Shown here one piece after another: positions 1-64,000 of a stretch of DNA of 64,000 nucleotides. Location: positions 292,995-356,994 of the forward strand of contig NZ_FNLC01000002.1 in NCBI RefSeq assembly GCF_900104065.1. Direction: 5' to 3'. The notes beneath the pieces are model-generated. The model was given only the letters and a program-made list of their open reading frames with translations, was not told where the DNA came from and searched no databases. The position numbers were made by a program, and so were the translations under genes. This DNA comes from Natronobacterium texcoconense. Its GTDB lineage: Archaea; Halobacteriota; Halobacteria; Halobacteriales; Natrialbaceae. Positions within the stretch are counted from its first letter, which is position 1, and each line of letters begins with the position of its first letter.

Positions 1-117
1 TTACCGCCTCGGCCCAACTGTGGGCTCCGTTCCCTCGATCGCTCGCTCAGAATCGAACGTTTGGGTACTCTTCATGACTCGATTGACAAGCATGGGAAAA
101 TATCTTCGGAATGGGGC

Positions 118-126
118 GATATTTAT
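118..126 (+). promoter_or_regulatory. Possible TATA box for the mrp operon
   Basis: The AT-rich element GATATTTAT stands out in the otherwise GC-rich DNA ahead of the antiporter operon. Initiation about 25 bp downstream would give a leader of roughly 95 nt before the GTG at 241. The leader has no convincing gene. Assignment rests on position and base composition only. Confidence 0.3.
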
Positions 127-226
127 GGATTGTCAACTCCAACTGGCGGATAACGAAATAGTTTTCCTCCGGGTGACGCTTGACTCGACTAACGAAGAGA
201 GACATGAGTAGCAAACGACGGTCACC

Positions 227-233
227 AGGAGGG
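227..233 (+). promoter_or_regulatory. Strong Shine-Dalgarno before the 49-codon ORF
   Basis: AGGAGGG lies 7 nt before the GTG at 241. It is the main reason to treat the following short ORF as translated. Confidence 0.55.
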
Positions 234-240
234 ATCCGCG

Positions 241-390
241 GTGGCGGCTAAACGACTGATCGTACCGCTGTCGGACACGGTGACCGTCCGACAGTCGACT
301 GTCTACAGGTTCGACAGTCGTGTATCCGGGAGGGGAGCGTCCGACGACGCATCGACCGGATCAGCCGCCGATCGGAGGTGGGGAACGTGA
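241..390 (+). CDS. Short ORF, possible remnant of a UspA-like domain, coupled to mrpE
   Basis: This 49-aa GTG-start reading frame has a perfect ribosome binding site and its stop overlaps the mrpE start in a GTGA. The first 20 residues (KRLIVPLSDTVTVRQS) resemble the first strand and helix of the UspA-like domain that begins MrpE itself (VAVPVSPSSTLEKTVSY). After about residue 22 the similarity stops and the composition becomes Ser/Arg-rich. It may be the stub of a duplicated UspA-domain gene, or a leader peptide that couples translation into mrpE. It is too short for a confident family call. Confidence 0.4.
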   Translation: MAAKRLIVPLSDTVTVRQSTVYRFDSRVSGRGASDDASTGSAADRRWGT

Positions 391-1418
391 CTACCGGGAA
401 TGGCGTCGCCGTCCCGGTCAGCCCGTCGTCGACGCTCGAAAAGACGGTTTCCTACGCTATCGACGCCGTCCAGAGAGGCGAGGGATCGGGCACGATCCAT
501 CTCGTCCTCACGACGCCGGGCCACCACGTCGGCGAACAGGGACTCGAACGCGACAGGCGACTCCTGTCGGAAACCAAAGCCCACGCGTCCAACGTCAGTG
601 ACGACGTCTCCGTTCAGACGGCACTGCTCGGGGCGGACGAGTACTTCGCCGATCCGCTCGATCACTTCGAGTTGCTCCTCGAGTACGTCGAGGAACACGA
701 CCTCGAGCGCGTGATCATCGATCCGTCCTACTCGGTCGACGCGACGGCACACGCGCTCCAGTCCATCGAAACGGTGCTCGACGACGCGAACGTCCACTAC
801 GAACTCGCACCTGTCTCGGGGACTTGGCGTCCCACGCAGGCAGAACTCGTTCGAGGTGGCATCATCGGCGCGGTCGCTTTTGCCTTCTACGTGGCACTTG
901 GCGGCCCGACCTACCCGTTCGCGCTCGCCACAGGTGTCGTCACCGGGCTCATTGCAGCGGTACTGTTGCGAAACGTCGCGTTCGAACGGACGCCACACCT
1001 CGTTCCCGCGCTGTCGGTCGTCGCTCGCGGTGTGGTGTTCGTTCCGTACCTGCTGTGGGAGATCACGAAGGCGAACGTCCAGTTCGCCTACGTCGTGTTA
1101 CATCCTTCGCTGCCGATCGATCCGTGTCTCGACCGGGTCGACGCGGCGGTCGGCGACGGCCTCTCGGTGACGGCCTTCGCCAACAGCATCACGCTGACGC
1201 CGGGAACGCTGACCGTCGATACGGTCGGCAACGAACTGCTCGTTCACTCGCTCGCGCCGTCTGCCCGCGACGATCTCGTCGAGGGCGTCCACGAGCGGGC
1301 GGTTCGGTACCTCTTCTACGGACGAGAGGGGCTCGAACTGCCCGGTCCGGCAGAGCGGGACGACGTCGAACCGATCGTCGAACCGTCCGAACCGACTGGA
1401 GGTGTAAGTGATGACTGA
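387..1418 (+). CDS. mrpE: Mrp-type cation/H+ antiporter subunit E with N-terminal UspA-like domain
   Basis: This 343-aa protein is the MrpE (MnhE) subunit of the multisubunit monovalent cation/proton antiporter in the cytoplasmic membrane. About 145 N-terminal residues form a soluble UspA-like alpha/beta domain. Then come the MrpE membrane segments (from GGIIGAVAFAFYVALGG) and the conserved soluble MrpE tail (ITLTPGTLTVD). Bacterial MrpE is about 160 aa, so the extra domain explains the length. GTG 387 is preferred over GTG 378 because GGAGGT at 374-379 is correctly spaced from 387 but overlaps 378. The end overlaps mrpF. It is the first large gene of the operon. Confidence 0.9.
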   Translation: MTTGNGVAVPVSPSSTLEKTVSYAIDAVQRGEGSGTIHLVLTTPGHHVGEQGLERDRRLLSETKAHASNVSDDVSVQTALLGADEYFADPLDHFELLLEYVEEHDLERVIIDPSYSVDATAHALQSIETVLDDANVHYELAPVSGTWRPTQAELVRGGIIGAVAFAFYVALGGPTYPFALATGVVTGLIAAVLLRNVAFERTPHLVPALSVVARGVVFVPYLLWEITKANVQFAYVVLHPSLPIDPCLDRVDAAVGDGLSVTAFANSITLTPGTLTVDTVGNELLVHSLAPSARDDLVEGVHERAVRYLFYGREGLELPGPAERDDVEPIVEPSEPTGGVSDD

Positions 1419-1695
1419 CCTGGCAAACGCCGCGCTGGTACTTGCCGCAGCGATCGTCGTTCTGCTCGCTGCTGCCGTTCTCTACCGGGTCGTCGCCGGT
1501 CCGACGACTCACGACCGCGTGATCGCGATCAACGTCATTGGTACGAGTATCGTCATCGTCCTGGCGCTCGTCGCCGCTGGACTCGATCGACCGGAGTACC
1601 TCGATATCGCGATCGTTTACGCGATCCTCAACTTCGTCCTGAGTCTGGTCGTCGGACGGTTCTCCTACCGTAGCAGGGAGGTGGAGTGGCGATGA
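1411..1695 (+). CDS. mrpF: Mrp antiporter subunit F
   Basis: This small membrane protein (94 aa, three predicted helices) has the MrpF signature VAGPTTHDRVIAINVIGT, a conserved loop between helices 1 and 2. It is part of the antiporter's small-subunit module with MrpE and MrpG. The ATG at 1411 is favoured over the GTG at 1408 because GGAGGTG sits 6-7 nt upstream. It overlaps mrpE upstream and mrpG downstream (ATGA), so translation is probably coupled. Confidence 0.93.
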   Translation: MTDLANAALVLAAAIVVLLAAAVLYRVVAGPTTHDRVIAINVIGTSIVIVLALVAAGLDRPEYLDIAIVYAILNFVLSLVVGRFSYRSREVEWR

Positions 1696-2018
1696 CGCTC
1701 GTCACTGTACTCGTCGTCCTGTTTGCCGCCCTCGGCGTCTTCTTCACGATGGTCGCCGCGGTCGGCGTGCTCCGACTTCCGGACGTCTACACCCGCTCGC
1801 ACGCAGCGACGAAGGCCGACACGCTCGGGGCCGGGTTCGCGATTCTGGCCGTCGGGATCTACTTCGGCACCGCCGGCGAACTGCTCAGAGTCGGCCTGCT
1901 GCTCGTGTTCGTCTACATCACGAACCCGACGGCAGCACACGCAATCACCCGCGCCGCCTACAGTCAGGATATCGAAATCTGGACCACTGACGGAAACGAC
2001 GAGGAGGGATCACGATGA
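1692..2018 (+). CDS. mrpG: Mrp antiporter subunit G
   Basis: This 108-aa subunit has three predicted membrane helices and the MrpG motif GVLRLPDVYTRSHAATKADTLG. It belongs to the Mrp sodium/proton antiporter complex. The start ATG shares ATGA with the mrpF stop and follows GGAGGTG. The earlier GTG at 1686 is too close to that site. Its own stop overlaps the next gene by four bases. Confidence 0.93.
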   Translation: MTLVTVLVVLFAALGVFFTMVAAVGVLRLPDVYTRSHAATKADTLGAGFAILAVGIYFGTAGELLRVGLLLVFVYITNPTAAHAITRAAYSQDIEIWTTDGNDEEGSR

Positions 2019-2614
2019 TCTGGCTTGCACTCGAGTTCGCACTGATCGCGTTCGTCGTCGGCGCCGCCGTATTCGTCGCGTTCGCCCGCGACGTCGTTGG
2101 CGCAATCGTGACGTACGCCGCGTTCACACTCGGTATCGCGGTGATCTGGGTGTTGCTCGCTGCGCCCGACGTAGCACTGATCGAGGCCGCCGTCGGCGCC
2201 GGCGTCACGTCCGTCCTGTTCCTGATCGCCGTGATGAAGACGACGGGTATGTCCGGAGAAAACGAAGACGGCGAGGGAACCGGACCAGACGGTGACGCCA
2301 GTCGATTCCGGTCGATCAACCTGCCCGCGCTGACGATGGTGCTCGGGCTGGCGATCCCGCTTGGCTACGTCGTCCTCTCGTTACCGCCGATCGGCGCCCC
2401 CGACGCGCCGGCAGTCTCGGCTACCTACACCGGCGGCGATCCGACGCCGTACGGCTACTACATTCAGGAGACGTTGCCGGAGACGGGATTCCCGAACGCG
2501 GTCGTCGCCGTCCTGGTCGTCTACCGTGGTCTGGACACGCTCGGTGAACTGATCGTGGCCTTCGCGGCCGCCGTGAGCATCCTCATCGTACTCGAACGGG
2601 AGGACATCCTATGA
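2015..2614 (+). CDS. DUF4040-like antiporter subunit (MbhD/MrpA C-terminal type)
   Basis: This 199-aa membrane protein starts with the hydrophobic helices and the VGAIVTYAAFTLGIAVIWVL region typical of DUF4040/MbhD proteins. In bacterial Mrp systems that region is fused to the C-terminus of MrpA; in archaea it is often a separate gene, as here. A charged loop near residues 77-95 (ENEDGEGTGPDGD) separates the first helix group from later segments that resemble MbhE/MrpB. ATGA overlaps at both ends place it firmly in the operon. Confidence 0.8.
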   Translation: MIWLALEFALIAFVVGAAVFVAFARDVVGAIVTYAAFTLGIAVIWVLLAAPDVALIEAAVGAGVTSVLFLIAVMKTTGMSGENEDGEGTGPDGDASRFRSINLPALTMVLGLAIPLGYVVLSLPPIGAPDAPAVSATYTGGDPTPYGYYIQETLPETGFPNAVVAVLVVYRGLDTLGELIVAFAAAVSILIVLEREDIL

Positions 2615-3213
2615 GCGGAGACGACGAAGTTCACGGGTACGTCACCGACGACGACCCCGACGAGAAAGAGGAAATCGTCGAAGGCGACACCCACGGCGAC
2701 ACACAGGACGCAGCCGAAGACGCCACCGCTCGAGAACTCGACGAACTCGAGGGCGACGAGGAAGCCGTTCCGCCGGTCCAGATCCAGAGTCCGGTCGTCA
2801 AGACGGTCGCACGGATCGTCACGCCGTTCGTCATCGCCTTCGGGGTCTATCTCACGCTGTTCGGTACCAGTCTCCCCGGCGGCGCGTTCCAGGGTGGCGT
2901 CATGATGGCTTCCGCAGTCATCCTGATCGGACTGGCCTTTGGCTTCGAACCGACCCAGCGCTGGCTCGATCCCCGCGGACTGGCCGGACTCTTCGTCCTC
3001 GGTGCGTTCCTGTTCGGCGGGATCGCGATCGTTGCGGTCCCCCTCGGCGGAGCGGTCCTCGAGTTGTTCGTCTTCCCGCTGTCGGTCGAGGACATGGTCA
3101 AACTCGTCGAAGTGGCCATCGCCGCACTGGTCAGTGGCGTGATCATCGGGCTGGTGATCTGGCTCGCTGCCGGCTACGAGAAAGCCGAAAAAGACGGAGG
3201 TGACGACGCGTGA
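2611..3213 (+). CDS. mrpB: Mrp antiporter subunit B with acidic N-terminal extension
   Basis: The 200-aa product has the MnhB domain from about residue 62 (VVKTVARIVTPFVIAFGVYL, then SLPGGAFQGGVMMASAVIL), with four predicted helices. The first 55 residues form a highly acidic, probably cytoplasmic extension that most MrpB proteins lack. Acidic extensions are common in haloarchaeal proteins, so a special role is not required. The gene overlaps both neighbours by four bases. Confidence 0.9.
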   Translation: MSGDDEVHGYVTDDDPDEKEEIVEGDTHGDTQDAAEDATARELDELEGDEEAVPPVQIQSPVVKTVARIVTPFVIAFGVYLTLFGTSLPGGAFQGGVMMASAVILIGLAFGFEPTQRWLDPRGLAGLFVLGAFLFGGIAIVAVPLGGAVLELFVFPLSVEDMVKLVEVAIAALVSGVIIGLVIWLAAGYEKAEKDGGDDA

Positions 3214-3599
3214 TCGACGGAACCTATCACTACTACCTGACGGCGTTCGTGTTGTTCCTAGTCGGAATGTACATGATGATCGACAACCGGAACCTCATCA
3301 AGAAGGTCATCGGGCTCAACTTCGCCCAGATCTCGATCTACCTGATGCTGGTAACGATCGGCTACATCGAAGACTCGAACCCGCCGATCGTCGGCGTCGG
3401 TCTCGAGGAACCACATTCGAATCCGCTGGTTCACGTGCTCGTGCTGACCGCGATTGTCGTCGGTGTCGCGGTGACGGCGCTTGCGCTCGCGCTCGTTATT
3501 CGGCTCTACGCGGAGTTCGGGACGGTCGACGCACGCGAGATCGAGGCGAAGATAGCTGCAAGCGAGGGCGGCGACAAGGGAGGTGGCAGCGATGACTGA
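3210..3599 (+). CDS. mrpC: Mrp antiporter subunit C (NuoK-like)
   Basis: This 129-aa, three-helix protein is homologous to MrpC/MnhC and NuoK. The central region FAQISIYLMLVTIGYIEDSNPPIVG and the segment PLVHVLVLTAIVVGVAVTALAL are diagnostic. The GTG start overlaps the mrpB stop and follows GGAGGTG. The short C-terminal tail is Gly/Asp-rich. Confidence 0.93.
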   Translation: MIDGTYHYYLTAFVLFLVGMYMMIDNRNLIKKVIGLNFAQISIYLMLVTIGYIEDSNPPIVGVGLEEPHSNPLVHVLVLTAIVVGVAVTALALALVIRLYAEFGTVDAREIEAKIAASEGGDKGGGSDD

Positions 3600-5268
3600 C
3601 GTGATCGTCGCGAGCACGTCCATAGAGCCGTCGATTCGGCCCGCAGCGGTGTTGCTCGTCCCGCTTATCACCGTCGGGCTGATCTTCCTCTCGAAGAACC
3701 GGCCGAACCTCCGTGAGGCGTGGTCGATCCTCGCCGCCGTGACGATGTTCGGGATCGTCGCCAGCATGGTCCCGGGCGTCCTCGAGGGTCAGGTCTACGA
3801 GACCGATCTCGGGTTCTTCGTCGACGAGATCGAACTCGCCCTGCGTGCCGACGCGCTCGGCATGCTGTTCGCGCTCGTCGCCAGCGGTCTCTACGTCGTT
3901 ACCGCAATCTACAGCATCGGCTACATGCGCGGCCACCACGAGCCGTTCCAGACGCGCTTCTTCGCGATGCTGTGTGCGAGCGTCGGTGCCGCGCTGGGCG
4001 TCGCGTTCGCGTCGAACCTGTTCATGCTGCTGGTCTTCTACGAGGTACTGACGCTCGCAACCTACCCGCTGGTCGCCCACGACGAGTCCGAGGAGGCCCG
4101 CGTCTCGGGGTACAAGTACCTCGCGTACGCGCTCTCCGGCGGACTGGCTATCTTCGGCGGGATGATCGCAGTCTTCTGGCTGACCGGCAGTATCACGTTC
4201 ACTCGAGGCGGCATCGAGGGAATCGCTCAGGTCGCGGCCTCCGATCCGTGGGCCGCACGCGGCGCCTTTGCTCTGCTTGCCGGCGGCTTCTGTGTGAAAG
4301 CGGCCGTGATGCCGCTGCACTCCTGGCTGCCGAGTGCGATGGTCGCACCGACGCCAGTCTCGGGACTGCTGCATGCGGTTGCGGTCGTCAAGGCCGGCGC
4401 GTTCGGCGTCGCCCGGACCGTGATCGACGTCTTCGGACCGGGGACAGTCGGCGACATCGGCATGGGACTGCCGCTGACGATCGCCGCCGGTGCGACGATC
4501 CTCATCGCGAGCCTGTTCGCGCTCCGGCAGGACAACCTGAAGGCGCGGCTGGCGTACTCGACAATCGCCCAGCTATCCTACATCGTGCTCGGGCTCTCCC
4601 TGCTGTCCCAGATGGGACTGATGGGCGGATTGCTCCACATCCCGGCACACGCGTTCTCGAAGCTGACGCTGTTCCTCTGTGCCGGTGCGTTGTACGTCCA
4701 GCTCGACGTCAAGTACATCAGCGAGATGGCCGGCGTCGGCAAACGGATGCCGATCACGATGAGCGCGTTCGGCCTCGCCAGCTTCAGCATGGCCGGCATC
4801 CCGCTGATGGCCGGCTTCGTCAGCAAGTGGCACCTCATCTGGGGTGGCGCCGAAGCGGGCTACCTGCTCGTTACCCCGCTGCTCGTCCTCTCGGGTGCCC
4901 TGAACGTCGCGTACTTCTGGCCGATCGTATACACGGCGTTCTTCGAGTCCGAAGACGCCGCCGACCAGAAGCCAGTGCTCGACAACCCCTTCGGCGGCGC
5001 GCCCGGCGCACGGGCGTACCGACCGGACGGTGGAACGGAGCCGGACGACGACCACGAGGACCACGACCACCACGGTCATCCCGACCTCCCGCCAGCGGAC
5101 GGCTGGGACCGCGCCAACTGGCGCGGCGGGGAGACGACACTGCTGATGCTCGTCCCACTGATGACGACCGCGACGCTGATGCTCCTGTTCGGGATGGCTC
5201 CGGACTACGTCGTCTTCTTCGACCTCATCGAGGAAATCGTCGAGGGAGCAATGGAGGTGTCTAACTAA
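3592..5268 (+). CDS. mrpD: Mrp antiporter subunit D, proton-conducting type
   Basis: The 558-aa polytopic protein is of the NuoL/M/N-MrpA/D superfamily, which carries the ion-translocating half channels. It shows the conserved KAAVMPLHSWLPSAMVAPTP helix and VVKAGAFG. The usual length is about 490 aa. The excess is a cytosolic loop near residues 465-510 that contains an Asp/His cluster (DDDHEDHDHHGH). The start ATG 3592 follows GGGAGGTGG and overlaps the end of mrpC. The stop TAA overlaps the next ATG. Confidence 0.93.
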   Translation: MTDVIVASTSIEPSIRPAAVLLVPLITVGLIFLSKNRPNLREAWSILAAVTMFGIVASMVPGVLEGQVYETDLGFFVDEIELALRADALGMLFALVASGLYVVTAIYSIGYMRGHHEPFQTRFFAMLCASVGAALGVAFASNLFMLLVFYEVLTLATYPLVAHDESEEARVSGYKYLAYALSGGLAIFGGMIAVFWLTGSITFTRGGIEGIAQVAASDPWAARGAFALLAGGFCVKAAVMPLHSWLPSAMVAPTPVSGLLHAVAVVKAGAFGVARTVIDVFGPGTVGDIGMGLPLTIAAGATILIASLFALRQDNLKARLAYSTIAQLSYIVLGLSLLSQMGLMGGLLHIPAHAFSKLTLFLCAGALYVQLDVKYISEMAGVGKRMPITMSAFGLASFSMAGIPLMAGFVSKWHLIWGGAEAGYLLVTPLLVLSGALNVAYFWPIVYTAFFESEDAADQKPVLDNPFGGAPGARAYRPDGGTEPDDDHEDHDHHGHPDLPPADGWDRANWRGGETTLLMLVPLMTTATLMLLFGMAPDYVVFFDLIEEIVEGAMEVSN

Positions 5269-7100
5269 TGAACGAACTACTCTCGATTCCGCCGGCACTG
5301 ATCGTCGCCGCTGCAGCCCTGATCGTACCGTTCGCCTCCCGGCGAATCGCCCACGGTGTCAGCGTCGTCTCGCTGCTCGCCGTCGTCGCCTGGGCACTGC
5401 TCGTCCCCGACGGCGTGGGTCCGACGTACACGTTCATGGGTCTCGAGATCGTCACCGTCGCGGTCGACGACTTCTCGAGACTGATGGCGATCATCTTCGG
5501 CGGGTTCGGTGCCGCCGCGGTCGCGTGGGCGTACTTCGCGGACACGGACAACCGCCACCTGCTGTGGGGACTCGCCTACGTCGCACCGTCGCTGTGGACC
5601 GTGATGGTCGGCGACTGGCTCGGACTGGTCGTCGGCTGGGAAGTGATGGCCATCACGAGTACCGTCTTCATCTGGCTCTCCGGCGGCACCGCGGTGCGTG
5701 CGGGGTATCGATACGCACTCGCACACGGGATCGGCGGGAGCCTCCTGCTGGCCGGCGTCGTGCTCTACCTCTTCGCGGCCGACCCCAGCCCGACCGCACT
5801 GCACTTCGATGGCACGGGAATCAGCGGCGTTCCGATCCCGATCGCCGGGAGCACGGTCTCGCTGGCCGCCGTCCTCGCCGGTGTCGGCATCGGCGTCAAC
5901 ACGGCGATGATCGGCCTGCACAGCTGGCTGCCGGACACCTACCCGCAGCCCCACGTCGCCACGTCGGTCTTCCTCTGTTGTTACACCACGAAGTCGGCCG
6001 TCTACGCAGCTTACCGTGCGTTCCCCGACGGGAACGCCGTAATCGCGTTCGTCGGTGCTGGGATGGCAATCTACGGCGCGGCGTTCGCACTGGCCCAGAA
6101 GGACATGCGTCGTCTGCTGTCCTACCACATCCAGTCCCAGGTCGGGATCATGCTCGCCGGCATCGGCGTCGGCTCCGCGCTCGGGATCGCTGGCGCGTTC
6201 GCCCACCTGTTCAACCACATCCTCTACAAGGGACTGCTGTTCATGGCCGCCGGCATCCTGATCCTTCAGTTGAAGGAGAACCGACTCGACAACTTCGGCG
6301 CGATCGGCACCTCCGCGCCGATCGCGCTGGTCGTGTTCCTCGTCGGCGCCATGTCGATTAGCGGCGTCCCCGGCTTCAACGGCTTCATCAGCAAGGGGAT
6401 GGTGATGGACGCCGCCGACTACGACTTCCCCTCCAACGTCGTCGTCTTCGGCGACTTCTCGATCGACATCCTGTTCTGGATGATCGTGGTCGGCAGCATG
6501 GGCACGTTCGCGTCGTTCATCAAGTTCGGCTACTACGCCTTCCTGCAGGGCGATCCGATCGAGACGACCGACGCGAATCTCGGGCACACGATCGTCGCGG
6601 GCACGGTCGCTGCCGGCTGTGTCATCTTCGGGGTCTACTACCAGGCCCTGTTCGCCATCCTGCCGGAGATGGGGAACGTCGGGGAACTCGACCCCTACTC
6701 GCTGTCGCACCTGCTGAAGGCCGGCTACCTCGCGGCCGGCGGGATCGCAATCTTCGTCCTCGGCAGACCGATCATCGATCGCCTCCACGGTGGCTTCGAC
6801 GTCGACCAGATCTACGACCCGGCGACGTTCTACGGCGCTCGAGCGATCTCGGGTGGCCTCGGCAACGTCTACAACGCGGTCAACGACCTCGTGGTCGGAA
6901 CCGGCTGGCGGCTGGTCGGAGCCGTCCACGATCCCAACACCGCCATCCGCGGAGCGATCCCGTCCCAGTGGACGGAGGCGTACGACAGACGATACGAAAG
7001 TACTCCCGGGAAGACCGGTGGCAAACTCGGGATCGGCCTGACGATCTACGTCGCGGCCGGCGTGCTCACGCTCGCACTCGCCATCGCACTCTTTATCTAA
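5268..7100 (+). CDS. Second large antiporter subunit (NuoL/MrpA-like membrane protein)
   Basis: This 610-aa protein belongs to the proton-conducting transporter family (PF00361 type). It has the family helix LHSWLPDTYPQPH followed by TTKSAVYAAYR, and a lysine/histidine helix near LAQKDMRRLLSYHIQSQVG that matches NuoL-type channels. A C-terminal amphipathic stretch and a final helix resemble the MrpA/NuoL lateral arm. It probably takes the part of MrpA, although it lacks the MrpA C-terminal domains, which are encoded by the separate DUF4040-like and mrpB genes. Ribosome binding site GGAGGTG; TAATG junction with mrpD. Confidence 0.85.
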   Translation: MNELLSIPPALIVAAAALIVPFASRRIAHGVSVVSLLAVVAWALLVPDGVGPTYTFMGLEIVTVAVDDFSRLMAIIFGGFGAAAVAWAYFADTDNRHLLWGLAYVAPSLWTVMVGDWLGLVVGWEVMAITSTVFIWLSGGTAVRAGYRYALAHGIGGSLLLAGVVLYLFAADPSPTALHFDGTGISGVPIPIAGSTVSLAAVLAGVGIGVNTAMIGLHSWLPDTYPQPHVATSVFLCCYTTKSAVYAAYRAFPDGNAVIAFVGAGMAIYGAAFALAQKDMRRLLSYHIQSQVGIMLAGIGVGSALGIAGAFAHLFNHILYKGLLFMAAGILILQLKENRLDNFGAIGTSAPIALVVFLVGAMSISGVPGFNGFISKGMVMDAADYDFPSNVVVFGDFSIDILFWMIVVGSMGTFASFIKFGYYAFLQGDPIETTDANLGHTIVAGTVAAGCVIFGVYYQALFAILPEMGNVGELDPYSLSHLLKAGYLAAGGIAIFVLGRPIIDRLHGGFDVDQIYDPATFYGARAISGGLGNVYNAVNDLVVGTGWRLVGAVHDPNTAIRGAIPSQWTEAYDRRYESTPGKTGGKLGIGLTIYVAAGVLTLALAIALFI

Positions 7101-7102
7101 CC

Positions 7103-7216
7103 ATGACGGGGAACGCAACGGAACCGACGAAACGAGGGGGTAGCGACCACGGAACGGTACCGACCTCCGTACAGGGTGGCCAAACCACGACCGCTGCAGC
7201 TACGGAGGTGAACTGA
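7103..7216 (+). CDS. Possible 37-aa peptide between antiporter subunits
   Basis: An ATG two bases after the preceding stop opens a 37-codon frame that ends just before the next antiporter gene. Its product is hydrophilic and Thr/Gly-rich (TPTSVQGGQTTTAAATEVN-like tail) with no motif I recognise. No Shine-Dalgarno is visible, so it may simply be the spacer carrying the ribosome binding site at 7204-7210 for the following gene. Confidence 0.25.
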   Translation: MTGNATEPTKRGGSDHGTVPTSVQGGQTTTAAATEVN

Positions 7217-7218
7217 TC

Positions 7219-8679
7219 ATGGAGTGGATCCTCGCCGCGATCGTCCTCCTGCCGCTGATCTCGGCGGCAGTACCGATCGCCGCGACCGTCCGGTGGAAAG
7301 GTGTCGGCTGGTCGTTCGCCAGCCTGATCGTCACCGCCACGCTCGGGCTGTCGGTCGTCCTCGCGTGGATGGTCGCACAGGACGGCCAGCAGAACCACGT
7401 ACTCGGCGGTATTCCGACGCCGTTCGGTATCGAACTGTTCGCCGACGAGTTCTCGATGGTCGTCATCCTGCTCGTCCTGCTGGTCTGTCTGGGCGTCCTC
7501 GTCTACACGCGCGTAGGCGGCCCTCGAGGGAACGCCTTCTACGGCGGCTTCCTCCTGCTGGTCGGCGGGATGCTCGGCATCCTGCTTACCGGCGACCTGT
7601 TCAATATGTACGTCTTCCTCGAGATCATGGCGATTTCGTCCTATGCCCTGGTCTCGGCGTCGAAGTACCGGTGGTCGACGTACGCGGCGTTCAAGTACCT
7701 GCTCGTCGGGACCGTCGGCGCCGGCTTCTACCTGCTCGGGGTCGCTCTGATCCTCGCGTCGACGGGGACGCTCACTATGCGGCTACTTCCCGAGTTGCTC
7801 GCTGAGGTTGGCTACACCGATCCCGTGGTGACCGCTGCGTTCGTCCTGATGGCGGTCGGGCTCGCGATCAAGATCGCGCTGTTCCCGGTCCACACCTGGC
7901 TGGCGGACGCCCACGCGTCCGCGCCGGACGGGATCAGTGCCGTCATCTCGGCGCTCGTGCCTGCGGTCGCGATGTACGCGTTCGCTCGCGTGCTGTTTAC
8001 CGTCTTCACGATGGACTTCCTGGCAGCAAACCCGACGGTCTCGAACCTGCTGCTGGTTGCTGCGCTCTTTAGCCTCTTTGCCGGGAGCTTCTTCGCACTC
8101 CTGCAGGATCACATCAAACTCGTGCTGGCGTACTCGACGGTCTCGCAGTTCGGTCTCATCTTCGTCGGGATCGCAATCGCGAACGAGACGGCCGTCTTCG
8201 GCTCGATCCTCCAGATCTTCGGCCACGGCGTCGTCAAGGCTTCGCTGTTCGTTCTCGCCGGCATGTTCGCGCTTCGGTTCGGCGGCATCCGGACGCTCGA
8301 GGAGTACGCCGGCGTCGCGAAACGCGCACCGGTCATGGCGGGTGCCTTCGCCGTGCTCGGGGTCGCGATGATCGGGCTGCCGCCGACGGTCGGGTTCGTC
8401 GGCAAGTGGTACATCGCGCTCGGTGCCTTCGAGGAGGGTATGTGGCTCGTCTCCCTGCTCGTCCTCGGGAGCACGCTCCTGTCGGCAGGGTACATCCTGC
8501 CTTTCATCAACCGGATCTACTTCCACCCGTTCGAGGGTGAGGACGTCGATCCGGCCGCGATCACGAAGGGCATGCTGATCGCTATCATCATCGGCGCGAC
8601 CCTCGGCCTGACGCTCGGCTTCGCCTCCGCCGAGATCCAGGGGGCAGTCAGCGGCGCGGTCGAAGGGCTGGTCGCCTGA
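7219..8679 (+). CDS. Third large antiporter subunit (MrpD/NuoN-like)
   Basis: The 486-aa polytopic protein has the proton-conducting transporter signature KIALFPVHTWLADAHASAP and FGHGVVKASLFVLAGMFAL, at the normal length for MrpD. It closes the operon, which therefore encodes three NuoL/M/N-like channel subunits instead of the two found in bacterial Mrp. GGAGGTG is 8 nt before the ATG. The next gene has its own promoter. Confidence 0.9.
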   Translation: MEWILAAIVLLPLISAAVPIAATVRWKGVGWSFASLIVTATLGLSVVLAWMVAQDGQQNHVLGGIPTPFGIELFADEFSMVVILLVLLVCLGVLVYTRVGGPRGNAFYGGFLLLVGGMLGILLTGDLFNMYVFLEIMAISSYALVSASKYRWSTYAAFKYLLVGTVGAGFYLLGVALILASTGTLTMRLLPELLAEVGYTDPVVTAAFVLMAVGLAIKIALFPVHTWLADAHASAPDGISAVISALVPAVAMYAFARVLFTVFTMDFLAANPTVSNLLLVAALFSLFAGSFFALLQDHIKLVLAYSTVSQFGLIFVGIAIANETAVFGSILQIFGHGVVKASLFVLAGMFALRFGGIRTLEEYAGVAKRAPVMAGAFAVLGVAMIGLPPTVGFVGKWYIALGAFEEGMWLVSLLVLGSTLLSAGYILPFINRIYFHPFEGEDVDPAAITKGMLIAIIIGATLGLTLGFASAEIQGAVSGAVEGLVA

Positions 8680-8696
8680 CGCTACAAAACACCCGC

Positions 8697-8708
8697 TTTT
8701 ATTATATT
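8697..8708 (+). promoter_or_regulatory. TATA box for the gene at 8721
   Basis: TTTTATTATATT lies 13-24 bp before the ATG, after the antiporter stop. The short distance suggests a leaderless or nearly leaderless transcript. Confidence 0.55.
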
Positions 8709-8720
8709 ATCATTGAATCT

Positions 8721-9188
8721 ATGAGTGTGTTCTCCTCATCGAACGAGTCGAGTGGCCGTCGGCCGAGAGGCGTCGATACACGACTGTACTTCCTGATCGG
8801 GTTGGGAACGATCTTCGGAATCGGGCATCACATCGACCACGTCGTTCGAGGGAATCACGTTGGCTGGCCATTGATCCCGGAAGTTACCGTCTTCACGTAC
8901 ACGCTCATTATTTACCCGATTATTGTGGTTGGGATATACCTGACAGTGACAGAACGGGTCGGGGTACGGTACTGGACGATCGTACTTGGAGGCATACTCT
9001 TTGCAGTCGTCATCACACACTTTGGCCCGTGGGCCACGGAACCACCACAGGACGTTATCGAACCCTACGAATCCGTGTACGTTGGATACGTCGCCTTTGG
9101 ATGGTTACTCACCTTCGTCATCTCGCTGACCGCAGCAACTACCTATTCCATCCATCGATGGATACTCGTTCGAAACACGTCTTCTTGA
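8721..9188 (+). CDS. Four-helix membrane protein of unknown function
   Basis: This 155-aa protein has a 20-residue basic, serine-rich N-terminus and four predicted helices. The first contains GTIFGIGHHIDHVVRG, whose His-x3-His-like cluster is at the membrane edge. I recognise no characterised family. It is monocistronic from its TATA box and has lower GC than the antiporter operon, so it is not clearly linked to it. Confidence 0.7.
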   Translation: MSVFSSSNESSGRRPRGVDTRLYFLIGLGTIFGIGHHIDHVVRGNHVGWPLIPEVTVFTYTLIIYPIIVVGIYLTVTERVGVRYWTIVLGGILFAVVITHFGPWATEPPQDVIEPYESVYVGYVAFGWLLTFVISLTAATTYSIHRWILVRNTSS

Positions 9189-9253
9189 ATCGTCGACCGA
9201 CACATCGAGAACATTCGTTACCTTCTCGAGACCGGTTTCCAGTAGTCAACGTA

Positions 9254-10390
9254 TTACGTCTCGTCGTCCTCGAGTTCTCGAGCCTCGACGTCGATGATCG
9301 AGCCGTCGCCGGCCCGCGATTCGGGTACTGCGATCGCGCGTTCGGGGACGGAGGTTCGTAACGCCGGCGTCGAGGGCGTCGCGTCGCGTCGGTACCGTCC
9401 GTCGTCGTCGGTCTCGGCCCGCACGCCGCGTGGCGTCAGGTAGTCGCCGTCGACCTCGACGCCCGCCTCGCGACAGAGCCGTTTGAGCACGGAGCGAGCG
9501 CCCTCGGTCGTGATCGCGGGCGGTGCGATCGATCGATCGCGTGCCAGTTCGGTCGCAGTGTTGTCCTCGAGCAGCGTCTCGACTTCTTCCTCGTCGAAGC
9601 CGCGCTCACGAAGCTGTTTCCGGACGCGGCTGGCGATCGAAGGGGCGTGTCGTGTCGGGAACAGCGGCCAGTCGTTCGAGGGCGGGTCGAGGACGACACC
9701 GTACCGTCGCAGTGGCGTTCTCGCGGGCGCGAGCAACGTCACGTCCTCCTGGCGCTGGGACTTGCCGAGGACGCGAATCGTCCCCGTATAGAAGTCGACG
9801 TCGTCCCACGTCGCGCCCGTCCGCCGGTCGTCCTCGGGCACCCGGAACAGTTCGGAGCCACGCACGGCCGAGTGTGCGAGCAGGGCAACCATCGCGTACT
9901 CGCGCAGCCGGTTTCGACGCTCGGCGGAATCGACGGGGTCGGCCTCGAGCGCGCGTTCCCGGACGTACCGCTCGAGTCGGCGCCGAGAGTCGGCCGTCCA
10001 GCGGTCGTCGTCTCGCTGCGTCGCAGCCGGGAGTTCGGCCTCCGCCTCCCGTTTCGTCGCCGGGTTTTCCGCGAGAATACCGCCGCGAACGCACCACGAG
10101 AGAAACGCCCGGACGACCGCGTAGTAGGTGTGGGCGGTCGACGGCGTGTAGGTCCCCTCGTCGGTCCGCGCGCACAGTTCGCGTGCGTACGATCGCATGT
10201 GCGTGGCCTCGAGCGCCCGGATCGCGGTCACGCCGTGTTCGTGCTCGATCCACTCGGCGAACCGCCGGAGGATCGATTCGGCGTTTGCCGCGTACGTTCC
10301 CGCACCGGAGCCGTCCGGGTCGCCGACGGCTTTCCGCTGGAGGTAGGCGTCGACCGCGTCCGCGATCGCCACGTCGATCGTATCGCTCAT
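9254..10390 (-). CDS. Tyrosine-recombinase-fold protein with degenerate active site
   Basis: The 378-aa product has a SAM-like N-terminal core-binding domain (residues about 8-110) and a C-terminal catalytic-type domain like haloarchaeal XerC/D-type integrases. The first catalytic Arg is present (HSAVRGSEL, R177), a Lys sits in the beta-hairpin position (GKSQRQ, K210), and R324 fits the second Arg. The box-II His is replaced by Arg (LTPRGVR, normally PHGxR), the second His (normally LRH) is Thr346, and no Tyr follows at the nucleophile position. It may bind DNA without cutting it. No attachment sites or phage genes flank it. Confidence 0.75.
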   Translation of the reverse strand: MSDTIDVAIADAVDAYLQRKAVGDPDGSGAGTYAANAESILRRFAEWIEHEHGVTAIRALEATHMRSYARELCARTDEGTYTPSTAHTYYAVVRAFLSWCVRGGILAENPATKREAEAELPAATQRDDDRWTADSRRRLERYVRERALEADPVDSAERRNRLREYAMVALLAHSAVRGSELFRVPEDDRRTGATWDDVDFYTGTIRVLGKSQRQEDVTLLAPARTPLRRYGVVLDPPSNDWPLFPTRHAPSIASRVRKQLRERGFDEEEVETLLEDNTATELARDRSIAPPAITTEGARSVLKRLCREAGVEVDGDYLTPRGVRAETDDDGRYRRDATPSTPALRTSVPERAIAVPESRAGDGSIIDVEARELEDDET

Positions 10391-10538
10391 CGTCGTCTCA
10401 CCTCGCCGTCGCTCGAGTCCGGGGTTCGAGTCGGAGACGAAACCGTGATGGGGCCGTCCCGACCCATCACCGTATCGGACTGTCGGAGTGCCAGAAGTCG
10501 GTCACCGGAATCGACGCGACGAGTCATTCGTACGGTTG

Positions 10539-10802
10539 TTACTGTTTCACTCCCGTAAATCTGTGTTTCGTTCTCGGCGACACCGGCCCGACCGCTCGAC
10601 GGTCTCGAGTCCCGTGAAAACGGCAGTTGTTCGCTCGATTCGGCGGCGTTGAACCCCGAAAAAAGCGGAGACAGTGATAGAGGTCGTAGTAGTCGACGTC
10701 CGTTGCAGTGTCGCCGCCGTCGACTGCCGTAAACTCGTATTCTATCGGCGAGCTGATCGAACCGGGGACCGAAAAGACGAATCGGCTCCCACAGTCGGGC
10801 AT
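10539..10802 (-). CDS. Weak hypothetical ORF in a gene-poor stretch
   Basis: The interval 10391-10926 has no convincing gene. This 87-codon frame is the best candidate. Its first 55 residues have an acidic, protein-like composition (VDGGDTATDVDYYDLYH), but the rest looks like translated noncoding DNA. No clear promoter or ribosome binding site was seen. Confidence 0.2.
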   Translation of the reverse strand: MPDCGSRFVFSVPGSISSPIEYEFTAVDGGDTATDVDYYDLYHCLRFFRGSTPPNRANNCRFHGTRDRRAVGPVSPRTKHRFTGVKQ

Positions 10803-10926
10803 CGTGGACGGTCGAATACTATCGAGAGTGTGCGCATTCGGCTTTCGTACGCTGTTTAGAAGAAGATTCAGTCGCTACGGGTCGACGCTGCTTCTCGAGA
10901 CGGCGCTCCCTCGACCGGTCGTGTTC

Positions 10927-11097
10927 TCACACTCGTCCCTCGCCGACGGCGAGGACCGTAAGTGCGACGACCGTTCCGAGCACCACCGCCGCTAGCAAAC
11001 CACCGAGATCCTGGAGTTCGACCAGTATCACGAACGCGAACACGGCGACGTACGAGAGGAGGATCAACACGAGGTATCGATAGAGTTGTTCGTCCAT
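10927..11097 (-). CDS. Small two-helix membrane protein
   Basis: The ATG at 11097 gives a 56-aa protein: a short MDEQLYRYL cytosolic start, then two hydrophobic helices separated by VELQDLGG. The upstream in-frame extension to 11145 looks noncoding. It lies 72 bp downstream of the phosphodiesterase gene on the same strand, so the two could share a transcript. Function unknown. Confidence 0.55.
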   Translation of the reverse strand: MDEQLYRYLVLILLSYVAVFAFVILVELQDLGGLLAAVVLGTVVALTVLAVGEGRV

Positions 11098-11169
11098 ACG
11101 TGACTGTCCGCTAGTCGGACCGAATACGTTTCGATACAGTGACACACGAGGGAGACAGCGCGAAGCCGA

Positions 11170-12789
11170 TCACTCGAGATAGCCCAGATCCGCGAGTCGT
11201 TCTTCGACCGCCACGTCGTCCGTCCCGGTCGAGCGGTCGTCGTCCAGTCGGGGATAGCTACGAACGCCGGGCGAGTCGACACAGGGGAGGGGCTGGCCGT
11301 CCATCCGGTCGTCAACCGGGACGCCGAGCGTCGCCAGGACGGTCGGTGCGACGTCGAAGAGGTGGGCGTTCCCGACGCCCGCATCGTCGTCGATATCGGG
11401 TCCTCTGGCTGCAATGGTCCCCTCGAGTTTGTGATTCCAGGGTTCGGATGGCGGACCGAACTGTTCGTCGCGCAGCGTCGCCGAGAGGAAGTGGTCGAAG
11501 TCGGCGGGAACGGTGACCACGTCGACGGCGTCCTCGCTCTCGGGGCCGTGGAAGTACTCCTCACGGGGACGGACTGCCTCGAAGACGGGGTCGCCGTCGG
11601 GCGTCTCGACCGATCGGAGCGCGTCGATGATCCGCGTTCGGACGGCCTCGTACTCCTCCTGCGGGACGACGCCGTCGGGCTCTCTGCCCTCGAGGTTGAT
11701 CCGGACGCCGAGTTCGATCCGCGAACGGACGAACGCTCTCGAGGACGCGAAGTCGACCTGGGTCGCGCCCGCGTTGACGACGCTCGTCGGGGCGTAGTTC
11801 GCGACGGTTTCCTCGAGGCCGAATCGCTCGAGGACGGCGCCGATCCGCTGGCTGGTCAGCCCCAGGGTCGCGGCCGTCGCCATCGCCCGTTCGCCGAGGC
11901 CGGGTTCGCGGTCGGTGCTCGCGGTGCCGGCCTTGAGCGCGTCGTCGCGAACCGTCGCCCAGGTCGGCATCCCGCTGCCGCCGCGTTCGGTCTCGACGAG
12001 TCCCTCCGCACGGAGGTACTCGTTGATCCGGAACTCCCGGCCGTCGTACGGGCCCATCCCGTGGTCGCTGGCGAGGATCACGTTGTCCGGATCGCAGACC
12101 TCTATCGTCTCGGCGAGCTGGCGGTCGACCTCGCGGTAGGTCGCACGGATCGCCTCCTCGTTGTCGGGTTCCTTGTGGAAGATCGAGTCGGTCACCTGGA
12201 ACTCGAGGAAACCGAACTCGGGGTCGACCCGGTCGGCGAGGTAGCGAAACGCCTCGCCGCGCATGCGCGCACAGTCGCTGTAGCTCTCGGCGCGGTCGTC
12301 GATCGTTTCGTCGGGGTAGACGCGATAATCACCGATCTCTTCTCGAACGTCTTCGAGCAAGCCTTCGGGATGACAGTCGGGGTTCTCGGGCGCGGTGTAG
12401 CCCGGAATCAACGCGCCATCGAACTCCCGCGGCGGGTGGGTGACGGGAACGTTGACGACGACGCTCGAGTAGCCCCGGTCCGAAAGCAGGTCCCACAGCG
12501 CCCGCTCGCGGACGTCGGTCGCGTTGACCACGTCCCAGTCGTAGCCGTCGAAGGAGAGGAAGCCGTAGACCCCGTGCTTGCCGGGATTCTTCCCCGTGTA
12601 CATCGAGGGCCACGCGCTCGCCGTCCACGGCGGGATCTGGGACTCGAGCGGCCCACTCGCCGCGGTCTCGTCCTCGTAGAACGACTCGAGCGTCGGTACC
12701 TCGCCGTCGTCGAACAGCGGCTCGAGCACCCGTTCGCAGGCCGCGTCGATACCGACGAGCAGCGTTCGAAGCGAAGATCGATCCTCCAT
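11170..12789 (-). CDS. Alkaline-phosphatase-superfamily phosphodiesterase (type I PDE/nucleotide pyrophosphatase-like)
   Basis: The 539-aa protein has the metal-binding layout of the superfamily. LLVGIDAA near the N-terminus supplies the first Asp. PPWTASAWPSMYTGKNPGKHG carries the probable nucleophile Thr/Ser. TDSIFH and ASDHGMGPYDG give further Asp/His ligands. It ends in the tail EERLADLGYLE, shared with the paralogue at 27412-29019. ATG 12789 is used; a GTG at 12804 would add five residues. No signal peptide is visible, so it probably acts in the cytoplasm. The substrate is unknown; the surroundings suggest a phosphorylated glycan or lipid intermediate. Confidence 0.8.
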   Translation of the reverse strand: MEDRSSLRTLLVGIDAACERVLEPLFDDGEVPTLESFYEDETAASGPLESQIPPWTASAWPSMYTGKNPGKHGVYGFLSFDGYDWDVVNATDVRERALWDLLSDRGYSSVVVNVPVTHPPREFDGALIPGYTAPENPDCHPEGLLEDVREEIGDYRVYPDETIDDRAESYSDCARMRGEAFRYLADRVDPEFGFLEFQVTDSIFHKEPDNEEAIRATYREVDRQLAETIEVCDPDNVILASDHGMGPYDGREFRINEYLRAEGLVETERGGSGMPTWATVRDDALKAGTASTDREPGLGERAMATAATLGLTSQRIGAVLERFGLEETVANYAPTSVVNAGATQVDFASSRAFVRSRIELGVRINLEGREPDGVVPQEEYEAVRTRIIDALRSVETPDGDPVFEAVRPREEYFHGPESEDAVDVVTVPADFDHFLSATLRDEQFGPPSEPWNHKLEGTIAARGPDIDDDAGVGNAHLFDVAPTVLATLGVPVDDRMDGQPLPCVDSPGVRSYPRLDDDRSTGTDDVAVEERLADLGYLE

Positions 12790-12910
12790 TGGCGGGTGCT
12801 CCACGGGAAAGGGACTTGGTTATGGTCGCTGTTACGCGTCGAATTCGTTGCCTTCGGCCGGTCGGTACGAACCACGTGAATTTTTGGTGTAACGATCTAT
12901 TGGACGCAGT

Positions 12911-13351
12911 ATGGTTGGTCCCCAACGTTCACGGTTACGACACGCAGGATTACTCGAGCGAGGCGCAGCGTGGTTCGTCGACGGCATCGCATCGTTCATC
13001 GCCATCTTCGTGCTCATGTTCCCGATAATATTCCTGTTCTCGGCAGGAGGATCGGCCGACGCCGCGGAAGGGATGGGTATGCTCGTCGGACTCGTCGGTC
13101 TGATCGCCTACTACGTGGGCTCCGAAGCGAAGTGGGGACAGACGCCGGGCAAGATGCTGCTCGGAATTCGCGTCGTCTACACTGACGGCCGGGAGTGTTC
13201 CGGTGCCGGTGCCGTAATCCGTAATATCACGAAATTGATCGGCGGCGCGGCACTGCTCCCGATTATCGTCGCGATCGTCCTCATTCTGGTGACCGACGAC
13301 AACCAGCGACTCGGCGACATCTTCGGTGATACGACGGTCGTCAAGGTCTAA
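12911..13351 (+). CDS. RDD-family membrane protein
   Basis: This 146-aa protein has the RDD pattern. RHAGLLERGAAWFVDGIA forms the first Arg/Asp-containing helix. Two hydrophobic segments and EAKWGQTPGKMLLGIRVV follow, then a final helix and DDNQRLGDIFGDTTVV. RDD proteins are small polytopic proteins sometimes linked to ion exchange. It is divergent from the phosphodiesterase gene across 121 bp. Confidence 0.88.
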   Translation: MVGPQRSRLRHAGLLERGAAWFVDGIASFIAIFVLMFPIIFLFSAGGSADAAEGMGMLVGLVGLIAYYVGSEAKWGQTPGKMLLGIRVVYTDGRECSGAGAVIRNITKLIGGAALLPIIVAIVLILVTDDNQRLGDIFGDTTVVKV

Positions 13352-13512
13352 GCGATACGTTCGACGTGATCTAGCTCTCGGAGCGTGATTCGTGCGAGAT
13401 CGCTCCCGTCTACGTACGACATGCAGGTGTTGCGTTGCCACGACTCCCGCTATAGTCGGCGTTACGGGCTTCGCTGGGCCCGACGGGACGCTTATGCGAT
13501 CGGCCTTCGAAC

Positions 13513-14316
13513 GTGTCAAACAGTACGATGAACCGTGAGAAAAACGGGGACGGATTCGAGACGCTCGCCACCCTGACGCGTTCGCCCGTCCGCCTTCGCG
13601 TCCTCGAGTACCTGCTCGAACGCGGCCCGGCGACCGCCTCCGACGTCGCTCCCCACGTCGACGCCTCCCGACGAACCGTCTCTCGAGCGCTTTCTGCCCT
13701 CGCGGAGCAACGGCTGGCGTCGAGCGAGGGACGAACGTACCGCGCGACGACCTACGCGGAACTGGTCGCCGACGACGTCTTTTCCTTGCTCGAGCGCCTG
13801 GAGCAAGGACGTGAGTTCGCGGCGTTTCTCGAGTCCTTCCCGACGGGAGAAACCGACCTCACGGCGGCCGATCTCGCGGACGCGAACGGGACGACGACCT
13901 GCCGGCGGTCTGCGGATCCACACGCGCCCGTGTCGCACGTGATCGACGCCCTCGACGGGGCCGGCCAGGTCAGGGTTCTCGCTCCGGTCGCGTCGCCGCT
14001 GTACGTTCGGCCACTGGTCGCCTGCGTTCGCGACGGCGCGACGGTCGAGGCTGTCGTCGACGGTGACGCCTACGACTCCTTCTGCTCGAAACTCCGCGGG
14101 GGAGTCCGGGTCGCCGCGACGCTGGGGGACGTCTCGCTCGCGGTTCACGACGAGGTTCCGTTCGGACTGCTCGAGTGCGACGAACGGGTCGTTCTCGGAG
14201 CCTACGACGACGGCGTCCTGCAGGCGACGTTCGAAACCGACGACGAGCGCGTTCAGGACACGACACAGGACATCTACGACCGATACCGAACGGCCGCGAA
14301 TCACGTCGTCGACTGA
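13513..14316 (+). CDS. Winged-helix transcriptional regulator (FilR1/TrmB-like C-terminal domain)
   Basis: The N-terminal 85 residues form a MarR/ArsR-type winged helix (ETLATLTRSPVRLRVLEYLLERG, then a recognition helix around DASRRTVSRALSALAEQRL). The C-terminal half resembles the phospholipase-D-like regulatory domain of haloarchaeal FilR1-type regulators (VRVLAPVASPLYVRPL, LAVHDEVPFGLLECDERVVLG). Either GTG 13513 or ATG 13528 may be the start; the upstream CTTATG at about 13490 favours a leaderless transcript near 13513. Target genes unknown. Confidence 0.8.
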   Translation: MSNSTMNREKNGDGFETLATLTRSPVRLRVLEYLLERGPATASDVAPHVDASRRTVSRALSALAEQRLASSEGRTYRATTYAELVADDVFSLLERLEQGREFAAFLESFPTGETDLTAADLADANGTTTCRRSADPHAPVSHVIDALDGAGQVRVLAPVASPLYVRPLVACVRDGATVEAVVDGDAYDSFCSKLRGGVRVAATLGDVSLAVHDEVPFGLLECDERVVLGAYDDGVLQATFETDDERVQDTTQDIYDRYRTAANHVVD

Positions 14317-14402
14317 CCGGAAGTCGGACGGCGACAGGGAGTGACCACTTTCGCGAAACGGACGGGCGCTGTCATTACGTTCGTGGCCGTTCGAGTTCTG
14401 CT

Positions 14403-14834
14403 ATGGTCACCGCTGACAACCTCGGATCCACCAGTCCGAGTGTCCTCCTCGACGTCGGTCGCGGCGTCCGACGCGTCGCCATCAACCGGATCGTTCTCGC
14501 GGTCGTCGCCGTCCTCTGGACGCTCGCGCTCGGAACGTGGACTCTCGGATACGTCTTCACCGCCACTGGTATCGACGGCGGAACCGTCTTCGAGGTCGTC
14601 CGCACGATCTGGTTCGCCGTCGTCTACCTGCCAGCGTCGCTGTTCTCGATTCTCGTCCTCGATCCGCTGTTCGGAATGGCGTTCTACCAGGTAGTGGAAC
14701 CGCTTGGCTTCGTCGGGACGGCCGCCGTGTTCGTCGTCTCGCTCACGACGATGTACTACCTGGTCGGACTGGTCGTCTCGGCGCTCGTCGCCGCCGCGCG
14801 GACACTCCGGGCCGGAATCGGAGGCCGACCGTAG
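14403..14834 (+). CDS. Hypothetical membrane protein, three to four helices
   Basis: From ATG 14403 this 143-aa protein has a short polar N-terminus, then hydrophobic segments near residues 27-50, 60-85 and 95-130. It is bounded by the regulator upstream and the convergent FemAB-like gene. No family recognised; function unknown. Confidence 0.65.
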   Translation: MVTADNLGSTSPSVLLDVGRGVRRVAINRIVLAVVAVLWTLALGTWTLGYVFTATGIDGGTVFEVVRTIWFAVVYLPASLFSILVLDPLFGMAFYQVVEPLGFVGTAAVFVVSLTTMYYLVGLVVSALVAAARTLRAGIGGRP

Positions 14835-14851
14835 AACCCGGCCTGGCGAAA

Positions 14852-15862
14852 CTACTTCACCGAATCGTAGATCGACGCAGCCTGGCGCATCCCCCAGCTC
14901 CCGTACTCGAGGCTGTAGTAGGTCCGCAGTTCGGGGTTGAACTTCGCCTTGTACCGATTGATGCGGCGGTTGTCCGCCCCGACGAGGTCGTAGCCGGCAA
15001 GCCCGCGATCGAGGCCATCCTCCATGATCGTCCAGTCGAGCAGGTCGTTCGTCGGCAGGTCAACCTCCGTATCCGTTCGGACGCCGCCGAGCCACCGACC
15101 CGTGGTGTCGCCGTACTCGACCGCCAGGATGCCGCCGACGAACTCGTCGTCGACCCGCAGCGTGTAGGGTCGAATCTCGCCGCCGACGGCCCGTTCGTGG
15201 AGGTCGAGGACGAACTCGTCGGGGACACGGAAGTCGACGCCCTGTGATTCGTAGCGATTCCTGACCTGTTCCATGATCAGTTCGATCTCCTTGCGGCCGC
15301 CGACCGTGATCTCGTAGGCGTCGTCGTCCGCGTTCCTGACGTTGCTCCGGGCGTCGCTGCTAAAGGACAGCAGGAGATCCTCGCGGTCGCGCTCGAGGTC
15401 GACGACGTAGGTGTACTCCGGCGAGGCCTCGTACTCGTTCCACTCGAGCGGCCGTGCGTCCGCGAACCCGGTCGCGGTCCGGACGTGGCTGTACTTCGGC
15501 CCCAGTTCCGATCGGATCCACTCCATGCAGTCGTCGACGAACGCCAGCCGGCGTCGCTCGCGCTTGCGCTGTTTCAGCTTCCCCATGTTCAGGAAGGCGG
15601 GCCCGAGGTACGGCACCCGCAGGTGTGGCGGCGGCGAGAAGACGGTCGTGACGAACCGCTTGTCGATCTCGAAGACGGGGAAGAGCCCGACCGCTTCCTG
15701 GCCCTTGAACCCGATCAGCGGGTGCAGGGTCGCATCGGCGTGGTCTGCCTGTACCTCCAGGGCCTCGCGTTCGTGCCACAGCCGTCCCTGTGGCGATCGT
15801 TCGACGTAACCGTTCCAGCGCTCGAGGTCGTCTGCCGTGGCGACGCGAACATCGACGCTCAT
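14852..15862 (-). CDS. FemAB-like GNAT-fold acyltransferase (first copy)
   Basis: The 336-aa product looks like the acetyltransferase-6/FemAB-like family: two GNAT folds in tandem. Signature stretches are QEAVGLFPVFEID, VFSPPPHLRVPYLGPAF, and a C-terminal GYDLVGADNRRINRYKAKFNP. The paralogue at 30627-31652 shares the same blocks in the same order. Bacterial FemAB proteins add amino acids to cell-wall precursors, and relatives occur in exopolysaccharide clusters. An aminoacyl or acyl modification of a surface glycan or lipid is a reasonable guess. No signal peptide, so it should act on a cytoplasmic intermediate. Confidence 0.82.
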   Translation of the reverse strand: MSVDVRVATADDLERWNGYVERSPQGRLWHEREALEVQADHADATLHPLIGFKGQEAVGLFPVFEIDKRFVTTVFSPPPHLRVPYLGPAFLNMGKLKQRKRERRRLAFVDDCMEWIRSELGPKYSHVRTATGFADARPLEWNEYEASPEYTYVVDLERDREDLLLSFSSDARSNVRNADDDAYEITVGGRKEIELIMEQVRNRYESQGVDFRVPDEFVLDLHERAVGGEIRPYTLRVDDEFVGGILAVEYGDTTGRWLGGVRTDTEVDLPTNDLLDWTIMEDGLDRGLAGYDLVGADNRRINRYKAKFNPELRTYYSLEYGSWGMRQAASIYDSVK

Positions 15863-16153
15863 CGGCGACCACCCTTCGATTTTCGCGGGACCGATCGCTC
15901 GCTCCCGTCGCTCGCTCGTCGGTTCATACGGGAAGCGTCGCCGCGAACGGTCTTTGTAAGCGCCCTGTTTCGGGACTCGTCGTCGCGGCGAGGGGTGTTT
16001 CGTCGAGTATAGGCCGGCGCTACTCGCGTCCGGTCTCCCTCGAGTCGTTCCTTTCGCATTGCTCGGCAGTATCTCCGATGCGAACGGTCATCGACCCCTG
16101 ACCGTCGGTTATCCGACTAGTAACAATGGCCGGATCGGTCGAGTCGTCGGTCG

Positions 16154-17179
16154 ATGAAGGAACGTTTGATCCGCCCGTTCGCGACCGGCTCCGGGCAGGA
16201 AATGGGAGTATTCGCCCGGATACCGACCGATCTGACCGGTCTCACCGTGTTCGTCCTCGGTGCGGCCACACTGCTTGCAGTCGTCGACGTCACGTCGCCA
16301 GTGATCCGCGCTTTCGTCGGCTTTCCGCTCCTGTTTCTCGCACCGGGCTACGCGATCGTTTCGATCCTGTTCCCGCGAGGCGTCCGGGCCGACCGAGACG
16401 AGACGCTGCCAGTGGTCGGCCGGACGGAGACCGTGACGGAGACCGAACGCGTGGCGCTGTCCTTCGGGTTGAGTTTCGCCGTCCTGCCGCTGCTCGGCCT
16501 GGGAATCGCCGCTACCTCCTGGCAGTACACGACGTCGGTCGTCGTCTGGACCGTCAGCGGTTTCGTCCTGGCCGCGATACTGCTCGCCGCCGTCAGACGG
16601 GCACGCGTCTCCCCCGCCGACCGGTACCGGTTCGAACTGCTGCGAAAGCTCGGTGCGCTCCGTGCTGCGATTTTCGACACCCGGTCGTCGACCACGACGG
16701 CGATCAACCTGCTACTGGTCGTCAGTATGGTGATCGCGCTTACGAGCGTCGGCTACGCTCTCGCCGCTCCCCAGGACGACGAACAGTACACCGACCTGCG
16801 ATTGCTTACCGAGACCGACGACGGCGAGTACGTCGCCGGCGACCTCCCCGACAGCGTCGAGTCCGGCGAGTCGATCCCGCTTATCGTCACCGTCGAGAAC
16901 CAGGAAGGCGAACACCAGGAGTACACAGCCGTCGTTCAGGAGCAGTGGGTCGACGACGGTGAGGTCCTCGAGCGCACCGAGTTACGCCAGATCGACTACA
17001 CACTCGGCGACGGGACGACGGGCCACGGGGATCGCACGGTCACGCCCGACGCGGACGCCGGCGAGGTCCGGATCGCCGTCATGCTGTTCGACGACGAGGT
17101 GCCGGAGACGCCGACGACCGACGACGCCTACCGCTACACTCACTTCTGGATCGAAATCGAGGACGACGACCTCGAGTAG
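16154..17179 (+). CDS. DUF1616 membrane protein
   Basis: This 341-aa protein has a membrane domain with four helices (first pair GLTVFVLGAATLLAVVDV and VIRAFVGFPLLFLAPGYAIV, followed by LFPRG, the DUF1616 hallmark). An extracellular beta-rich domain follows from about residue 205 (SGESIPLIVTVENQEGEHQEYT) and resembles a CARDB-like fold. DUF1616 proteins recur in archaeal glycosylation and surface-polymer clusters. The start could also be ATG 16202. Just downstream is another surface-glycan membrane gene in the same orientation. Confidence 0.82.
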   Translation: MKERLIRPFATGSGQEMGVFARIPTDLTGLTVFVLGAATLLAVVDVTSPVIRAFVGFPLLFLAPGYAIVSILFPRGVRADRDETLPVVGRTETVTETERVALSFGLSFAVLPLLGLGIAATSWQYTTSVVVWTVSGFVLAAILLAAVRRARVSPADRYRFELLRKLGALRAAIFDTRSSTTTAINLLLVVSMVIALTSVGYALAAPQDDEQYTDLRLLTETDDGEYVAGDLPDSVESGESIPLIVTVENQEGEHQEYTAVVQEQWVDDGEVLERTELRQIDYTLGDGTTGHGDRTVTPDADAGEVRIAVMLFDDEVPETPTTDDAYRYTHFWIEIEDDDLE

Positions 17180-17371
17180 ACCGATCTCTTTCTCGCCATT
17201 GACGTTTCGGTTTCTCACGTAGCGACGCCCTCGAGTCGCTCGCCTCCGCGCTCTCGAATACGCTGTCTTACGGGTCCGAGGGACCGAATTTTGACGACAG
17301 TATTCCGGCGCTTACGGTCATCAGCCGGAGAATAACAAGGACGACTACGGGAAAACGACGGAGCAATCCGA

Positions 17372-19210
17372 ATGTCCGCTCACTCAGCCTCCGCCGCCGA
17401 ACCGCTCCGAAAGGTCGCCCTCGCGATCGGATTCCTCGCGCTCGCCGGCAGCGTCCTCCTGGCTCACTCGCAGCCGGCGACGGGATACGAACTGTCGCTG
17501 TTCACCTCGATCTCGCCGCTCTTCTGGGTGGGACTCCTGCTCGCGGTGGGGATCGCGCTGGCCGTCGCGTTCGTTCCGCCGTCCGGTATCGACGGCCACA
17601 GTCGAACGCGCCCCGTCGCCCTCCTGCTAGGTGGGCTCTCGATGGCCGTCTTCGCCGGACTCCCGATCGTGCGCGGCTATCGGTTCTACGGCCAGCACGA
17701 TGCGCTGACCCACCTCGGCTGGGCGCGAGCGATCAGCGAAGGGACGATGCTCCCGTTCGAACTGTACTATCCAGGGATTCACACCGCGACGACGCTCGTT
17801 CACTCGACGCTCGGCACGCCGCTGGAGCAGTCGATGCTGTACGTGGTGTTGCTCGCCGTGCTCGTCTTCTGCGTGTTCGTTCCGCTCGCCGTCGGAGCGA
17901 TCGTCGAGGATCGACGCGCGATGGTGATCGCGACGTTCGCCGCGTTTCTGCTCCTGCCGATCACGACCATCTCGATGTACATGTCCGCTCACGCGATGTC
18001 CCAGGCGGTCATGTTCTCGGCACTGCTGGTCTACCTGCTGGCGAGATACCTCCGGACCGACGGCTCGGCGTCGACGTTCTCGGCGATCGGCGTCGCGCTC
18101 TCGGTCGTAGCGATCGCGACCGTCGTCTACCACCCACAGCTGGTTGCCCACCTGATCGTCGTCTTCCTCGCGATCGTCGTCGTCCAGCACCTCGCGAGAC
18201 GCGTCGCGAGCGACGGACAGATCGCCGGCCAGACGGCGGTGTACGGCCACACACTCCTGCTGGTCGCGGTCTTTCTGGTCTGGACCTCGAACCACGGCTT
18301 CTTCGGCGGCATGATCCAGTACTTCCTCAGTTCGGCCATCGAGTTCATCCTCGAGGGGCGAGGCGGCGCTGACACCGTCGCAGCGCAAGGGGCCTCGCTC
18401 GCCGCGATTGGCGGCAGCCTGACCGAAATCTTCCTCAAGCTGTTTCTCGTCCAACTGATCTTCACGCTGCTGGCTGTCGCGCTCGCGTTCGGACTCGTCG
18501 GGTCACGGTCCACGTTACTCCGGCGCGTTCGCCCCGAAACGACGTACTTCACCGTCTCGCTCGTCGCTCTCGGCCCGATATTCGTGATCTACTTCCTCGC
18601 ACCGGGGTCGACGATGCACTTCCGCGTGTTCGGCCTGATGATGGTCTTCATTACGATCCTCGGCTCGATCGCAGCGTACGGCGTCTTCGCGTGGCTCTCC
18701 GATTCCGACGAGCCACGCTCGAGGGCGCGGCTCCCCGGTAGTCAGCCGCTTTTCGCCGTCGGCTTCGCCTGCTTGCTCGTGCTCTCGCTCGCGGCTGTCT
18801 TCCCCTCGCCGTACACCTACCACGCCTCGCCACACGTCAGCGACACGCAGATGGAGGGGTACGAAACGGCGTTCGACGGCCAACTCGAGGACGTCCAGTT
18901 CGTCGGGCTGCGAAACGGACCTAACCGGTACGACGACGCCGTGAACGGCAACGCCGAACGGATGGGACTGCACGAGGGGCCACCCGACGAAGGGGTCGGC
19001 GTGGGACTCGCCGACTACTACGACGAGGACCGGTACTTCGTCCTCACACAGACCGACTACGAGCGAGAGACGGTCGCCTATCAGGAGCTACGGTACACGG
19101 AAGGCGAACTCGAGTCGGTCTCGGACCAGCCTGGCGTCGACCGCATCCAGTCCAATGGCGAGTTCGAACTCTACTACGTGAACGCCGAACCGGAGTTCGC
19201 GGAAGCCTGA
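17372..19210 (+). CDS. Large polytopic membrane protein, GT-C glycosyltransferase-like
   Basis: The 612-aa protein has about twelve predicted helices. Early on, YGQHDALTHLGWARAISEG occupies the place of the acidic first-loop motif of GT-C enzymes, which transfer sugars from lipid-phosphate donors on the outer face. The last 130 residues after LVLSLAAVFPSPYTYHAS form an exterior domain. Family assignment is an inference from topology and that motif; it could instead be a polymerase or an unrelated haloarchaeal membrane protein. It follows the DUF1616 gene after 190 bp with its own AT-poor leader. Confidence 0.6.
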   Translation: MSAHSASAAEPLRKVALAIGFLALAGSVLLAHSQPATGYELSLFTSISPLFWVGLLLAVGIALAVAFVPPSGIDGHSRTRPVALLLGGLSMAVFAGLPIVRGYRFYGQHDALTHLGWARAISEGTMLPFELYYPGIHTATTLVHSTLGTPLEQSMLYVVLLAVLVFCVFVPLAVGAIVEDRRAMVIATFAAFLLLPITTISMYMSAHAMSQAVMFSALLVYLLARYLRTDGSASTFSAIGVALSVVAIATVVYHPQLVAHLIVVFLAIVVVQHLARRVASDGQIAGQTAVYGHTLLLVAVFLVWTSNHGFFGGMIQYFLSSAIEFILEGRGGADTVAAQGASLAAIGGSLTEIFLKLFLVQLIFTLLAVALAFGLVGSRSTLLRRVRPETTYFTVSLVALGPIFVIYFLAPGSTMHFRVFGLMMVFITILGSIAAYGVFAWLSDSDEPRSRARLPGSQPLFAVGFACLLVLSLAAVFPSPYTYHASPHVSDTQMEGYETAFDGQLEDVQFVGLRNGPNRYDDAVNGNAERMGLHEGPPDEGVGVGLADYYDEDRYFVLTQTDYERETVAYQELRYTEGELESVSDQPGVDRIQSNGEFELYYVNAEPEFAEA

Positions 19211-19254
19211 CGGCGGTCACTTCCCGATTCGAGTTTCTGTTTTCGTAAGAGGAA

Positions 19255-20445
19255 TTACCTCGAGAGCGGCTGATCGGGCCCGTCCGACCGAGAACCGCGG
19301 TCGTCGCGAACCGCCGACGACGTCCCACTTCGTTCTTCCTCGAGGACCGTCCGACAGAACTCCACGAGCCGTTCGGCCTGTGCCTCCCAGGAGTACTGTC
19401 GTGCCGTCCGGCGACCGGCGTCGGAGAGTTCGTCGCGGAGCGTCGGCGACTCGAGCACGCCCTCGAGTGTGCCCGCGAGTTCGTCGACGTCTTTCGGGGG
19501 AACGAGCAGGGCGTTTTCCTCGTGGGTGGCGTACTCCCTGATCCCGGGCAGATCGGTTGTGACGACCGGCAGTCCACAGGCCATCGCCTCGAGGTTCACC
19601 ATTCCGAATCCTTCGTACCGCGTCGGGTTACAGAAGACGTCACAGGCGGCGTAGTAGCCGGGAAGCGCCTCGTGGGGAACCTCGCCGACCAGCGCGACGG
19701 AGTCGGTGACACCGAGTCGTTCGGCTCGTTCGCGAACGGCCGTGCAGTCGCCGTCGCCGACGACGTACAGGTCGACGTCTCGCGGGAGGCGAGCGACGGC
19801 CTCGAGCAGTTCGTGAACGCCTTTCCCTTCCCGGACGCGACCGACGAAGAGGATCGACGGGCCGTCGGAAGTCAGTTTCGGCGTCGCCTGCGGTGTGAAC
19901 CGCTCGAGGTCCAGTCCCGGAGAGACGATACCGTCGACCGACCGATCGAGTTTTTCCGAGACCTCGCGGACGATCTGCTCCGAGTTCGCCAGGTGGACGC
20001 TCGTCGCACTGTATCGCTCCCGGATCCGTGCGCCGAGTCCGACGCTTGCGACGTTGTGATACTGGTAGACGGTCGGGACGTCGACCAGGTTCGAGAGCAC
20101 TGTATCCTCGAGAAATCGGTGCGTGAGCAGGACGTCGACGTTCTCGTCGACGTGCGAGCACAGTCCCGACCGGAGCCCGCTCACGAGCGGGAGCACGTCG
20201 GTGGCCCCGAGCGGAGTTCGCTGGTGGACGAACCGGCGCACGCGGTCGCTTTCGACTGGCGGAATACGGTAGAGCGAGACGTTCGACTCGAGCAGTGAGT
20301 CGGCGACGTCTTCGCGTCGCTCGAACCTCGTGTAGAGGAAGACGTCGTGATCTGCCGCCAGCTTGCGGGCGATCTGTCGGACGAACACCGCCTTTCCGCC
20401 GGCGCTTTTCGTCCCCGCGTGAGCGTGGTAGAGCCCGAGTCGCAT
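19255..20445 (-). CDS. GT4-family glycosyltransferase
   Basis: The 396-aa GT-B enzyme has an N-terminal acceptor domain beginning MRLGLYHAHAGTKSAGGKAVFV. The C-terminal donor domain includes PSILFVGRVREGKGVHELLEA and the nucleotide-sugar motif RYEGFGMVNLEAMACGLPVV (the E-x7-E pattern). It probably adds one sugar from a nucleotide donor to a lipid-linked glycan at the inner membrane face. It is divergent from the flippase gene, with about 180 bp between them for promoters. Confidence 0.9.
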   Translation of the reverse strand: MRLGLYHAHAGTKSAGGKAVFVRQIARKLAADHDVFLYTRFERREDVADSLLESNVSLYRIPPVESDRVRRFVHQRTPLGATDVLPLVSGLRSGLCSHVDENVDVLLTHRFLEDTVLSNLVDVPTVYQYHNVASVGLGARIRERYSATSVHLANSEQIVREVSEKLDRSVDGIVSPGLDLERFTPQATPKLTSDGPSILFVGRVREGKGVHELLEAVARLPRDVDLYVVGDGDCTAVRERAERLGVTDSVALVGEVPHEALPGYYAACDVFCNPTRYEGFGMVNLEAMACGLPVVTTDLPGIREYATHEENALLVPPKDVDELAGTLEGVLESPTLRDELSDAGRRTARQYSWEAQAERLVEFCRTVLEEERSGTSSAVRDDRGSRSDGPDQPLSR

Positions 20446-20627
20446 CGGTACGACCCACCGTTTGCCCGTGGTTTGTTATGCCCCTGCTGTCGCGGGTAGC
20501 TGGCTCGTAACAATGCCCTGACTCGTCCAACGGCGTGGCAGTGACGACGAGACCGGCGACCTGCGCTCGAGTAGCGGCTGTATCGATCGAACCCGTTCGA
20601 ACTGAACCGCGAGGCTGACGCCAGTTA

Positions 20628-22091
20628 ATGTCGACGAAACGAATAATAGAGGGTTTCAAGGCGACGTTCGGAGCACGACTCCTCAACACAGTCTCCAACG
20701 GGCTGTTGATCTTCCTGCTTGCCGGCGTCCTGCTGACGCCGGACGAGTACGGCCTGCTCTTTCTGGTGATCTCTATCGTCACGGTCGCCCAGCTCGGGTC
20801 GGATCTCGGGCTCGCTCGCTCGGCCGCACGGTACGTCTCCGACCGGAAAGAGACCGATCCCGGGACGGTGCGGTTCGTCCTCCGGACGTCGATCCGGTAC
20901 CGACTCCTCCTGCTCGGAATCGTCGCCGGAGCACTCCTCGTCGGTCGGGATCTCATCGCGGCGATACTCGAGACGCCGGCACTGACGACGTTACTCGTGG
21001 TGGGGGCACTCTATCTGTGTGCGCTGTCGCTGTACTCGTACCACCAGACGCTGTTCCAGGGATTCAACCGGGTCGAACTGAGCGCCCGGATCGAGGTGAT
21101 CAACTCGGTTGGACGCGTGATCTTCGTCGTCGCGTTTACTGCGCTCGGATTCGGCGTCGTGGGTGCACTGTTCGGCTACGTACTCGGGGCCGGGATCGCG
21201 ACGGTGATCGGAGCAGTTCTGCTCTATCGGCAGTTCTACACGGCTTACCCCGACGGCAGCGGAAGTCGGTCGCTTCGAAACCGAATCCTCGAGTACAGCG
21301 TTCCGCTGACGGCCTCCCAGGGCGCGAACGTCCTCGACCGCCAGATCGACACCGTCCTCGTGGGCTATTTCCTCACGCCCGTCGCGGTTAGCTACTATGT
21401 GCTCGGGAAACAGATTTCGGAGTTCGTCACCGTCATCTCCGGCTCGTTGGGGTTCTCGATATCGCCTTCCTTCGGCGAGCAGAAAGCGACGGAATCGCTC
21501 GAGCGTGCCGCCCGGATCTACGAGACGTCGCTCCAGTACGTCCTCTTGCTGTACATGCCTGCTGCGGTCGGCATCTTCCTCGTCGCTGATCCCGCCGTCA
21601 CGCTCGTCTTCGGCAGCGAGTACGCCGGTGCTGCCCCAGTCTTGCAGGTGCTTGGCATCTATATCGTGTTCCAGTCGATCACCGACATCACGACGAACAG
21701 CCTCGACTACCTCGGGCGGGCGAAAGCGCGCGCGATCGCGAAAGGTGTGACCTCCGTCGCGAACGTCGGTTTGAACGTCGTTTTGATTCCGATCTACGGC
21801 GTGGTCGGTGCCGCCGTCGCCACCGTCGTCACCTTCGGGATCTACACGCTCGTGAACGTCTACGTGATGCACCTCGAGCTCTCGCTGGATCTCCGCCGGA
21901 TCGTGCGAGCGTTCGGGGCCGCGGGCGGTATCGCGGCTGCGATGGGCGTCGCCGTCCTCTCACTGATGCCGTACGCGTCGACGCTGCCGACGCTCGTCGG
22001 CGTAATCGCCGCCGGCGTCGTCGTCTGGGCCGGGTTGGTCGTCCTGAGCGGACTCGTCGATCCTCGAGAAACGGTTGCCCAGTTGACCTGA
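20628..22091 (+). CDS. Oligosaccharide flippase (polysaccharide transporter, MOP superfamily)
   Basis: The 487-aa protein has 12-14 predicted helices, with the family start KRIIEGFKATFGARLLNTVSNGLL, the helix-rich DEYGLLFLVIS region and VPLTASQGANVLDRQIDTVL. Such Wzx-like proteins turn lipid-linked oligosaccharides across the membrane. Its place between a GT4 enzyme and an exported protein fits export of a glycan built by the neighbours. Confidence 0.9.
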   Translation: MSTKRIIEGFKATFGARLLNTVSNGLLIFLLAGVLLTPDEYGLLFLVISIVTVAQLGSDLGLARSAARYVSDRKETDPGTVRFVLRTSIRYRLLLLGIVAGALLVGRDLIAAILETPALTTLLVVGALYLCALSLYSYHQTLFQGFNRVELSARIEVINSVGRVIFVVAFTALGFGVVGALFGYVLGAGIATVIGAVLLYRQFYTAYPDGSGSRSLRNRILEYSVPLTASQGANVLDRQIDTVLVGYFLTPVAVSYYVLGKQISEFVTVISGSLGFSISPSFGEQKATESLERAARIYETSLQYVLLLYMPAAVGIFLVADPAVTLVFGSEYAGAAPVLQVLGIYIVFQSITDITTNSLDYLGRAKARAIAKGVTSVANVGLNVVLIPIYGVVGAAVATVVTFGIYTLVNVYVMHLELSLDLRRIVRAFGAAGGIAAAMGVAVLSLMPYASTLPTLVGVIAAGVVVWAGLVVLSGLVDPRETVAQLT

Positions 22092-22377
22092 TCGGTGCAA
22101 TCGATCTGCCGAAAACGGGTATCGACGACCACCGGTCTGGGACCCGGATCGTCACTATTCCGTGCTCTTTCCGGCCTGAAAGTCCGAATCCGGGACTCGT
22201 CCGTTTGCCGACGGTAGTACGCTCTTACCGGTAGGATTTCCGAGGTAATCCGTTTTTACCACCGTCACGTACGACGATTCTGCGTTCGTGACTACTGCAT
22301 GAATGTATAAAAATTCGTGGCTTAATACCCATCACTTTTTGATATTCAGGATATTTTACTTCATTTGTACGAGAAGG

Positions 22378-22386
22378 TTTATATCG
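22378..22386 (+). promoter_or_regulatory. TATA box of the beta-helix protein gene
   Basis: The interval 22092-22410 has no gene and becomes strongly AT-rich from about 22290. TTTATATCG lies 25-33 bp before ATG 22411, the spacing of a leaderless haloarchaeal promoter. This is one of the clearest promoters in the window. Confidence 0.7.
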
Positions 22387-22410
22387 ATAGAATTTCGTTA
22401 GTCGCAATGC

Positions 22411-24399
22411 ATGGCACGCGATCCAAAGAAGCTGGATGACGGTAGACATGACGATAGAGGAGCCGAGAGCGACGATACTCCCGGTAATAACACGTTAATC
22501 GACCGCCGATCGTACCTGAAAGCGGCCGGCGTAACGTCGATGGTCGGTGCGGGACTCGCTGCGGGTGCCGGATCCGCAGCTGCGTCCGAAGACTACGACG
22601 TGATCGAGGTCGGGCCAGGAGAGTTCTGGCAGCACCGACTCAGCGAAGGAGAAACGTTCGAGAACGTCCTGATCGACATCACGGCACGTGGTGCCCAGGC
22701 GAAAATTTGGGCGACCGGGATCAGCGACTTCGAGATCCGGAACGTCGGCTGGCTCGGCCGGTGGGATACGCGAGAACGCCACGCGTTCATCCACGCCGCC
22801 TGCAGCGGCCACGGCGTGATCGAGAACGTCTACATGGGCGACGGTGCGGCCTCGACGAACTACCCGAACAGTCCGACTGGTGTCTTCGTGAACCGACGCC
22901 ACTCCGGGCACATCGACATCAACAACCTCCACGTTCAACACGTGGCCGACAACGCGGTGTACGCCTCCGAACCCACGCGGACGGGTGGCGGTACCGTCGA
23001 CATTCGCAACTCCTACGCCCGCGATATGCAACCCGCAGCGTGGCGCGTTCCCGGCGGCTCGACCGTCGAGAACTGTGTCGCGATCAACTGTCACCGCGGC
23101 GTCTGGGTCCGTTACGGCGAGATCGACGTGATCGACTGTGACCTCCAGGGCAACCGCGTCGGCGACATGGTCGCTCACGCGAGCGGAATCGGCGGTCACG
23201 CCCCACCAGTCATCAACGCCCAGAATACGGCGTGGCGAACCGACGTCGTCCAGTCCAACGGCGCTATCAACGGCTCTTCCGTCGGGTCCGCCCGACGCAC
23301 CCAACCCGAAGAAGTCGAGGGCGTCCCACTGAGTGCGGAAGAAGCGGCATCCGGACAGTCCGGGGACTCCGACCCAAATCCGCCTTCTGACCCGGGAAAC
23401 GGTGACGACGGAGACGACGACGGCCAGGACGACCCCGACATCGAGGACGTCTGGAACGACGACGAATCCAACCACCTCGTCCTCGAGGATCGTTCCAGCG
23501 GCGTCTCCGAGTACCAGCTGACGGGTCACGGCAACGCAGAGACGGGCGACGACGCCGACACCGGGTCGGACGACCCCTATCGGGACACGGTGACGACCGA
23601 CGGCGACGAGTTCGTCGTCGAAGGCTACCTCGGCGGCTACCGCGACGACTTCCACGTCGAGGGTCGCATCGACTCGGTATCCGCCGATTCGGACGTCGTC
23701 GCAGTCGTCAACGGTGAAACGTTCGACGTCGCCGAGCTCGAGGGCGTCGGCTCGTGGGACAGCGACGACGATGACGAAGACGACTCGGGTATCGAGGACG
23801 TCTGGAACGACGACGAACCCAACCACCTCGTCTTCGAGGACGACTCTAGCGGCGTTTCCGAGTACCAGTTGACGGGACAGGGCAACGCAGAGACGGGCGA
23901 CGACGCCGATACAGGCTCGGACGATCCCTACCGAGACACCGTCTCGACCGACGGCGACGAGTTCGTCATCGAGGGCTACCTCGGCGGCTACCGCGACGAC
24001 TTCTACGTCGAGGGCCGCATCGACTCCGTGACGGCCGACTCGGACGTCACTGCCGTCGTCAACGGCGAACCGTTCGATCCCGCCGAGCTCGAGGGCGTCG
24101 GCTCGTGGGACGGCGACGACGATGACGACGAAGACGACGCGCCAGCGGAACTACCCCACGTGCTCGAGTTCGACGGATCGGAGACGAGCGAACCGACCTC
24201 GTACTCGTTCACCGTCGAGGGTGACGTCGCCAGAGCCGCCAGTGACGATTCGGTCCACGACGACGACGTCATCGACGGCTCGACCGTCCGCGGCGTCGTC
24301 GGGGACGGCCGCGACACGTACCGCTTCAGCGGCGACATCACCGACTTCCGACTCGTCGGCAAAGCAGCCGTTAACCTCGAGTACAACGTCGCCGAGTAG
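22411..24399 (+). CDS. Tat-exported beta-helix surface protein with tandem C-terminal domains
   Basis: The 662-aa protein begins with a twin-arginine signal (DRRSYLKAAG, RR at 32-33, then a hydrophobic Ala/Gly stretch). Residues about 65-300 are rich in short beta-strand repeats (RNVGWLG, ENVYMGDG, ENCVAINCHRG), typical of right-handed parallel beta-helix proteins such as pectate-lyase-like folds. Then come two nearly identical domains of about 115 residues (from residues about 343 and 460, each IEDVWNDDE to VGSWD) and a third, diverged copy from about 577. Runs of Asp/Glu link the domains. It may bind or cut surface polysaccharide. No C-terminal sorting signal is visible. Confidence 0.8.
   Translation: MARDPKKLDDGRHDDRGAESDDTPGNNTLIDRRSYLKAAGVTSMVGAGLAAGAGSAAASEDYDVIEVGPGEFWQHRLSEGETFENVLIDITARGAQAKIWATGISDFEIRNVGWLGRWDTRERHAFIHAACSGHGVIENVYMGDGAASTNYPNSPTGVFVNRRHSGHIDINNLHVQHVADNAVYASEPTRTGGGTVDIRNSYARDMQPAAWRVPGGSTVENCVAINCHRGVWVRYGEIDVIDCDLQGNRVGDMVAHASGIGGHAPPVINAQNTAWRTDVVQSNGAINGSSVGSARRTQPEEVEGVPLSAEEAASGQSGDSDPNPPSDPGNGDDGDDDGQDDPDIEDVWNDDESNHLVLEDRSSGVSEYQLTGHGNAETGDDADTGSDDPYRDTVTTDGDEFVVEGYLGGYRDDFHVEGRIDSVSADSDVVAVVNGETFDVAELEGVGSWDSDDDDEDDSGIEDVWNDDEPNHLVFEDDSSGVSEYQLTGQGNAETGDDADTGSDDPYRDTVSTDGDEFVIEGYLGGYRDDFYVEGRIDSVTADSDVTAVVNGEPFDPAELEGVGSWDGDDDDDEDDAPAELPHVLEFDGSETSEPTSYSFTVEGDVARAASDDSVHDDDVIDGSTVRGVVGDGRDTYRFSGDITDFRLVGKAAVNLEYNVAE
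23440..23772 (+). repeat. Tandem domain repeat, copy 1
   Basis: This segment encodes the first copy of the C-terminal domain, running from IEDVWNDDESNHLVLED to AELEGVGSWD. It matches copy 2 at most residues, with changes mainly at single codons, so the duplication is recent or kept alike by recombination. Confidence 0.8.
23793..24113 (+). repeat. Tandem domain repeat, copy 2
   Basis: This is the second copy of the domain in the beta-helix protein (IEDVWNDDEPNHLVFED to AELEGVGSWD). A run of GAC/GAA codons separates it from copy 1 and from the diverged third domain. Confidence 0.8.
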
Positions 24400-24467
24400 A
24401 CGGTGGCGTCTCGAGGCCGATCGACGGCTCTTGACTGCGGCACTGACGAGTAACGACGTTTTTGCGA

Positions 24468-25709
24468 TCAGACGCGTCCGTTGTAGTGATTGTACGCTTC
24501 TCGCATGTCCCACAGGAACGGACGGACGTCGTCGACGCTTGCACAGTCGAACCGGGGGTGCTCGACCATCGATGTGACGATCTCCGACACTGCCGTCGTG
24601 AACGACGGTTTCTCGGCGAGATCGACGTCCTCGAACAGGATCGAACGGAGATAGAGCAGTTCTCCCCGGATCAGGTGTCCCGCGAGTCCTGCTTCGTACT
24701 CGTGGTCGATCCGATCCTTCCGGCCGTTCGCAAGCTGCCAGTAGTAGTAGGGGAAGTCGGCACCAGCCTGAACCGAAAACGGCAGCGACGACCAGAACCG
24801 GGGGTTGATCTCCATGAGTTTGAACTCGCCTGTCTCGTCGTCCCGCAGGAACTCGACCATCGCCAGGCCGTGCCACTCGAGGTGATCGAGCAGGTCCCGG
24901 CCTGCTTCCTCGAGGGCTGGAATCCGGACCGATTCGCGGAACGAACTCGCGCCGCCGGCGTAGCTGTAGCCGCGACGTTGTCGGTGCTGGAAGGTCGCGA
25001 CCGGTTCGCCGTGGTCGTACAGCGCGAAGAAGCCGTACTCCTCGGTGGTTGGGACGTACTCCTGTAACAGGGGGTCGTGGTCCATCTCCCGCCGGAATCG
25101 GTCGACGTCGGGCTCGGCACCCGGTCGGAGATACTCCGTCTTGGGCGGGTCGAGAAACTCCGCGGGCGAGTAGCGGTCGACGTACTCGTCGACGAGAATC
25201 GAGTACCGTGCCTTGACGATCCACTGGCGATCCCAGTCGTCGTTCGAATCGCCGAGCAACCTCGTCTCGGGGACGGCGACGCCGGCCGATTCCGCGGCGT
25301 CGAACAGCCGTACCCGGTCCTGGACGGATCGAAGCGTCTCGATGTCGGGCCACGGCGTGCTCACGTACTCGTCGAACTCGTCTCTGTACTTCGCGAGCAC
25401 GTAGACGTCGACGTCCCGGACGGGGATGATCGTCCGTACGTCGGGGCGCATCGCGATCGACAGTAGAGCGTCCTTGTACGCGACCAGATCCTCGTGTGGG
25501 GACGGCACCGGAACCGACTCGTCGCAGTACTTCGACCGGGTCGCCGGAACACCGTCGCGATCCGCGAGCGCGATGGTTCGGATTCGCTCTCCGTTCCGGC
25601 GGCCGAGCGATCTGAAACACGCGAGCGTACTCGGTGCCGTGATCGCGGGAACGGCGACCGAGCCGTCCGTCCAGGCGGCGTCTTCGGCCGTAGTCCCGCC
25701 ACTACCCAT
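24468..25709 (-). CDS. ATP-grasp carboxylate ligase-like protein
   Basis: From ATG 25709 the product has 413 aa. An N-terminal Rossmann-like part (VAVPAITAPSTLACFRSLG) is followed by an ATP-grasp fold with the lysine strand QWIVKARYSI, the hinge LLQEYVPTTEEYG, and the metal-binding MVEFLRDDETGEFKLMEINPRFW. ATP-grasp enzymes join a carboxylate to an amine or thiol through an acyl phosphate. In this context it could attach an amino acid or amino sugar to a glycan precursor. A longer form from ATG 25856 is possible, because TTAGTTAAG lies about 25 bp before it, but the extra 49 residues look unconserved and 25709 has its own AAGGTGG site. Confidence 0.82.
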   Translation of the reverse strand: MGSGGTTAEDAAWTDGSVAVPAITAPSTLACFRSLGRRNGERIRTIALADRDGVPATRSKYCDESVPVPSPHEDLVAYKDALLSIAMRPDVRTIIPVRDVDVYVLAKYRDEFDEYVSTPWPDIETLRSVQDRVRLFDAAESAGVAVPETRLLGDSNDDWDRQWIVKARYSILVDEYVDRYSPAEFLDPPKTEYLRPGAEPDVDRFRREMDHDPLLQEYVPTTEEYGFFALYDHGEPVATFQHRQRRGYSYAGGASSFRESVRIPALEEAGRDLLDHLEWHGLAMVEFLRDDETGEFKLMEINPRFWSSLPFSVQAGADFPYYYWQLANGRKDRIDHEYEAGLAGHLIRGELLYLRSILFEDVDLAEKPSFTTAVSEIVTSMVEHPRFDCASVDDVRPFLWDMREAYNHYNGRV

Positions 25710-26011
25710 CGATACCACCTTCGGAAAGCGATTGCTCGAGCCGATCGATCCCGAAGCGGTTTCGACCGGTCGACGGCCGACCGGCTCGCCGTCCGATACG
25801 GGAAACCCCGTGTACTCGAGGGTGGTTCGGCCCCACTTCGACGTCAGCCATGCCATCCAGTATCGGATTCCGAACGTTAGTTAAGAACGAAATAACGCGT
25901 CCTCTCGGCGTGATAACAGGACGCCGTCCGGGATCGACGCCCACAGGTCCTCGTTACTGTCCCGGGGTAGACGCCGCCTACCGATACCGCTCGAGATAAC
26001 AGTGCCCATAC

Positions 26012-26020
26012 TTAATAATT
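26012..26020 (+). promoter_or_regulatory. AT-rich promoter before the polysaccharide deacetylase gene
   Basis: TTAATAATT, in an AT-rich run from 26011 to 26036, predicts initiation near 26037-26041. The space 25857-26036 otherwise holds only the divergent promoters of the ATP-grasp and deacetylase genes. Confidence 0.5.
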
Positions 26021-26123
26021 CAATTTAGATAACATAGTGTGTGGCAATCGGGGGCCAGCCCCCGTGCCCGATCGAACGCATGAGCAGGAGCACGAACCAC
26101 CGAGCGGGACACCGAAGGTACCG

Positions 26124-27158
26124 ATGGGACGCGTAGTCGTTTCGATCGACGCCGAGCTCGCGTGGGGATTCCACGACCTCGAGCAGCCCCCTGAACGTCG
26201 AATCCGACGGGCTCGCCGGGGGTGGCGACGGCTGGTCGAGTGGCTGGACGCCTACGAAATTCCGGCGACGTGGGCGATCGTCGGCCACCTCTTCCTGGAG
26301 GAGTGTGACGGGCGACACGCGTCCCATCCTGCGGCCGACGCCGACTGGTTCGAACGCGATCCGGGCGGTCGTGCCAGCGAGAACGACCGCTGGTTCGGCC
26401 CCGACCTGATCGAACGGGTCCAGGAGGCCGACGTCGACCACGAGATCGGCTGTCACTCGTTCTCACATGCCCTGTTCGATCCGGCGACCACCGACCGCGA
26501 GGTCGTCGAGGCCGAACTCGAGGCCTGTCGCGCGGCCGCACGCGAGTGGGGGATCTCCCTCGAGTCGTTCGTCTTCCCCCGTAACGTCGTCGGTTACCGT
26601 GACGTCCTCGCCGAGTACGACTTCACCTGCTACCGGGGCGTGGAGCCGTCGCGATGGTACGACGGCTCCTGGTGGTATCCGGTCGGCAAGTTCGCGAGCT
26701 ATTCCGCGGGCAAGACGGCACCACCGCTCGTTTCGCCGACGGTCGACGAATACGGGCTGGTCGCCGTTCCCGGCTCGCTGTGTCTGTTCTCCTTCGAGGG
26801 GCTCGCTCGAACGGTCGTCGAACCGATCGCGGGCGATCCAGTCCTCCGAAAGGCGAAACTCGGCATCGACGCGGCAGCGCAGAGCGACGGGATCTGTCAC
26901 CTCTGGCTGCACCCGAACGACCTCACGACCGCACGGAACGTTCGACGACTGCGTCGCATCCTCGAGTACGTCGACGAGCAACGCCGCACGACCGACCTGC
27001 AGGTCGAGACGATGGCCGAGGTCGCGACGGGAGCACTCGAGGAGCCGGCAGGAACGGAACTGGAGTCGTCCGAACCCGAACTCGAGGCCGGACTCGAGGA
27101 ACTCGAACACGAGACCGACGTCGATACGCCGGTCGCACCGGAACTACAGAATCAGTAG
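26124..27158 (+). CDS. Polysaccharide deacetylase (NodB-like, CE4)
   Basis: The 344-aa enzyme opens directly with the NodB fold: VVVSIDAELAWGFHD replaces the usual TFDDG motif 1 and keeps Asp. GCHSFSHALFD is motif 2, with the His-x3-His metal ligands. The later LWLHPNDL supplies a late His. CE4 enzymes remove N- or O-acetyl groups from sugars. The tail from about residue 290 is an acidic, probably flexible extension. A GTG at 26037 would add 29 residues and would sit at the predicted transcription start; ATG 26124 is chosen because the domain begins there. No signal peptide, so the substrate should be cytoplasmic. Confidence 0.85.
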   Translation: MGRVVVSIDAELAWGFHDLEQPPERRIRRARRGWRRLVEWLDAYEIPATWAIVGHLFLEECDGRHASHPAADADWFERDPGGRASENDRWFGPDLIERVQEADVDHEIGCHSFSHALFDPATTDREVVEAELEACRAAAREWGISLESFVFPRNVVGYRDVLAEYDFTCYRGVEPSRWYDGSWWYPVGKFASYSAGKTAPPLVSPTVDEYGLVAVPGSLCLFSFEGLARTVVEPIAGDPVLRKAKLGIDAAAQSDGICHLWLHPNDLTTARNVRRLRRILEYVDEQRRTTDLQVETMAEVATGALEEPAGTELESSEPELEAGLEELEHETDVDTPVAPELQNQ

Positions 27159-27411
27159 TACCGCCCCACGAGAGTTCATGTGTTCTGAATTTCCTGCCGA
27201 CAAGAGCGTCACGCATCCTGAATTTCCTTCGCTGTCGACGCGTACCGGTACACAACGAGCCCAGAAACGTCCGGATAGCGGTCTACTGACGTCGTAACTC
27301 GTCGTCGAATCAGTGTCTCGAGCAGTCGTCTCCGGTTACCGGGGCGCTGCAATCGGTAACCCCGGCCATAACAAACAGTGGGCCCGGTGAGGGGGTGAAC
27401 GAACTCTCTCT

Positions 27412-29019
27412 ATGACCAGAGCCAGCGACACCGACCGCGCGTTCGTGCTCGGCATCGACGGCGTCCCCTGGAACCTCCTGCGGAAGTGGATCGATGCCGG
27501 CGAACTACCCTCTTTCCGACGGCTTCGTGACGAAGGCGTCGCCGCGCCGCTCGAGAGTACGATCCCACCGACCACGCCGACGGCCTGGCCGACGATCGCG
27601 ACCGGGGCGCGGCCGGACAATCACGGGATCTACGGGTTTCAGAAGCTCCAGACGGACTACACTCAGGAGATGAACACGAGCGCCGACCGGACGTGCCCGG
27701 CGCTGTGGAACCTGTTCTCGCCGGCCGTCGTCGGCAACGTCCCGATGACCTATCCCGCGAGCGATATCGACGGGGCGATGGTTTCGGGAATGATCTCGCC
27801 GTCGACGAACGAACGGTTCGCCCATCCCACGGAACTCGCAGACGAGATCACCGAGGAGATTCCCGACTACCGGATCGGGCTGAACTGGTACGACTACGCC
27901 GGCGAAGAAGACCGGTTCCAGAAGGACCTGAACTCGCTGGTCGCCGCGCGCCGGGCCCTTATGAACCGACTTATGGAGATCGACGACTGGCGGCTGTTCT
28001 TCTTCGTCTTCACCGCACCCGACCGCCTTCAGCACCTCATCTGGGAGGAAGACGTCATCTTAGAGCACTACAAACAGCTCGACGACATCCTGGCCGACGT
28101 TTTCGAGTACGTCGACGAGCGCGACGCCAACCTCTTCGTCGCTTCCGATCACGGCTTCGGACCGATCTCGAAGTTCGTCCACCTGAACGCAGTGCTCGAG
28201 CAGGAGGGCTTTCTCTCTCGGAAGGACCGCAACGCGGCGGGAAGCTCGCTGGCCCAGCTCGGCGTGACGAAGTCGAACGTCCTCGGGACGCTGAAACGCG
28301 TTGGAATCGACGAGAAGCGATTCATCCAGTCGCTCCCCAAAGGGCTGGTCGACGGCATCGCCGAGCAGGTGCCGGGCGACCACGGGCTGTACGACGTCGA
28401 CTTCGAGGACACTATCGCGTTCGCTCACGGGCCGAGCTACGTCTACGTCAACGACATCGACCGATTCGAGGAGGGGGCTGTGGCTCCCGCCAACGTCGAC
28501 GCGGTCAAGCGCGAACTCAGATCCGCGTTCGAGGACGTCACTGATCCCGACACCGGCGACCGGGCGCTGTCGGTCTACGACGGCGACGAGGTGTTCCCCG
28601 ACGACGACGCCTCACCGGACCTGATCGTCGTCGGAAAGGACGGCTACGAGGAGAAGACGAAGCTCGGCGACGACGTCTTCGCCCCCGCCGGAACGAAAGC
28701 TGCCAGCCACCGCAGCGAGGGCGTGTTCTTCGCTCACGGGCCGGCAATCGACGGCTCGAGCGGGGAAGGCGAACCCGACGACCTCTCGGTGGTCGACGTC
28801 GCACCCACGCTGTTGCACAGCATCGGCGAGCCGATCCCGGACGAGATGGACGGCGAGGTACGGACGGAACTGCTCGAGGCCGACGTAGATCCGACGGTCC
28901 GGCGCGTGGAGCCACAAGCGACCGCCGGTTCCAGCGAGGAATCGAGCACGGACGGCGACGTCGACGAGGACTTCGACGGCGTCGAGGAGCGGCTGAAGGG
29001 GCTCGGCTACATGGAGTGA
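27412..29019 (+). CDS. Alkaline-phosphatase-superfamily phosphodiesterase (second copy)
   Basis: The 535-aa protein is a paralogue of the gene at 11170-12789. It has the metal Asp in FVLGIDGVPWNLL, a Thr/Ser nucleophile region PPTTPTAWPTIATGARPDNHG, then TAPDRLQH and VASDHGFGPI ligands. It also carries the same C-terminal ending, EERLKGLGYME. It is probably a cytoplasmic phosphohydrolase or phosphotransferase in glycan or lipid metabolism. The 253 bp before it show no gene, only two CTGAATTTCCT repeats near 27186 and 27218. Confidence 0.82.
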   Translation: MTRASDTDRAFVLGIDGVPWNLLRKWIDAGELPSFRRLRDEGVAAPLESTIPPTTPTAWPTIATGARPDNHGIYGFQKLQTDYTQEMNTSADRTCPALWNLFSPAVVGNVPMTYPASDIDGAMVSGMISPSTNERFAHPTELADEITEEIPDYRIGLNWYDYAGEEDRFQKDLNSLVAARRALMNRLMEIDDWRLFFFVFTAPDRLQHLIWEEDVILEHYKQLDDILADVFEYVDERDANLFVASDHGFGPISKFVHLNAVLEQEGFLSRKDRNAAGSSLAQLGVTKSNVLGTLKRVGIDEKRFIQSLPKGLVDGIAEQVPGDHGLYDVDFEDTIAFAHGPSYVYVNDIDRFEEGAVAPANVDAVKRELRSAFEDVTDPDTGDRALSVYDGDEVFPDDDASPDLIVVGKDGYEEKTKLGDDVFAPAGTKAASHRSEGVFFAHGPAIDGSSGEGEPDDLSVVDVAPTLLHSIGEPIPDEMDGEVRTELLEADVDPTVRRVEPQATAGSSEESSTDGDVDEDFDGVEERLKGLGYME

Positions 29020-29112
29020 TGGCGAGACGCCCGGCCGGACGAACTACCCCTGCTGTCTCACCCCAAAAGCAAGAGTTACGGTTCTCATTTCCGAACGAAG
29101 GGCCAGTACCCA

Positions 29113-30600
29113 ATGGTGTGCAACCAGTACGACGTGATCGTCGTCGGGGGCGGAATAGCGGGCTGCTTCGCGGCGGCGACGGCAGCGGACGAGGGGATCG
29201 ACGTCGTCCAGCTCGAGCGCAAGCCGCGCGAGCGGGGCGGGTTCATCGCCTGCGGCGACGCGATCAAGAGTCCTCGAGATCCGAGCAACTACCCGGGCCC
29301 GATCGACATGGACGCGATCGCCGACGACGAGTCCGTCCTCGTCGACAACAGCATCGACCGGATCGAATACTGGGACGAGGAACTCGGCGTACGGAAGGTG
29401 TTGCCGTACGAGAACGGTAGCAACGTCGTCGACCGTTACGAGTTCGGCCAGCGCCTGCTCGAGCAGGCTGCCGACCTGGGTGTCGATCAACACTACGACA
29501 CGGTGGTGAACGACGTCGTCCAGGACGGTCGCGTCACGGGCGTCGAGGCGGTTCGGGACGGCGAGCCGGTCACCTACGAGTGTGACGTGCTGATCGATGC
29601 CGCAGGAGCGCAGTCGATCCTGCAGGATATGGTCGACTTCGAGAGCCTCGACACGCCCGGCAGTCCGACGTTCGAGATTCCTCACTACACCCACTTCGGT
29701 TCGGCCTACCGCGAGATCATCGAGACCGAGGAGCCGGTAGCGTACCACGACGCCATCGTCGGGAAGCCCCTGGAAGAACTGGGCTACATCTGGTACTTCC
29801 CGCGCACGCCGACGCAGATCAACGTCGGACTGGGGTTCCAGATGAACAAGGAGCCGATTCCGCTCAACGACCGCCTGCGCCGTGACGTCGAGGACCGCCC
29901 CGAGTACCAGGGTGCGGCCGTCGCCGAGAAGTTCGACGGAAAGAACAAACTCGGGTCGGCGATCGCGCTCCGGCGTCCGCTAGATTCGATGGTCGCTCCC
30001 GGCTACCTTGCCGTGGGCGGGGCGGCGGGGACGACGCATCCGATCACGGGCAAAGGCATCCGTGGGGCGGCGTACTCCGGCTACTCCGCCGGGCGTGCCG
30101 CTGTCCAGGCGATCGAGGACGGAGACGTCTCCGAGCACGGACTCTGGGAGCACAACCGCTGGCTGTACCGCGAACACGGTGAGGCGGCGAAACTCGCCTC
30201 GTGGGACGCGTACAACGTCGCCGCGAGTTCGATCGATGTGAACGTCCTTCGTGCGCTCACCGCCTTGCTTCCAGAAAAAGAGCTCCGGGAAATCGTCGGC
30301 ACGTCGACGGAGGTCGACGATCTCAAGAGCAAACTCCTCGTCGGTGCCGGCGTCGTCAGGAACTTCGTCGCGGAGTACCGCGAGGATACCTTCGATACGC
30401 TCGACGTGAGCAAGACCGAACTGTACGAGGCCATCCGCACCCTCAAGAAGACGCGCGACCACGTCGCTGCGTACGAACGACAGTACGAGGCCTACCCCAC
30501 AGACCGGTCGGGATTCGAAAGCTGGCTCTCCGAGCGCGACCGCATCGATCGGGAATTCTACGACGACCTCGGCCTATCATCCGACGAACAGAAGTACTGA
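29113..30600 (+). CDS. Geranylgeranyl reductase family FAD-dependent oxidoreductase
   Basis: The 495-aa flavoprotein begins with the FAD dinucleotide fold (DVIVVGGGIAGCFAAATAA, followed by VVQLERKP) and has the family's mid-protein GYLAVGGAAGTTHPITGKGI FAD-contact motif. Archaeal members saturate isoprenoid double bonds of membrane lipids or of the dolichol carriers used for glycosylation. It is longer than the usual 400-460 aa because of a helical C-terminal end. Gene order suggests saturation of a lipid carrier or anchor for the neighbouring glycan enzymes. Confidence 0.85.
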   Translation: MVCNQYDVIVVGGGIAGCFAAATAADEGIDVVQLERKPRERGGFIACGDAIKSPRDPSNYPGPIDMDAIADDESVLVDNSIDRIEYWDEELGVRKVLPYENGSNVVDRYEFGQRLLEQAADLGVDQHYDTVVNDVVQDGRVTGVEAVRDGEPVTYECDVLIDAAGAQSILQDMVDFESLDTPGSPTFEIPHYTHFGSAYREIIETEEPVAYHDAIVGKPLEELGYIWYFPRTPTQINVGLGFQMNKEPIPLNDRLRRDVEDRPEYQGAAVAEKFDGKNKLGSAIALRRPLDSMVAPGYLAVGGAAGTTHPITGKGIRGAAYSGYSAGRAAVQAIEDGDVSEHGLWEHNRWLYREHGEAAKLASWDAYNVAASSIDVNVLRALTALLPEKELREIVGTSTEVDDLKSKLLVGAGVVRNFVAEYREDTFDTLDVSKTELYEAIRTLKKTRDHVAAYERQYEAYPTDRSGFESWLSERDRIDREFYDDLGLSSDEQKY

Positions 30601-30626
30601 AAGCCGGTCGGATCTCGAGAGATGCG

Positions 30627-31652
30627 TTACTTCAGTGAGCCGCTGACCCGCTGGTAGGCCTTCTTCGCCATCTGCATCTCGAGCCCCGACGACTCGATCA
30701 CGTAGTAGGGTCGCAACTCGCCGTTGAACTTCCCCTTGTACTCACAGAGCCGTTCCGTGTTCGCACCGACGAGGTCGTACCCCGTGATCGACTCGAGTTC
30801 GGGATCGGTGACGATGTCCTCGAGAATCCGGCGGTGCAGGAGGTTGTTGACGCTGACGTGCTCGTAGGAGGCGGTCACACCGCCTTGCCAGTAGTAGGCC
30901 AGGTCGTTCGAGAATAGCGTGAGGATGCCACTCTGGTACGTCCCGTCCGGACTCCGCGCCACGTACGTCCGCCACCGGTCGTCCTCGAGCGACGCGAGCA
31001 GATCCCGCAGAAACTGTCGGGTCATCGGTGCCTCGTCGTCGTACTCGGCGTACTGGTCGACGACGTCCTCGTAGATCCGGAGCGCGGCGTCGATCCCCTC
31101 GGTTTCGATCCGCAGGTCGAGGTCGTCGTACCGGCGCATCTCGTTTCGCAGGCTCTTGCTGAAGCCACTCATCGCATCCTCGACGTCGGTACAGCCCTCG
31201 AGGTCGACGACGTACGTGAACTCCGGTTCGACCGAGAGGTCGTTCCAGCCGTACGGTCGCGGATCGTCGTAGCCGACGGGACAGGTCATCCGGAACAGCG
31301 TCGACCGCCGATCGGCATCGACGTCCTCGAGGACGCCCGCCGCGAGTTCCGCGTTGATCCGCTCCCACTTGCGACGTTTCGGGCTGTTCGGGTTGATGAT
31401 CGGTCCGAGTCGCGGCACGCCCATCGAGACGGGTGGCGAGAAGACGGTTCGTCCGACGGGCCTGTCCTCGACGAAGACGGGGAGGAGTCCGACGGCCTGC
31501 TGTCCCTTGAACGCGCCGTACAGCCGCATTTCAGCGTCGGTGTGGGCGTCGAGTACGGCCAGCGCGTCCGGATCGTGGAACGTCTCGACGCCCGCGCCGG
31601 AGGACGGCAGCGCCGAGTCCCACTCCTCGAGATCCAGTCGTTCGATGTCCAT
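30627..31652 (-). CDS. FemAB-like GNAT-fold acyltransferase (second copy)
   Basis: The 341-aa paralogue of 14852-15862 shares QQAVGLLPVFVED, TVFSPPVSMGVPRLGP and ITGYDLVGANTERLCEYKGKF. It converges on the geranylgeranyl reductase gene with 26 bp between the two stops. Two copies in one cluster, each near an alkaline-phosphatase-superfamily gene, suggest two versions of one modifying step. The substrate is unknown; no export signal. Confidence 0.82.
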   Translation of the reverse strand: MDIERLDLEEWDSALPSSGAGVETFHDPDALAVLDAHTDAEMRLYGAFKGQQAVGLLPVFVEDRPVGRTVFSPPVSMGVPRLGPIINPNSPKRRKWERINAELAAGVLEDVDADRRSTLFRMTCPVGYDDPRPYGWNDLSVEPEFTYVVDLEGCTDVEDAMSGFSKSLRNEMRRYDDLDLRIETEGIDAALRIYEDVVDQYAEYDDEAPMTRQFLRDLLASLEDDRWRTYVARSPDGTYQSGILTLFSNDLAYYWQGGVTASYEHVSVNNLLHRRILEDIVTDPELESITGYDLVGANTERLCEYKGKFNGELRPYYVIESSGLEMQMAKKAYQRVSGSLK

Positions 31653-31804
31653 GTAGGTCGTCGTACAGTGAGTGTTCGTTTTGTTATCGCGTCGCTACTG
31701 GCGATAATCCGTGACCTTCGGTTCGATCGACTGTTGGACGGAGTCGATACGTCCCGCGTCGTCGACCGAGCGGCTTATCAAATCGACTGCCGAAACTGTC
31801 ACCG

Positions 31805-32044
31805 ATGGAAAACGAACGGGTGGCGGCCCCGGCAGGCCCCAGTGAACGAGTGTACATCGTGCTCGGGATCGTCTGTGCAGTAGCGGCAGTGTACTTCCAA
31901 ACGGCCGTGTTCGGACCGCTCGCGCTTTACTTCGCCTTCCGTCTGTACAGGCTCGACGCAACGTCGACCGGCGTGGCAGTCGCGTTGCTCGGCCTCCTGA
32001 GTATTGGGCTCGGATTCCTGTATCCAGCCTATAGTAACAACTGA
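31805..32044 (+). CDS. Small two-helix membrane protein
   Basis: The 79-aa protein has a polar N-terminus (MENERVAAPAGPSERVY), two hydrophobic helices and a short FAFRLYRLDATS loop. CTTATCAAA at about 31772-31780 is 25 bp before the ATG, which suggests a leaderless transcript. Function unknown. It lies between the two halves of the glycan cluster. Confidence 0.65.
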   Translation: MENERVAAPAGPSERVYIVLGIVCAVAAVYFQTAVFGPLALYFAFRLYRLDATSTGVAVALLGLLSIGLGFLYPAYSNN

Positions 32045-32127
32045 AACTGTTTGCACACCGATCGCACCGCTGTCGTGCGATCGGGTGCGTACTGACTTTC
32101 AGTGGCTACTATAGAACAGAAGACGAA

Positions 32128-33354
32128 TCACTGCCTCGAGTCCCCAGCGACGGCCGTCGTCAGAATCCGTCTCCAGTCCCGTTCGGCCTGCTCGTAGGAG
32201 AACGCCGACCGAATTTCCGTCGCGTTCGCGCCGAGCGTTCGTCGCCGGTCGGAGTCGTCCAGACAGCGAGCCATCGCTGTAGCGAAGCCGTCGGGATCGC
32301 GGCCTGGAACGACGATCCCGTTTTCACCGTCCGTGACGACGTCGGGAATCGAGCCGACCGGCGGCACGATCGGTGGCAGTCCGATCGCCATCGCCTCAAG
32401 CATCACCAGTGGCAGGGCGTCCCGTCTCGAGGTGAGCACGACCGTCGCCGACCGCCGGTAGTACTCGAGCGGGTCGTCGACCCAGCCCGGGAGGTCGACC
32501 CGGTCGCGGAGGCCGTGGGCCTCGAGTTTCGCTTCGACCTCTTCCCGGAGGGGACCATCGCCGACCATGACTGCCCGAAACTCGCGGCTCTCGTCACGGT
32601 TCTCGAGCGCGATCAGCGCGTCGGCGAACCGTACGGGATCTTTCTCCTCGCTGAACCGGCCGACCCAGACGAAGTCGTACTCGCGGTCGGCGTCCGTTTG
32701 CTCGTCACACTCGAGTGTGTCCGGCCGATACCGTTCGACCTCGATTGCGTTCGCCAGGATTTCGATCCGGTTACGGGACACGCCACACGCCTCGAGGTCG
32801 TCGACGTGGGAGGGCCCAGGCACCGAAACCGCGTCGAATCGCCTGAACGCCCACCGTGGAGCCGCGCCGTACCACTGTCTGGCGTGATGATCGAGGTCGA
32901 TTCCGATGATTCCGAGTGACGCAGGGTAGCCGTAGATAGCCTTCAACGCGAGGGCGTAGAGTCCGTAGGGCAGCAGCGAGATGGAGGCGACCGCGTCGTA
33001 GTCGTTCCTGTACCCCTCGAGTAGCGCGAGGAAGAAGAGGACGACGATCCGCAGCGGCCGAGGGCCAACGTCGGGCACCTCGAGATAGTCCGCGTCGTCG
33101 ACGTCGTACCGGGGCTCGAGACAGACGAGCGTCGTCTTCTCCGCAACGGCAGCGAGCGGTCCGTAGTGGCGCTCGTTCTTGTGTGCGAGCCCGGAGACGA
33201 CGAGTACTCGCAGCTCCTCGGGAACTGGGTCGATGTCGACCGGACTCGAGCGTTCGGACTCGAAGGGGTCTCGGCTCGCTGTCTCGCCGTCTGTGGAGTC
33301 ACTTTCTCCCGGCCTCGAATCCGACGCTCCGCTCTCGGTAGCGGTTCGGCTCAT
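32128..33354 (-). CDS. GT4-family glycosyltransferase
   Basis: The 408-aa enzyme has a 50-residue acidic/serine-rich lead, then a GT-B fold. YDFVWVGRFSEEKDPVRFADAL and MVGDGPLREEVEAKL mark the donor domain. The E-x7-E region is present as LPLVMLEAMAIGLPPIV. It overlaps the upstream gene by ATGA, so the two are translated together. Confidence 0.88.
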   Translation of the reverse strand: MSRTATESGASDSRPGESDSTDGETASRDPFESERSSPVDIDPVPEELRVLVVSGLAHKNERHYGPLAAVAEKTTLVCLEPRYDVDDADYLEVPDVGPRPLRIVVLFFLALLEGYRNDYDAVASISLLPYGLYALALKAIYGYPASLGIIGIDLDHHARQWYGAAPRWAFRRFDAVSVPGPSHVDDLEACGVSRNRIEILANAIEVERYRPDTLECDEQTDADREYDFVWVGRFSEEKDPVRFADALIALENRDESREFRAVMVGDGPLREEVEAKLEAHGLRDRVDLPGWVDDPLEYYRRSATVVLTSRRDALPLVMLEAMAIGLPPIVPPVGSIPDVVTDGENGIVVPGRDPDGFATAMARCLDDSDRRRTLGANATEIRSAFSYEQAERDWRRILTTAVAGDSRQ

Positions 33355-34721
33355 ACCTCGGTCGAGAGTTCTCGCTGTCGCCGATCGCGTTCCTGTGATT
33401 CCTCGGACGCCGATTCGCGCTCCCGTTCTCGTTCGCTACACGAACGCAGGAACTCCGAGGTCGCGTACGACATCCACGCCTGGCACCACCGCATCAGGGT
33501 GACGCGTTTCGTGTGGTGGCGGTACGTCCGGTAGTAGAACCGTCCCTGCTCGCCGTCGACCTGCATGTTCGCCAGCGTCCACCGGAGGATCCGCTCGGCG
33601 AACTCGAGGTCGCCCTCGCGGGTGAAGACCAGGATTCCCTGCGTGCTCGCGTGAATGTCCCGGGGATAGGCGTTTTCCTCGTCGAAGTTCGGCGCGCCGT
33701 CGAGCTGGAAGAGCTCGGTTCGGTAGAACTCGAGGCCGTCCTCTAAGGTCTCGTCGTAGCGGTCGGGGTCGACGACGTCGCGGTACCGCTGGAACGCCTC
33801 GACGACGAACCCGTTGTGGTGGTTGTCCATCGAGAGGTGGGAGGCGTCGGCCGGGAGGCGATACGGCCAGCCGCCGCGGTCGGTCTGGCAGGCCGCAACG
33901 TGATCGAGGATCTTCGTCGCTCGCTCGCGGAGTTCGTCGTCGCCGAAGTAGTCGTAGAGATCGACGAGCATCGCCGCGCCGAGCGCCGCCGCGTTGATCG
34001 TGTAGGAGTCGTCGGGGTGGTTCAGGTGGTAGTCGATCTTCGCGCCCTCCTCGACCTCGCGGTAGTTCAGGTCCTCGACGAGGAAGTCGGTCGCCGTTCG
34101 TGCGAGGTCGGCGTAGGAGGCGTACTTTTCGCGGGTCTCCGCGTCGAGGTCGACGTCTTCGCGTTCGGCGAATTTGGCGGTCCGAAGCAACGCTTTGACC
34201 GCGAACGACGTCGAGACGATGTCCGGATCGCTCGGGACGCCCTTCGTGTGGAGGTGCTGGATCGGATGGCGGTGGCCGCCACAGAAGCCGCTGTAGTCCG
34301 TGAGCCGTTCTTCGACCAGCCAGTCGGCGAGCCGGTCGGCCTCGAGCAGCGGGTCGAACGCGGCGAGAGAGGGGGCCGTGTCGGTCCGATCCGCGACCAG
34401 GTCGTAGTAGTTCAGGTTCGCCATCGTAAACAGTGCGGTCCCCTTGTAATTTCGCCGCTCTTCGACCCGGAAGAGCGGTCTGACGTCGATCGGGGCTCGC
34501 TTGACCGTCTCCTGAACGGCCAGATTGAGAAGCCTGTTCTCGACCGGCAGCGCCTGCAGCAACTGGCTACTCAACCCGTCGCCGTAGTCCGGGCCGACGT
34601 AATCCCGGCGGCGAGCGTAGGCGAGCGTCGCGTCGAGCACGGGGAGATACGCGTCGTGCTCGGGCGCACTGGAGACCGGCTGCACGTCGTCGTCTGACTC
34701 GAGAAGTCCCTGTGACTGCAT
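33351..34721 (-). CDS. Alpha/alpha-toroid protein (terpenoid-cyclase-like fold) in a glycosyltransferase operon
   Basis: The 456-aa protein shows repeated helix pairs with spaced motifs such as GGWPYRLPADASHLSMDNHHNGFVV and THGTQGILVF-like DIHASTQGILVF. That is the pattern of (alpha/alpha)6 toroids seen in prenyltransferase/terpenoid-cyclase and glycan-lyase or epimerase folds. Related haloarchaeal proteins often have unhelpful labels such as antibiotic transporter permease; no membrane helix is visible here. Translational coupling to the GT4 gene suggests a role in polysaccharide handling, perhaps as an epimerase, lyase or glycosidase. The C-terminal 30 residues are rich in Glu and Arg. Confidence 0.65.
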   Translation of the reverse strand: MQSQGLLESDDDVQPVSSAPEHDAYLPVLDATLAYARRRDYVGPDYGDGLSSQLLQALPVENRLLNLAVQETVKRAPIDVRPLFRVEERRNYKGTALFTMANLNYYDLVADRTDTAPSLAAFDPLLEADRLADWLVEERLTDYSGFCGGHRHPIQHLHTKGVPSDPDIVSTSFAVKALLRTAKFAEREDVDLDAETREKYASYADLARTATDFLVEDLNYREVEEGAKIDYHLNHPDDSYTINAAALGAAMLVDLYDYFGDDELRERATKILDHVAACQTDRGGWPYRLPADASHLSMDNHHNGFVVEAFQRYRDVVDPDRYDETLEDGLEFYRTELFQLDGAPNFDEENAYPRDIHASTQGILVFTREGDLEFAERILRWTLANMQVDGEQGRFYYRTYRHHTKRVTLMRWCQAWMSYATSEFLRSCSERERERESASEESQERDRRQRELSTEV

Positions 34722-34900
34722 CTACGGACACCTGGCAACGTATTCCTATTATTATACACTCGCTACCGTCGACCGAGCCGGTCGCCGTCGAATCGCAGGA
34801 AGGGACTTGCCTCGCGTCCGCCGGCCGTTACGATCGGTACGAGCCTGATAACAAACCCCCTCGACGGCTCACCGTTCGATCAGGAGACGATACCGTCAGC

Positions 34901-36019
34901 ATGAGATACCTGTTCTTCACGAACACGCCGGCCCACGTCCATCTGTACAAACACGCGATCGGGCGACTCGCGGATCGCGGGGACGAGGTCCTCGTCCTGG
35001 CCCGGGACTACACCTGTACGGTCGACCTGCTCGAGTGGTACGACCTCCCCTTCGAGGTCTACGGCTCGTGTGACACCTCCAAGGGGTCGCTGCTGAGTCG
35101 GCTGCCGGCCCACTACGCGCGAGCGATCCGGCTCGCCCGGCGCTACGATCCCGATCTGATCTTCGGGATGGGTGGCTACGCGGCTCACACCGGTGCCGTC
35201 GTCCGGACGCCGACGGTGTTGTTGATCGATTCCGAGCCAGCCTCGTTCGATCACACCATCTCGACGCCCTTTGCCAGGGCCGTCCTCACCCCCAACACAT
35301 TCCGGAAAGACCTCGGCGAACATCACTACGTCTTCCCCGGATTCAAGGAGTGTGCGTACCTCTACCCCGAGACGTACGAGCCAAATCCCGAGATCCGCGA
35401 CCAGCTCGGCCTCGAGACCGACGAGCCCTACGCCATCCTCCGGCTCAACGCCTTCGGCTCCCAGCACGACGTCGGCAAACGCGGGCTGACTGGCCCGGAT
35501 CGCCGCCGAATCGTCGAACGACTCGCCGAGGACGTCACAGTGTTGATCTCCGACGAGAGCGGCGAGGCCGACCTCGAGGATCTTCCAGCACGCCGGTTCG
35601 ATCTCCATCCGGCGCTGATGCACGACGCGCTCGCCGAGGCGAGTCTGCTCGTGGCCGACACGCAGACGATGGTCACGGAGGCTGCCCTGCTCGGAACCCC
35701 CGCGATCCGCTCGAACTCTTTCGTCGGCGACGACGACATGGGGAACTTCGTCGCACTCGAGAACCAGGGATTGATCCACAACGTCGCCAACGCGGAGGGG
35801 ATCGTAGAGCGCGTCGACGACCTGCTCGAGGACGAGACCGTCGACGAGACCTGGCAGCGGCGTCGCGACGAGTTCCTCGCGGACAAGGCGAACCTCACGG
35901 AGATCATCGTCGACGTGGCGACGGTTCGCGGAGCGGTCGAAGAACTGGAATCGGTACGCCAGTTCGGACGACGACCAGAACGCGACCCAGTCCAGTCGGT
36001 CGGCGTGGGTGGCGACTGA
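34901..36019 (+). CDS. DUF354 protein (GT-B-like)
   Basis: The 372-aa product begins MRYLFFTNTPAHVHLYKHAI and contains DLIFGMGGYAAHTGAVVRTPTVLL and SLLVADTQTMVTEAALLGTPAI, the blocks of DUF354. The family has a glycosyltransferase-B/UDP-GlcNAc 2-epimerase-like fold and is common in archaeal polysaccharide clusters. ATG 34901 is used because the fold starts there; the upstream frame to 34712 looks noncoding and contains an AT-rich promoter region (34742-34756). It ends 15 bp before the convergent MFS remnant. Confidence 0.85.
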   Translation: MRYLFFTNTPAHVHLYKHAIGRLADRGDEVLVLARDYTCTVDLLEWYDLPFEVYGSCDTSKGSLLSRLPAHYARAIRLARRYDPDLIFGMGGYAAHTGAVVRTPTVLLIDSEPASFDHTISTPFARAVLTPNTFRKDLGEHHYVFPGFKECAYLYPETYEPNPEIRDQLGLETDEPYAILRLNAFGSQHDVGKRGLTGPDRRRIVERLAEDVTVLISDESGEADLEDLPARRFDLHPALMHDALAEASLLVADTQTMVTEAALLGTPAIRSNSFVGDDDMGNFVALENQGLIHNVANAEGIVERVDDLLEDETVDETWQRRRDEFLADKANLTEIIVDVATVRGAVEELESVRQFGRRPERDPVQSVGVGGD

Positions 36020-36034
36020 CGCGGCAATCCGAGT

Positions 36035-36500
36035 TCAGGTTCGAGGCATCCGTAGCGTCAACAGTATTGCGACGGCCATGATCGCGGCCAGAGCGAAATA
36101 CCCCTGATCGAAGAAACCGTACTCGGCGACCACGCCGAATATCACCGGTCCGCCGGCACCGAGCGTCGCTGTCGCCGTTCGAATGACGCCCAGGCCTGTT
36201 CCCTGCATCTCCGCCGAGAACGAGTCAGCCAGGTACGACTGCGTGATTGCACCCGAGCCGAGCATCGTGCTGATGAGAGCGGTAACACCGACGAGGGCCC
36301 AGAGATTCTCGACCATCGGAAGCAGGCCGAATCCGACGACCGGCGGGATCAGGATACTCACCAGCGAGCCGCGCATCCCGATTCGGTCGTATGCGGCTCC
36401 AGCGACCGGTTTGACGACGACGCCGACGGCGAAGAACAGTCCGAACAGGACACTCGCCACCGCCGGCGAGAGCTCCTTAACGCTCGTCAGGTACGTCGGG
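36035..36500 (-). pseudogene. MFS transporter, 5' truncated at the insertion element
   Basis: The frame encodes the C-terminal part of a major facilitator (YLTSVKELSPAVASVLFGLF, VVKPVAGAAYDRIGMRGSL, five or six helices). It opens in the terminal hairpin of the adjacent IS and so lacks the N-terminal half of the usual 12 helices. The missing half is not on the far side of the element, where a different gene ends. Insertion was therefore followed by deletion or rearrangement, or the IS came with the break. Its substrate cannot be inferred. Confidence 0.8.
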
Positions 36501-36506
36501 TGAACC

Positions 36507-36529
36507 GCCTCGGGGTCAAGCCCCGAGGC
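36507..36529. repeat. IS end hairpin beside the tnpB 3' end
   Basis: A 9-bp stem (GCCTCGGGG/CCCCGAGGC) with loop TCAAG lies 11 bp beyond the tnpB stop. It is the likely RE subterminal hairpin, and in TnpB systems this region forms the 3' part of the guide (omega) RNA scaffold. Confidence 0.8.
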
Positions 36530-36539
36530 TTCCCATGGA

Positions 36540-37817
36540 TTAATCAGACACTCCCATCCGACCATCGGCTTGATAACCTCGGGTAGTCGGGTGGGTCACG
36601 GTCGGGGCGTCCACGGCCCCCGATGCCTGCCGTCGCACCTTCCGAACAACGGGAAGGCTGTTGAGAGCAGGCACATTCCAATCTTGGTGTTTCTCGATGC
36701 CTTTCACAGCGATGTTGACGCTTGCACCACGGTCACTGTGGTCTTGATGCCCACAGTCTCGGCACTTAAACCGCTTCTTGTTGCGGTTTGCACGCTCTGT
36801 ATGTCCACACATCGGACACCGTTGGCTGGTATATTCAGGATTAATCCAACCAGTCGGGATGCCCTCGAACGAGGCCTTGTACGACGTGTAGTATTGGAGC
36901 GCACGGAACGGCAGGTGGTGCAAGCGGCGGTTCATCCGTGTGCCGTAGTCGATACTGTCGCGCATCTCTTTGAGGTCTTCAAAGACGATGCACGGTTTCT
37001 CGAACTGACGGCTCCACTCCACGATATGCCGTGACACCTTGTGGAGCCGATCACAGACGAACCGTTCCTCCCGTCCTTCGAGCGTGTCGTGAATGCTGTC
37101 CTTCCCCGTGTTCTGGACACGCTTTCGCATTGTGAAATAGCGGTGGCGCTCAAATTTGATTTCGGGGAAGTCGATGACCAGCGTGTCCTCAACTCCATCT
37201 TCGGAGAGAGCGGTAACAGCCACGTTGTCCTCGTTCACGTCCACACCGACGACTGTCCGTGAGTCCTGCTTGTCTCGAACTGTCTTTTCGGTGTTGGTGA
37301 CGTTGATGTGCAGCTCGGCGGTGTCGTTATGGAACAGGGCTTCTGCCGTCCCGATGTTCCACTCGTCACTTTCGAGTGCAATCTTGAGAATGTCGAGGTG
37401 GGTGTCACTCCCTTGGAGAACGCCCTTGACGTGCTTGTACGGCTTCGCGCTAATGCGAAACGCCACGTCGCCGTCGTCAGTGAGTGACAGGTTGTACCCC
37501 TCCTCGTAGTTCGCACGAAGTGGGTACGTGCCGTCCTTCGTGTGACTCGGAAGTCCGAAGTCGTCGTACTCGTGGTAGTTCTCCATCGCGCCGAGTGCTT
37601 TGGCGACGACTCGCTGAGTCGTGTTCTTCACGAGATCGGCGTCGTCGGCCACTCGGTCAGGGATCGCATTCCAGTCTACGCCTTCTTTTGCCAGTCGGAT
37701 CGTCTCGTTGTACACCGACCGGGCTTCAAGCGTGGCGTCGTACAACAGACCCTCGTTGTCACTGTGGGTGTCGAGTTGGAAGTCCAGCGTCTTGACGAGG
37801 GGCTGTGAGTCGGTCAT
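36540..37817 (-). CDS. tnpB: TnpB, RNA-guided nuclease of the IS605 family
   Basis: The 425-aa protein appears complete. The RuvC-like triad is visible: D193 (VVGVDVNED), E280 (CIVFEDLKEM) and D362 (DHSDRGASVNIA). The zinc finger CPMCGH (C334, C337) and CRDCGH (C352, C355) lies between the last two. The N-terminal REC/WED-like region is normal. TnpB proteins are ancestors of Cas12 and cut DNA with a guide RNA derived from the element's right end, which helps keep the IS in place. It overlaps the accessory gene by ATGA. Confidence 0.92.
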   Translation of the reverse strand: MTDSQPLVKTLDFQLDTHSDNEGLLYDATLEARSVYNETIRLAKEGVDWNAIPDRVADDADLVKNTTQRVVAKALGAMENYHEYDDFGLPSHTKDGTYPLRANYEEGYNLSLTDDGDVAFRISAKPYKHVKGVLQGSDTHLDILKIALESDEWNIGTAEALFHNDTAELHINVTNTEKTVRDKQDSRTVVGVDVNEDNVAVTALSEDGVEDTLVIDFPEIKFERHRYFTMRKRVQNTGKDSIHDTLEGREERFVCDRLHKVSRHIVEWSRQFEKPCIVFEDLKEMRDSIDYGTRMNRRLHHLPFRALQYYTSYKASFEGIPTGWINPEYTSQRCPMCGHTERANRNKKRFKCRDCGHQDHSDRGASVNIAVKGIEKHQDWNVPALNSLPVVRKVRRQASGAVDAPTVTHPTTRGYQADGRMGVSD

Positions 37818-37969
37818 TCGTCGTCTTTTTCAGTGGGTTCTGAGGTGCGGACGACTTTCACGTCAGCCCCACGCCAGCGTTTGGGAACGGTGACGTGGGC
37901 ACTGTTCCCGAACGGTTTGACCTCACCATCGAGAACTTCCTCACCGTCGATTTGAAATCGATTCGCCAT
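37814..37969 (-). CDS. DUF2080-family transposon-associated small protein
   Basis: This 51-aa gene begins MANRFQIDGEEVLDGEVKPF and continues with SAHVTVPKRWRGADVKVVR, the pattern of the small AbrB/SpoVT-like protein found directly before tnpB in many haloarchaeal IS605 elements. Its stop overlaps the tnpB start (ATGA). It is predicted to be leaderless from the palindromic promoter at 37976-37994. A DNA-binding or regulatory role for the element is likely but unproven. Confidence 0.82.
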   Translation of the reverse strand: MANRFQIDGEEVLDGEVKPFGNSAHVTVPKRWRGADVKVVRTSEPTEKDDE

Positions 37970-37975
37970 ACCTAC

Positions 37976-37994
37976 GTATATCCTTTGGATATAC
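37976..37994. promoter_or_regulatory. Palindromic bidirectional promoter inside the IS
   Basis: GTATATCC-TTT-GGATATAC is a perfect inverted repeat between the divergent transposase genes. Each arm is a TATA-like element. The right arm is 18-25 bp before the minus-strand ATG at 37969, and the left arm is about 40-47 bp before the tnpA ATG at 38023. The same palindrome could bind a regulator, perhaps the small DUF2080-like protein. Confidence 0.6.
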
Positions 37995-38022
37995 TTAACT
38001 GTGTCGGTGGAGTGGGTTCGAT

Positions 38023-38499
38023 ATGGGCGAGAAGCGGTCGAATCACACGGTGTACAACGTCAACTACCATTTCGTGTGGTGTCCGAAGTATCGCCACGCG
38101 ATTCTCGAACCAATCGAGGACTCGCTGGAAGCGAGTTTCCGCGACGTGTGCGACGAGTACGGTTACGAGATACTGTCGTTACATATCTCACCCGACCACG
38201 TACACCTGTTCCTCTCCGCTCACCCGAAACACGCACCGAGCGACATAGTACGGGCGATCAAGAGTATCACGGCACGAAAGATGTGGAAACAACACGAACC
38301 GTACTTGGAGGAGTATCTGTGGGGTGGTGGGTTCTGGGAACAGTCATACTACATTGGAACGGCAGGACAGGTTTCAAGCAAGACTATTGAACGCTATATC
38401 GAACGAACAGACACGTTTGAGTGTCGGCTTCACCCTCGGGGTCAAGCCCCGAGGCACTCGCCTTGTTCTTCTGTAGAACGAACGATCCGGGCTACGTAG
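38023..38499 (+). CDS. tnpA: TnpA, Y1 HUH transposase of IS200/IS605
   Basis: The enzyme has the HUH motif PDHVHLF (H59, H61) and the catalytic Tyr in TIERYIERTD (Y125), so the active site looks intact. Typical TnpA proteins end soon after that helix, at about 130-140 aa. Here the frame continues to 158 aa through the end hairpin (HPRGQAPRHSP) and past the likely IS boundary, so the last residues are probably host-encoded. GGTGGAGTGGG precedes the start. Confidence 0.88.
   Translation: MGEKRSNHTVYNVNYHFVWCPKYRHAILEPIEDSLEASFRDVCDEYGYEILSLHISPDHVHLFLSAHPKHAPSDIVRAIKSITARKMWKQHEPYLEEYLWGGGFWEQSYYIGTAGQVSSKTIERYIERTDTFECRLHPRGQAPRHSPCSSVERTIRAT
38434..38454. repeat. IS end hairpin beside the tnpA 3' end
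   Basis: An 8-bp stem (CCTCGGGG/CCCCGAGG) with loop TCAAG, identical to the core of the hairpin at the other end and in the same orientation. It lies within the tnpA reading frame. Confidence 0.8.
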
Positions 38500-39820
38500 A
38501 CTGCGAGCGCGCTCTCGCCGCCCACGCAGCGGTCAGAAGCAAGAGAACGCCCGCAGCGACGCCGAGTTCGAACCCGGGAACCGACGAGGCATAGCCCTCG
38601 GCCGTGGATCGGGGCTCCTGGGTTTCCGCGACGGTCAGCCCCTCGAGCGAAGACACCTCCGCGGTGAAGTGGTAGGCTGCACCCGTCTCGTCGGTCAGGG
38701 CCGTCTCGGATTCGTTCCACTCGCCGCCGTCGTTCTCGTAGAGTGCGACGTGGTCGGGCTCGAGGTCGTGTTCGTCGAGCGTGGCGGCGTCGACGCTGAA
38801 CGTGACCGTCGCCGTGACGTCCTCCGGACCGGAGCTCGCGAGCGAACCGATCGATTCGCTATCGCTGGGGGAGGCCGGGAGTCCCTCGGGCTGGCTGCTC
38901 TCGAAGGCGAACGTCCCGGAGCCCTCGAGGTCGGTCACGTCGACCCGCTCGAACTGGACGCCATCGTCGCTTCCGTTCGTCGGCTGGAGGCGAACGACGT
39001 CGTCCGCCGAAGCGTCGTCGACGGTAGCGGTGATGCCGTCGCCGGTTCGGTCGTAGGTCACCGAGGGATCGTCGCAGGTGCCGGTCCGGATCGTCACCGG
39101 TTCGGAGAGCGAGGTGAGTTCCGAGCGGTCGGGGTTGTTCGCGTCACCCGAGAGGACGTGCCACTCCTCGATCTCGCCGCCGTCGTACCAGTCGGGGTCG
39201 TAGAGGTCGTCGTTCTCGTAGTACTCGGCGTCCTCGTTGAACGCCGGGTGGACGGTAACCGCGAACGGATCGTTGAGGCCGCCCTGGATCGCGCCGCCGC
39301 CAGTGCGACTCTCGATCCAGATCCAGTCGGCGCTGGCCCAGCCGTCGCCGCGGTCGAACTCGTCCATGTTTGTCGGCCCGTCGTAGTCGTCGTTCTTGAC
39401 CTCCCAGTCGGCCTCGTGGGGGAGTCCGACGACATCGAAGGTCGCGACGCCGCCGGTCGTGTTCCCGTCGACCCGGTCGTGGACCATCACGAGGCTAACG
39501 CCGTCCGTCCCCTCGTGGAGGAAGAGAAGACTCGCGTTGTTCTCCTGGAGGTGGTCGGTTCCGTAAGAGCTGTACATCCGATCGACTCCCTCGGGATGGG
39601 TCTCGTGGTTTCGGTAGTCGTAGAACGAGTCGACGGACTCGGACGTCGACAGCGGTTCGATCTGCTGGCAGGCGTCGCCCTGCTCGACCACGTAGGAGTG
39701 GACCGACGTATTGTCCTCGTCGGACTGGGCGACCGCGCCGCCGGCAATGCCGCCGACGCTCCCGAGGACGACGAGCACGACGACTGCGACGACCATCAGT
39801 CCCCGCTTGCGCCCGGTCAT
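38492..39820 (-). CDS. PGF-CTERM surface protein, secreted
   Basis: The 442-aa precursor has an N-terminal hydrophobic signal (MVVAVVVLVVLGSVGGIAGG, then AVAQS) and a C-terminal sorting signal, SVPGFELGVAAGVLLLLTAA followed by an Arg-containing tail. In haloarchaea this tripartite signal is cut by archaeosortase A and the protein is lipid-anchored. The body is acidic and has several N-glycosylation sequons (NNTS-like, NGSD, NESE). It is coupled by ATGA to the upstream deacetylase. Its C-terminus lies against the IS, but the sorting signal is intact. Confidence 0.85.
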   Translation of the reverse strand: MTGRKRGLMVVAVVVLVVLGSVGGIAGGAVAQSDEDNTSVHSYVVEQGDACQQIEPLSTSESVDSFYDYRNHETHPEGVDRMYSSYGTDHLQENNASLLFLHEGTDGVSLVMVHDRVDGNTTGGVATFDVVGLPHEADWEVKNDDYDGPTNMDEFDRGDGWASADWIWIESRTGGGAIQGGLNDPFAVTVHPAFNEDAEYYENDDLYDPDWYDGGEIEEWHVLSGDANNPDRSELTSLSEPVTIRTGTCDDPSVTYDRTGDGITATVDDASADDVVRLQPTNGSDDGVQFERVDVTDLEGSGTFAFESSQPEGLPASPSDSESIGSLASSGPEDVTATVTFSVDAATLDEHDLEPDHVALYENDGGEWNESETALTDETGAAYHFTAEVSSLEGLTVAETQEPRSTAEGYASSVPGFELGVAAGVLLLLTAAWAARARSQST

Positions 39821-40854
39821 GATTCACCCCTCGCGGCCGACAGATCGCTCCGTAGTGGCCTGGTCGTCGCGGGTTCGGCACTGTCGTCAACGGTTCGTTC
39901 TCGAGTCGTCTCTCGGGTTCGCCCGTCCGCGTCTTCGACTTCGGCGGACTGCAGGTCGTCCGACTCGAGCGTCTCGCAGAATCCCTGCGGTGAGCCGATC
40001 CAGGCCCCCATCTCCGCTGCTCGCTCGACGAGCCAGCGGTAGAGTCGTCGGTAGCCGGGGAACTCCCGCTCGCTGAAGAAGCGTGGATGCCACAGGGCCG
40101 TCATCACGGCGTCGTTCTCGGCGGCCTCAGTCAGCAGTCGCTCGCAGGCTCTTCTGGCGGCCTCGAACTCCTCGTCCGGATCCGGCAGTGCCTGATCCAT
40201 GATCGTCAGCGGGAAGACCAGGAAGTCGTCTCCGAACGGCCGTCGTGGGCGGTAGCCGTGGTAGAACCCACACGCCGTCGTCGAACCGAGACTCGCGTCG
40301 TACTCGAGGCCGATCTCCCGATAATGGCGCCACGTCTCGGGGACCGACAGCCGGAGGTGGTGCTGTCGGCCGCCCGAAATCGAGTCGCCGACGACGCGCT
40401 CGAGTACGTCCTTCTCTTCGCGGAGCCGCGTTCGGTCGTCGCGGGTGTGATAGGAGCCGTGCAGACCGATTTCCCAGCCGCCGCCCTCGAGCCGTTCGAC
40501 GACGTCGACGAGGTCGTCCTCGGTGAGGTCGTACCGCCCGAGGTGTTGAACCCAGTGTGCCGGCGAGAGCCAGTCCCGGACCGGCCGGTCCCTGAACAGG
40601 TGCTGTTCGTTCAGGAAGTAAAACGCCGATCGAACGCCCAGGTCGTCCTCGAGGGCCATGATCTCCTCGAACTGCCAGTAGGGGTTGTCGTCGCCGAGGA
40701 CTGTCCGGAGGTGGTAGGCCGGACGCTCCTGGGTCGCATAGTACAGCCCACGAAGCCCCTTGTACGGACGGTCGACGTCGTGAGTGAGGCAGAGCGCGAA
40801 CTCGGCGTCTTCTGGGAGGGCGTCTGCCTCGAGCGCGCGATCGAATTCGGTCAT
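39817..40854 (-). CDS. Polysaccharide deacetylase-like protein
   Basis: From ATG 40854, with GGAGGA close upstream, the product has 345 aa. LCLTHDVDRPYKGLRGLYY supplies the metal Asp and His in the style of divergent NodB domains. IGLHGSYHTRDD gives the His pair, and MTALWHPRFFSE a late His. The tail after about residue 300 is charged and unstructured. The stop overlaps the start of the PGF-CTERM gene, so the enzyme and the surface protein form a two-gene operon. Substrate unknown. Confidence 0.8.
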   Translation of the reverse strand: MTEFDRALEADALPEDAEFALCLTHDVDRPYKGLRGLYYATQERPAYHLRTVLGDDNPYWQFEEIMALEDDLGVRSAFYFLNEQHLFRDRPVRDWLSPAHWVQHLGRYDLTEDDLVDVVERLEGGGWEIGLHGSYHTRDDRTRLREEKDVLERVVGDSISGGRQHHLRLSVPETWRHYREIGLEYDASLGSTTACGFYHGYRPRRPFGDDFLVFPLTIMDQALPDPDEEFEAARRACERLLTEAAENDAVMTALWHPRFFSEREFPGYRRLYRWLVERAAEMGAWIGSPQGFCETLESDDLQSAEVEDADGRTRETTRERTVDDSAEPATTRPLRSDLSAARGES

Positions 40855-41191
40855 GATCGTCCTCCGGGGGTTGCAGGAGTTCGCCGTCGGTGAGTCAGCC
40901 GCTCGCGGTCGCGTTTCGAGGTCGGACGCGTCGCTCTCGTCGGGGGCCGATCGGGGGCGGGCGTGCCGACCGACACCGTCACCATCGAGCGAAAACAGTT
41001 CTGAATCGGTTCGGTCATCTCGTCCGTACACTCATCCTGATCGACAGGATAGTAAATGAGGCCGTACTCGCTCTCTCACACGTTCCTCCCGTTTTCGGTC
41101 GGGTTACGGGCCACCTACCGGCGATTCCACGGGTGACTGGCCGCGCGAGCGCGACGAACGACTAACGTACTCGAGTCCCTACCACACGCCG
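40855..41191. other. Noncoding interval
   Basis: No convincing gene is seen in these 337 bp. The deacetylase frame stays open upstream to 41031, but its translation there looks noncoding. The interval should contain the divergent promoters of the deacetylase operon and of the hydrolase gene at 41192. Confidence 0.4.
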
Positions 41192-41917
41192 ATGGCCGAA
41201 ACCCACTCCGTTCCGGTGATCGACGACGAATCGGTCGTCGCCACTCGACACTACGCCCCCTCGAGTAGCCACGATCCCTGGTTCGTCTGCTGTCACGGCT
41301 TTCTCAGCGACAGGTCGGGAAGCTACGAACGCCGGTGTCGGCGGGCCACGGCCGAGGGATACGACGCCGTCCGGTTCGACTTCCGCGGCTGTGGCGACGC
41401 CGACGGCTCGTTCGCCGACGCGACACTCGGCAGTCGTCTCGCCGACCTCGAGGCCGTCCTCGACTACTTCGATCCACCGTCGGTCGTCCTCTTCGGCTCG
41501 AGTTTCGGTGGCAAGGTCGCGTTCCACGCTGCCGTCGACGACGACCGAGTCGAGGCGATCATCGCGAGAGCACCGGTGACGTACAATCGAGCGTTCGACG
41601 ACTACCGCGCGGTCGTCGACCGTGAGGGCGAGTGCCGGTTCGACGACGGGAGATACGTCGACGACCGCTTCTTCGAAGATTTCGACGCCTACAGCTTCGA
41701 CGACGTGGTCGACGCCCTGACGGTCCCGACCACGATCGTTCACGGACGCGAGGACGCGTCGGTTCCCGTCGACGACAGTTTCGAGGCCGCTCGACGTCTC
41801 GAGACCGACGTCGTCCTCCGGGCGATACCCGACGAGGGCCATCGGTTCTCGTCGACTGCCGAGGAGAAACTGCTCGACTCGACGTTCGACCGGCTCGAGC
41901 GACTCGAGGATGGGTAA
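41192..41917 (+). CDS. Alpha/beta hydrolase
   Basis: The 241-aa serine hydrolase has the oxyanion region WFVCCHGFLSDRSGS, the nucleophile elbow LFGSSFGGKVAF (second Ser of GSSFGG), an acid in TTIVHGREDASVPVDDS, and the catalytic His in IPDEGHRFSS. It has the compact form of acyl esterases or thioesterases (about 240 aa). It has no signal peptide and stands alone. The substrate cannot be inferred. Confidence 0.88.
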   Translation: MAETHSVPVIDDESVVATRHYAPSSSHDPWFVCCHGFLSDRSGSYERRCRRATAEGYDAVRFDFRGCGDADGSFADATLGSRLADLEAVLDYFDPPSVVLFGSSFGGKVAFHAAVDDDRVEAIIARAPVTYNRAFDDYRAVVDREGECRFDDGRYVDDRFFEDFDAYSFDDVVDALTVPTTIVHGREDASVPVDDSFEAARRLETDVVLRAIPDEGHRFSSTAEEKLLDSTFDRLERLEDG

Positions 41918-41949
41918 CCCCGCTGGATAGCACGGAACCCCCAGAAGAC

Positions 41950-41959
41950 TTTTGATATC
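41950..41959 (+). promoter_or_regulatory. TATA box for the gene at 41980
   Basis: TTTTGATATC lies 21-30 bp before the ATG, giving a leaderless arrangement. Confidence 0.5.
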
Positions 41960-41979
41960 TGCATTATGATTGTATTCCG

Positions 41980-42699
41980 ATGAATTCGCGACTCCTTCTT
42001 CTCTTTGCTCTCCTCGTCGCCGTTCTTCTGCCACTGAGTCTCTTCACGGTTCCCGGCCTCTACCTCGAACCGACGAACACACAGCGGTACGCGGTCGCTC
42101 ACGAATCGACGGTCGCGTTCGATTCGACCGTCGTCCAGACCGACCTCGAGGCCAGCGATACAACGCCGATAACCGAACTCTCGCCGTCGACACAGCAGGC
42201 GTTCGCCGACGCAAAAGCGTCGGGAGACGCCCGGTCGGGGTGGGCGGCAGTGGAGATCACCGTCTGTCACGAACTGGCGGTCGTCTGTAACGGCTACGAC
42301 GAAGCACCCGCGTTCCCGGAAGACGCCACCGGGAACGCCGACGAATGGCCGGCCGACACCTACGGGATCGTCGACGACGACGGCGATCGATACGTGGTCG
42401 AAACTCACCGAAGCGGTAGCCTCGGATTCGGCTTCCTGGTCGTCTATCCACTCGTCCTGGTTTCGTTCACGCTGTACGGACTCTACCTCGCGGTCGTTGC
42501 GCTCAGGTACCGCAACGCGAACCCGCTGAAAGTCCTGGGAAGTGCCGGCGACGGGCTTATTTTCCTCGTTTGGCCGTCGATCGTCGCAGCCGTCGGCGTC
42601 GCTGACCCGCTTCTGTTCGTCGTCCTTCCGTTGACGCTGTTGCCGATCGCCGCGATCGTCGTCTCGATTGGTATCACTATATTGAAAAAGTGGGTGTGA
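41980..42699 (+). CDS. Membrane protein with one extracellular domain, unknown function
   Basis: The 239-aa protein starts with a signal-anchor (LLLLFALLVAVLLPLSLF). It has an acidic exterior domain of about 130 residues containing two Cys (TVCHELAVVCNGYD), which may pair, and then three hydrophobic helices. I do not recognise the family. It is preceded by a clear promoter and followed by an independent regulator gene. Confidence 0.7.
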   Translation: MNSRLLLLFALLVAVLLPLSLFTVPGLYLEPTNTQRYAVAHESTVAFDSTVVQTDLEASDTTPITELSPSTQQAFADAKASGDARSGWAAVEITVCHELAVVCNGYDEAPAFPEDATGNADEWPADTYGIVDDDGDRYVVETHRSGSLGFGFLVVYPLVLVSFTLYGLYLAVVALRYRNANPLKVLGSAGDGLIFLVWPSIVAAVGVADPLLFVVLPLTLLPIAAIVVSIGITILKKWV

Positions 42700-42794
42700 G
42701 ATTCGAAACTATACGTCTTTGGCTCCAAAAGTGCGAAATACAGCACGAACTGCCGGCCGAACCGAGCGTTTTCTCGGTCAGAAAAACCGGACCG

Positions 42795-42804
42795 TTTTTG
42801 ATAC
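42795..42804 (+). promoter_or_regulatory. TATA box for the regulator pair
   Basis: TTTTTGATAC, 25-34 bp before the GTG at 42829, predicts a leaderless transcript for the two overlapping genes. Confidence 0.5.
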
Positions 42805-42828
42805 TGATGCCGGAACGATCGGGTACCA

Positions 42829-43176
42829 GTGAGTGAGGAGACGGATCTGTCGACGGTACTTGCCGTCCTCGACGACGAGTACGCCCGGGAGATCCTCACC
42901 CATACGAGCGTCGAACCCATGTCTGCCAGTACCCTGAGCGAACGGTGTGACGCGTCCCTGCCGACGATCTATCGCCGTCTCGATCGTCTCGAGGAGTGTC
43001 GCCTCGTCACCGAAGAAACGGAACTCGCCCCCGACGGAAACCACTACAGCGTCTACAGCGCGAACCTCGAGCGACTCGAGTTGACGCTCGAGGATGGCAC
43101 GTTCGACCTCGAACTCTCGTACCGGGAGGAAGACGTCGCGGACAGGTTCACTCGTATGTGGGAGGGGATACGATGA
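42829..43176 (+). CDS. Winged-helix transcriptional regulator
   Basis: The 115-aa protein is a compact winged helix: LDDEYAREILTHTSVEPMSA, recognition helix CDASLPTIYRRLDRLEEC, and a wing VTEETELAPDGNHYSVYSANLE. It is like the ArsR-type regulators that haloarchaea pair with a small membrane protein. Its stop overlaps the next start (ATGA), so the partner is co-translated and may sense or transmit a signal. Confidence 0.82.
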   Translation: MSEETDLSTVLAVLDDEYAREILTHTSVEPMSASTLSERCDASLPTIYRRLDRLEECRLVTEETELAPDGNHYSVYSANLERLELTLEDGTFDLELSYREEDVADRFTRMWEGIR

Positions 43177-43481
43177 GCGACGTCGTCAGGATCGGCGATG
43201 CGTCGCCGTTCGAACTTCTGACGATCGTGAGTCTCTTCCTCGTCGCACTGATCGGGACGGTCATCGCATACCAGGCCTATCGCGGCTACCGGCGCAACGA
43301 CGCACCGTCGATGTTCTATCTCGCCGTTGGACTGCTCTTTCTCACGCTCTGTCCGTTTCTCGTGAACGTAACGATCAATACGCTCCTCGACACGGAACAG
43401 ATCGTGATCGTTTTCGTCGAGAACGTCAGCCGTCTCTTCGGACTCGTCGCGATTACGTACTCGCTGTACGGACAGCACTGA
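43173..43481 (+). CDS. Small membrane protein paired with the regulator (DUF7521-like)
   Basis: The 102-aa protein has three hydrophobic helices (ELLTIVSLFLVALIGTVIAY, MFYLAVGLLFLTLCPFLV and a third at the end) and the polar linker QAYRGYRRNDAPS. Such three-helix proteins follow winged-helix genes in many haloarchaea. The function is not known to me; a signal-sensing role is an inference from pairing. Confidence 0.75.
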   Translation: MSDVVRIGDASPFELLTIVSLFLVALIGTVIAYQAYRGYRRNDAPSMFYLAVGLLFLTLCPFLVNVTINTLLDTEQIVIVFVENVSRLFGLVAITYSLYGQH

Positions 43482-43844
43482 CGAGCAACGTCAGGCGGTA
43501 CTGGGTGCAGACGACGCTTGGCAGCACTGACTGCAGGAGTCGAAATGCGTACCGACCGCAACAGGGCCGAAGCAACGCGGACCAGCAGGGGGAAATCGGA
43601 CAGATGGGGGCGAACGGTCGAGCGACGTGACGCGATGCCACGGGGCAAAGTGGCGGTCTCGCGCCGGTAGTGTCGCTCGACCGGCGGTCGGGAAGCGGGG
43701 GGATCACTCAGGCGTGGAAGATCCGGCCTGTGACCGCCCCATCACCGGTTTCGATCGCCCCCATATTAGTGGTCCAAGTGCGTTTTCTGGGTCGGAAAAT
43801 ACCGTCTGACAGTCGTCAACGTGGAACTGACTCGAGCCGGGCGA
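43482..43844. other. Noncoding interval
   Basis: These 363 bp between convergent genes contain only short frames with poor composition. I see no RNA gene, repeat or clear terminator. Confidence 0.4.
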
Positions 43845-44234
43845 TCATTCCGAACGAGATGCACGATAGCCGGCGACGGACTCCGTGACGAGATACGCGA
43901 TCGACGTGACGACGATCACGACGAGGCCGATCGTTCGGAGTTCGATCGTCCCAACGCTTCTCTCCCCACCATAGAAGACTGCAGTTCCACCTGCAAGAAG
44001 AACGGCGAGTACCGCCAGATAGCGCCATCGGGCCGCAACTGGCACCATACCGTCCTCGCCGCGGAGAGCGAGGTAGAGGTGAGAGCCACCGAGAACGAGT
44101 CCGTAGAACAGCAGGAACGTCACGACCGATGCGGGTCCGGTTTCCGGACCCGCATCGAACGGCGTGAGCAAGGCCAGGGCCAGAAATCCCAGGAGGACGG
44201 CACGGACGTGAATCACCGTTTCGCGAGAGACCAT
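43845..44234 (-). CDS. Four-helix membrane protein, unknown function
   Basis: From ATG 44234 the 129-aa product has four hydrophobic segments separated by short polar turns (FDAGPETG, RGEDGMVPVAARW, YGGERSVGTIELR). An upstream in-frame extension reaches the neighbouring gene and looks noncoding. It is divergent from the acetyltransferase gene, with 68 bp for both promoters. Confidence 0.65.
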   Translation of the reverse strand: MVSRETVIHVRAVLLGFLALALLTPFDAGPETGPASVVTFLLFYGLVLGGSHLYLALRGEDGMVPVAARWRYLAVLAVLLAGGTAVFYGGERSVGTIELRTIGLVVIVVTSIAYLVTESVAGYRASRSE

Positions 44235-44302
44235 AGGAGACGTTGAGAGCCTGATAGCAAAACGTTTGTGTAGGGTCCCACCGATCGGATTTTTAGAAGT
44301 CA

Positions 44303-45118
44303 ATGGAAGAAACGCTTCCCGACGAACGATCCCCAGAACCGATCACGGTCGATTCGATAACGCGTGACCTCCGCGCGCTCGGCCTCGAGAGCGGTGAGAC
44401 GGTGCTCGTCCACGGCTCGCTCTCCTCGCTCGGCTGGGTCTGTGGCGGCGCTCCCGCGGTCGTCGACGCTCTCCAGCGCGTCATCGGCGAGGACGGAACG
44501 ATCGTGATGCCCACGCACTCGCCCGGAAACAGGGATCCCACGAATATGGGCAAGCCGCCCGTTCCCGACTCGTGGTACGACACCATCCGCGAACGGATGC
44601 CGCCGTACCGACCAGCCGTGACGCCCACTCATGGAATGGGAGCGATCGCCGAATGCTTTCGCTCCTATCCCGGCGTCCGCCGGAGCCGTCACCCCCAGCA
44701 CTCGTTTGCCGCGTGGGGTTCCGACGCCGAGTTCGTCACCGAGGACCACTCCTACGACTACTCACTCGGCGAGGAGTCACCGCTGGCCCGGGTCTACGAC
44801 CTCGCGGGCGACGTACTGTTCCTGGGGACGACCCACGCGACGAACACCTCCCTCCACCTCGCCGAGTATCGCGCCGACCTCGATCTCGAGGTGACCGACC
44901 ACGCCAGCGCGGTGCTCGTCGACGGCGACCGAGAGTGGCTCGAGTGGGAGGACCTCGCGGTCGACGACGAAGACTTCCCGGATTGTGGGGCTGCGTTCGA
45001 GCGAGAACGTCCCGAAGCGGTCGACACCGGCTCCGTCGGCGTCGGCGAGGCGAAACTCCTCGCCCAGCGACCGCTCGTGGACTTCGCAGTCGAGTGGTTC
45101 GAATCGAACCGCGACTAA
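44303..45118 (+). CDS. AAC(3)-family N-acetyltransferase
   Basis: The 271-aa enzyme matches the aminoglycoside 3-N-acetyltransferase/YokD fold: VLVHGSLSSLGWVCGGAPAVVDAL, GTIVMPTHSPGN, and RRSRHPQHSFAAWG with the catalytic His region. The family uses acetyl-CoA. Environmental members act on unknown amino sugars or antibiotic-like compounds, so drug resistance should not be assumed. It converges on the MATE gene, with only three bases between the stops. Confidence 0.88.
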   Translation: MEETLPDERSPEPITVDSITRDLRALGLESGETVLVHGSLSSLGWVCGGAPAVVDALQRVIGEDGTIVMPTHSPGNRDPTNMGKPPVPDSWYDTIRERMPPYRPAVTPTHGMGAIAECFRSYPGVRRSRHPQHSFAAWGSDAEFVTEDHSYDYSLGEESPLARVYDLAGDVLFLGTTHATNTSLHLAEYRADLDLEVTDHASAVLVDGDREWLEWEDLAVDDEDFPDCGAAFERERPEAVDTGSVGVGEAKLLAQRPLVDFAVEWFESNRD

Positions 45119-45121
45119 GTA

Positions 45122-46633
45122 TCAATCGTCGCTCGCCACTGCATCGGGTCGGTAACCACGACTGATCGCCTTCCAGCGACCGGTCCAGAACCGGTAGTAG
45201 TTGATCACCGCGGGAACGGCTGTCTCGGCGAGGAAGGCCAGGTAGAGTCCGAGCAGGCCGATCGGTGCGATCGAGACGCCGGGAACGGTCACGCCCAGCA
45301 GGGGAACGGTCGTCGACGGGATCGTGAAGCCGATAGCACCCAGGTAGGTAAGCGGAATCGCGAGTCCGAACATCCCGAGCAGTTGGCTGTAGAAGGGCCA
45401 TCGCGTGTCGCCGCTTGCCTTCAACGCGCCGTCGGCACCCGTCGCAACGCCTTTCAGGAGGATGGCGAAACAGGCGACCTGGACGAGCGCCACCGTCGTC
45501 CCGACCGCGAGTTCGGCCGGATCGTCGGTAAACAGGAGAACGATCGGCTCCGCGAACGCGAAGACGATCACGGCACCGACGGCGTAGACGGCGGTGGCGA
45601 ACAGGACGATTTCCATCCCGAACCGCTCGGCACGTCGTTCGTCGCCAGTGCCGAGTTCCTGACCGACGAGACTCGAGGCGGCGAGCCCGAAGCCCCAGCC
45701 GGGCGTGTTCATCAGCCCCCAGATCCGGCGGGCGATGACGTAGGCCGAGACGGTGTCCTGCCCGAAGACGTCGACGATGGCGAGCAGCGGGAACTCCGCG
45801 ACGGTCCAGACCAGTTTCGATCCGAGCACGGGGAGTCCGATCGTCGTCAGATCACGGATCGTCGACGCGTGGAGGTAGCTCCCGACGGGATCGACGCTGA
45901 CGGGGAACTGGCCGGCACCCGGTAATCGGCCCGCGACCAACCCGATTGCGAACGTCGCAGACACCACGACGTTGGCGAGGACCGTCCCGATCGCTGCGCC
46001 GGCGACGCCCATGCCGAGTCCGAAGATCAACAGGGCGTTGATGACGATGTTGGCGACTGCACCGCCGGCCCGGACGACCATCGGCGTCCAGGCGTCGTCC
46101 ATCCCGACGAACGTCCGACTGCCGATCAGGTTCAGCCCCGCGAACGGAATCCCGAGCCCGACGATCTTGAGGTACTCCGCACCCAGTTCGATCGCTTCGG
46201 GGTCGGAGCTGAGCAGCGAGATTAGTTCCGCCGGGAAGTACCAGAACGTGGCGGTGATCGGCAGCGTGACGATCACGACCAGCAGGGCACTCGAGCGGAC
46301 GGCCTGTCCCAGTTGACCGAACGCGTCGGCACCGTACCGCTGTGAGACAAGCGCGATCGTGCCGCCCGCGACGCCGCCGCCGAACGCGAAGGCCAGCCCC
46401 CAGAACGGAGAAGCGAATCCGACGCCGGCGATGGCCGCCGATCCGACGCCGATACCGACCATCGCGACGTCGACCGCGTTCTTCGACATCCGGGCCAGTC
46501 CCGTGACGATCCGCGGCCAGGCGAGGTCCGTGGTACGGCGCGCACGCTCGGCTTCGATCAGGCCGAGTTTCGCCAGCGCGAGCCCGATCCAGAGGATAGC
46601 GAGCCGGATCGGGTTCGGAAAGCGCCGTCCCAC
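45122..46633 (-). CDS. MATE-family multidrug/organic cation exporter
   Basis: The 503-aa protein has twelve predicted helices in two halves, each with the MATE-type segment (MSKNAVDVAMVGIGVGSAAIAGVG in the first, MNTPGWGFGLAASSLVGQELGTG in the second). The 35-residue N-terminal extension before the first MATE helix is longer than usual. These exporters use Na+ or H+ gradients, and Na+ would fit a halophile with an Mrp antiporter. It probably transcribes alone. Confidence 0.9.
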   Translation of the reverse strand: MGRRFPNPIRLAILWIGLALAKLGLIEAERARRTTDLAWPRIVTGLARMSKNAVDVAMVGIGVGSAAIAGVGFASPFWGLAFAFGGGVAGGTIALVSQRYGADAFGQLGQAVRSSALLVVIVTLPITATFWYFPAELISLLSSDPEAIELGAEYLKIVGLGIPFAGLNLIGSRTFVGMDDAWTPMVVRAGGAVANIVINALLIFGLGMGVAGAAIGTVLANVVVSATFAIGLVAGRLPGAGQFPVSVDPVGSYLHASTIRDLTTIGLPVLGSKLVWTVAEFPLLAIVDVFGQDTVSAYVIARRIWGLMNTPGWGFGLAASSLVGQELGTGDERRAERFGMEIVLFATAVYAVGAVIVFAFAEPIVLLFTDDPAELAVGTTVALVQVACFAILLKGVATGADGALKASGDTRWPFYSQLLGMFGLAIPLTYLGAIGFTIPSTTVPLLGVTVPGVSIAPIGLLGLYLAFLAETAVPAVINYYRFWTGRWKAISRGYRPDAVASDD

Positions 46634-46726
46634 GGGAATCGGATCGGCGTTATCACCTTCAATTAAAAGGCCTTCTCGAGGCGGCAGACGGAACCGGTTT
46701 CGAATCGATACACAGTACCACGATCG

Positions 46727-47128
46727 TCACTCGACGACGAGGACGGGCTTCGACGCTGATTCGGCGACCTGGTTCGAGACGCTCTTGCTCAAGAACCGCT
46801 CGAGGCCGCGATTCCGGCCCATGACGATCAGGTCGACGTTCTGCTCGTCGGCGTACTCGAGGATCGCCCGGTGGCGGAGTCCGTGCTGTACCTGCGCTTG
46901 CACGTCCGAGACGCCCGCCTCCCTTGCCTGATCAGCGACGTACGCGACCGCTTCCTCACCGATCGGCTCGAGATCGTCGAAGTCGATTCCGGGCGCGATT
47001 TCGGCGGAGTTGATGACGTACAGGGCGTGTAAGGTCGCGTCGTGGGCGACCGCGAGCCCGACGGCTTCCTCGATCGCTCGCTCGGTGTTTTCTCGACCGT
47101 CGGTCGGAACCAGAATGGCGTCGTACAT
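46727..47128 (-). CDS. Universal stress protein, UspA family
   Basis: The 133-aa single-domain protein begins MYDAILVPTDGRENTERAIE, with the usual strand-helix. Near the end, LIVMGRNRGLERFLSKSVS occupies the ATP-binding loop, but the final Gly-Ser of the G-2x-G-9x-G(S/T) motif is changed to Lys-Ser, so ATP binding is uncertain. Confidence 0.9.
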   Translation of the reverse strand: MYDAILVPTDGRENTERAIEEAVGLAVAHDATLHALYVINSAEIAPGIDFDDLEPIGEEAVAYVADQAREAGVSDVQAQVQHGLRHRAILEYADEQNVDLIVMGRNRGLERFLSKSVSNQVAESASKPVLVVE

Positions 47129-47351
47129 CGTGTCGAGGTTCGACCACGACCCTAAAGACGGTTTCCCGCGTTGGTAGGATCAGTAGTTGAAAACACGACG
47201 GCTCAGTACTTCCCCAGGTTCCCGTTAGCGTTAGTTCGCAACCTGTCGATGAGGGATTTCGAGGCGATACCTATCGTCGTCCTCGGCGCAACCAGTCGCG
47301 CCCGGCGCCCGGTAGTCGGTGTCCAGTGATTGTACCTTCGAATAGCCGAGT

Positions 47352-47942
47352 TTATTGACGAAGATCAGTACTCTCAGTCGTTCGAGGTCGTATATCCTCG
47401 ATCGTGTTGTCTAGAGCAGTAAGAATGTCGCTGTCAGACGGTTCAGACTCCAAGCGATACTGGGCGGTAAGAGCAGCCGCAGGAGTAGGCCAAGTGATCA
47501 CTAGCCGTGAGTCGGGGAGACGTTCCCCAACCATATCCGGGTGCTCAAACGTCTCTTCGTACGCATCAGTTTCAACCCACGATAACCACGTACTCCAGGC
47601 TTCCCCGCCAAGTAGCGCGATTACCCGCTTCTGTTTGAGCCACTCGATTGCCTGAGGTGCTGCGATGTCGGGAGTATCTGGTATCACGATGAGGTTAGCG
47701 TCCTTCGGCGCGTCTACAATCTGCATCGTATCCGGGATTGAGAGCTCAACGTTTGGATCGATGTAGACTGGATGTTCCTGGAGGTTTTCGTACTCTTTAC
47801 TGCTGAGTTCCGAACACCCAGCTAACGTTCCTGTGAGTGCAGTTCCCAAGGCAGTAAGAACATGGCGACGAGTCAAACTTTCCGAACTATTACGGGCTTG
47901 ATTAACAGTCTGTAATTGGGGACAGTCGTACGTGGAGGGCAT
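47352..47942 (-). CDS. Tat-exported lipoprotein of unknown function
   Basis: The 196-aa precursor has a twin-arginine signal (TRRHVLTALG) ending in a lipobox (GTLAGC), so it should be exported folded and anchored by Cys. The mature part is small and alpha/beta-like (LIVIPDTPDIAAPQAIEWL, RVIALLGGEAW). The gene and its flanks (47130-48220) have lower GC and weaker codon bias than the rest of the window, which suggests recent acquisition. Confidence 0.7.
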   Translation of the reverse strand: MPSTYDCPQLQTVNQARNSSESLTRRHVLTALGTALTGTLAGCSELSSKEYENLQEHPVYIDPNVELSIPDTMQIVDAPKDANLIVIPDTPDIAAPQAIEWLKQKRVIALLGGEAWSTWLSWVETDAYEETFEHPDMVGERLPDSRLVITWPTPAAALTAQYRLESEPSDSDILTALDNTIEDIRPRTTESTDLRQ

Positions 47943-48220
47943 AGTCGATCAGTCCTGTCTAAAAGTCGTCTTCAGCTCGATTCTAGTAATAAGGTGATAC
48001 ATTCATTATGATAGACATTGTGATTTAATGTCTGGTCGGCTGGTCGACAGAGATATCCTGAAGATGGTGGGATTATTGGAGGTTTTGCAGGTGGTCGAGG
48101 CGAATGTCCCGACAATTGACCCCGGAATCAAGACCGACCTCGATCACATCTTCTTTCGTGAGATTGATACTGAGCCGATGACGGCGACTCGCGGAGCGCG
48201 TGCCGACGACGCTCGAGTGA
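47943..48220. other. Lower-GC interval with possible gene remnant
   Basis: No complete gene is supported. On the minus strand a short open stretch (about 48078-48190) reads INLTKEDVIEVGLDSGVNCR, which is protein-like but has no start, so it may be a decayed fragment. Confidence 0.25.
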
Positions 48221-48562
48221 TTATTCCGGGAACGGCTCCGGGAGGTCGTAGCGGTCGCGAACGTCGGCTACGCAGTTCTCGAGGTCGGGATTGGAGACCG
48301 ACCAGTCACCGTTGCCGGGAATCCTCGGTGTCCCTTCCTCGAACCCTTCGACCTCACTGACGATGGGGCCGTAGGCGAACTCGCCGAACGCCTCGGAGGC
48401 GGAGACCACTCGCCGACCGTCGACGCCGCCGATCGGTTCCGAGATCGTGCCGATGGTCCGCGATTCGTCCCACCAGAACGCGGAGAGGATTACGTCCGCG
48501 GGCGTGCCTTCGATTCGAATCGTCTCGCAGTCTAAGAAGTCGACGCTGACCGCGTCTGCCAT
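48221..48562 (-). CDS. Hypothetical acidic protein
   Basis: The 113-aa soluble protein starts MADAVSVDFLDCETIRIEGT and contains FAYGPIVSEVEGF and an Asp/Glu-rich end. Its composition is normal for the host, unlike the sequence just upstream. I recognise no family. It lies in the same orientation as the MTH865-like gene but 84 bp away from it. Confidence 0.65.
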   Translation of the reverse strand: MADAVSVDFLDCETIRIEGTPADVILSAFWWDESRTIGTISEPIGGVDGRRVVSASEAFGEFAYGPIVSEVEGFEEGTPRIPGNGDWSVSNPDLENCVADVRDRYDLPEPFPE

Positions 48563-48646
48563 ACCGTCCCGTTCGACGATCGGACGGATGAATCATTTTT
48601 CGCGGGCTCGTGACTGTCACGGGACTGGACGGTGGTTTCGCAGGTG

Positions 48647-48919
48647 TTACTCGGGAAGTTCACCCGCGCTCTGGAGTCCTCGAACGATATCGTCCGCCAG
48701 TTCTTCGGGACTCTCGTACGGGAAGTGGTTCAGCGGGTTCACGTCCGATGCCTGCTGGATCTCCATCATCGTCATCGAGAACTCACCAGATTCGAAGGTC
48801 GTCGCTGGACCGTCCGGGAGCGTCGGCAACAGCGCCATCGCACCGTGTATCGGATAGTCCGCCTCGCTGAACGCGTCGACGAGTTTCTCCCGGATCTCCT
48901 CGGGATCGGGTTCGGCCAT
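48647..48919 (-). CDS. MTH865-family protein
   Basis: The 90-aa protein matches the small MTH865 family of archaea: EEIREKLVDAFSEADYPIHG, ALLPTLPDGPATTFESGE and NHFPYESPEELADDIV. A four-helix EF-hand-like structure is known for the family, but the role is unknown. It is divergent from thiolase, with 98 bp between. Confidence 0.85.
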   Translation of the reverse strand: MAEPDPEEIREKLVDAFSEADYPIHGAMALLPTLPDGPATTFESGEFSMTMMEIQQASDVNPLNHFPYESPEELADDIVRGLQSAGELPE

Positions 48920-48987
48920 ACCGGACGTTCGAACGACGGCTGGATAATAGTTCGGCCGCCAGTTCCGGATTGACGCCGTGCGGAACG

Positions 48988-48996
48988 TCTATATCG
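48988..48996 (+). promoter_or_regulatory. TATA box of the thiolase gene
   Basis: TCTATATCG lies 22-30 bp before ATG 49018, consistent with leaderless transcription. Confidence 0.6.
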
Positions 48997-49017
48997 GTCC
49001 GGAAACACGAATCGACC

Positions 49018-50244
49018 ATGAGAGACGCAGTCATCGTCGACGCCGTTCGGACGCCCTTCGGCGACCGAGGCGGCTCGTTTCGCGACATCCACCCGCAGGA
49101 TCTCGCGGCGAAACCGCTCGAGGCGCTCGAGCAGCGCAATGGCTTCGATCCCGCGATCGTCGAGGACGTGATCTACGGCTGTGTGACGCCGATCGACGAA
49201 CAGGGACTGAACATCGGCCGGATCGCGCCGATGGTCGCTGGCTGGGGTGACAGCGTGCCGGGCGTTCAACTCAACCGGATGTGCGGCTCCGGCCAGCAGG
49301 CGATCAACTTCGCCGCGACGAACGTCATGGCAGGCCAGCACGACGTCCTCGTCGCCGGCGGCGTCGAACACATGACCCGCGTTCCAATGGGGTCGGACGG
49401 TGCCGACGGCCTCGACGGAAACGATACTGTCACCGACACCTACTTCGAACACTTCGACGAGCTGACGAGTCAGGGCGAAGGTGCCGAGCGAATCGCCGAC
49501 GAGTACGACCTCTCCCGGCGGGACGTCGACGAACTCGCCGTCGACTCCCAGCAACGGTGGGCAGAGGCCTGGGAAGAGGGACGGTACGACGACCAGATCG
49601 TTCCCGTCGAGACCGAGTTAGATGGCGAGAAAGGCGAGGCGCCACGCGCCTCGGACAGTCGAACGGGGAGTGAAACGACCCGTGAGACGATTACCGTCGA
49701 GAAAGACGGCCATCCGCGGCCCGGAACCGACCTCGAGACGCTCTCCGACCTCCCGCTGGTCTTCCGCGAGGAAGGCGACGGCGTCCACCACCCCGGTAAC
49801 TCCTCGGGAATCGTCGACGGCTCCGCGGCGGCGCTAATCGCAAGCGAAGAAGCCGCCGCCGAACACGGCTGGGAACCGATGGCCCGGATCGTCGACACCG
49901 CAGTCGTCGGCGTCGACCCCGTCACCATGCTCACCGGTCCGATTCCGGCAACCGAGAAAGTACTCGAGAAGAGCGATCTCACGGTCAGCGATATCGACCT
50001 CTTCGAGGTCAACGAGGCCTTCGCCTCCGTCGTCGCCGCCTGGCTCGAGGAGACCGGCGCGCCCTGGGAGCGAACGAACGTCAACGGCGGTGCGATCGCA
50101 CACGGTCACCCGCTGGGCGCGACAGGGACAATGCTGGTAGGCAAACTGGCGCACGAACTCGAGCGCACCGGCGGCGAGATCGGTCTCTCGACGATGTGTA
50201 TCGGGTTCGGGCAGGGAATCGCGACGATTATCGAACGAGTATAA
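49018..50244 (+). CDS. Thiolase (acetyl-CoA C-acyltransferase)
   Basis: The 408-aa enzyme has all thiolase catalytic positions: C89 in NRMCGSGQQA, the GHPLGATGTM His, and a late Cys in STMCIGFGQG. The N-terminus DAVIVDAVRTPFGDRGG is typical. It either condenses two acetyl-CoA (mevalonate or PHA entry) or cleaves 3-ketoacyl-CoA; the sequence does not decide which. The leaderless ATG is chosen over earlier in-frame codons. Its 3' end is next to the first chorismate mutase tail repeat. Confidence 0.92.
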   Translation: MRDAVIVDAVRTPFGDRGGSFRDIHPQDLAAKPLEALEQRNGFDPAIVEDVIYGCVTPIDEQGLNIGRIAPMVAGWGDSVPGVQLNRMCGSGQQAINFAATNVMAGQHDVLVAGGVEHMTRVPMGSDGADGLDGNDTVTDTYFEHFDELTSQGEGAERIADEYDLSRRDVDELAVDSQQRWAEAWEEGRYDDQIVPVETELDGEKGEAPRASDSRTGSETTRETITVEKDGHPRPGTDLETLSDLPLVFREEGDGVHHPGNSSGIVDGSAAALIASEEAAAEHGWEPMARIVDTAVVGVDPVTMLTGPIPATEKVLEKSDLTVSDIDLFEVNEAFASVVAAWLEETGAPWERTNVNGGAIAHGHPLGATGTMLVGKLAHELERTGGEIGLSTMCIGFGQGIATIIERV

Positions 50245-50402
50245 GCCAGGACGAAATCGCTGGCTCGCTCTCCGAGGTGGAGGCGACTGTTCTCGAAACT
50301 GCGATCGGGAGGAGTCGAACTCGATTCAGAGCACGCAGTAATCGGACCGAGAGAGCACTCGGGAAAGCTGTTGACGACGAGAAGCTGGAATAATCGCGTG
50401 GC

Positions 50403-50437
50403 TGCTAGCGATTCTTTCGCTGCTCTACTTTGTTCAG
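50403..50437 (-). repeat. Chorismate-mutase 3'-end repeat, copy 1
   Basis: Read on the minus strand these 35 bp encode LNKVEQRKNR followed by TAG and GCA, the exact frame and stop of the end of the chorismate mutase gene at 52156. By hand count about 30 of 35 bases match copy 2 and 25 match the gene's own end. It is separated from the gene by 1.7 kb of toxin-antitoxin DNA, and probably marks the original 3' end of chorismate mutase next to thiolase. Confidence 0.8.
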
Positions 50438-50492
50438 GTCTCGGACTGACGTTACAGAGTTCGTCTACTTTTCCGGTTTCCAGTACAGCTAC

Positions 50493-50776
50493 TCAGTCGT
50501 CGTCAGCTGTATACGCGCCTCCACGACGTTTGATTCGAGCAACGACCATTCGGTGCTCGTCTCGATGGAATGTGACCGAAAGACGGAATTCGCCGATACG
50601 TACCTTCCGGTGTGGACTGTTCTGAAGTGGTTCACGTAGTCTGGAGGGTCACGCCACGGAGAATCCACGATTTCGTCGAGTTTGTCGATGATGCGCTGCT
50701 GCTCAATCGAGTTGAGCGCATCGAGATCGTCCTGTGCTTTCGATGCGAGTTCCCACGTCCAGCCGTCCTCACTCAT
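50493..50776 (-). pseudogene. RelE/ParE-type toxin with a one-base frameshift
   Basis: The start MSEDGWTWELASKAQDDLDA and the helix LNSIEQQRIIDKLDEIV are RelE-like. At about 50632 the frame changes. The expected ending (RIGEFRLSVTFHRDEHRMVV, then ARIKRRGGAYTADDD) is found in the next frame up to a stop at 50493-50495, while the uninterrupted frame gives an unrelated tail to 50489. One missing G in the DYV-EPL context explains it. The toxin is therefore likely inactive unless the base is a sequencing error. It overlaps the antitoxin. Confidence 0.75.
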
Positions 50777-51053
50777 TCGCGTTGTCAGTGCCGAATTGTT
50801 CGCGTACCTCTTGAGAACTCATCGTCCGTTGTTCACGAACGTCCTCTTCGGCTTGGAGGAGTGCAACGAGTTCGTCGCGGTCGAACGTGGGATGTTCGAC
50901 GGCATCACGCAAGGTATACCGAATAAATTCGCTCCGGCTGTTGAATCCTCGCCCCTGCCACGTGTCTTCGATTTCGTCGAGAAACGACCGTTTGACTTTG
51001 AAGTTCACCGTGACGATTTCGTCGTCGCCGTTGTTTGTGGCCGCTTCGGACAT
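50769..51053 (-). CDS. Ribbon-helix-helix antitoxin
   Basis: The 94-aa protein has an RHH DNA-binding domain (EIVTVNFKVKRSFLDEIEDTW, then GFNSRSEFIRYTLRDAV) and a C-terminal part expected to wrap the toxin. Its stop overlaps the toxin start, the standard antitoxin-first operon. RHH antitoxins repress their own promoter. The intact antitoxin beside a broken toxin fits loss of toxicity. Confidence 0.85.
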   Translation of the reverse strand: MSEAATNNGDDEIVTVNFKVKRSFLDEIEDTWQGRGFNSRSEFIRYTLRDAVEHPTFDRDELVALLQAEEDVREQRTMSSQEVREQFGTDNANE

Positions 51054-51154
51054 ACGTCTGTATTACCTGCGTGTTACTGTATGTGTTTCGCCGTCCGAAC
51101 GCTGAAGCTATTGACGAAAAGAAACAGTAGTAGAGACGCGAATTATATGCTGTG

Positions 51155-51189
51155 TGCTACCGGTTCTCTCGCTGCTCAACCTTGTTCAG
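51155..51189 (-). repeat. Chorismate-mutase 3'-end repeat, copy 2
   Basis: This minus-strand 35-bp copy encodes LNKVEQRENR, then the stop TAG and GCA. It lies between the two toxin-antitoxin modules, 752 bp from copy 1 and 999 bp from copy 3, in the same orientation. By hand count it matches copy 3 at about 26 of 35 bases. Confidence 0.8.
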
Positions 51190-51280
51190 GGAGATGAAAT
51201 CCATGGTACGACTCACAGAAAACATGAGGCGTGGGTAATAGTGGGCAACATTTATCCAGCAGCGGAATATAGTTGAGAAC

Positions 51281-51520
51281 ATGACCAAAGTGGATGCGCG
51301 AGACCTCCAGACCAATGAGACCGACGACCGAGGACGAATCTATCTCGGAACGGAGTACGCGAACAAGCGCGTAACCGTCGCTGTCGTTGAGGTCGAATCC
51401 GACCATCCTGACGAGGACGAATTGGCCGCCGCCTACCGCGAGGCTTCTGGGAGTGCAGAAGAACTTGCGGAAGAGTGGGACGACACGTCGGATGAAGCGT
51501 GGGGCGGGCTGGATGAATGA
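51281..51520 (+). CDS. MazE-like antitoxin
   Basis: The 79-aa acidic protein has an AbrB/MazE-like strand region (DDRGRIYLGTEYANKRVTVAVVEVE) and a very acidic helical tail that would bind the toxin. Its stop overlaps the toxin start by ATGA. The family link is by position and strand pattern, not a clear sequence match. Confidence 0.72.
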   Translation: MTKVDARDLQTNETDDRGRIYLGTEYANKRVTVAVVEVESDHPDEDELAAAYREASGSAEELAEEWDDTSDEAWGGLDE

Positions 51521-51870
51521 GCGAGAATACAGAGGTTCGTCGCGGTGACGTTATTATCGTTCGACTCGATCCTGCAGAAGGCCACGAGATGAAGAAAACC
51601 CGTCCCGCAGTGGTTGTCCAGAACGACGTTGGGAACAAAAATGCCAGTACGACTATCGTTGCACCTGTGACGGGAACGTATCGAGGCTATCCGTTCGAGG
51701 TCCACGTCGAAGCGGCGGAGTCACCGCTCGAGAAAGATTCCTCGATCCGCCTCGACCAGATACGTGTCGTCTCCATCGAAAAACGGATTCACTCGGTGCT
51801 TGGAAGCCTCGACACAGAGACGATGGAGGTAGTGGACGAAGCGTTGAAATTGAGTCTTGGACTGGACTGA
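51517..51870 (+). CDS. MazF/PemK-type endoribonuclease toxin
   Basis: The 117-aa protein has the MazF core: VRRGDVIIVRLDPAEGHEMKK, then TRPAVVVQNDVGNKNASTTIVAPVT, and SSIRLDQIRVVSIEKRI with the conserved Asp/Arg. MazF toxins cut RNA at short sites. The gene looks intact and is coupled to the upstream antitoxin. Confidence 0.9.
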   Translation: MSENTEVRRGDVIIVRLDPAEGHEMKKTRPAVVVQNDVGNKNASTTIVAPVTGTYRGYPFEVHVEAAESPLEKDSSIRLDQIRVVSIEKRIHSVLGSLDTETMEVVDEALKLSLGLD

Positions 51871-52153
51871 CGTATCTGCTGTGATCAGTATATCTGAGGC
51901 GTTACCACTGCGGTCGAGCACAAGCGGTGCATCCGCAAGCGACCATCGGGAGCGAGCGGCCTTTTCCATCGAAGTTTTTGCGCGAGTGGTTCGCCGTAGG
52001 CGAACCCGACGCGGAAAAAGTTCGCACGTGTAGTGTCCGCTGGCTCCGGTGATCGGTCTACTGCTCAAACCATTCGATACGAATCAACTCAACAGCAACC
52101 GAAAAATCTCTGAGCGCTGTTTGGGTGGTACACGCGCTCAGAAACCTACTTAG
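51871..52153. other. Noncoding part of the second toxin-antitoxin segment, with hairpin
   Basis: No gene is supported in these 283 bp. A perfect inverted repeat, GGTTCGCC-GTA-GGCGAACC, lies at 51988-52006, between two poly-purine/pyrimidine stretches (TTTTTGCG and GGAAAAAG). It could end transcription or form a small RNA. Confidence 0.4.
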
Positions 52154-52188
52154 TGCTATCTACTATCCCTTTGCTCGACCTTGTTCAG
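52154..52188 (-). repeat. Chorismate-mutase 3'-end repeat, copy 3 (within the gene)
   Basis: The copy in use: LNKVEQRDSR, TAG and GCA. It forms the last ten codons and stop of the intact chorismate mutase gene. All three copies have the same length and keep frame and stop. Confidence 0.8.
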
Positions 52189-52476
52189 TTCGATCAACAG
52201 CCGGAAGATCGCCTTCACGAGGTTCGCATCGACGTCGAACCGTTCGGCGTTCTCGCCCGCACGATCCATCACCTGCTGTTCCTGTTCCTCGTCGGTCGTC
52301 GGCAGATCCTTCTCGTCTTTGACCTGGGCGATCGTGTCCGCGACGTAGGTTCGCTGGGCGATCAACTCGACAATTTCGCGATCGATCGATTGGATCTCCT
52401 CACGAAGTTCGTCGAGGGACATCTCGTCGGGCGTTCGTTGATCCGGTTCCTCGTCGGGAGTAGAATCTCGAGTCAT
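52156..52476 (-). CDS. Chorismate mutase, AroQ type
   Basis: From ATG 52476 the 106-aa protein has the helical AroQ fold: LDELREEIQSIDREIVELIAQR (with catalytic Arg), YVADTIAQVKDEKDLPTTDEEQ (Lys/Asp positions) and a last helix AIFRLLIELNKVEQR. It turns chorismate into prephenate for Phe/Tyr synthesis. It starts two bases after the shikimate kinase stop, so the two form an aromatic-pathway operon. The last ten codons appear to have been rebuilt by insertion of the toxin-antitoxin segments. Confidence 0.9.
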   Translation of the reverse strand: MTRDSTPDEEPDQRTPDEMSLDELREEIQSIDREIVELIAQRTYVADTIAQVKDEKDLPTTDEEQEQQVMDRAGENAERFDVDANLVKAIFRLLIELNKVEQRDSR

Positions 52477-52478
52477 AG

Positions 52479-53351
52479 TTATTGCGTGTGCGTTCCGTCC
52501 GTTCTCGTCTCCAGTAACCGTGTCGTTCCGTCGCGTTCGCCCCATCGGTTCCGTACGTCCTCGAGCGTTCGTTCGTCACCGACGGCGACGTAACTCGGTC
52601 CCGTCCCGGACAGCGAGACGCCGTCGACGTCGGGCATGGCGTCGATCATCGGTCCCGTCGAGAACTCGAGTGCGCCGGCGAACGCGAAGCCGTTGACGGT
52701 CATCGCTTCGCCGTAGCGACCCTCGAGTGCGAGTTCTTCGACTAGTTCGGCCATCGGCGCGATCCGTTCGCAGGCGGAGACGTCGGCGTCGGCGCTGAAC
52801 GACTGTTCCGGCGGCGTGTAGACCAGTGCCGACCAGTCGAGTTCGTCGCGGGCGAGCAACTCGTCGTCGGTGTTGTCGGTGACGGTGACGCCACCGAGCA
52901 TGCTCGCGCTGGCGTCGTCGAACGCGCCGGTGACCGTTACACCCGCGTCGCGGGCCGCCTGTACTCCGAGTCGGCAGGCCTCGATCCGTTCGACCGAGTC
53001 GGCGACGCCGAGCGCCTCGAGCGTCGCGAGTACCGTCGCGTTGGCCGCGGCGCTCGAGCTTTTGAGGCCGGAGGCCATCGGGACCTCGCTTTCGGTTCGG
53101 ACGTGAGCGCCCACGTTCGCGGGTTCGAGACCGGCTTCGTCCGCGTACTCGTCGATCGCCATCGCTGCACAGCGTTCGACGAGCGTCGTATCGGCGTCGG
53201 GCTGGTCGGCGACCTCGCCGACGACGTCGCCGTCGTCGGTGAGTTCGACCGTGGCTGTCGTCTCGAGGTCGATCGCGAACGCGGAGCCGACTCCGGTCGC
53301 GAGCGCGTTGAGTACCGTCCCGGCTGCAGGAGCAACGGCGCGGCCGTCCAT
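52479..53351 (-). CDS. Archaeal shikimate kinase (GHMP type)
   Basis: The 290-aa kinase is of the GHMP superfamily, not the bacterial AroK fold. The phosphate-binding motif is PMASGLKSSSAAANA, with GTGPSYVAVG near the end and an N-terminal APAAGTVLNALATGVGSAFA. It phosphorylates shikimate in chorismate synthesis. The downstream chorismate mutase gene is in the same operon. Confidence 0.92.
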   Translation of the reverse strand: MDGRAVAPAAGTVLNALATGVGSAFAIDLETTATVELTDDGDVVGEVADQPDADTTLVERCAAMAIDEYADEAGLEPANVGAHVRTESEVPMASGLKSSSAAANATVLATLEALGVADSVERIEACRLGVQAARDAGVTVTGAFDDASASMLGGVTVTDNTDDELLARDELDWSALVYTPPEQSFSADADVSACERIAPMAELVEELALEGRYGEAMTVNGFAFAGALEFSTGPMIDAMPDVDGVSLSGTGPSYVAVGDERTLEDVRNRWGERDGTTRLLETRTDGTHTQ

Positions 53352-53444
53352 ATTCGTACACTGGTGAACGGATACTTACGGCTGACGGTCGACGCAACGG
53401 AGGAGAACGCACCGCTTTTCCCCGATCCGGTCGAACGTCGGCGT

Positions 53445-53879
53445 ATGGCTACTCGCAGTAACGTCGCCCCGAGTACGATCGGCGTCGACCTCGTCGACGG
53501 CGGCGTCGTCGTCCAGTATCTCGACGGGCGCGAGGTCTTCTACCACGGCCCGCCAGAACCCGTCGAGGGAGCGATCACCACGCCGCCCGGCAAAGACGTC
53601 CACGTGCTCGTCACCGAACCAGACGGCGTCGAGGGTGTGATGACCTACGTCAACGACCGCAACACCCACGACGAGATCCTCGAGACGACCGGCGTGGGTC
53701 GGGTCATGCTCGAAGAAAACGACGAAGAGGTCCTGTTTCCGGGTGTAACGGTCTCGACGGAGGCCTATTCGATCCGCATCGAGGCCGATCTCGAGACCGT
53801 CGACGGCCGGGTGTTCGTCTTTGCGGAGGACGAACTGAGCGAACACGCCTACGAACTGGTCGAGTCGGACGGGGAGTAG
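53445..53879 (+). CDS. DUF5796-family protein
   Basis: The 144-aa haloarchaeal protein has a beta-rich pattern: GVDLVDGGVVVQYLDGREVFYHG, then TTPPGKDVHVLVTEPDG and VMLEENDEEVLFPGV. The function is unknown. It is followed one base later by the next gene in the same orientation. Confidence 0.82.
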   Translation: MATRSNVAPSTIGVDLVDGGVVVQYLDGREVFYHGPPEPVEGAITTPPGKDVHVLVTEPDGVEGVMTYVNDRNTHDEILETTGVGRVMLEENDEEVLFPGVTVSTEAYSIRIEADLETVDGRVFVFAEDELSEHAYELVESDGE

Positions 53880-53880
53880 G

Positions 53881-54123
53881 ATGCCGCTGCAGAAACCCTG
53901 GCGGGATCTCGACCGCGAGACCGTCGCGAGCGCACCCGATCGACCGGGCGTCTACGAACTCGGCGACGCGGACGGGACCGTCCTCTCTATCGATCACGGC
54001 GTGTTGCAGGACGAACTCAAGACGGCGCTGGCCTACGGCGATGGCGAACGGGTGCGCTGGACCGAGGCTCACACGCTGGATCAGGCCGAAGAACTCGCGA
54101 GCGAGCACCGCGAACGCCTCTGA
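53881..54123 (+). CDS. Small protein with GIY-YIG-like strand order
   Basis: The 80-aa protein has RPGVYELGDADGTVLSIDHG, a pattern like the first two strands of GIY-YIG nucleases (PGVYxL...VLYIG). A helix LQDELKTALAYG and a strand-helix VRWTEAHTLDQAEELASEH follow. The catalytic Tyr and Arg are not there (YIG is SID), so any related fold would be non-catalytic. It is co-transcribed with the DUF5796 gene. Confidence 0.7.
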   Translation: MPLQKPWRDLDRETVASAPDRPGVYELGDADGTVLSIDHGVLQDELKTALAYGDGERVRWTEAHTLDQAEELASEHRERL

Positions 54124-54258
54124 TCATTGAATGTAAGAGGGATCGGTGTCGTCACACCGTTTCTCGTGTTCGGCCGCGTCGGACTGCTCGTCGAAGAGCA
54201 ACCCACAGTTTTCACACTCGTACCACGTGGCGTCGTCCCGCTCGGTCTGGACGACCAT
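54124..54258 (-). CDS. Small C2H2 zinc-finger protein
   Basis: The 44-aa product from ATG 54258 has WYECENCGLLFDEQSDAAEH, with EKRC after it, a single zinc finger (Cys-x2-Cys...His-x3-Cys). It ends in the tail DDTDPSYIQ, which I recognise from a conserved haloarchaeal small-protein family. It converges on the previous gene with no space between stops. Confidence 0.82.
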   Translation of the reverse strand: MVVQTERDDATWYECENCGLLFDEQSDAAEHEKRCDDTDPSYIQ

Positions 54259-54331
54259 ATCCACGGATGGTCGCGCGGACGCAAATGCGTTTCTCCGGCA
54301 CGATTCGACCTCTTCGAGCGAAGCGACGTGA

Positions 54332-57297
<2,966 letters not shown>

Positions 57298-57372
57298 ACT
57301 CGAAGGGACGACGGCGAGTCGTATGGTCGTTACGGACGGGAAGAGAAGAGATCGGAGAGACGAGAGAGTCGG

Positions 57373-57759
57373 TCAGTTTACGGCCTCGATCGAGAGGCGA
57401 ATGCGATTCGCGAAGACGTTCATGTCACCGGTCGCGTGATCGCTCTTGCTGACGAACGCGGTGACGCCCGCATCCTGGGCTTCTTCGACCAGCGGCTCGA
57501 GCGGGTTGCCGGTAAAGAGGACGAACGGGAGTTCGTCGGCGAGGTCCTGGAGGGAGGCTGCGAGTTCGATCCCACTTTCGTCGACGAGTTCGTAGCTCGC
57601 GATCACGCAGTCGAACGCGGTCGATTCGAACGCCGACCGAGCTTCCGCCGCTGTTGTCACCGTTTCGACATCGTATCCGTGTTCTGACTCTAACGTCTCA
57701 CTGACGTGTTGGGTCATAAAATCGCTGTCGTCGACGAAAAGAACGGTATATGGTGACAT
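57373..57759 (-). CDS. Receiver-domain protein without the phospho-acceptor Asp
   Basis: The 128-aa single domain has the CheY-like acidic pair (VDDSDFM, D10-D11), the conserved Thr (VLFTGNP, T83) and Lys (FVSKSD, K105). The phosphorylation position normally written SDY is ASY here (Ser55). It may act without phosphorylation or bind a partner constitutively. It is a standalone gene with its own TATA box. Confidence 0.85.
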   Translation of the reverse strand: MSPYTVLFVDDSDFMTQHVSETLESEHGYDVETVTTAAEARSAFESTAFDCVIASYELVDESGIELAASLQDLADELPFVLFTGNPLEPLVEEAQDAGVTAFVSKSDHATGDMNVFANRIRLSIEAVN

Positions 57760-57782
57760 TAGAAATACAACTCGCCCGGTTT

Positions 57783-57791
57783 CTTATAAAT
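57783..57791 (-). promoter_or_regulatory. TATA box of the receiver gene
   Basis: On the minus strand, ATTTATAAG lies 24-32 bp before ATG 57759, typical of a leaderless promoter. Confidence 0.6.
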
Positions 57792-57870
57792 CGTTTGGCA
57801 ACATGCATGTCAGCTTACGAACGGCCGTCGAACCGGCTGGTATCGCGGGTATCGGCACGGCCTAACTCGG

Positions 57871-60711
57871 TCAGTCCCAGAACGATTGCGTGCGCGCGTA
57901 CTCGCGCTCCTTCGAGAGAATGTCCCGGTAGAACTCCGACTCGTCCTCCCGGAGTTTGTTGATAATCTGGGCCGCGTTGTGCGGACCGACACCGCGGGCT
58001 GCCATCGCGATCACAGCCTGCTTGCCGTGGCTCTGGACGAGACTTGCTGCCCGGTACGCCCGTTCGGTCATCTTCTCCTGGTCTTCGTCTTTCTCCTCGG
58101 CACGGACTGCCTGGACGACCTCGTCGGCCCACGGGTTCAACGATGCGATCCGGGTCGAGCCACACTCGGGGCACTCGGGCTGGTCACGAACTCGCTTGAC
58201 TTTCGTCCTGACTTTCCAGTCCTTGCAGTGGGTACACAGCAGGATGACTCGGTCGTCCTTGATCCGTTCCCGGACCGTCTCGATGACGCTCGCATCCGCG
58301 TTCTCGGGAGCGAGCAGTTCCTTCCCCGACGAGGACCGACCGCCCTGCCCGACTGGCGTCCGCCCGCGGTGGGTCACGAGTTCGATCTCCCCCGACTGGA
58401 TCCCCTCGAGAACCGCACTCGCGCGTTCGACGTCTAAGTCCTCGTGAAACACCTCACGGATCGACTCCTCGTACATCGGCGTGTCCTCGAGCGCAGCCAG
58501 CAGCCGCTCGTTCGAGATTCGGCCCGAACTCCCGCCCTGCCAGCGTTTGAGCGCGCCGAACTTCGCGGAAACCTGTGCGAGTCGGAACGCGAGGGCGTCG
58601 GAGTTTTTGAGTCCGAGTTCGACCATCGGCTCGACGTGGTCGGGGTCGGTCTCCTCTAACACCTCCAGGACGTCGCTGGTCGCGATCGAAGTCGGCACCT
58701 CGAGTTCGATCCGGTAGGGATCCGTCTCGAGGCCGACCGACGACCCGGCTCGCTGGCCAAGCAACGAGGAGAGCACCCGTCCCAGCGTCTCGTTCGCCGT
58801 ATGGCCGTAGCAGGCGTTGACGACGATGGTCCGGCCCTGACGCTCGAGGACGATCCGGTCGGCCGTCGGCATCGGCGACTCGCTGTCGACGTGGCGCTCG
58901 AGTTGCTCGCAGGCCTCCGTGAGCGTGTACTCGTCGGCCGGGTAGCGACCTGCGAGTTCGCGGCCGACGGCGGTGGCGTCGGCACCTGTCTCTAACTGCG
59001 GCTGTGCCACGGCCCGAATATCGCCGACCTCCTGCGCTACTGCCGCAGGAACCGGAATCTCCTGACCGATCCAGGAGGGGACCTCCCCCGCGGGGTCCTC
59101 GATCGGGCTGACCTTCACCCGGGCTTCCTCGTCGTCGATCTCACTGATCCGCCACATCTCACCGCGCTGGACGAAGATCTCGCCGGGTTCGGCGAAGTTG
59201 ACGACGAACCGTTCGTCCAGGGTCCCGATCTGGCCGCCGGAAGCGATGTCGTGGACCTCGTAGGTCTCCTCGTCGGGGATCATCGAGAGGTTCGAGTAGA
59301 CGTACTGCCAGGTGCCGCCGCTGGTCTCGAGTCGATCCTCGCCCTCGTCGAGCCAGAGGATCCGATTTCGACTCAGTTCCGAGACGACCTCGCGGAACGT
59401 TTCCTCGGGAAGGTCGCGGAACGGATACGCCCGCGAGACAGTCTCGTAGGCCTCGCGAAGAGGGGTATCGCCGCGACTCTGGACGATCCCTGGGATCTGG
59501 TTCGCGACGACGTCTAAGCTCCCCTCGTGGATCGCTGCAGGTTCGACTTCGCCCGCGCGAGCGCGACGCGCGATGGCCAGCGCCTCGAAGGTGTCGTCGG
59601 GCCTGGTCGTCACGATGGTGCCGCTCGAGACCTCGTCCTGCCGGTGGCCCGCTCGTCCGATCCGCTGGAGGAGTCGCGTGACCTGGCGCGGACTCTGGTA
59701 CTGGATCATGTGGTCGACGCTGCCGACGTCGATCCCGAGTTCCATAGAGGAGGTACAGAGCAGACCATCCAGCTCTCCCGCTTTGAACCGGTCCTCGACG
59801 TCGATCCGTGCCTCCTTCGAGAGCGATCCGTGGTGGACGCCGATCGGCAGGTCGAGTTCCTTGAACCGCGATCCCAGGGCTTCGGCGGTCTGGCGCGTAT
59901 TGACGAAGATCAGCGTCGATTCGTGTGCCGCGACTATGTCGCGAATCAGCCGGACGTGACTCGCGGTGTCGGATTCGGTCATCAGCTTCCCCGCGAGTTG
60001 CTCGTCTTCTTCGGTGATCTCGGGTTCGCGAACCGTCACGTCGACGTTGCTCCCGACATCGATCTCGCGGATCTCGCAGGGGCGACCGCCGGTGAGAAAA
60101 CCGCCGACCTCCTCGGGATCACCGACGGTCGCCGAGAGGCCGATCCGCTGGAACTCGCCCGCGAGGTCGCGCAGTCGCTCGAGGCCGATCGCGAGTTGCG
60201 CACCGCGTTTCGAGGCCGCGAGTTCGTGGACCTCGTCGATCACGACGTGGGAGACGTCCTGCAGGGCTTCGCGCAACCGTTCACCGGTCAACATCGCCTG
60301 CAGGGTTTCGGGCGTCGTCACGAGCACGTCCGGCGGGTTCTTCGCCTGCTTGCTGCGCTGGTAGTCGGTCGTGTCGCCGTGACGGACGTCGACCTCGAGG
60401 TCGAGATAGTCGCCCCACCACTCGAGGCGTTCGCGCATGTCGCGGTTGAGTGCCCGCAGCGGTGTGATGTAGAGTGCACTGAACCCCTCTGGTGGCCCTC
60501 CTTCTGCCACGAGGTCGTCGAAGACGGGCAACATCGCGGTCTCGGTCTTGCCACTCCCGGTGGGTGCTATCACGAGCGTGTTCTGCCCGGCGGCAAGCGG
60601 GGGGATCGCCAGTCGCTGTGGTGCAGTCGGCGTCGAGAAGCCGCGTTCGGAGAGCGCCCCACGAACCGTCGAACCGAGGTGCGTAAAGGCCGCGACGTCC
60701 CCGTCTGTCAT
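57871..60711 (-). CDS. Lhr-type ATP-dependent helicase
   Basis: The 946-aa SF2 helicase has Walker A APTGSGKTETAMLP, DEVH (VVIDEVHELA), motif III GLSATVGD, motif VI QRIGRAGHRQ, and the Lhr-core winged-helix and beta-sheet region. The C-terminus adds a four-Cys zinc module (LCTHCKDWKV and CPECGSTRIA) and a helical end with KLREDESEFYRDIL. Archaeal Lhr proteins work in DNA repair and fork processing. A single large gene with normal codon use. Confidence 0.93.
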   Translation of the reverse strand: MTDGDVAAFTHLGSTVRGALSERGFSTPTAPQRLAIPPLAAGQNTLVIAPTGSGKTETAMLPVFDDLVAEGGPPEGFSALYITPLRALNRDMRERLEWWGDYLDLEVDVRHGDTTDYQRSKQAKNPPDVLVTTPETLQAMLTGERLREALQDVSHVVIDEVHELAASKRGAQLAIGLERLRDLAGEFQRIGLSATVGDPEEVGGFLTGGRPCEIREIDVGSNVDVTVREPEITEEDEQLAGKLMTESDTASHVRLIRDIVAAHESTLIFVNTRQTAEALGSRFKELDLPIGVHHGSLSKEARIDVEDRFKAGELDGLLCTSSMELGIDVGSVDHMIQYQSPRQVTRLLQRIGRAGHRQDEVSSGTIVTTRPDDTFEALAIARRARAGEVEPAAIHEGSLDVVANQIPGIVQSRGDTPLREAYETVSRAYPFRDLPEETFREVVSELSRNRILWLDEGEDRLETSGGTWQYVYSNLSMIPDEETYEVHDIASGGQIGTLDERFVVNFAEPGEIFVQRGEMWRISEIDDEEARVKVSPIEDPAGEVPSWIGQEIPVPAAVAQEVGDIRAVAQPQLETGADATAVGRELAGRYPADEYTLTEACEQLERHVDSESPMPTADRIVLERQGRTIVVNACYGHTANETLGRVLSSLLGQRAGSSVGLETDPYRIELEVPTSIATSDVLEVLEETDPDHVEPMVELGLKNSDALAFRLAQVSAKFGALKRWQGGSSGRISNERLLAALEDTPMYEESIREVFHEDLDVERASAVLEGIQSGEIELVTHRGRTPVGQGGRSSSGKELLAPENADASVIETVRERIKDDRVILLCTHCKDWKVRTKVKRVRDQPECPECGSTRIASLNPWADEVVQAVRAEEKDEDQEKMTERAYRAASLVQSHGKQAVIAMAARGVGPHNAAQIINKLREDESEFYRDILSKEREYARTQSFWD

Positions 60712-60785
60712 CGATCCGGCCTAGGGGCGAGCGGCGCATAAGAGCCACGTTCCGCAACTCGCCAACGACGTCGTGTCCGAACCGA

Positions 60786-61289
60786 TCACTCTCGTTCGTC
60801 TTCGTCTCCTTCGGCCTCAGTCTCGCCGTCGTCGACGAGTTCGTCGGCGACCTCATCGTCGACGGACATCTCGCCCGGTTCGGGAACGTCCTCGTTCGCT
60901 CGCTCCGCAATCTCTTCTGCCGACCGTTCTTCGTCCGTCATATCGACCGTCGTCTCCGCGTCATCGACGACGTCGGTGACGTCTTCAGTTTCCTCCTCGG
61001 TTTCAGTCTCCTCCCGGTCGCCGATCGGAATCGACTGGAACTCGCCCGAAACGGCGTCGGTCGTCCCCTCGCGCAGTTCCTCGGCCGTCGGTGTGCGGTC
61101 CTGAATCTCCTCGAGCGATGGAATAGAACGGTCGGTCACGTACCGCGAGACGAGGTACGCGACCGCGAGGACACCGAGCGCGAGAACGAACAGTTTTCGA
61201 GCGATTCCCGTCCGCGAACTCGAGTCGACCGACCCACTCGAGCGGGGCTCTGACGACTCCGCCTCTCGACTGCGAGATCGAATGCGCAT
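60786..61289 (-). CDS. Single-helix membrane protein with long acidic tail
   Basis: The 167-aa product from ATG 61289 has a basic, serine-rich start, one helix (ARKLFVLALGVLAVAYLVS) and about 110 acidic residues rich in Glu/Asp/Thr (ETEEETEDVTDVVDDAETTV). By the positive-inside rule, the tail should be outside. The function is unknown. Confidence 0.7.
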   Translation of the reverse strand: MRIRSRSREAESSEPRSSGSVDSSSRTGIARKLFVLALGVLAVAYLVSRYVTDRSIPSLEEIQDRTPTAEELREGTTDAVSGEFQSIPIGDREETETEEETEDVTDVVDDAETTVDMTDEERSAEEIAERANEDVPEPGEMSVDDEVADELVDDGETEAEGDEDERE

Positions 61290-61499
61290 CGGGACCCGTA
61301 CACCCTCGAGGGGGAAGTCGATTGGGGTGGCAAACGTAGCGGAGCGAAAACGACGGGGTATGCCGTCCCTACTCGAGGGTACGCGGCTCATATATAGGGG
61401 CTGGTGACAGGTGGTTCGATACATGACAGGTAACGAACGACGACTGTCACACTTTCCGAACGACCGAGACGGTGCGACAACGGTTCGAGGTGATGAGAC

Positions 61500-62486
61500 G
61501 TGACGCAATCCCACGGCGGACAGCCGCTTTTTACGGCGTTGTTTCTCGTCGTCCTCGGTACTGCCTTCCTCGTCGGGATGGTCGCAGTCGGAGCGGTCGC
61601 GGGGTCGCCTGCGGGCGATTCCATGCCGACCGCAGTCACGGCAGGTGAGGACCGGTCCGAGTTCGCTCCCACGGCGACGTTACAAAGCGGCGTCAGCGAG
61701 GAGGAGTTCGTCGAACCGGTGCCCGAGGAAGGCGATCCGTACTTCGAGGCGGAAGCGGACGACGGGAGCTGGATCAGCTACGTCAACCCGCGCGACGCGT
61801 ACCGCAGTCCGTACCTCGGCGAAGGCTCGGGCAAACTCTGTGTCACGCTGTTAAACGAGAACGGTGATCCCGTCGTCGGCGAGAGCGTTCCCGGCACGAC
61901 CGTGACGGTCGAGACCGGCGAGGAACTCGAGTGGCACAGCGATGCCGACCCGTTCGTCGTCGAGTACCCGCTACCCGAGAACTACGACCGCCCGCTCGAC
62001 GCCGACCAGTTCGGCACGACCGACGACCTCCCACAGGGAGACGGCTACCTCGACTCACACTGTCTCGAGTGGCACGGACTCCCCGAGGACGAGACGGTCA
62101 ACTACGGTGAGGTCGAGGTCGAAGGCGAGAACGCCGACGACGTCGAGGTCGTCGGGTACGTCCAGCAAGCCCACGATAGCTGGGACAGCGACGTCGATCC
62201 GATCGAGGCCGCCGAACCGTACGAGGAGGCGGGCGGCTGGACCTACTACGAGGGCGGCTCGCACGGTCAGGCCGTCGTCGTTCTCCAGCTCGACGGTGAC
62301 GGCGACGCAACCGGCGGTGAAACCGACGATAGCGACGGGTCGGACGACTCGAGTTCCGACGATAACGGTGGAACCGACAGTTCGAACCCCGACGACACTG
62401 GCGCTGACGAAACGCCCGGCTTCGGCGCAGTCGCCGTCCTCGTCGCACTGCTCTCGGTGCTTGCTCTCCGCTCCCGGCCGGAGTAA
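61500..62486 (+). CDS. PGF-CTERM surface protein
   Basis: The 328-aa precursor has an N-terminal hydrophobic signal (TALFLVVLGTAFLVGMVAVG), an acidic domain with paired Cys (KLCVTLLNENGDPVVG and LDSHCLEWHGLPEDETVNYG), a Ser/Asp/Gly-rich stalk (280-310), and the sorting signal ETPGFGAVAVLVALLSVLAL with a basic end. Archaeosortase A is expected to cut it and attach a lipid. The start is GTG 61500, with GAGGTGATG upstream. Confidence 0.85.
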   Translation: MTQSHGGQPLFTALFLVVLGTAFLVGMVAVGAVAGSPAGDSMPTAVTAGEDRSEFAPTATLQSGVSEEEFVEPVPEEGDPYFEAEADDGSWISYVNPRDAYRSPYLGEGSGKLCVTLLNENGDPVVGESVPGTTVTVETGEELEWHSDADPFVVEYPLPENYDRPLDADQFGTTDDLPQGDGYLDSHCLEWHGLPEDETVNYGEVEVEGENADDVEVVGYVQQAHDSWDSDVDPIEAAEPYEEAGGWTYYEGGSHGQAVVVLQLDGDGDATGGETDDSDGSDDSSSDDNGGTDSSNPDDTGADETPGFGAVAVLVALLSVLALRSRPE

Positions 62487-62566
62487 CGGTCCCTCCGTGG
62501 ACGGGACTCACCGCAATGCCGCCGGAACCAATTAGGTTTTGACCGTCGCCTCGAGACATCCCATAA

Positions 62567-62788
62567 ATGCCACCCAGTAATCCAGACGGGGACGAACCGC
62601 GCGTTCCGGTCGTCTGCCCCGACTGCGAGACGACCTCGCGGGTTCCGCTCTCCGATCTCGCCGACTCGATCGAGCGACACAACGACCAGCTACACGACGG
62701 CGAGGACGTCGCCGAAGTCGACCCAGACGTCGCCGACAGCCTCGCCGACCTTGTCGCAACCGACCTCGGCCTGCTCGAGGAAGAGTAG
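62567..62788 (+). CDS. Small haloarchaeal protein with one CxxC
   Basis: The 73-aa acidic protein has PVVCPDCETTSRVPLSDLADSI, a single Cys-x2-Cys, and a helical tail. With only one pair it may bind zinc as a dimer. It is a short gene between a surface protein and a convergent small gene. No known role. Confidence 0.75.
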   Translation: MPPSNPDGDEPRVPVVCPDCETTSRVPLSDLADSIERHNDQLHDGEDVAEVDPDVADSLADLVATDLGLLEEE

Positions 62789-62789
62789 C

Positions 62790-62942
62790 CTACGGTTTCA
62801 GCAGCGAACGAATTCTCGAGACGAGCGACCGATCCGCGTCGTGATCGTCGGTCCGCCTGTCTCCGCTTCCGTCACGACGGGTGACGACGCCGTCCTCGTC
62901 CGGCTTGTCGTCGAGTCGAACGTCAGGTCGTTTGGAGTCCAT
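62790..62942 (-). CDS. Possible small charged protein
   Basis: The 50-aa frame from ATG 62942 is very rich in Asp/Arg (MDSKRPDVRLDDKPDED) and ends in an amphipathic helix (SLVSRIRSLLKP). The rest of the open frame upstream looks noncoding. The ending is protein-like, but the support is weak. Confidence 0.4.
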   Translation of the reverse strand: MDSKRPDVRLDDKPDEDGVVTRRDGSGDRRTDDHDADRSLVSRIRSLLKP

Positions 62943-63025
62943 ACCAGTCGTTGCTCGTGGAGTACAGACAAGCACGTGCTTGCGAGTGAGCGGTCGCCGG
63001 CGCGAATCGTTTCCGTCGGCGCATT

Positions 63026-63032
63026 CTTTATC
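63026..63032 (+). promoter_or_regulatory. TATA box for the zinc-ribbon gene
   Basis: CTTTATC lies 25-31 bp before ATG 63057, consistent with a leaderless start. Confidence 0.5.
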
Positions 63033-63056
63033 GCTTCTCGGCGAGACGCATCCCCT

Positions 63057-63221
63057 ATGGCACGAGCAACGCACGACTGCGTCTGCGGTGCCGTCCTCCG
63101 ATTCAAACAGGACATGGAGAAAGAACCGGGTACCGTCTCGCCGACCTGGCGCTGCAAGGACTGCGGGACGCAGATTCCGGGAACGGTCGCCGAGATGATC
63201 AGCCACCAGGACCCCTCCTGA
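63057..63221 (+). CDS. Small zinc-ribbon protein
   Basis: The 54-aa protein contains HDCVCGAVLRFKQDM and WRCKDCGTQIPG, two Cys pairs that form a zinc ribbon. Many such haloarchaeal micro-proteins exist, and their partners are unknown. The frame is well bounded by a TATA box and a stop. Confidence 0.8.
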   Translation: MARATHDCVCGAVLRFKQDMEKEPGTVSPTWRCKDCGTQIPGTVAEMISHQDPS

Positions 63222-63279
63222 TCGCTTCCAGCGGTCGCGATCCCGTTCCTTCTTGACCGGGCGTCGATTAGACGAACGT

Positions 63280-63618
63280 ATGACTTCGGACGATTCCGAC
63301 CCAGAGGAGGAGACGACCCAGCGAGCGTCTCCGATGGGCTTCGAGAGCTTCGAACCCGGCCCCGACTGGTTCGAGGCCGACGACGAGGCGGTACTCGAGG
63401 TACTGCGGGAGAACCACAACTTCGCGCCGAGCCACGTCGACGAAGCGGGCGTCTGTCGCGGCCGAGACGCCGCCCACCGCTGTCGCGTCCTCGCGGATCA
63501 CGGACTTCTGAAGAAAGTCGCGACCGGCATGTACGATATCACCGACCTCGGCGAGCAGTTGCTCGACGGCGAGATCGAACCAATGGATCTGCCGGACGCC
63601 GAAGAGGACGACTCCTGA
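63280..63618 (+). CDS. Winged-helix protein (PhiH1-repressor-like)
   Basis: The 112-aa product from ATG 63280 has an acidic lead, then a winged helix: LEVLRENHNFAPSHVDEAGVC, CRVLADHGLLKKVATGMYDIT and DLGEQLLDG. It resembles the small repressors named after halovirus PhiH1. It may control neighbouring genes; no phage genes are visible. Confidence 0.78.
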   Translation: MTSDDSDPEEETTQRASPMGFESFEPGPDWFEADDEAVLEVLRENHNFAPSHVDEAGVCRGRDAAHRCRVLADHGLLKKVATGMYDITDLGEQLLDGEIEPMDLPDAEEDDS

Positions 63619-63626
63619 GCCAGCCG

Positions 63627-63998
63627 TCACTCCCGAACGGCCCGTATCCGTTCCAGGGACTCCTCCGAGAAGTTGCGTTCCATCAGCGGAACGTCGTACT
63701 CGTAACACCAGTACGTCACGAGCGACGGATGGACGCCGGTGAGTAGGCCGATCCACCACAGCGTCCGCTCTCGCTCCCAGAACAGTTCCTCGAGTCGGTC
63801 GCGGTCCGGACGCCGGTCGACGAGCGAACGGTATTCGCCATCCGCCTCGTCATCACCTGGTGTGATGATCCCTTCTTTCTCCAGTAGATACGCGGTGACG
63901 AACGGTTCTCCGAGACTGGGGACGGTCCGGTCGACGTCCTCGGCGTACAGCGCGTCGTGGATCGTTTTCACCGCTTCGTACGGGTCGGCATCGTACAC
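63627..63998 (-). CDS. Hypothetical protein, perhaps 5' partial at the window end
   Basis: The visible 123 residues start with a GTG codon two bases inside the window edge (MYDADPYEAVKTIHDALYAED), so the true start may lie outside. Later parts include an HTH-like stretch (WWIGLLTGVHPSLVTYWCYEYDVPLMERNF), which suggests DNA binding. No family recognised. Confidence 0.65.
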   Translation of the reverse strand: MYDADPYEAVKTIHDALYAEDVDRTVPSLGEPFVTAYLLEKEGIITPGDDEADGEYRSLVDRRPDRDRLEELFWERERTLWWIGLLTGVHPSLVTYWCYEYDVPLMERNFSEESLERIRAVRE

Positions 63999-64000
63999 TT

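Follow-up and report, generated by a model that had tools for sequence, protein, structure and literature searches.

A widespread haloarchaeal surface-glycan locus with a candidate Wbp/Vim-type deacetylase and aminoacyltransferase module

The window, the whole 64-kb stretch of DNA that we analysed (C2:292995-356994), lies in a 4.0-Mb haloarchaeal genome with Halobiforma and other Natrialbaceae as close relatives. We called genes from open reading frames and codon-position GC and named them with Pfam and NCBIfam, obtaining the following features in the locus under study:

11170-12804, minus strand: PDE1, a PF01663 type I phosphodiesterase-like protein (Pfam, 114 bits) without a signal peptide or transmembrane (TM) segment
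14852-15862, minus strand: FemAB1, a PF13480/FemAB aminoacyltransferase-like protein of the VimA/TIGR03019 type (Pfam, NCBIfam)
16154-17179, plus strand: a conserved DUF1616 membrane protein with an extracellular domain (Pfam, 333 bits)
17372-19210, plus strand: TM612, a polytopic protein with 12 TM-like segments and a weak DUF6541 match, candidate GT-C-like polymerase or transferase
19255-20445, minus strand: GT4a glycosyltransferase (family match), in the variable part
20628-22091, plus strand: Wzx-type flippase (family match)
22411-24399, plus strand: S662, an exported 662-aa protein outside known families, with a Tat-type signal (RRSYLKAAG) and beta-helix-like repeats
24468-25856, minus strand: ATP-grasp ligase (family match), in the variable part
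26037-27158, plus strand: Deac1, a NodB-type deacetylase (PF01522, family match) with no match to the VimE model
27412-29019, plus strand: PDE2, a PF01663 phosphodiesterase-like protein (Pfam, 163 bits)
29113-30600, plus strand: lineage-specific FAD protein of the geranylgeranyl-reductase family (TIGR02032, 169.9 bits; cut-off 158.8)
30627-31652, minus strand: FemAB2, a core aminoacyltransferase-like protein (PF13480, family match)
32128-33354, minus strand: GT4b glycosyltransferase (family match), with a 4-bp overlap with the toroid gene
33351-34721, minus strand: toroid, a cytosolic (alpha/alpha)6-barrel protein with an AGE/GH76-like fold (AlphaFold2 model)
34712-36019, plus strand: DUF354 GT-B-like protein (26.4 bits; cut-off 22), divergent to the toroid gene
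38492-39820, minus strand: PGF442, an exported beta-sandwich protein (sequence, model) with a PGF-CTERM tail, PGFELGVAAGVLLLLTAAWAARARSQST
39817-41031, minus strand: Deac2, a VimE-like NodB-type deacetylase (NF053580, 64.2 bits), with an ATGA overlap with the PGF442 gene

Pfam, NCBIfam and the fold model confirmed every enzyme class named in a preliminary description of this DNA, which had omitted the DUF1616 protein, the Tat-exported S662, and a TnpB-family gene (NF040570, 131.7 bits) that overlaps a 176-aa MFS fragment between the DUF354 and PGF442 genes (window positions 36035-37817). GC content is about 64% across most of the locus and falls to 58% at the TnpB gene; the MFS piece, shared with another genome (G112) and with Halobiforma nitratireducens, could therefore be a gene in decay. 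Just beyond the locus lies a gene of the PF02522 aminoglycoside 3-N-acetyltransferase family (44303-45118, 302.8 bits). The flippase, identified by its family match, is as expected of a Wzx-dependent polysaccharide locus, and no locus protein gave a Pfam match to an initiating phosphoglycosyltransferase. FemAB1 and FemAB2 share 35% identity. Judged by its sequence, TM612 is plausibly a GT-C protein, four of 10 homologues matching DUF6541 weakly; sequence searches of the PDB with DUF354, TM612 and a toroid profile returned nothing convincing.

The toroid protein is found in 45 of 146 Halobacteriales genomes, representing 22 of 56 genera. Two edges recur around it: one runs PDE1-FemAB1-DUF1616-TM612, followed by Wzx and the Tat protein, and the other FemAB2-GT4b-toroid-DUF354-PGF442-Deac2. 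Between them lies a variable middle comprising GT4a, the ATP-grasp ligase, Deac1, PDE2 and the geranylgeranyl reductase. Among 79 named loci, a set that includes loci shortened by contig ends, DUF354 is present in 51, FemAB2 in 48, Deac2 in 45, GT4b in 41 and PGF442 in 25; TM612 is found in 18 of 31 neighbourhoods and S662 in 13, and the adjacency of PDE1 and FemAB is kept in relatives. Because many genera show this gene set side by side, the association is not due to chance, and the locus is a genuine unit with conserved edges, widespread across many haloarchaeal families. The combination had initially been described as unusual; the set is in fact common in haloarchaea, and the genes do co-occur elsewhere, with the core genes syntenic across many families. 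The special lipid role also suggested at that stage is not supported, the geranylgeranyl reductase occurring in the window and one congener, outside the core; we rejected it as a core lipid-modifying part, as it is absent from nearly all relatives. PF01663 enzymes occur among GPI phosphoethanolamine transferases too, but we dropped the idea of a GPI-like anchor, as PDE1 and PDE2 lack TM segments and signals and nothing else supported it.

The window genome also contains a paralogous second surface-glycan cluster (C2:229000-275000; L089-L091), in which FemAB1 (51%), PDE1 (57%), PDE2 (53%), DUF354 (51%) and Deac1 (51%) have counterparts at the identities given, together with DUF1616, TM612, a wbpD-E-B-A operon and glmS. 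Deac2, toroid and PGF442 were not found in this second cluster (C2:229-275 kb). Farther afield, toroid homologues of 32-34% identity occur in planctomycete metagenome-assembled genomes (L174:4367-6736 and L175:9953-11188), one with a DUF354 relative nearby and one with a single 789-aa frame that joins toroid and GT4 enzyme.

The AlphaFold2 model of the toroid (pLDDT 92.5) has the (alpha/alpha)6-barrel fold of AGE-family epimerases, with cellobiose 2-epimerase (9l8i) as a close structural match (VIA Z 31.3, 3.2 Å, 340 residues) and GH76 tied at 30.6. From this model, the protein is likely a uronic-acid or sugar epimerase or a glycosidase. The haloarchaeal N-glycan enzymes AglQ and Agl32, a sugar isomerase/epimerase pair, resemble the toroid in being soluble and in having AGE-family epimerases among their nearest solved structures (PMC3827465, PMC13308652); in Agl32, a C5-epimerase with the same nearest folds as the toroid, the AGE active-site residues are missing (PMC13308652). 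No relative of the toroid was found in the aglB clusters of 10 genomes, and its conserved motifs, HLSMDxHHNGF and DIHAxxQG, are particular to its family; we set aside a possible homology to AglQ/Agl32, since there is no profile match in these aglB regions and only the fold class is common. A toroid paralogue (52-60% identity) adjoins an ATP-grasp gene (26-29%) in a small separate locus, at C1:141904-143100 and in three further genomes (G063, G035 and G006). The copy in the window genome has an in-frame TAA within the match. The different setting of these paralogues suggests that toroid proteins have another role as well.

Deac2 and the 18 homologues scanned all match one NCBIfam model, VimE (19 of 19; best E 7.4e-20); in Porphyromonas, VimE is the presumed deacetylase in the making of the linking sugar. 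The score of Deac2 lies far below the 440-bit cut-off of NF053580, which none of the 146 haloarchaeal genomes searched reaches. As VimE is the sole model matched, and below cut-off, we regard Deac2 as a VimE homologue rather than an equivalog. Similarly, 12 of 19 FemAB proteins match TIGR03019, the FemAB family associated with PEP-CTERM, FemAB1 with 25.8 bits against a cut-off of 260. VimA also matches TIGR03019 (Veith et al. 2020, PMC7468200), and this common match is the only tie between VimA and the FemAB proteins. The FemAB family profile further matches the lipid II:glycine glycyltransferase of Staphylococcus aureus (6snr, E 1.3e-6). Acyl groups of other kinds may also be transferred by enzymes of the FemAB fold, a point against the proposed chemistry. 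Among control genomes, the VimE model is also matched below cut-off in Haloferax volcanii and Methanosarcina acetivorans, and the former match may offer a testable homologue in a model organism. The open-access literature yielded nothing relevant on VimE or VimA in archaea, nor did we see in it an amino-acylated sugar from haloarchaea.

In Porphyromonas, WbpA/B/E/D together with VimE and VimA produce a uronic sugar with a 2-N-aminoacyl and a 3-N-acetyl group, to which sorted proteins are attached (PMC7468200). Looking through 146 genomes for a WbpD-type acetyltransferase and the VimE-like gene, we found WbpD in 80 of 80 genomes with the VimE-like gene vs 20 of 66 without it (Fisher 1.8e-22, phylogeny ignored); FemAB is present in 79 of the 80. 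Deac2 and WbpD are no more than 20 kb apart in 54 of 80 genomes, and Deac2 and FemAB in 63 of the 76 with listed coordinates; all three fall within 20 kb in 49 genomes from at least seven families, against a rough chance expectation of ~1% for such proximity (random placement in a 3.5-Mb genome). This physical clustering is independent of the Fisher values and so is unaffected by the ignored phylogeny. Haloferax mucosum encodes wbpD-wbpE-wbpB-wbpA-deac2-toroid-femAB1-femAB2 on one strand (L134:3217-13673), and the toroid gene, flanked in Haloferax by the VimE-like gene and the FemAB genes, may thus encode an enzyme that works on the same sugar chain as their products. In the window genome, wbpD-E-B-A lies outside the locus itself, in the second cluster described above, as an operon-like array with overlapping ends (C2:271965-267724, ~21 kb upstream of the window). 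Its products match a nucleotide-sugar dehydrogenase, UDP-GlcNAc 3-dehydrogenase (the top NCBIfam match of WbpB), a PLP aminotransferase and a NeuD-type acetyltransferase, the last two assignments being at superfamily level.

From the observations, namely which genes are present and conserved, which families and folds they resemble, and how they co-occur, co-localise and overlap, we infer the enzymatic steps and their chemistry as follows. WbpA/B/E/D, whose genes lie upstream on the contig of the locus, would convert UDP-GlcNAc to UDP-2,3-diacetamido-2,3-dideoxy-uronic acid, and the GT4 and DUF354 enzymes would build a lipid-linked chain. Deac2 would take off one N-acetyl group, FemAB1 and FemAB2 would aminoacylate the amine exposed in this way, and the toroid would epimerise or trim a residue of the chain. 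Wzx would then flip the chain, TM612 would polymerise or transfer it outside, and PGF442, made together with Deac2, would serve as a membrane-anchored surface partner. Our best reading of the predicted product is an amino-acylated di-N-acetyl uronic acid of the Wbp/Vim type. Overall, we propose with moderate confidence that the locus is dedicated to an AglB-independent surface glycan and has an archaeal Wbp/Vim-type module at its core.

It is possible, if doubtful, that this is instead an ordinary polymorphic capsule or exopolysaccharide (EPS) locus, whose deacetylase and FemAB proteins N-deacetylate and N-acylate common HexNAc residues and whose tie to wbp only mirrors the aminouronic acids of most haloarchaeal polysaccharides. 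Conserved edges around a variable middle are the usual capsule or O-antigen plan, N-acetylglucosaminuronic acid has a precedent in the EPS of the haloarchaeon H. mediterranei (cited in PMC5467301), and WbpD occurs in 20 genomes without Deac2. The converse is never seen, however, as all 80 genomes with Deac2 have WbpD, and VimE is the one deacetylase model that Deac2 matches.

We consider it quite unlikely that the locus serves a further pathway of protein glycosylation, in which its glycan would go to S-layer or pilus proteins by way of the distant AglB or of an O-glycosyltransferase. The genome does encode AglB, and the toroid belongs to a fold class common to AglQ and Agl32 (PMC3827465, PMC13308652). 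The aglB gene, however, lies ~560 kb away (C2:896349) and the only artA on another contig (C1:463235); the 64-kb window contains no match to AglB or ArtA, in agreement with the preliminary description as regards AglB. Among 122 good genomes, artA is present in 122 and aglB in 121, so phylogenetic profiling against these genes, which had been put forward as a test, ties the locus to neither, and the locus itself is patchy (toroid in 45 of 146 genomes). Ten aglB neighbourhoods (31-40 kb) contained no toroid, FemAB, Deac2, PDE, DUF354, DUF1616 or TM612 homologue and had only generic GT4 and Wzx genes in common with the locus. Their lack of locus-specific genes indicates a separate glycan system, bearing out the earlier suggestion of a glycan locus apart from the AglB pathway. 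Finally, the TnpB gene, the MFS fragment and the variable middle might point to a hypervariable island where unrelated genes have gathered by chance; core-gene synteny across many families contradicts this reading, which is scarcely credible.

Within the proposed Wbp/Vim-type system, PGF442 is the candidate surface protein. Its C terminus consists of PGF, a TM segment and a basic tail, as for ArtA substrates, and predicts processing by that enzyme. The Deac2 and PGF442 genes, which overlap by 4 bp in the window, are direct neighbours in 14 of the 19 loci with both, with a median overlap of 4 bp. The exact PGF motif is present in 13 of 22 close orthologues (the window protein counted); in a second set of 22 complete family members, mostly encoded near FemAB, PDE1 or DUF1616 genes in haloarchaea of other families, the motif is exactly PGF in 15 and another GF-type variant in six, with TM segment and basic tail. 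At the sequence level, an archaeosortase-type tail is thus usual in the family but not invariant. Strict conservation of PGF was rejected: some orthologues, those of Natrinema/Haloterrigena among them, lack the motif or have a changed form of it, which weakens the case for obligatory sorting. FemAB and PGF442 are no more than 20 kb apart in 30 of 39 genomes, which is not an unbiased estimate because the PGF442 set was hand-picked and is skewed to hits near the locus. The best PDB relative of PGF442 in a fold search, 4dlo (E 1.2e-3, TM-score <0.3), was unconvincing.

Two PGF-CTERM proteins had been noted in the window, and both exist, but only that at 38492-39820 is in the locus. The second (61500-62486), which ends PGFGAVAVLVALLSVLALRSRPE, lies 20 kb off beside housekeeping genes and is unlinked to it. 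A phosphatidylserine-decarboxylase family gene (56593-57297, 108 bits), 15 kb from the locus, is of the PssD type, which in Haloferax volcanii has been linked to lipid anchoring that depends on ArtA.

Archaetidylethanolamine has been proposed as the ArtA acceptor (PMC7157517). As an alternative to such an ethanolamine-lipid acceptor, ArtA might transfer PGF442 onto an amine-bearing linker sugar produced by the VimE-like deacetylase and FemAB, an idea that we regard as rather unlikely; if true, an archaeal protein would here be joined to a surface polysaccharide in the manner of sortases. In the simpler view, PGF442 would receive a lipid anchor from ArtA (PMC7157517) and hold the polymer or help assemble it.

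Three known systems resemble the locus. The haloarchaeal EPS clusters of Haloarcula hispanica (HAH_1661-1667, PMC5467301) and Haloferax mediterranei also feature GT4-type enzymes, a polysaccharide biosynthesis protein and an acidic polymer, but, compared by description, the published text names no FemAB, VimE-like or PGF-CTERM gene. The XrtA/PEP-CTERM EPS loci (Haft et al. 2006, PMC1569441) likewise combine GT4 enzymes, a polysaccharide deacetylase, a TIGR03019-like FemAB protein and a CTERM protein; this exosortase parallel, drawn in the preliminary description, is strengthened by the TIGR03019 matches in 12 of 19 FemAB proteins and by the PGF-CTERM protein being a conserved member. Unlike those loci, the haloarchaeal locus has no sortase gene, its FemAB falls below the cut-off, and ArtA is universal whereas the locus is patchy.

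A more specific match, absent from the preliminary description, is the Wbp/Vim linking-sugar pathway of P. gingivalis and Tannerella forsythia, and what is new here is the recognition by sequence of a VimE-like/TIGR03019-type/WbpD gene set at a haloarchaeal locus. In common with that pathway, described in a section of PMC7468200 that does not treat archaeal genomes, the haloarchaea have WbpA/B/E/D, VimE-like and TIGR03019-type genes that co-occur and cluster, and a surface protein with a C-terminal sorting signal is tied to the locus. The systems differ in that the archaeal host has neither an outer membrane nor A-LPS and the sorting enzyme would be ArtA rather than PorU; the VimE and TIGR03019 similarity is at superfamily level only, the toroid and PF01663 enzymes are extra, and the archaeal system is known from genes alone. 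The attachment targets of exosortases and archaeosortases are largely an open question, and Veith et al. speculated in that section that exosortase systems use a similar amino-acid-modified sugar (PMC7468200). The physical coupling of a deacetylase/FemAB/wbp set to a PGF-CTERM protein extends this acceptor idea to Archaea, and Haloferax species, with the whole set in one array, provide a place for testing it.
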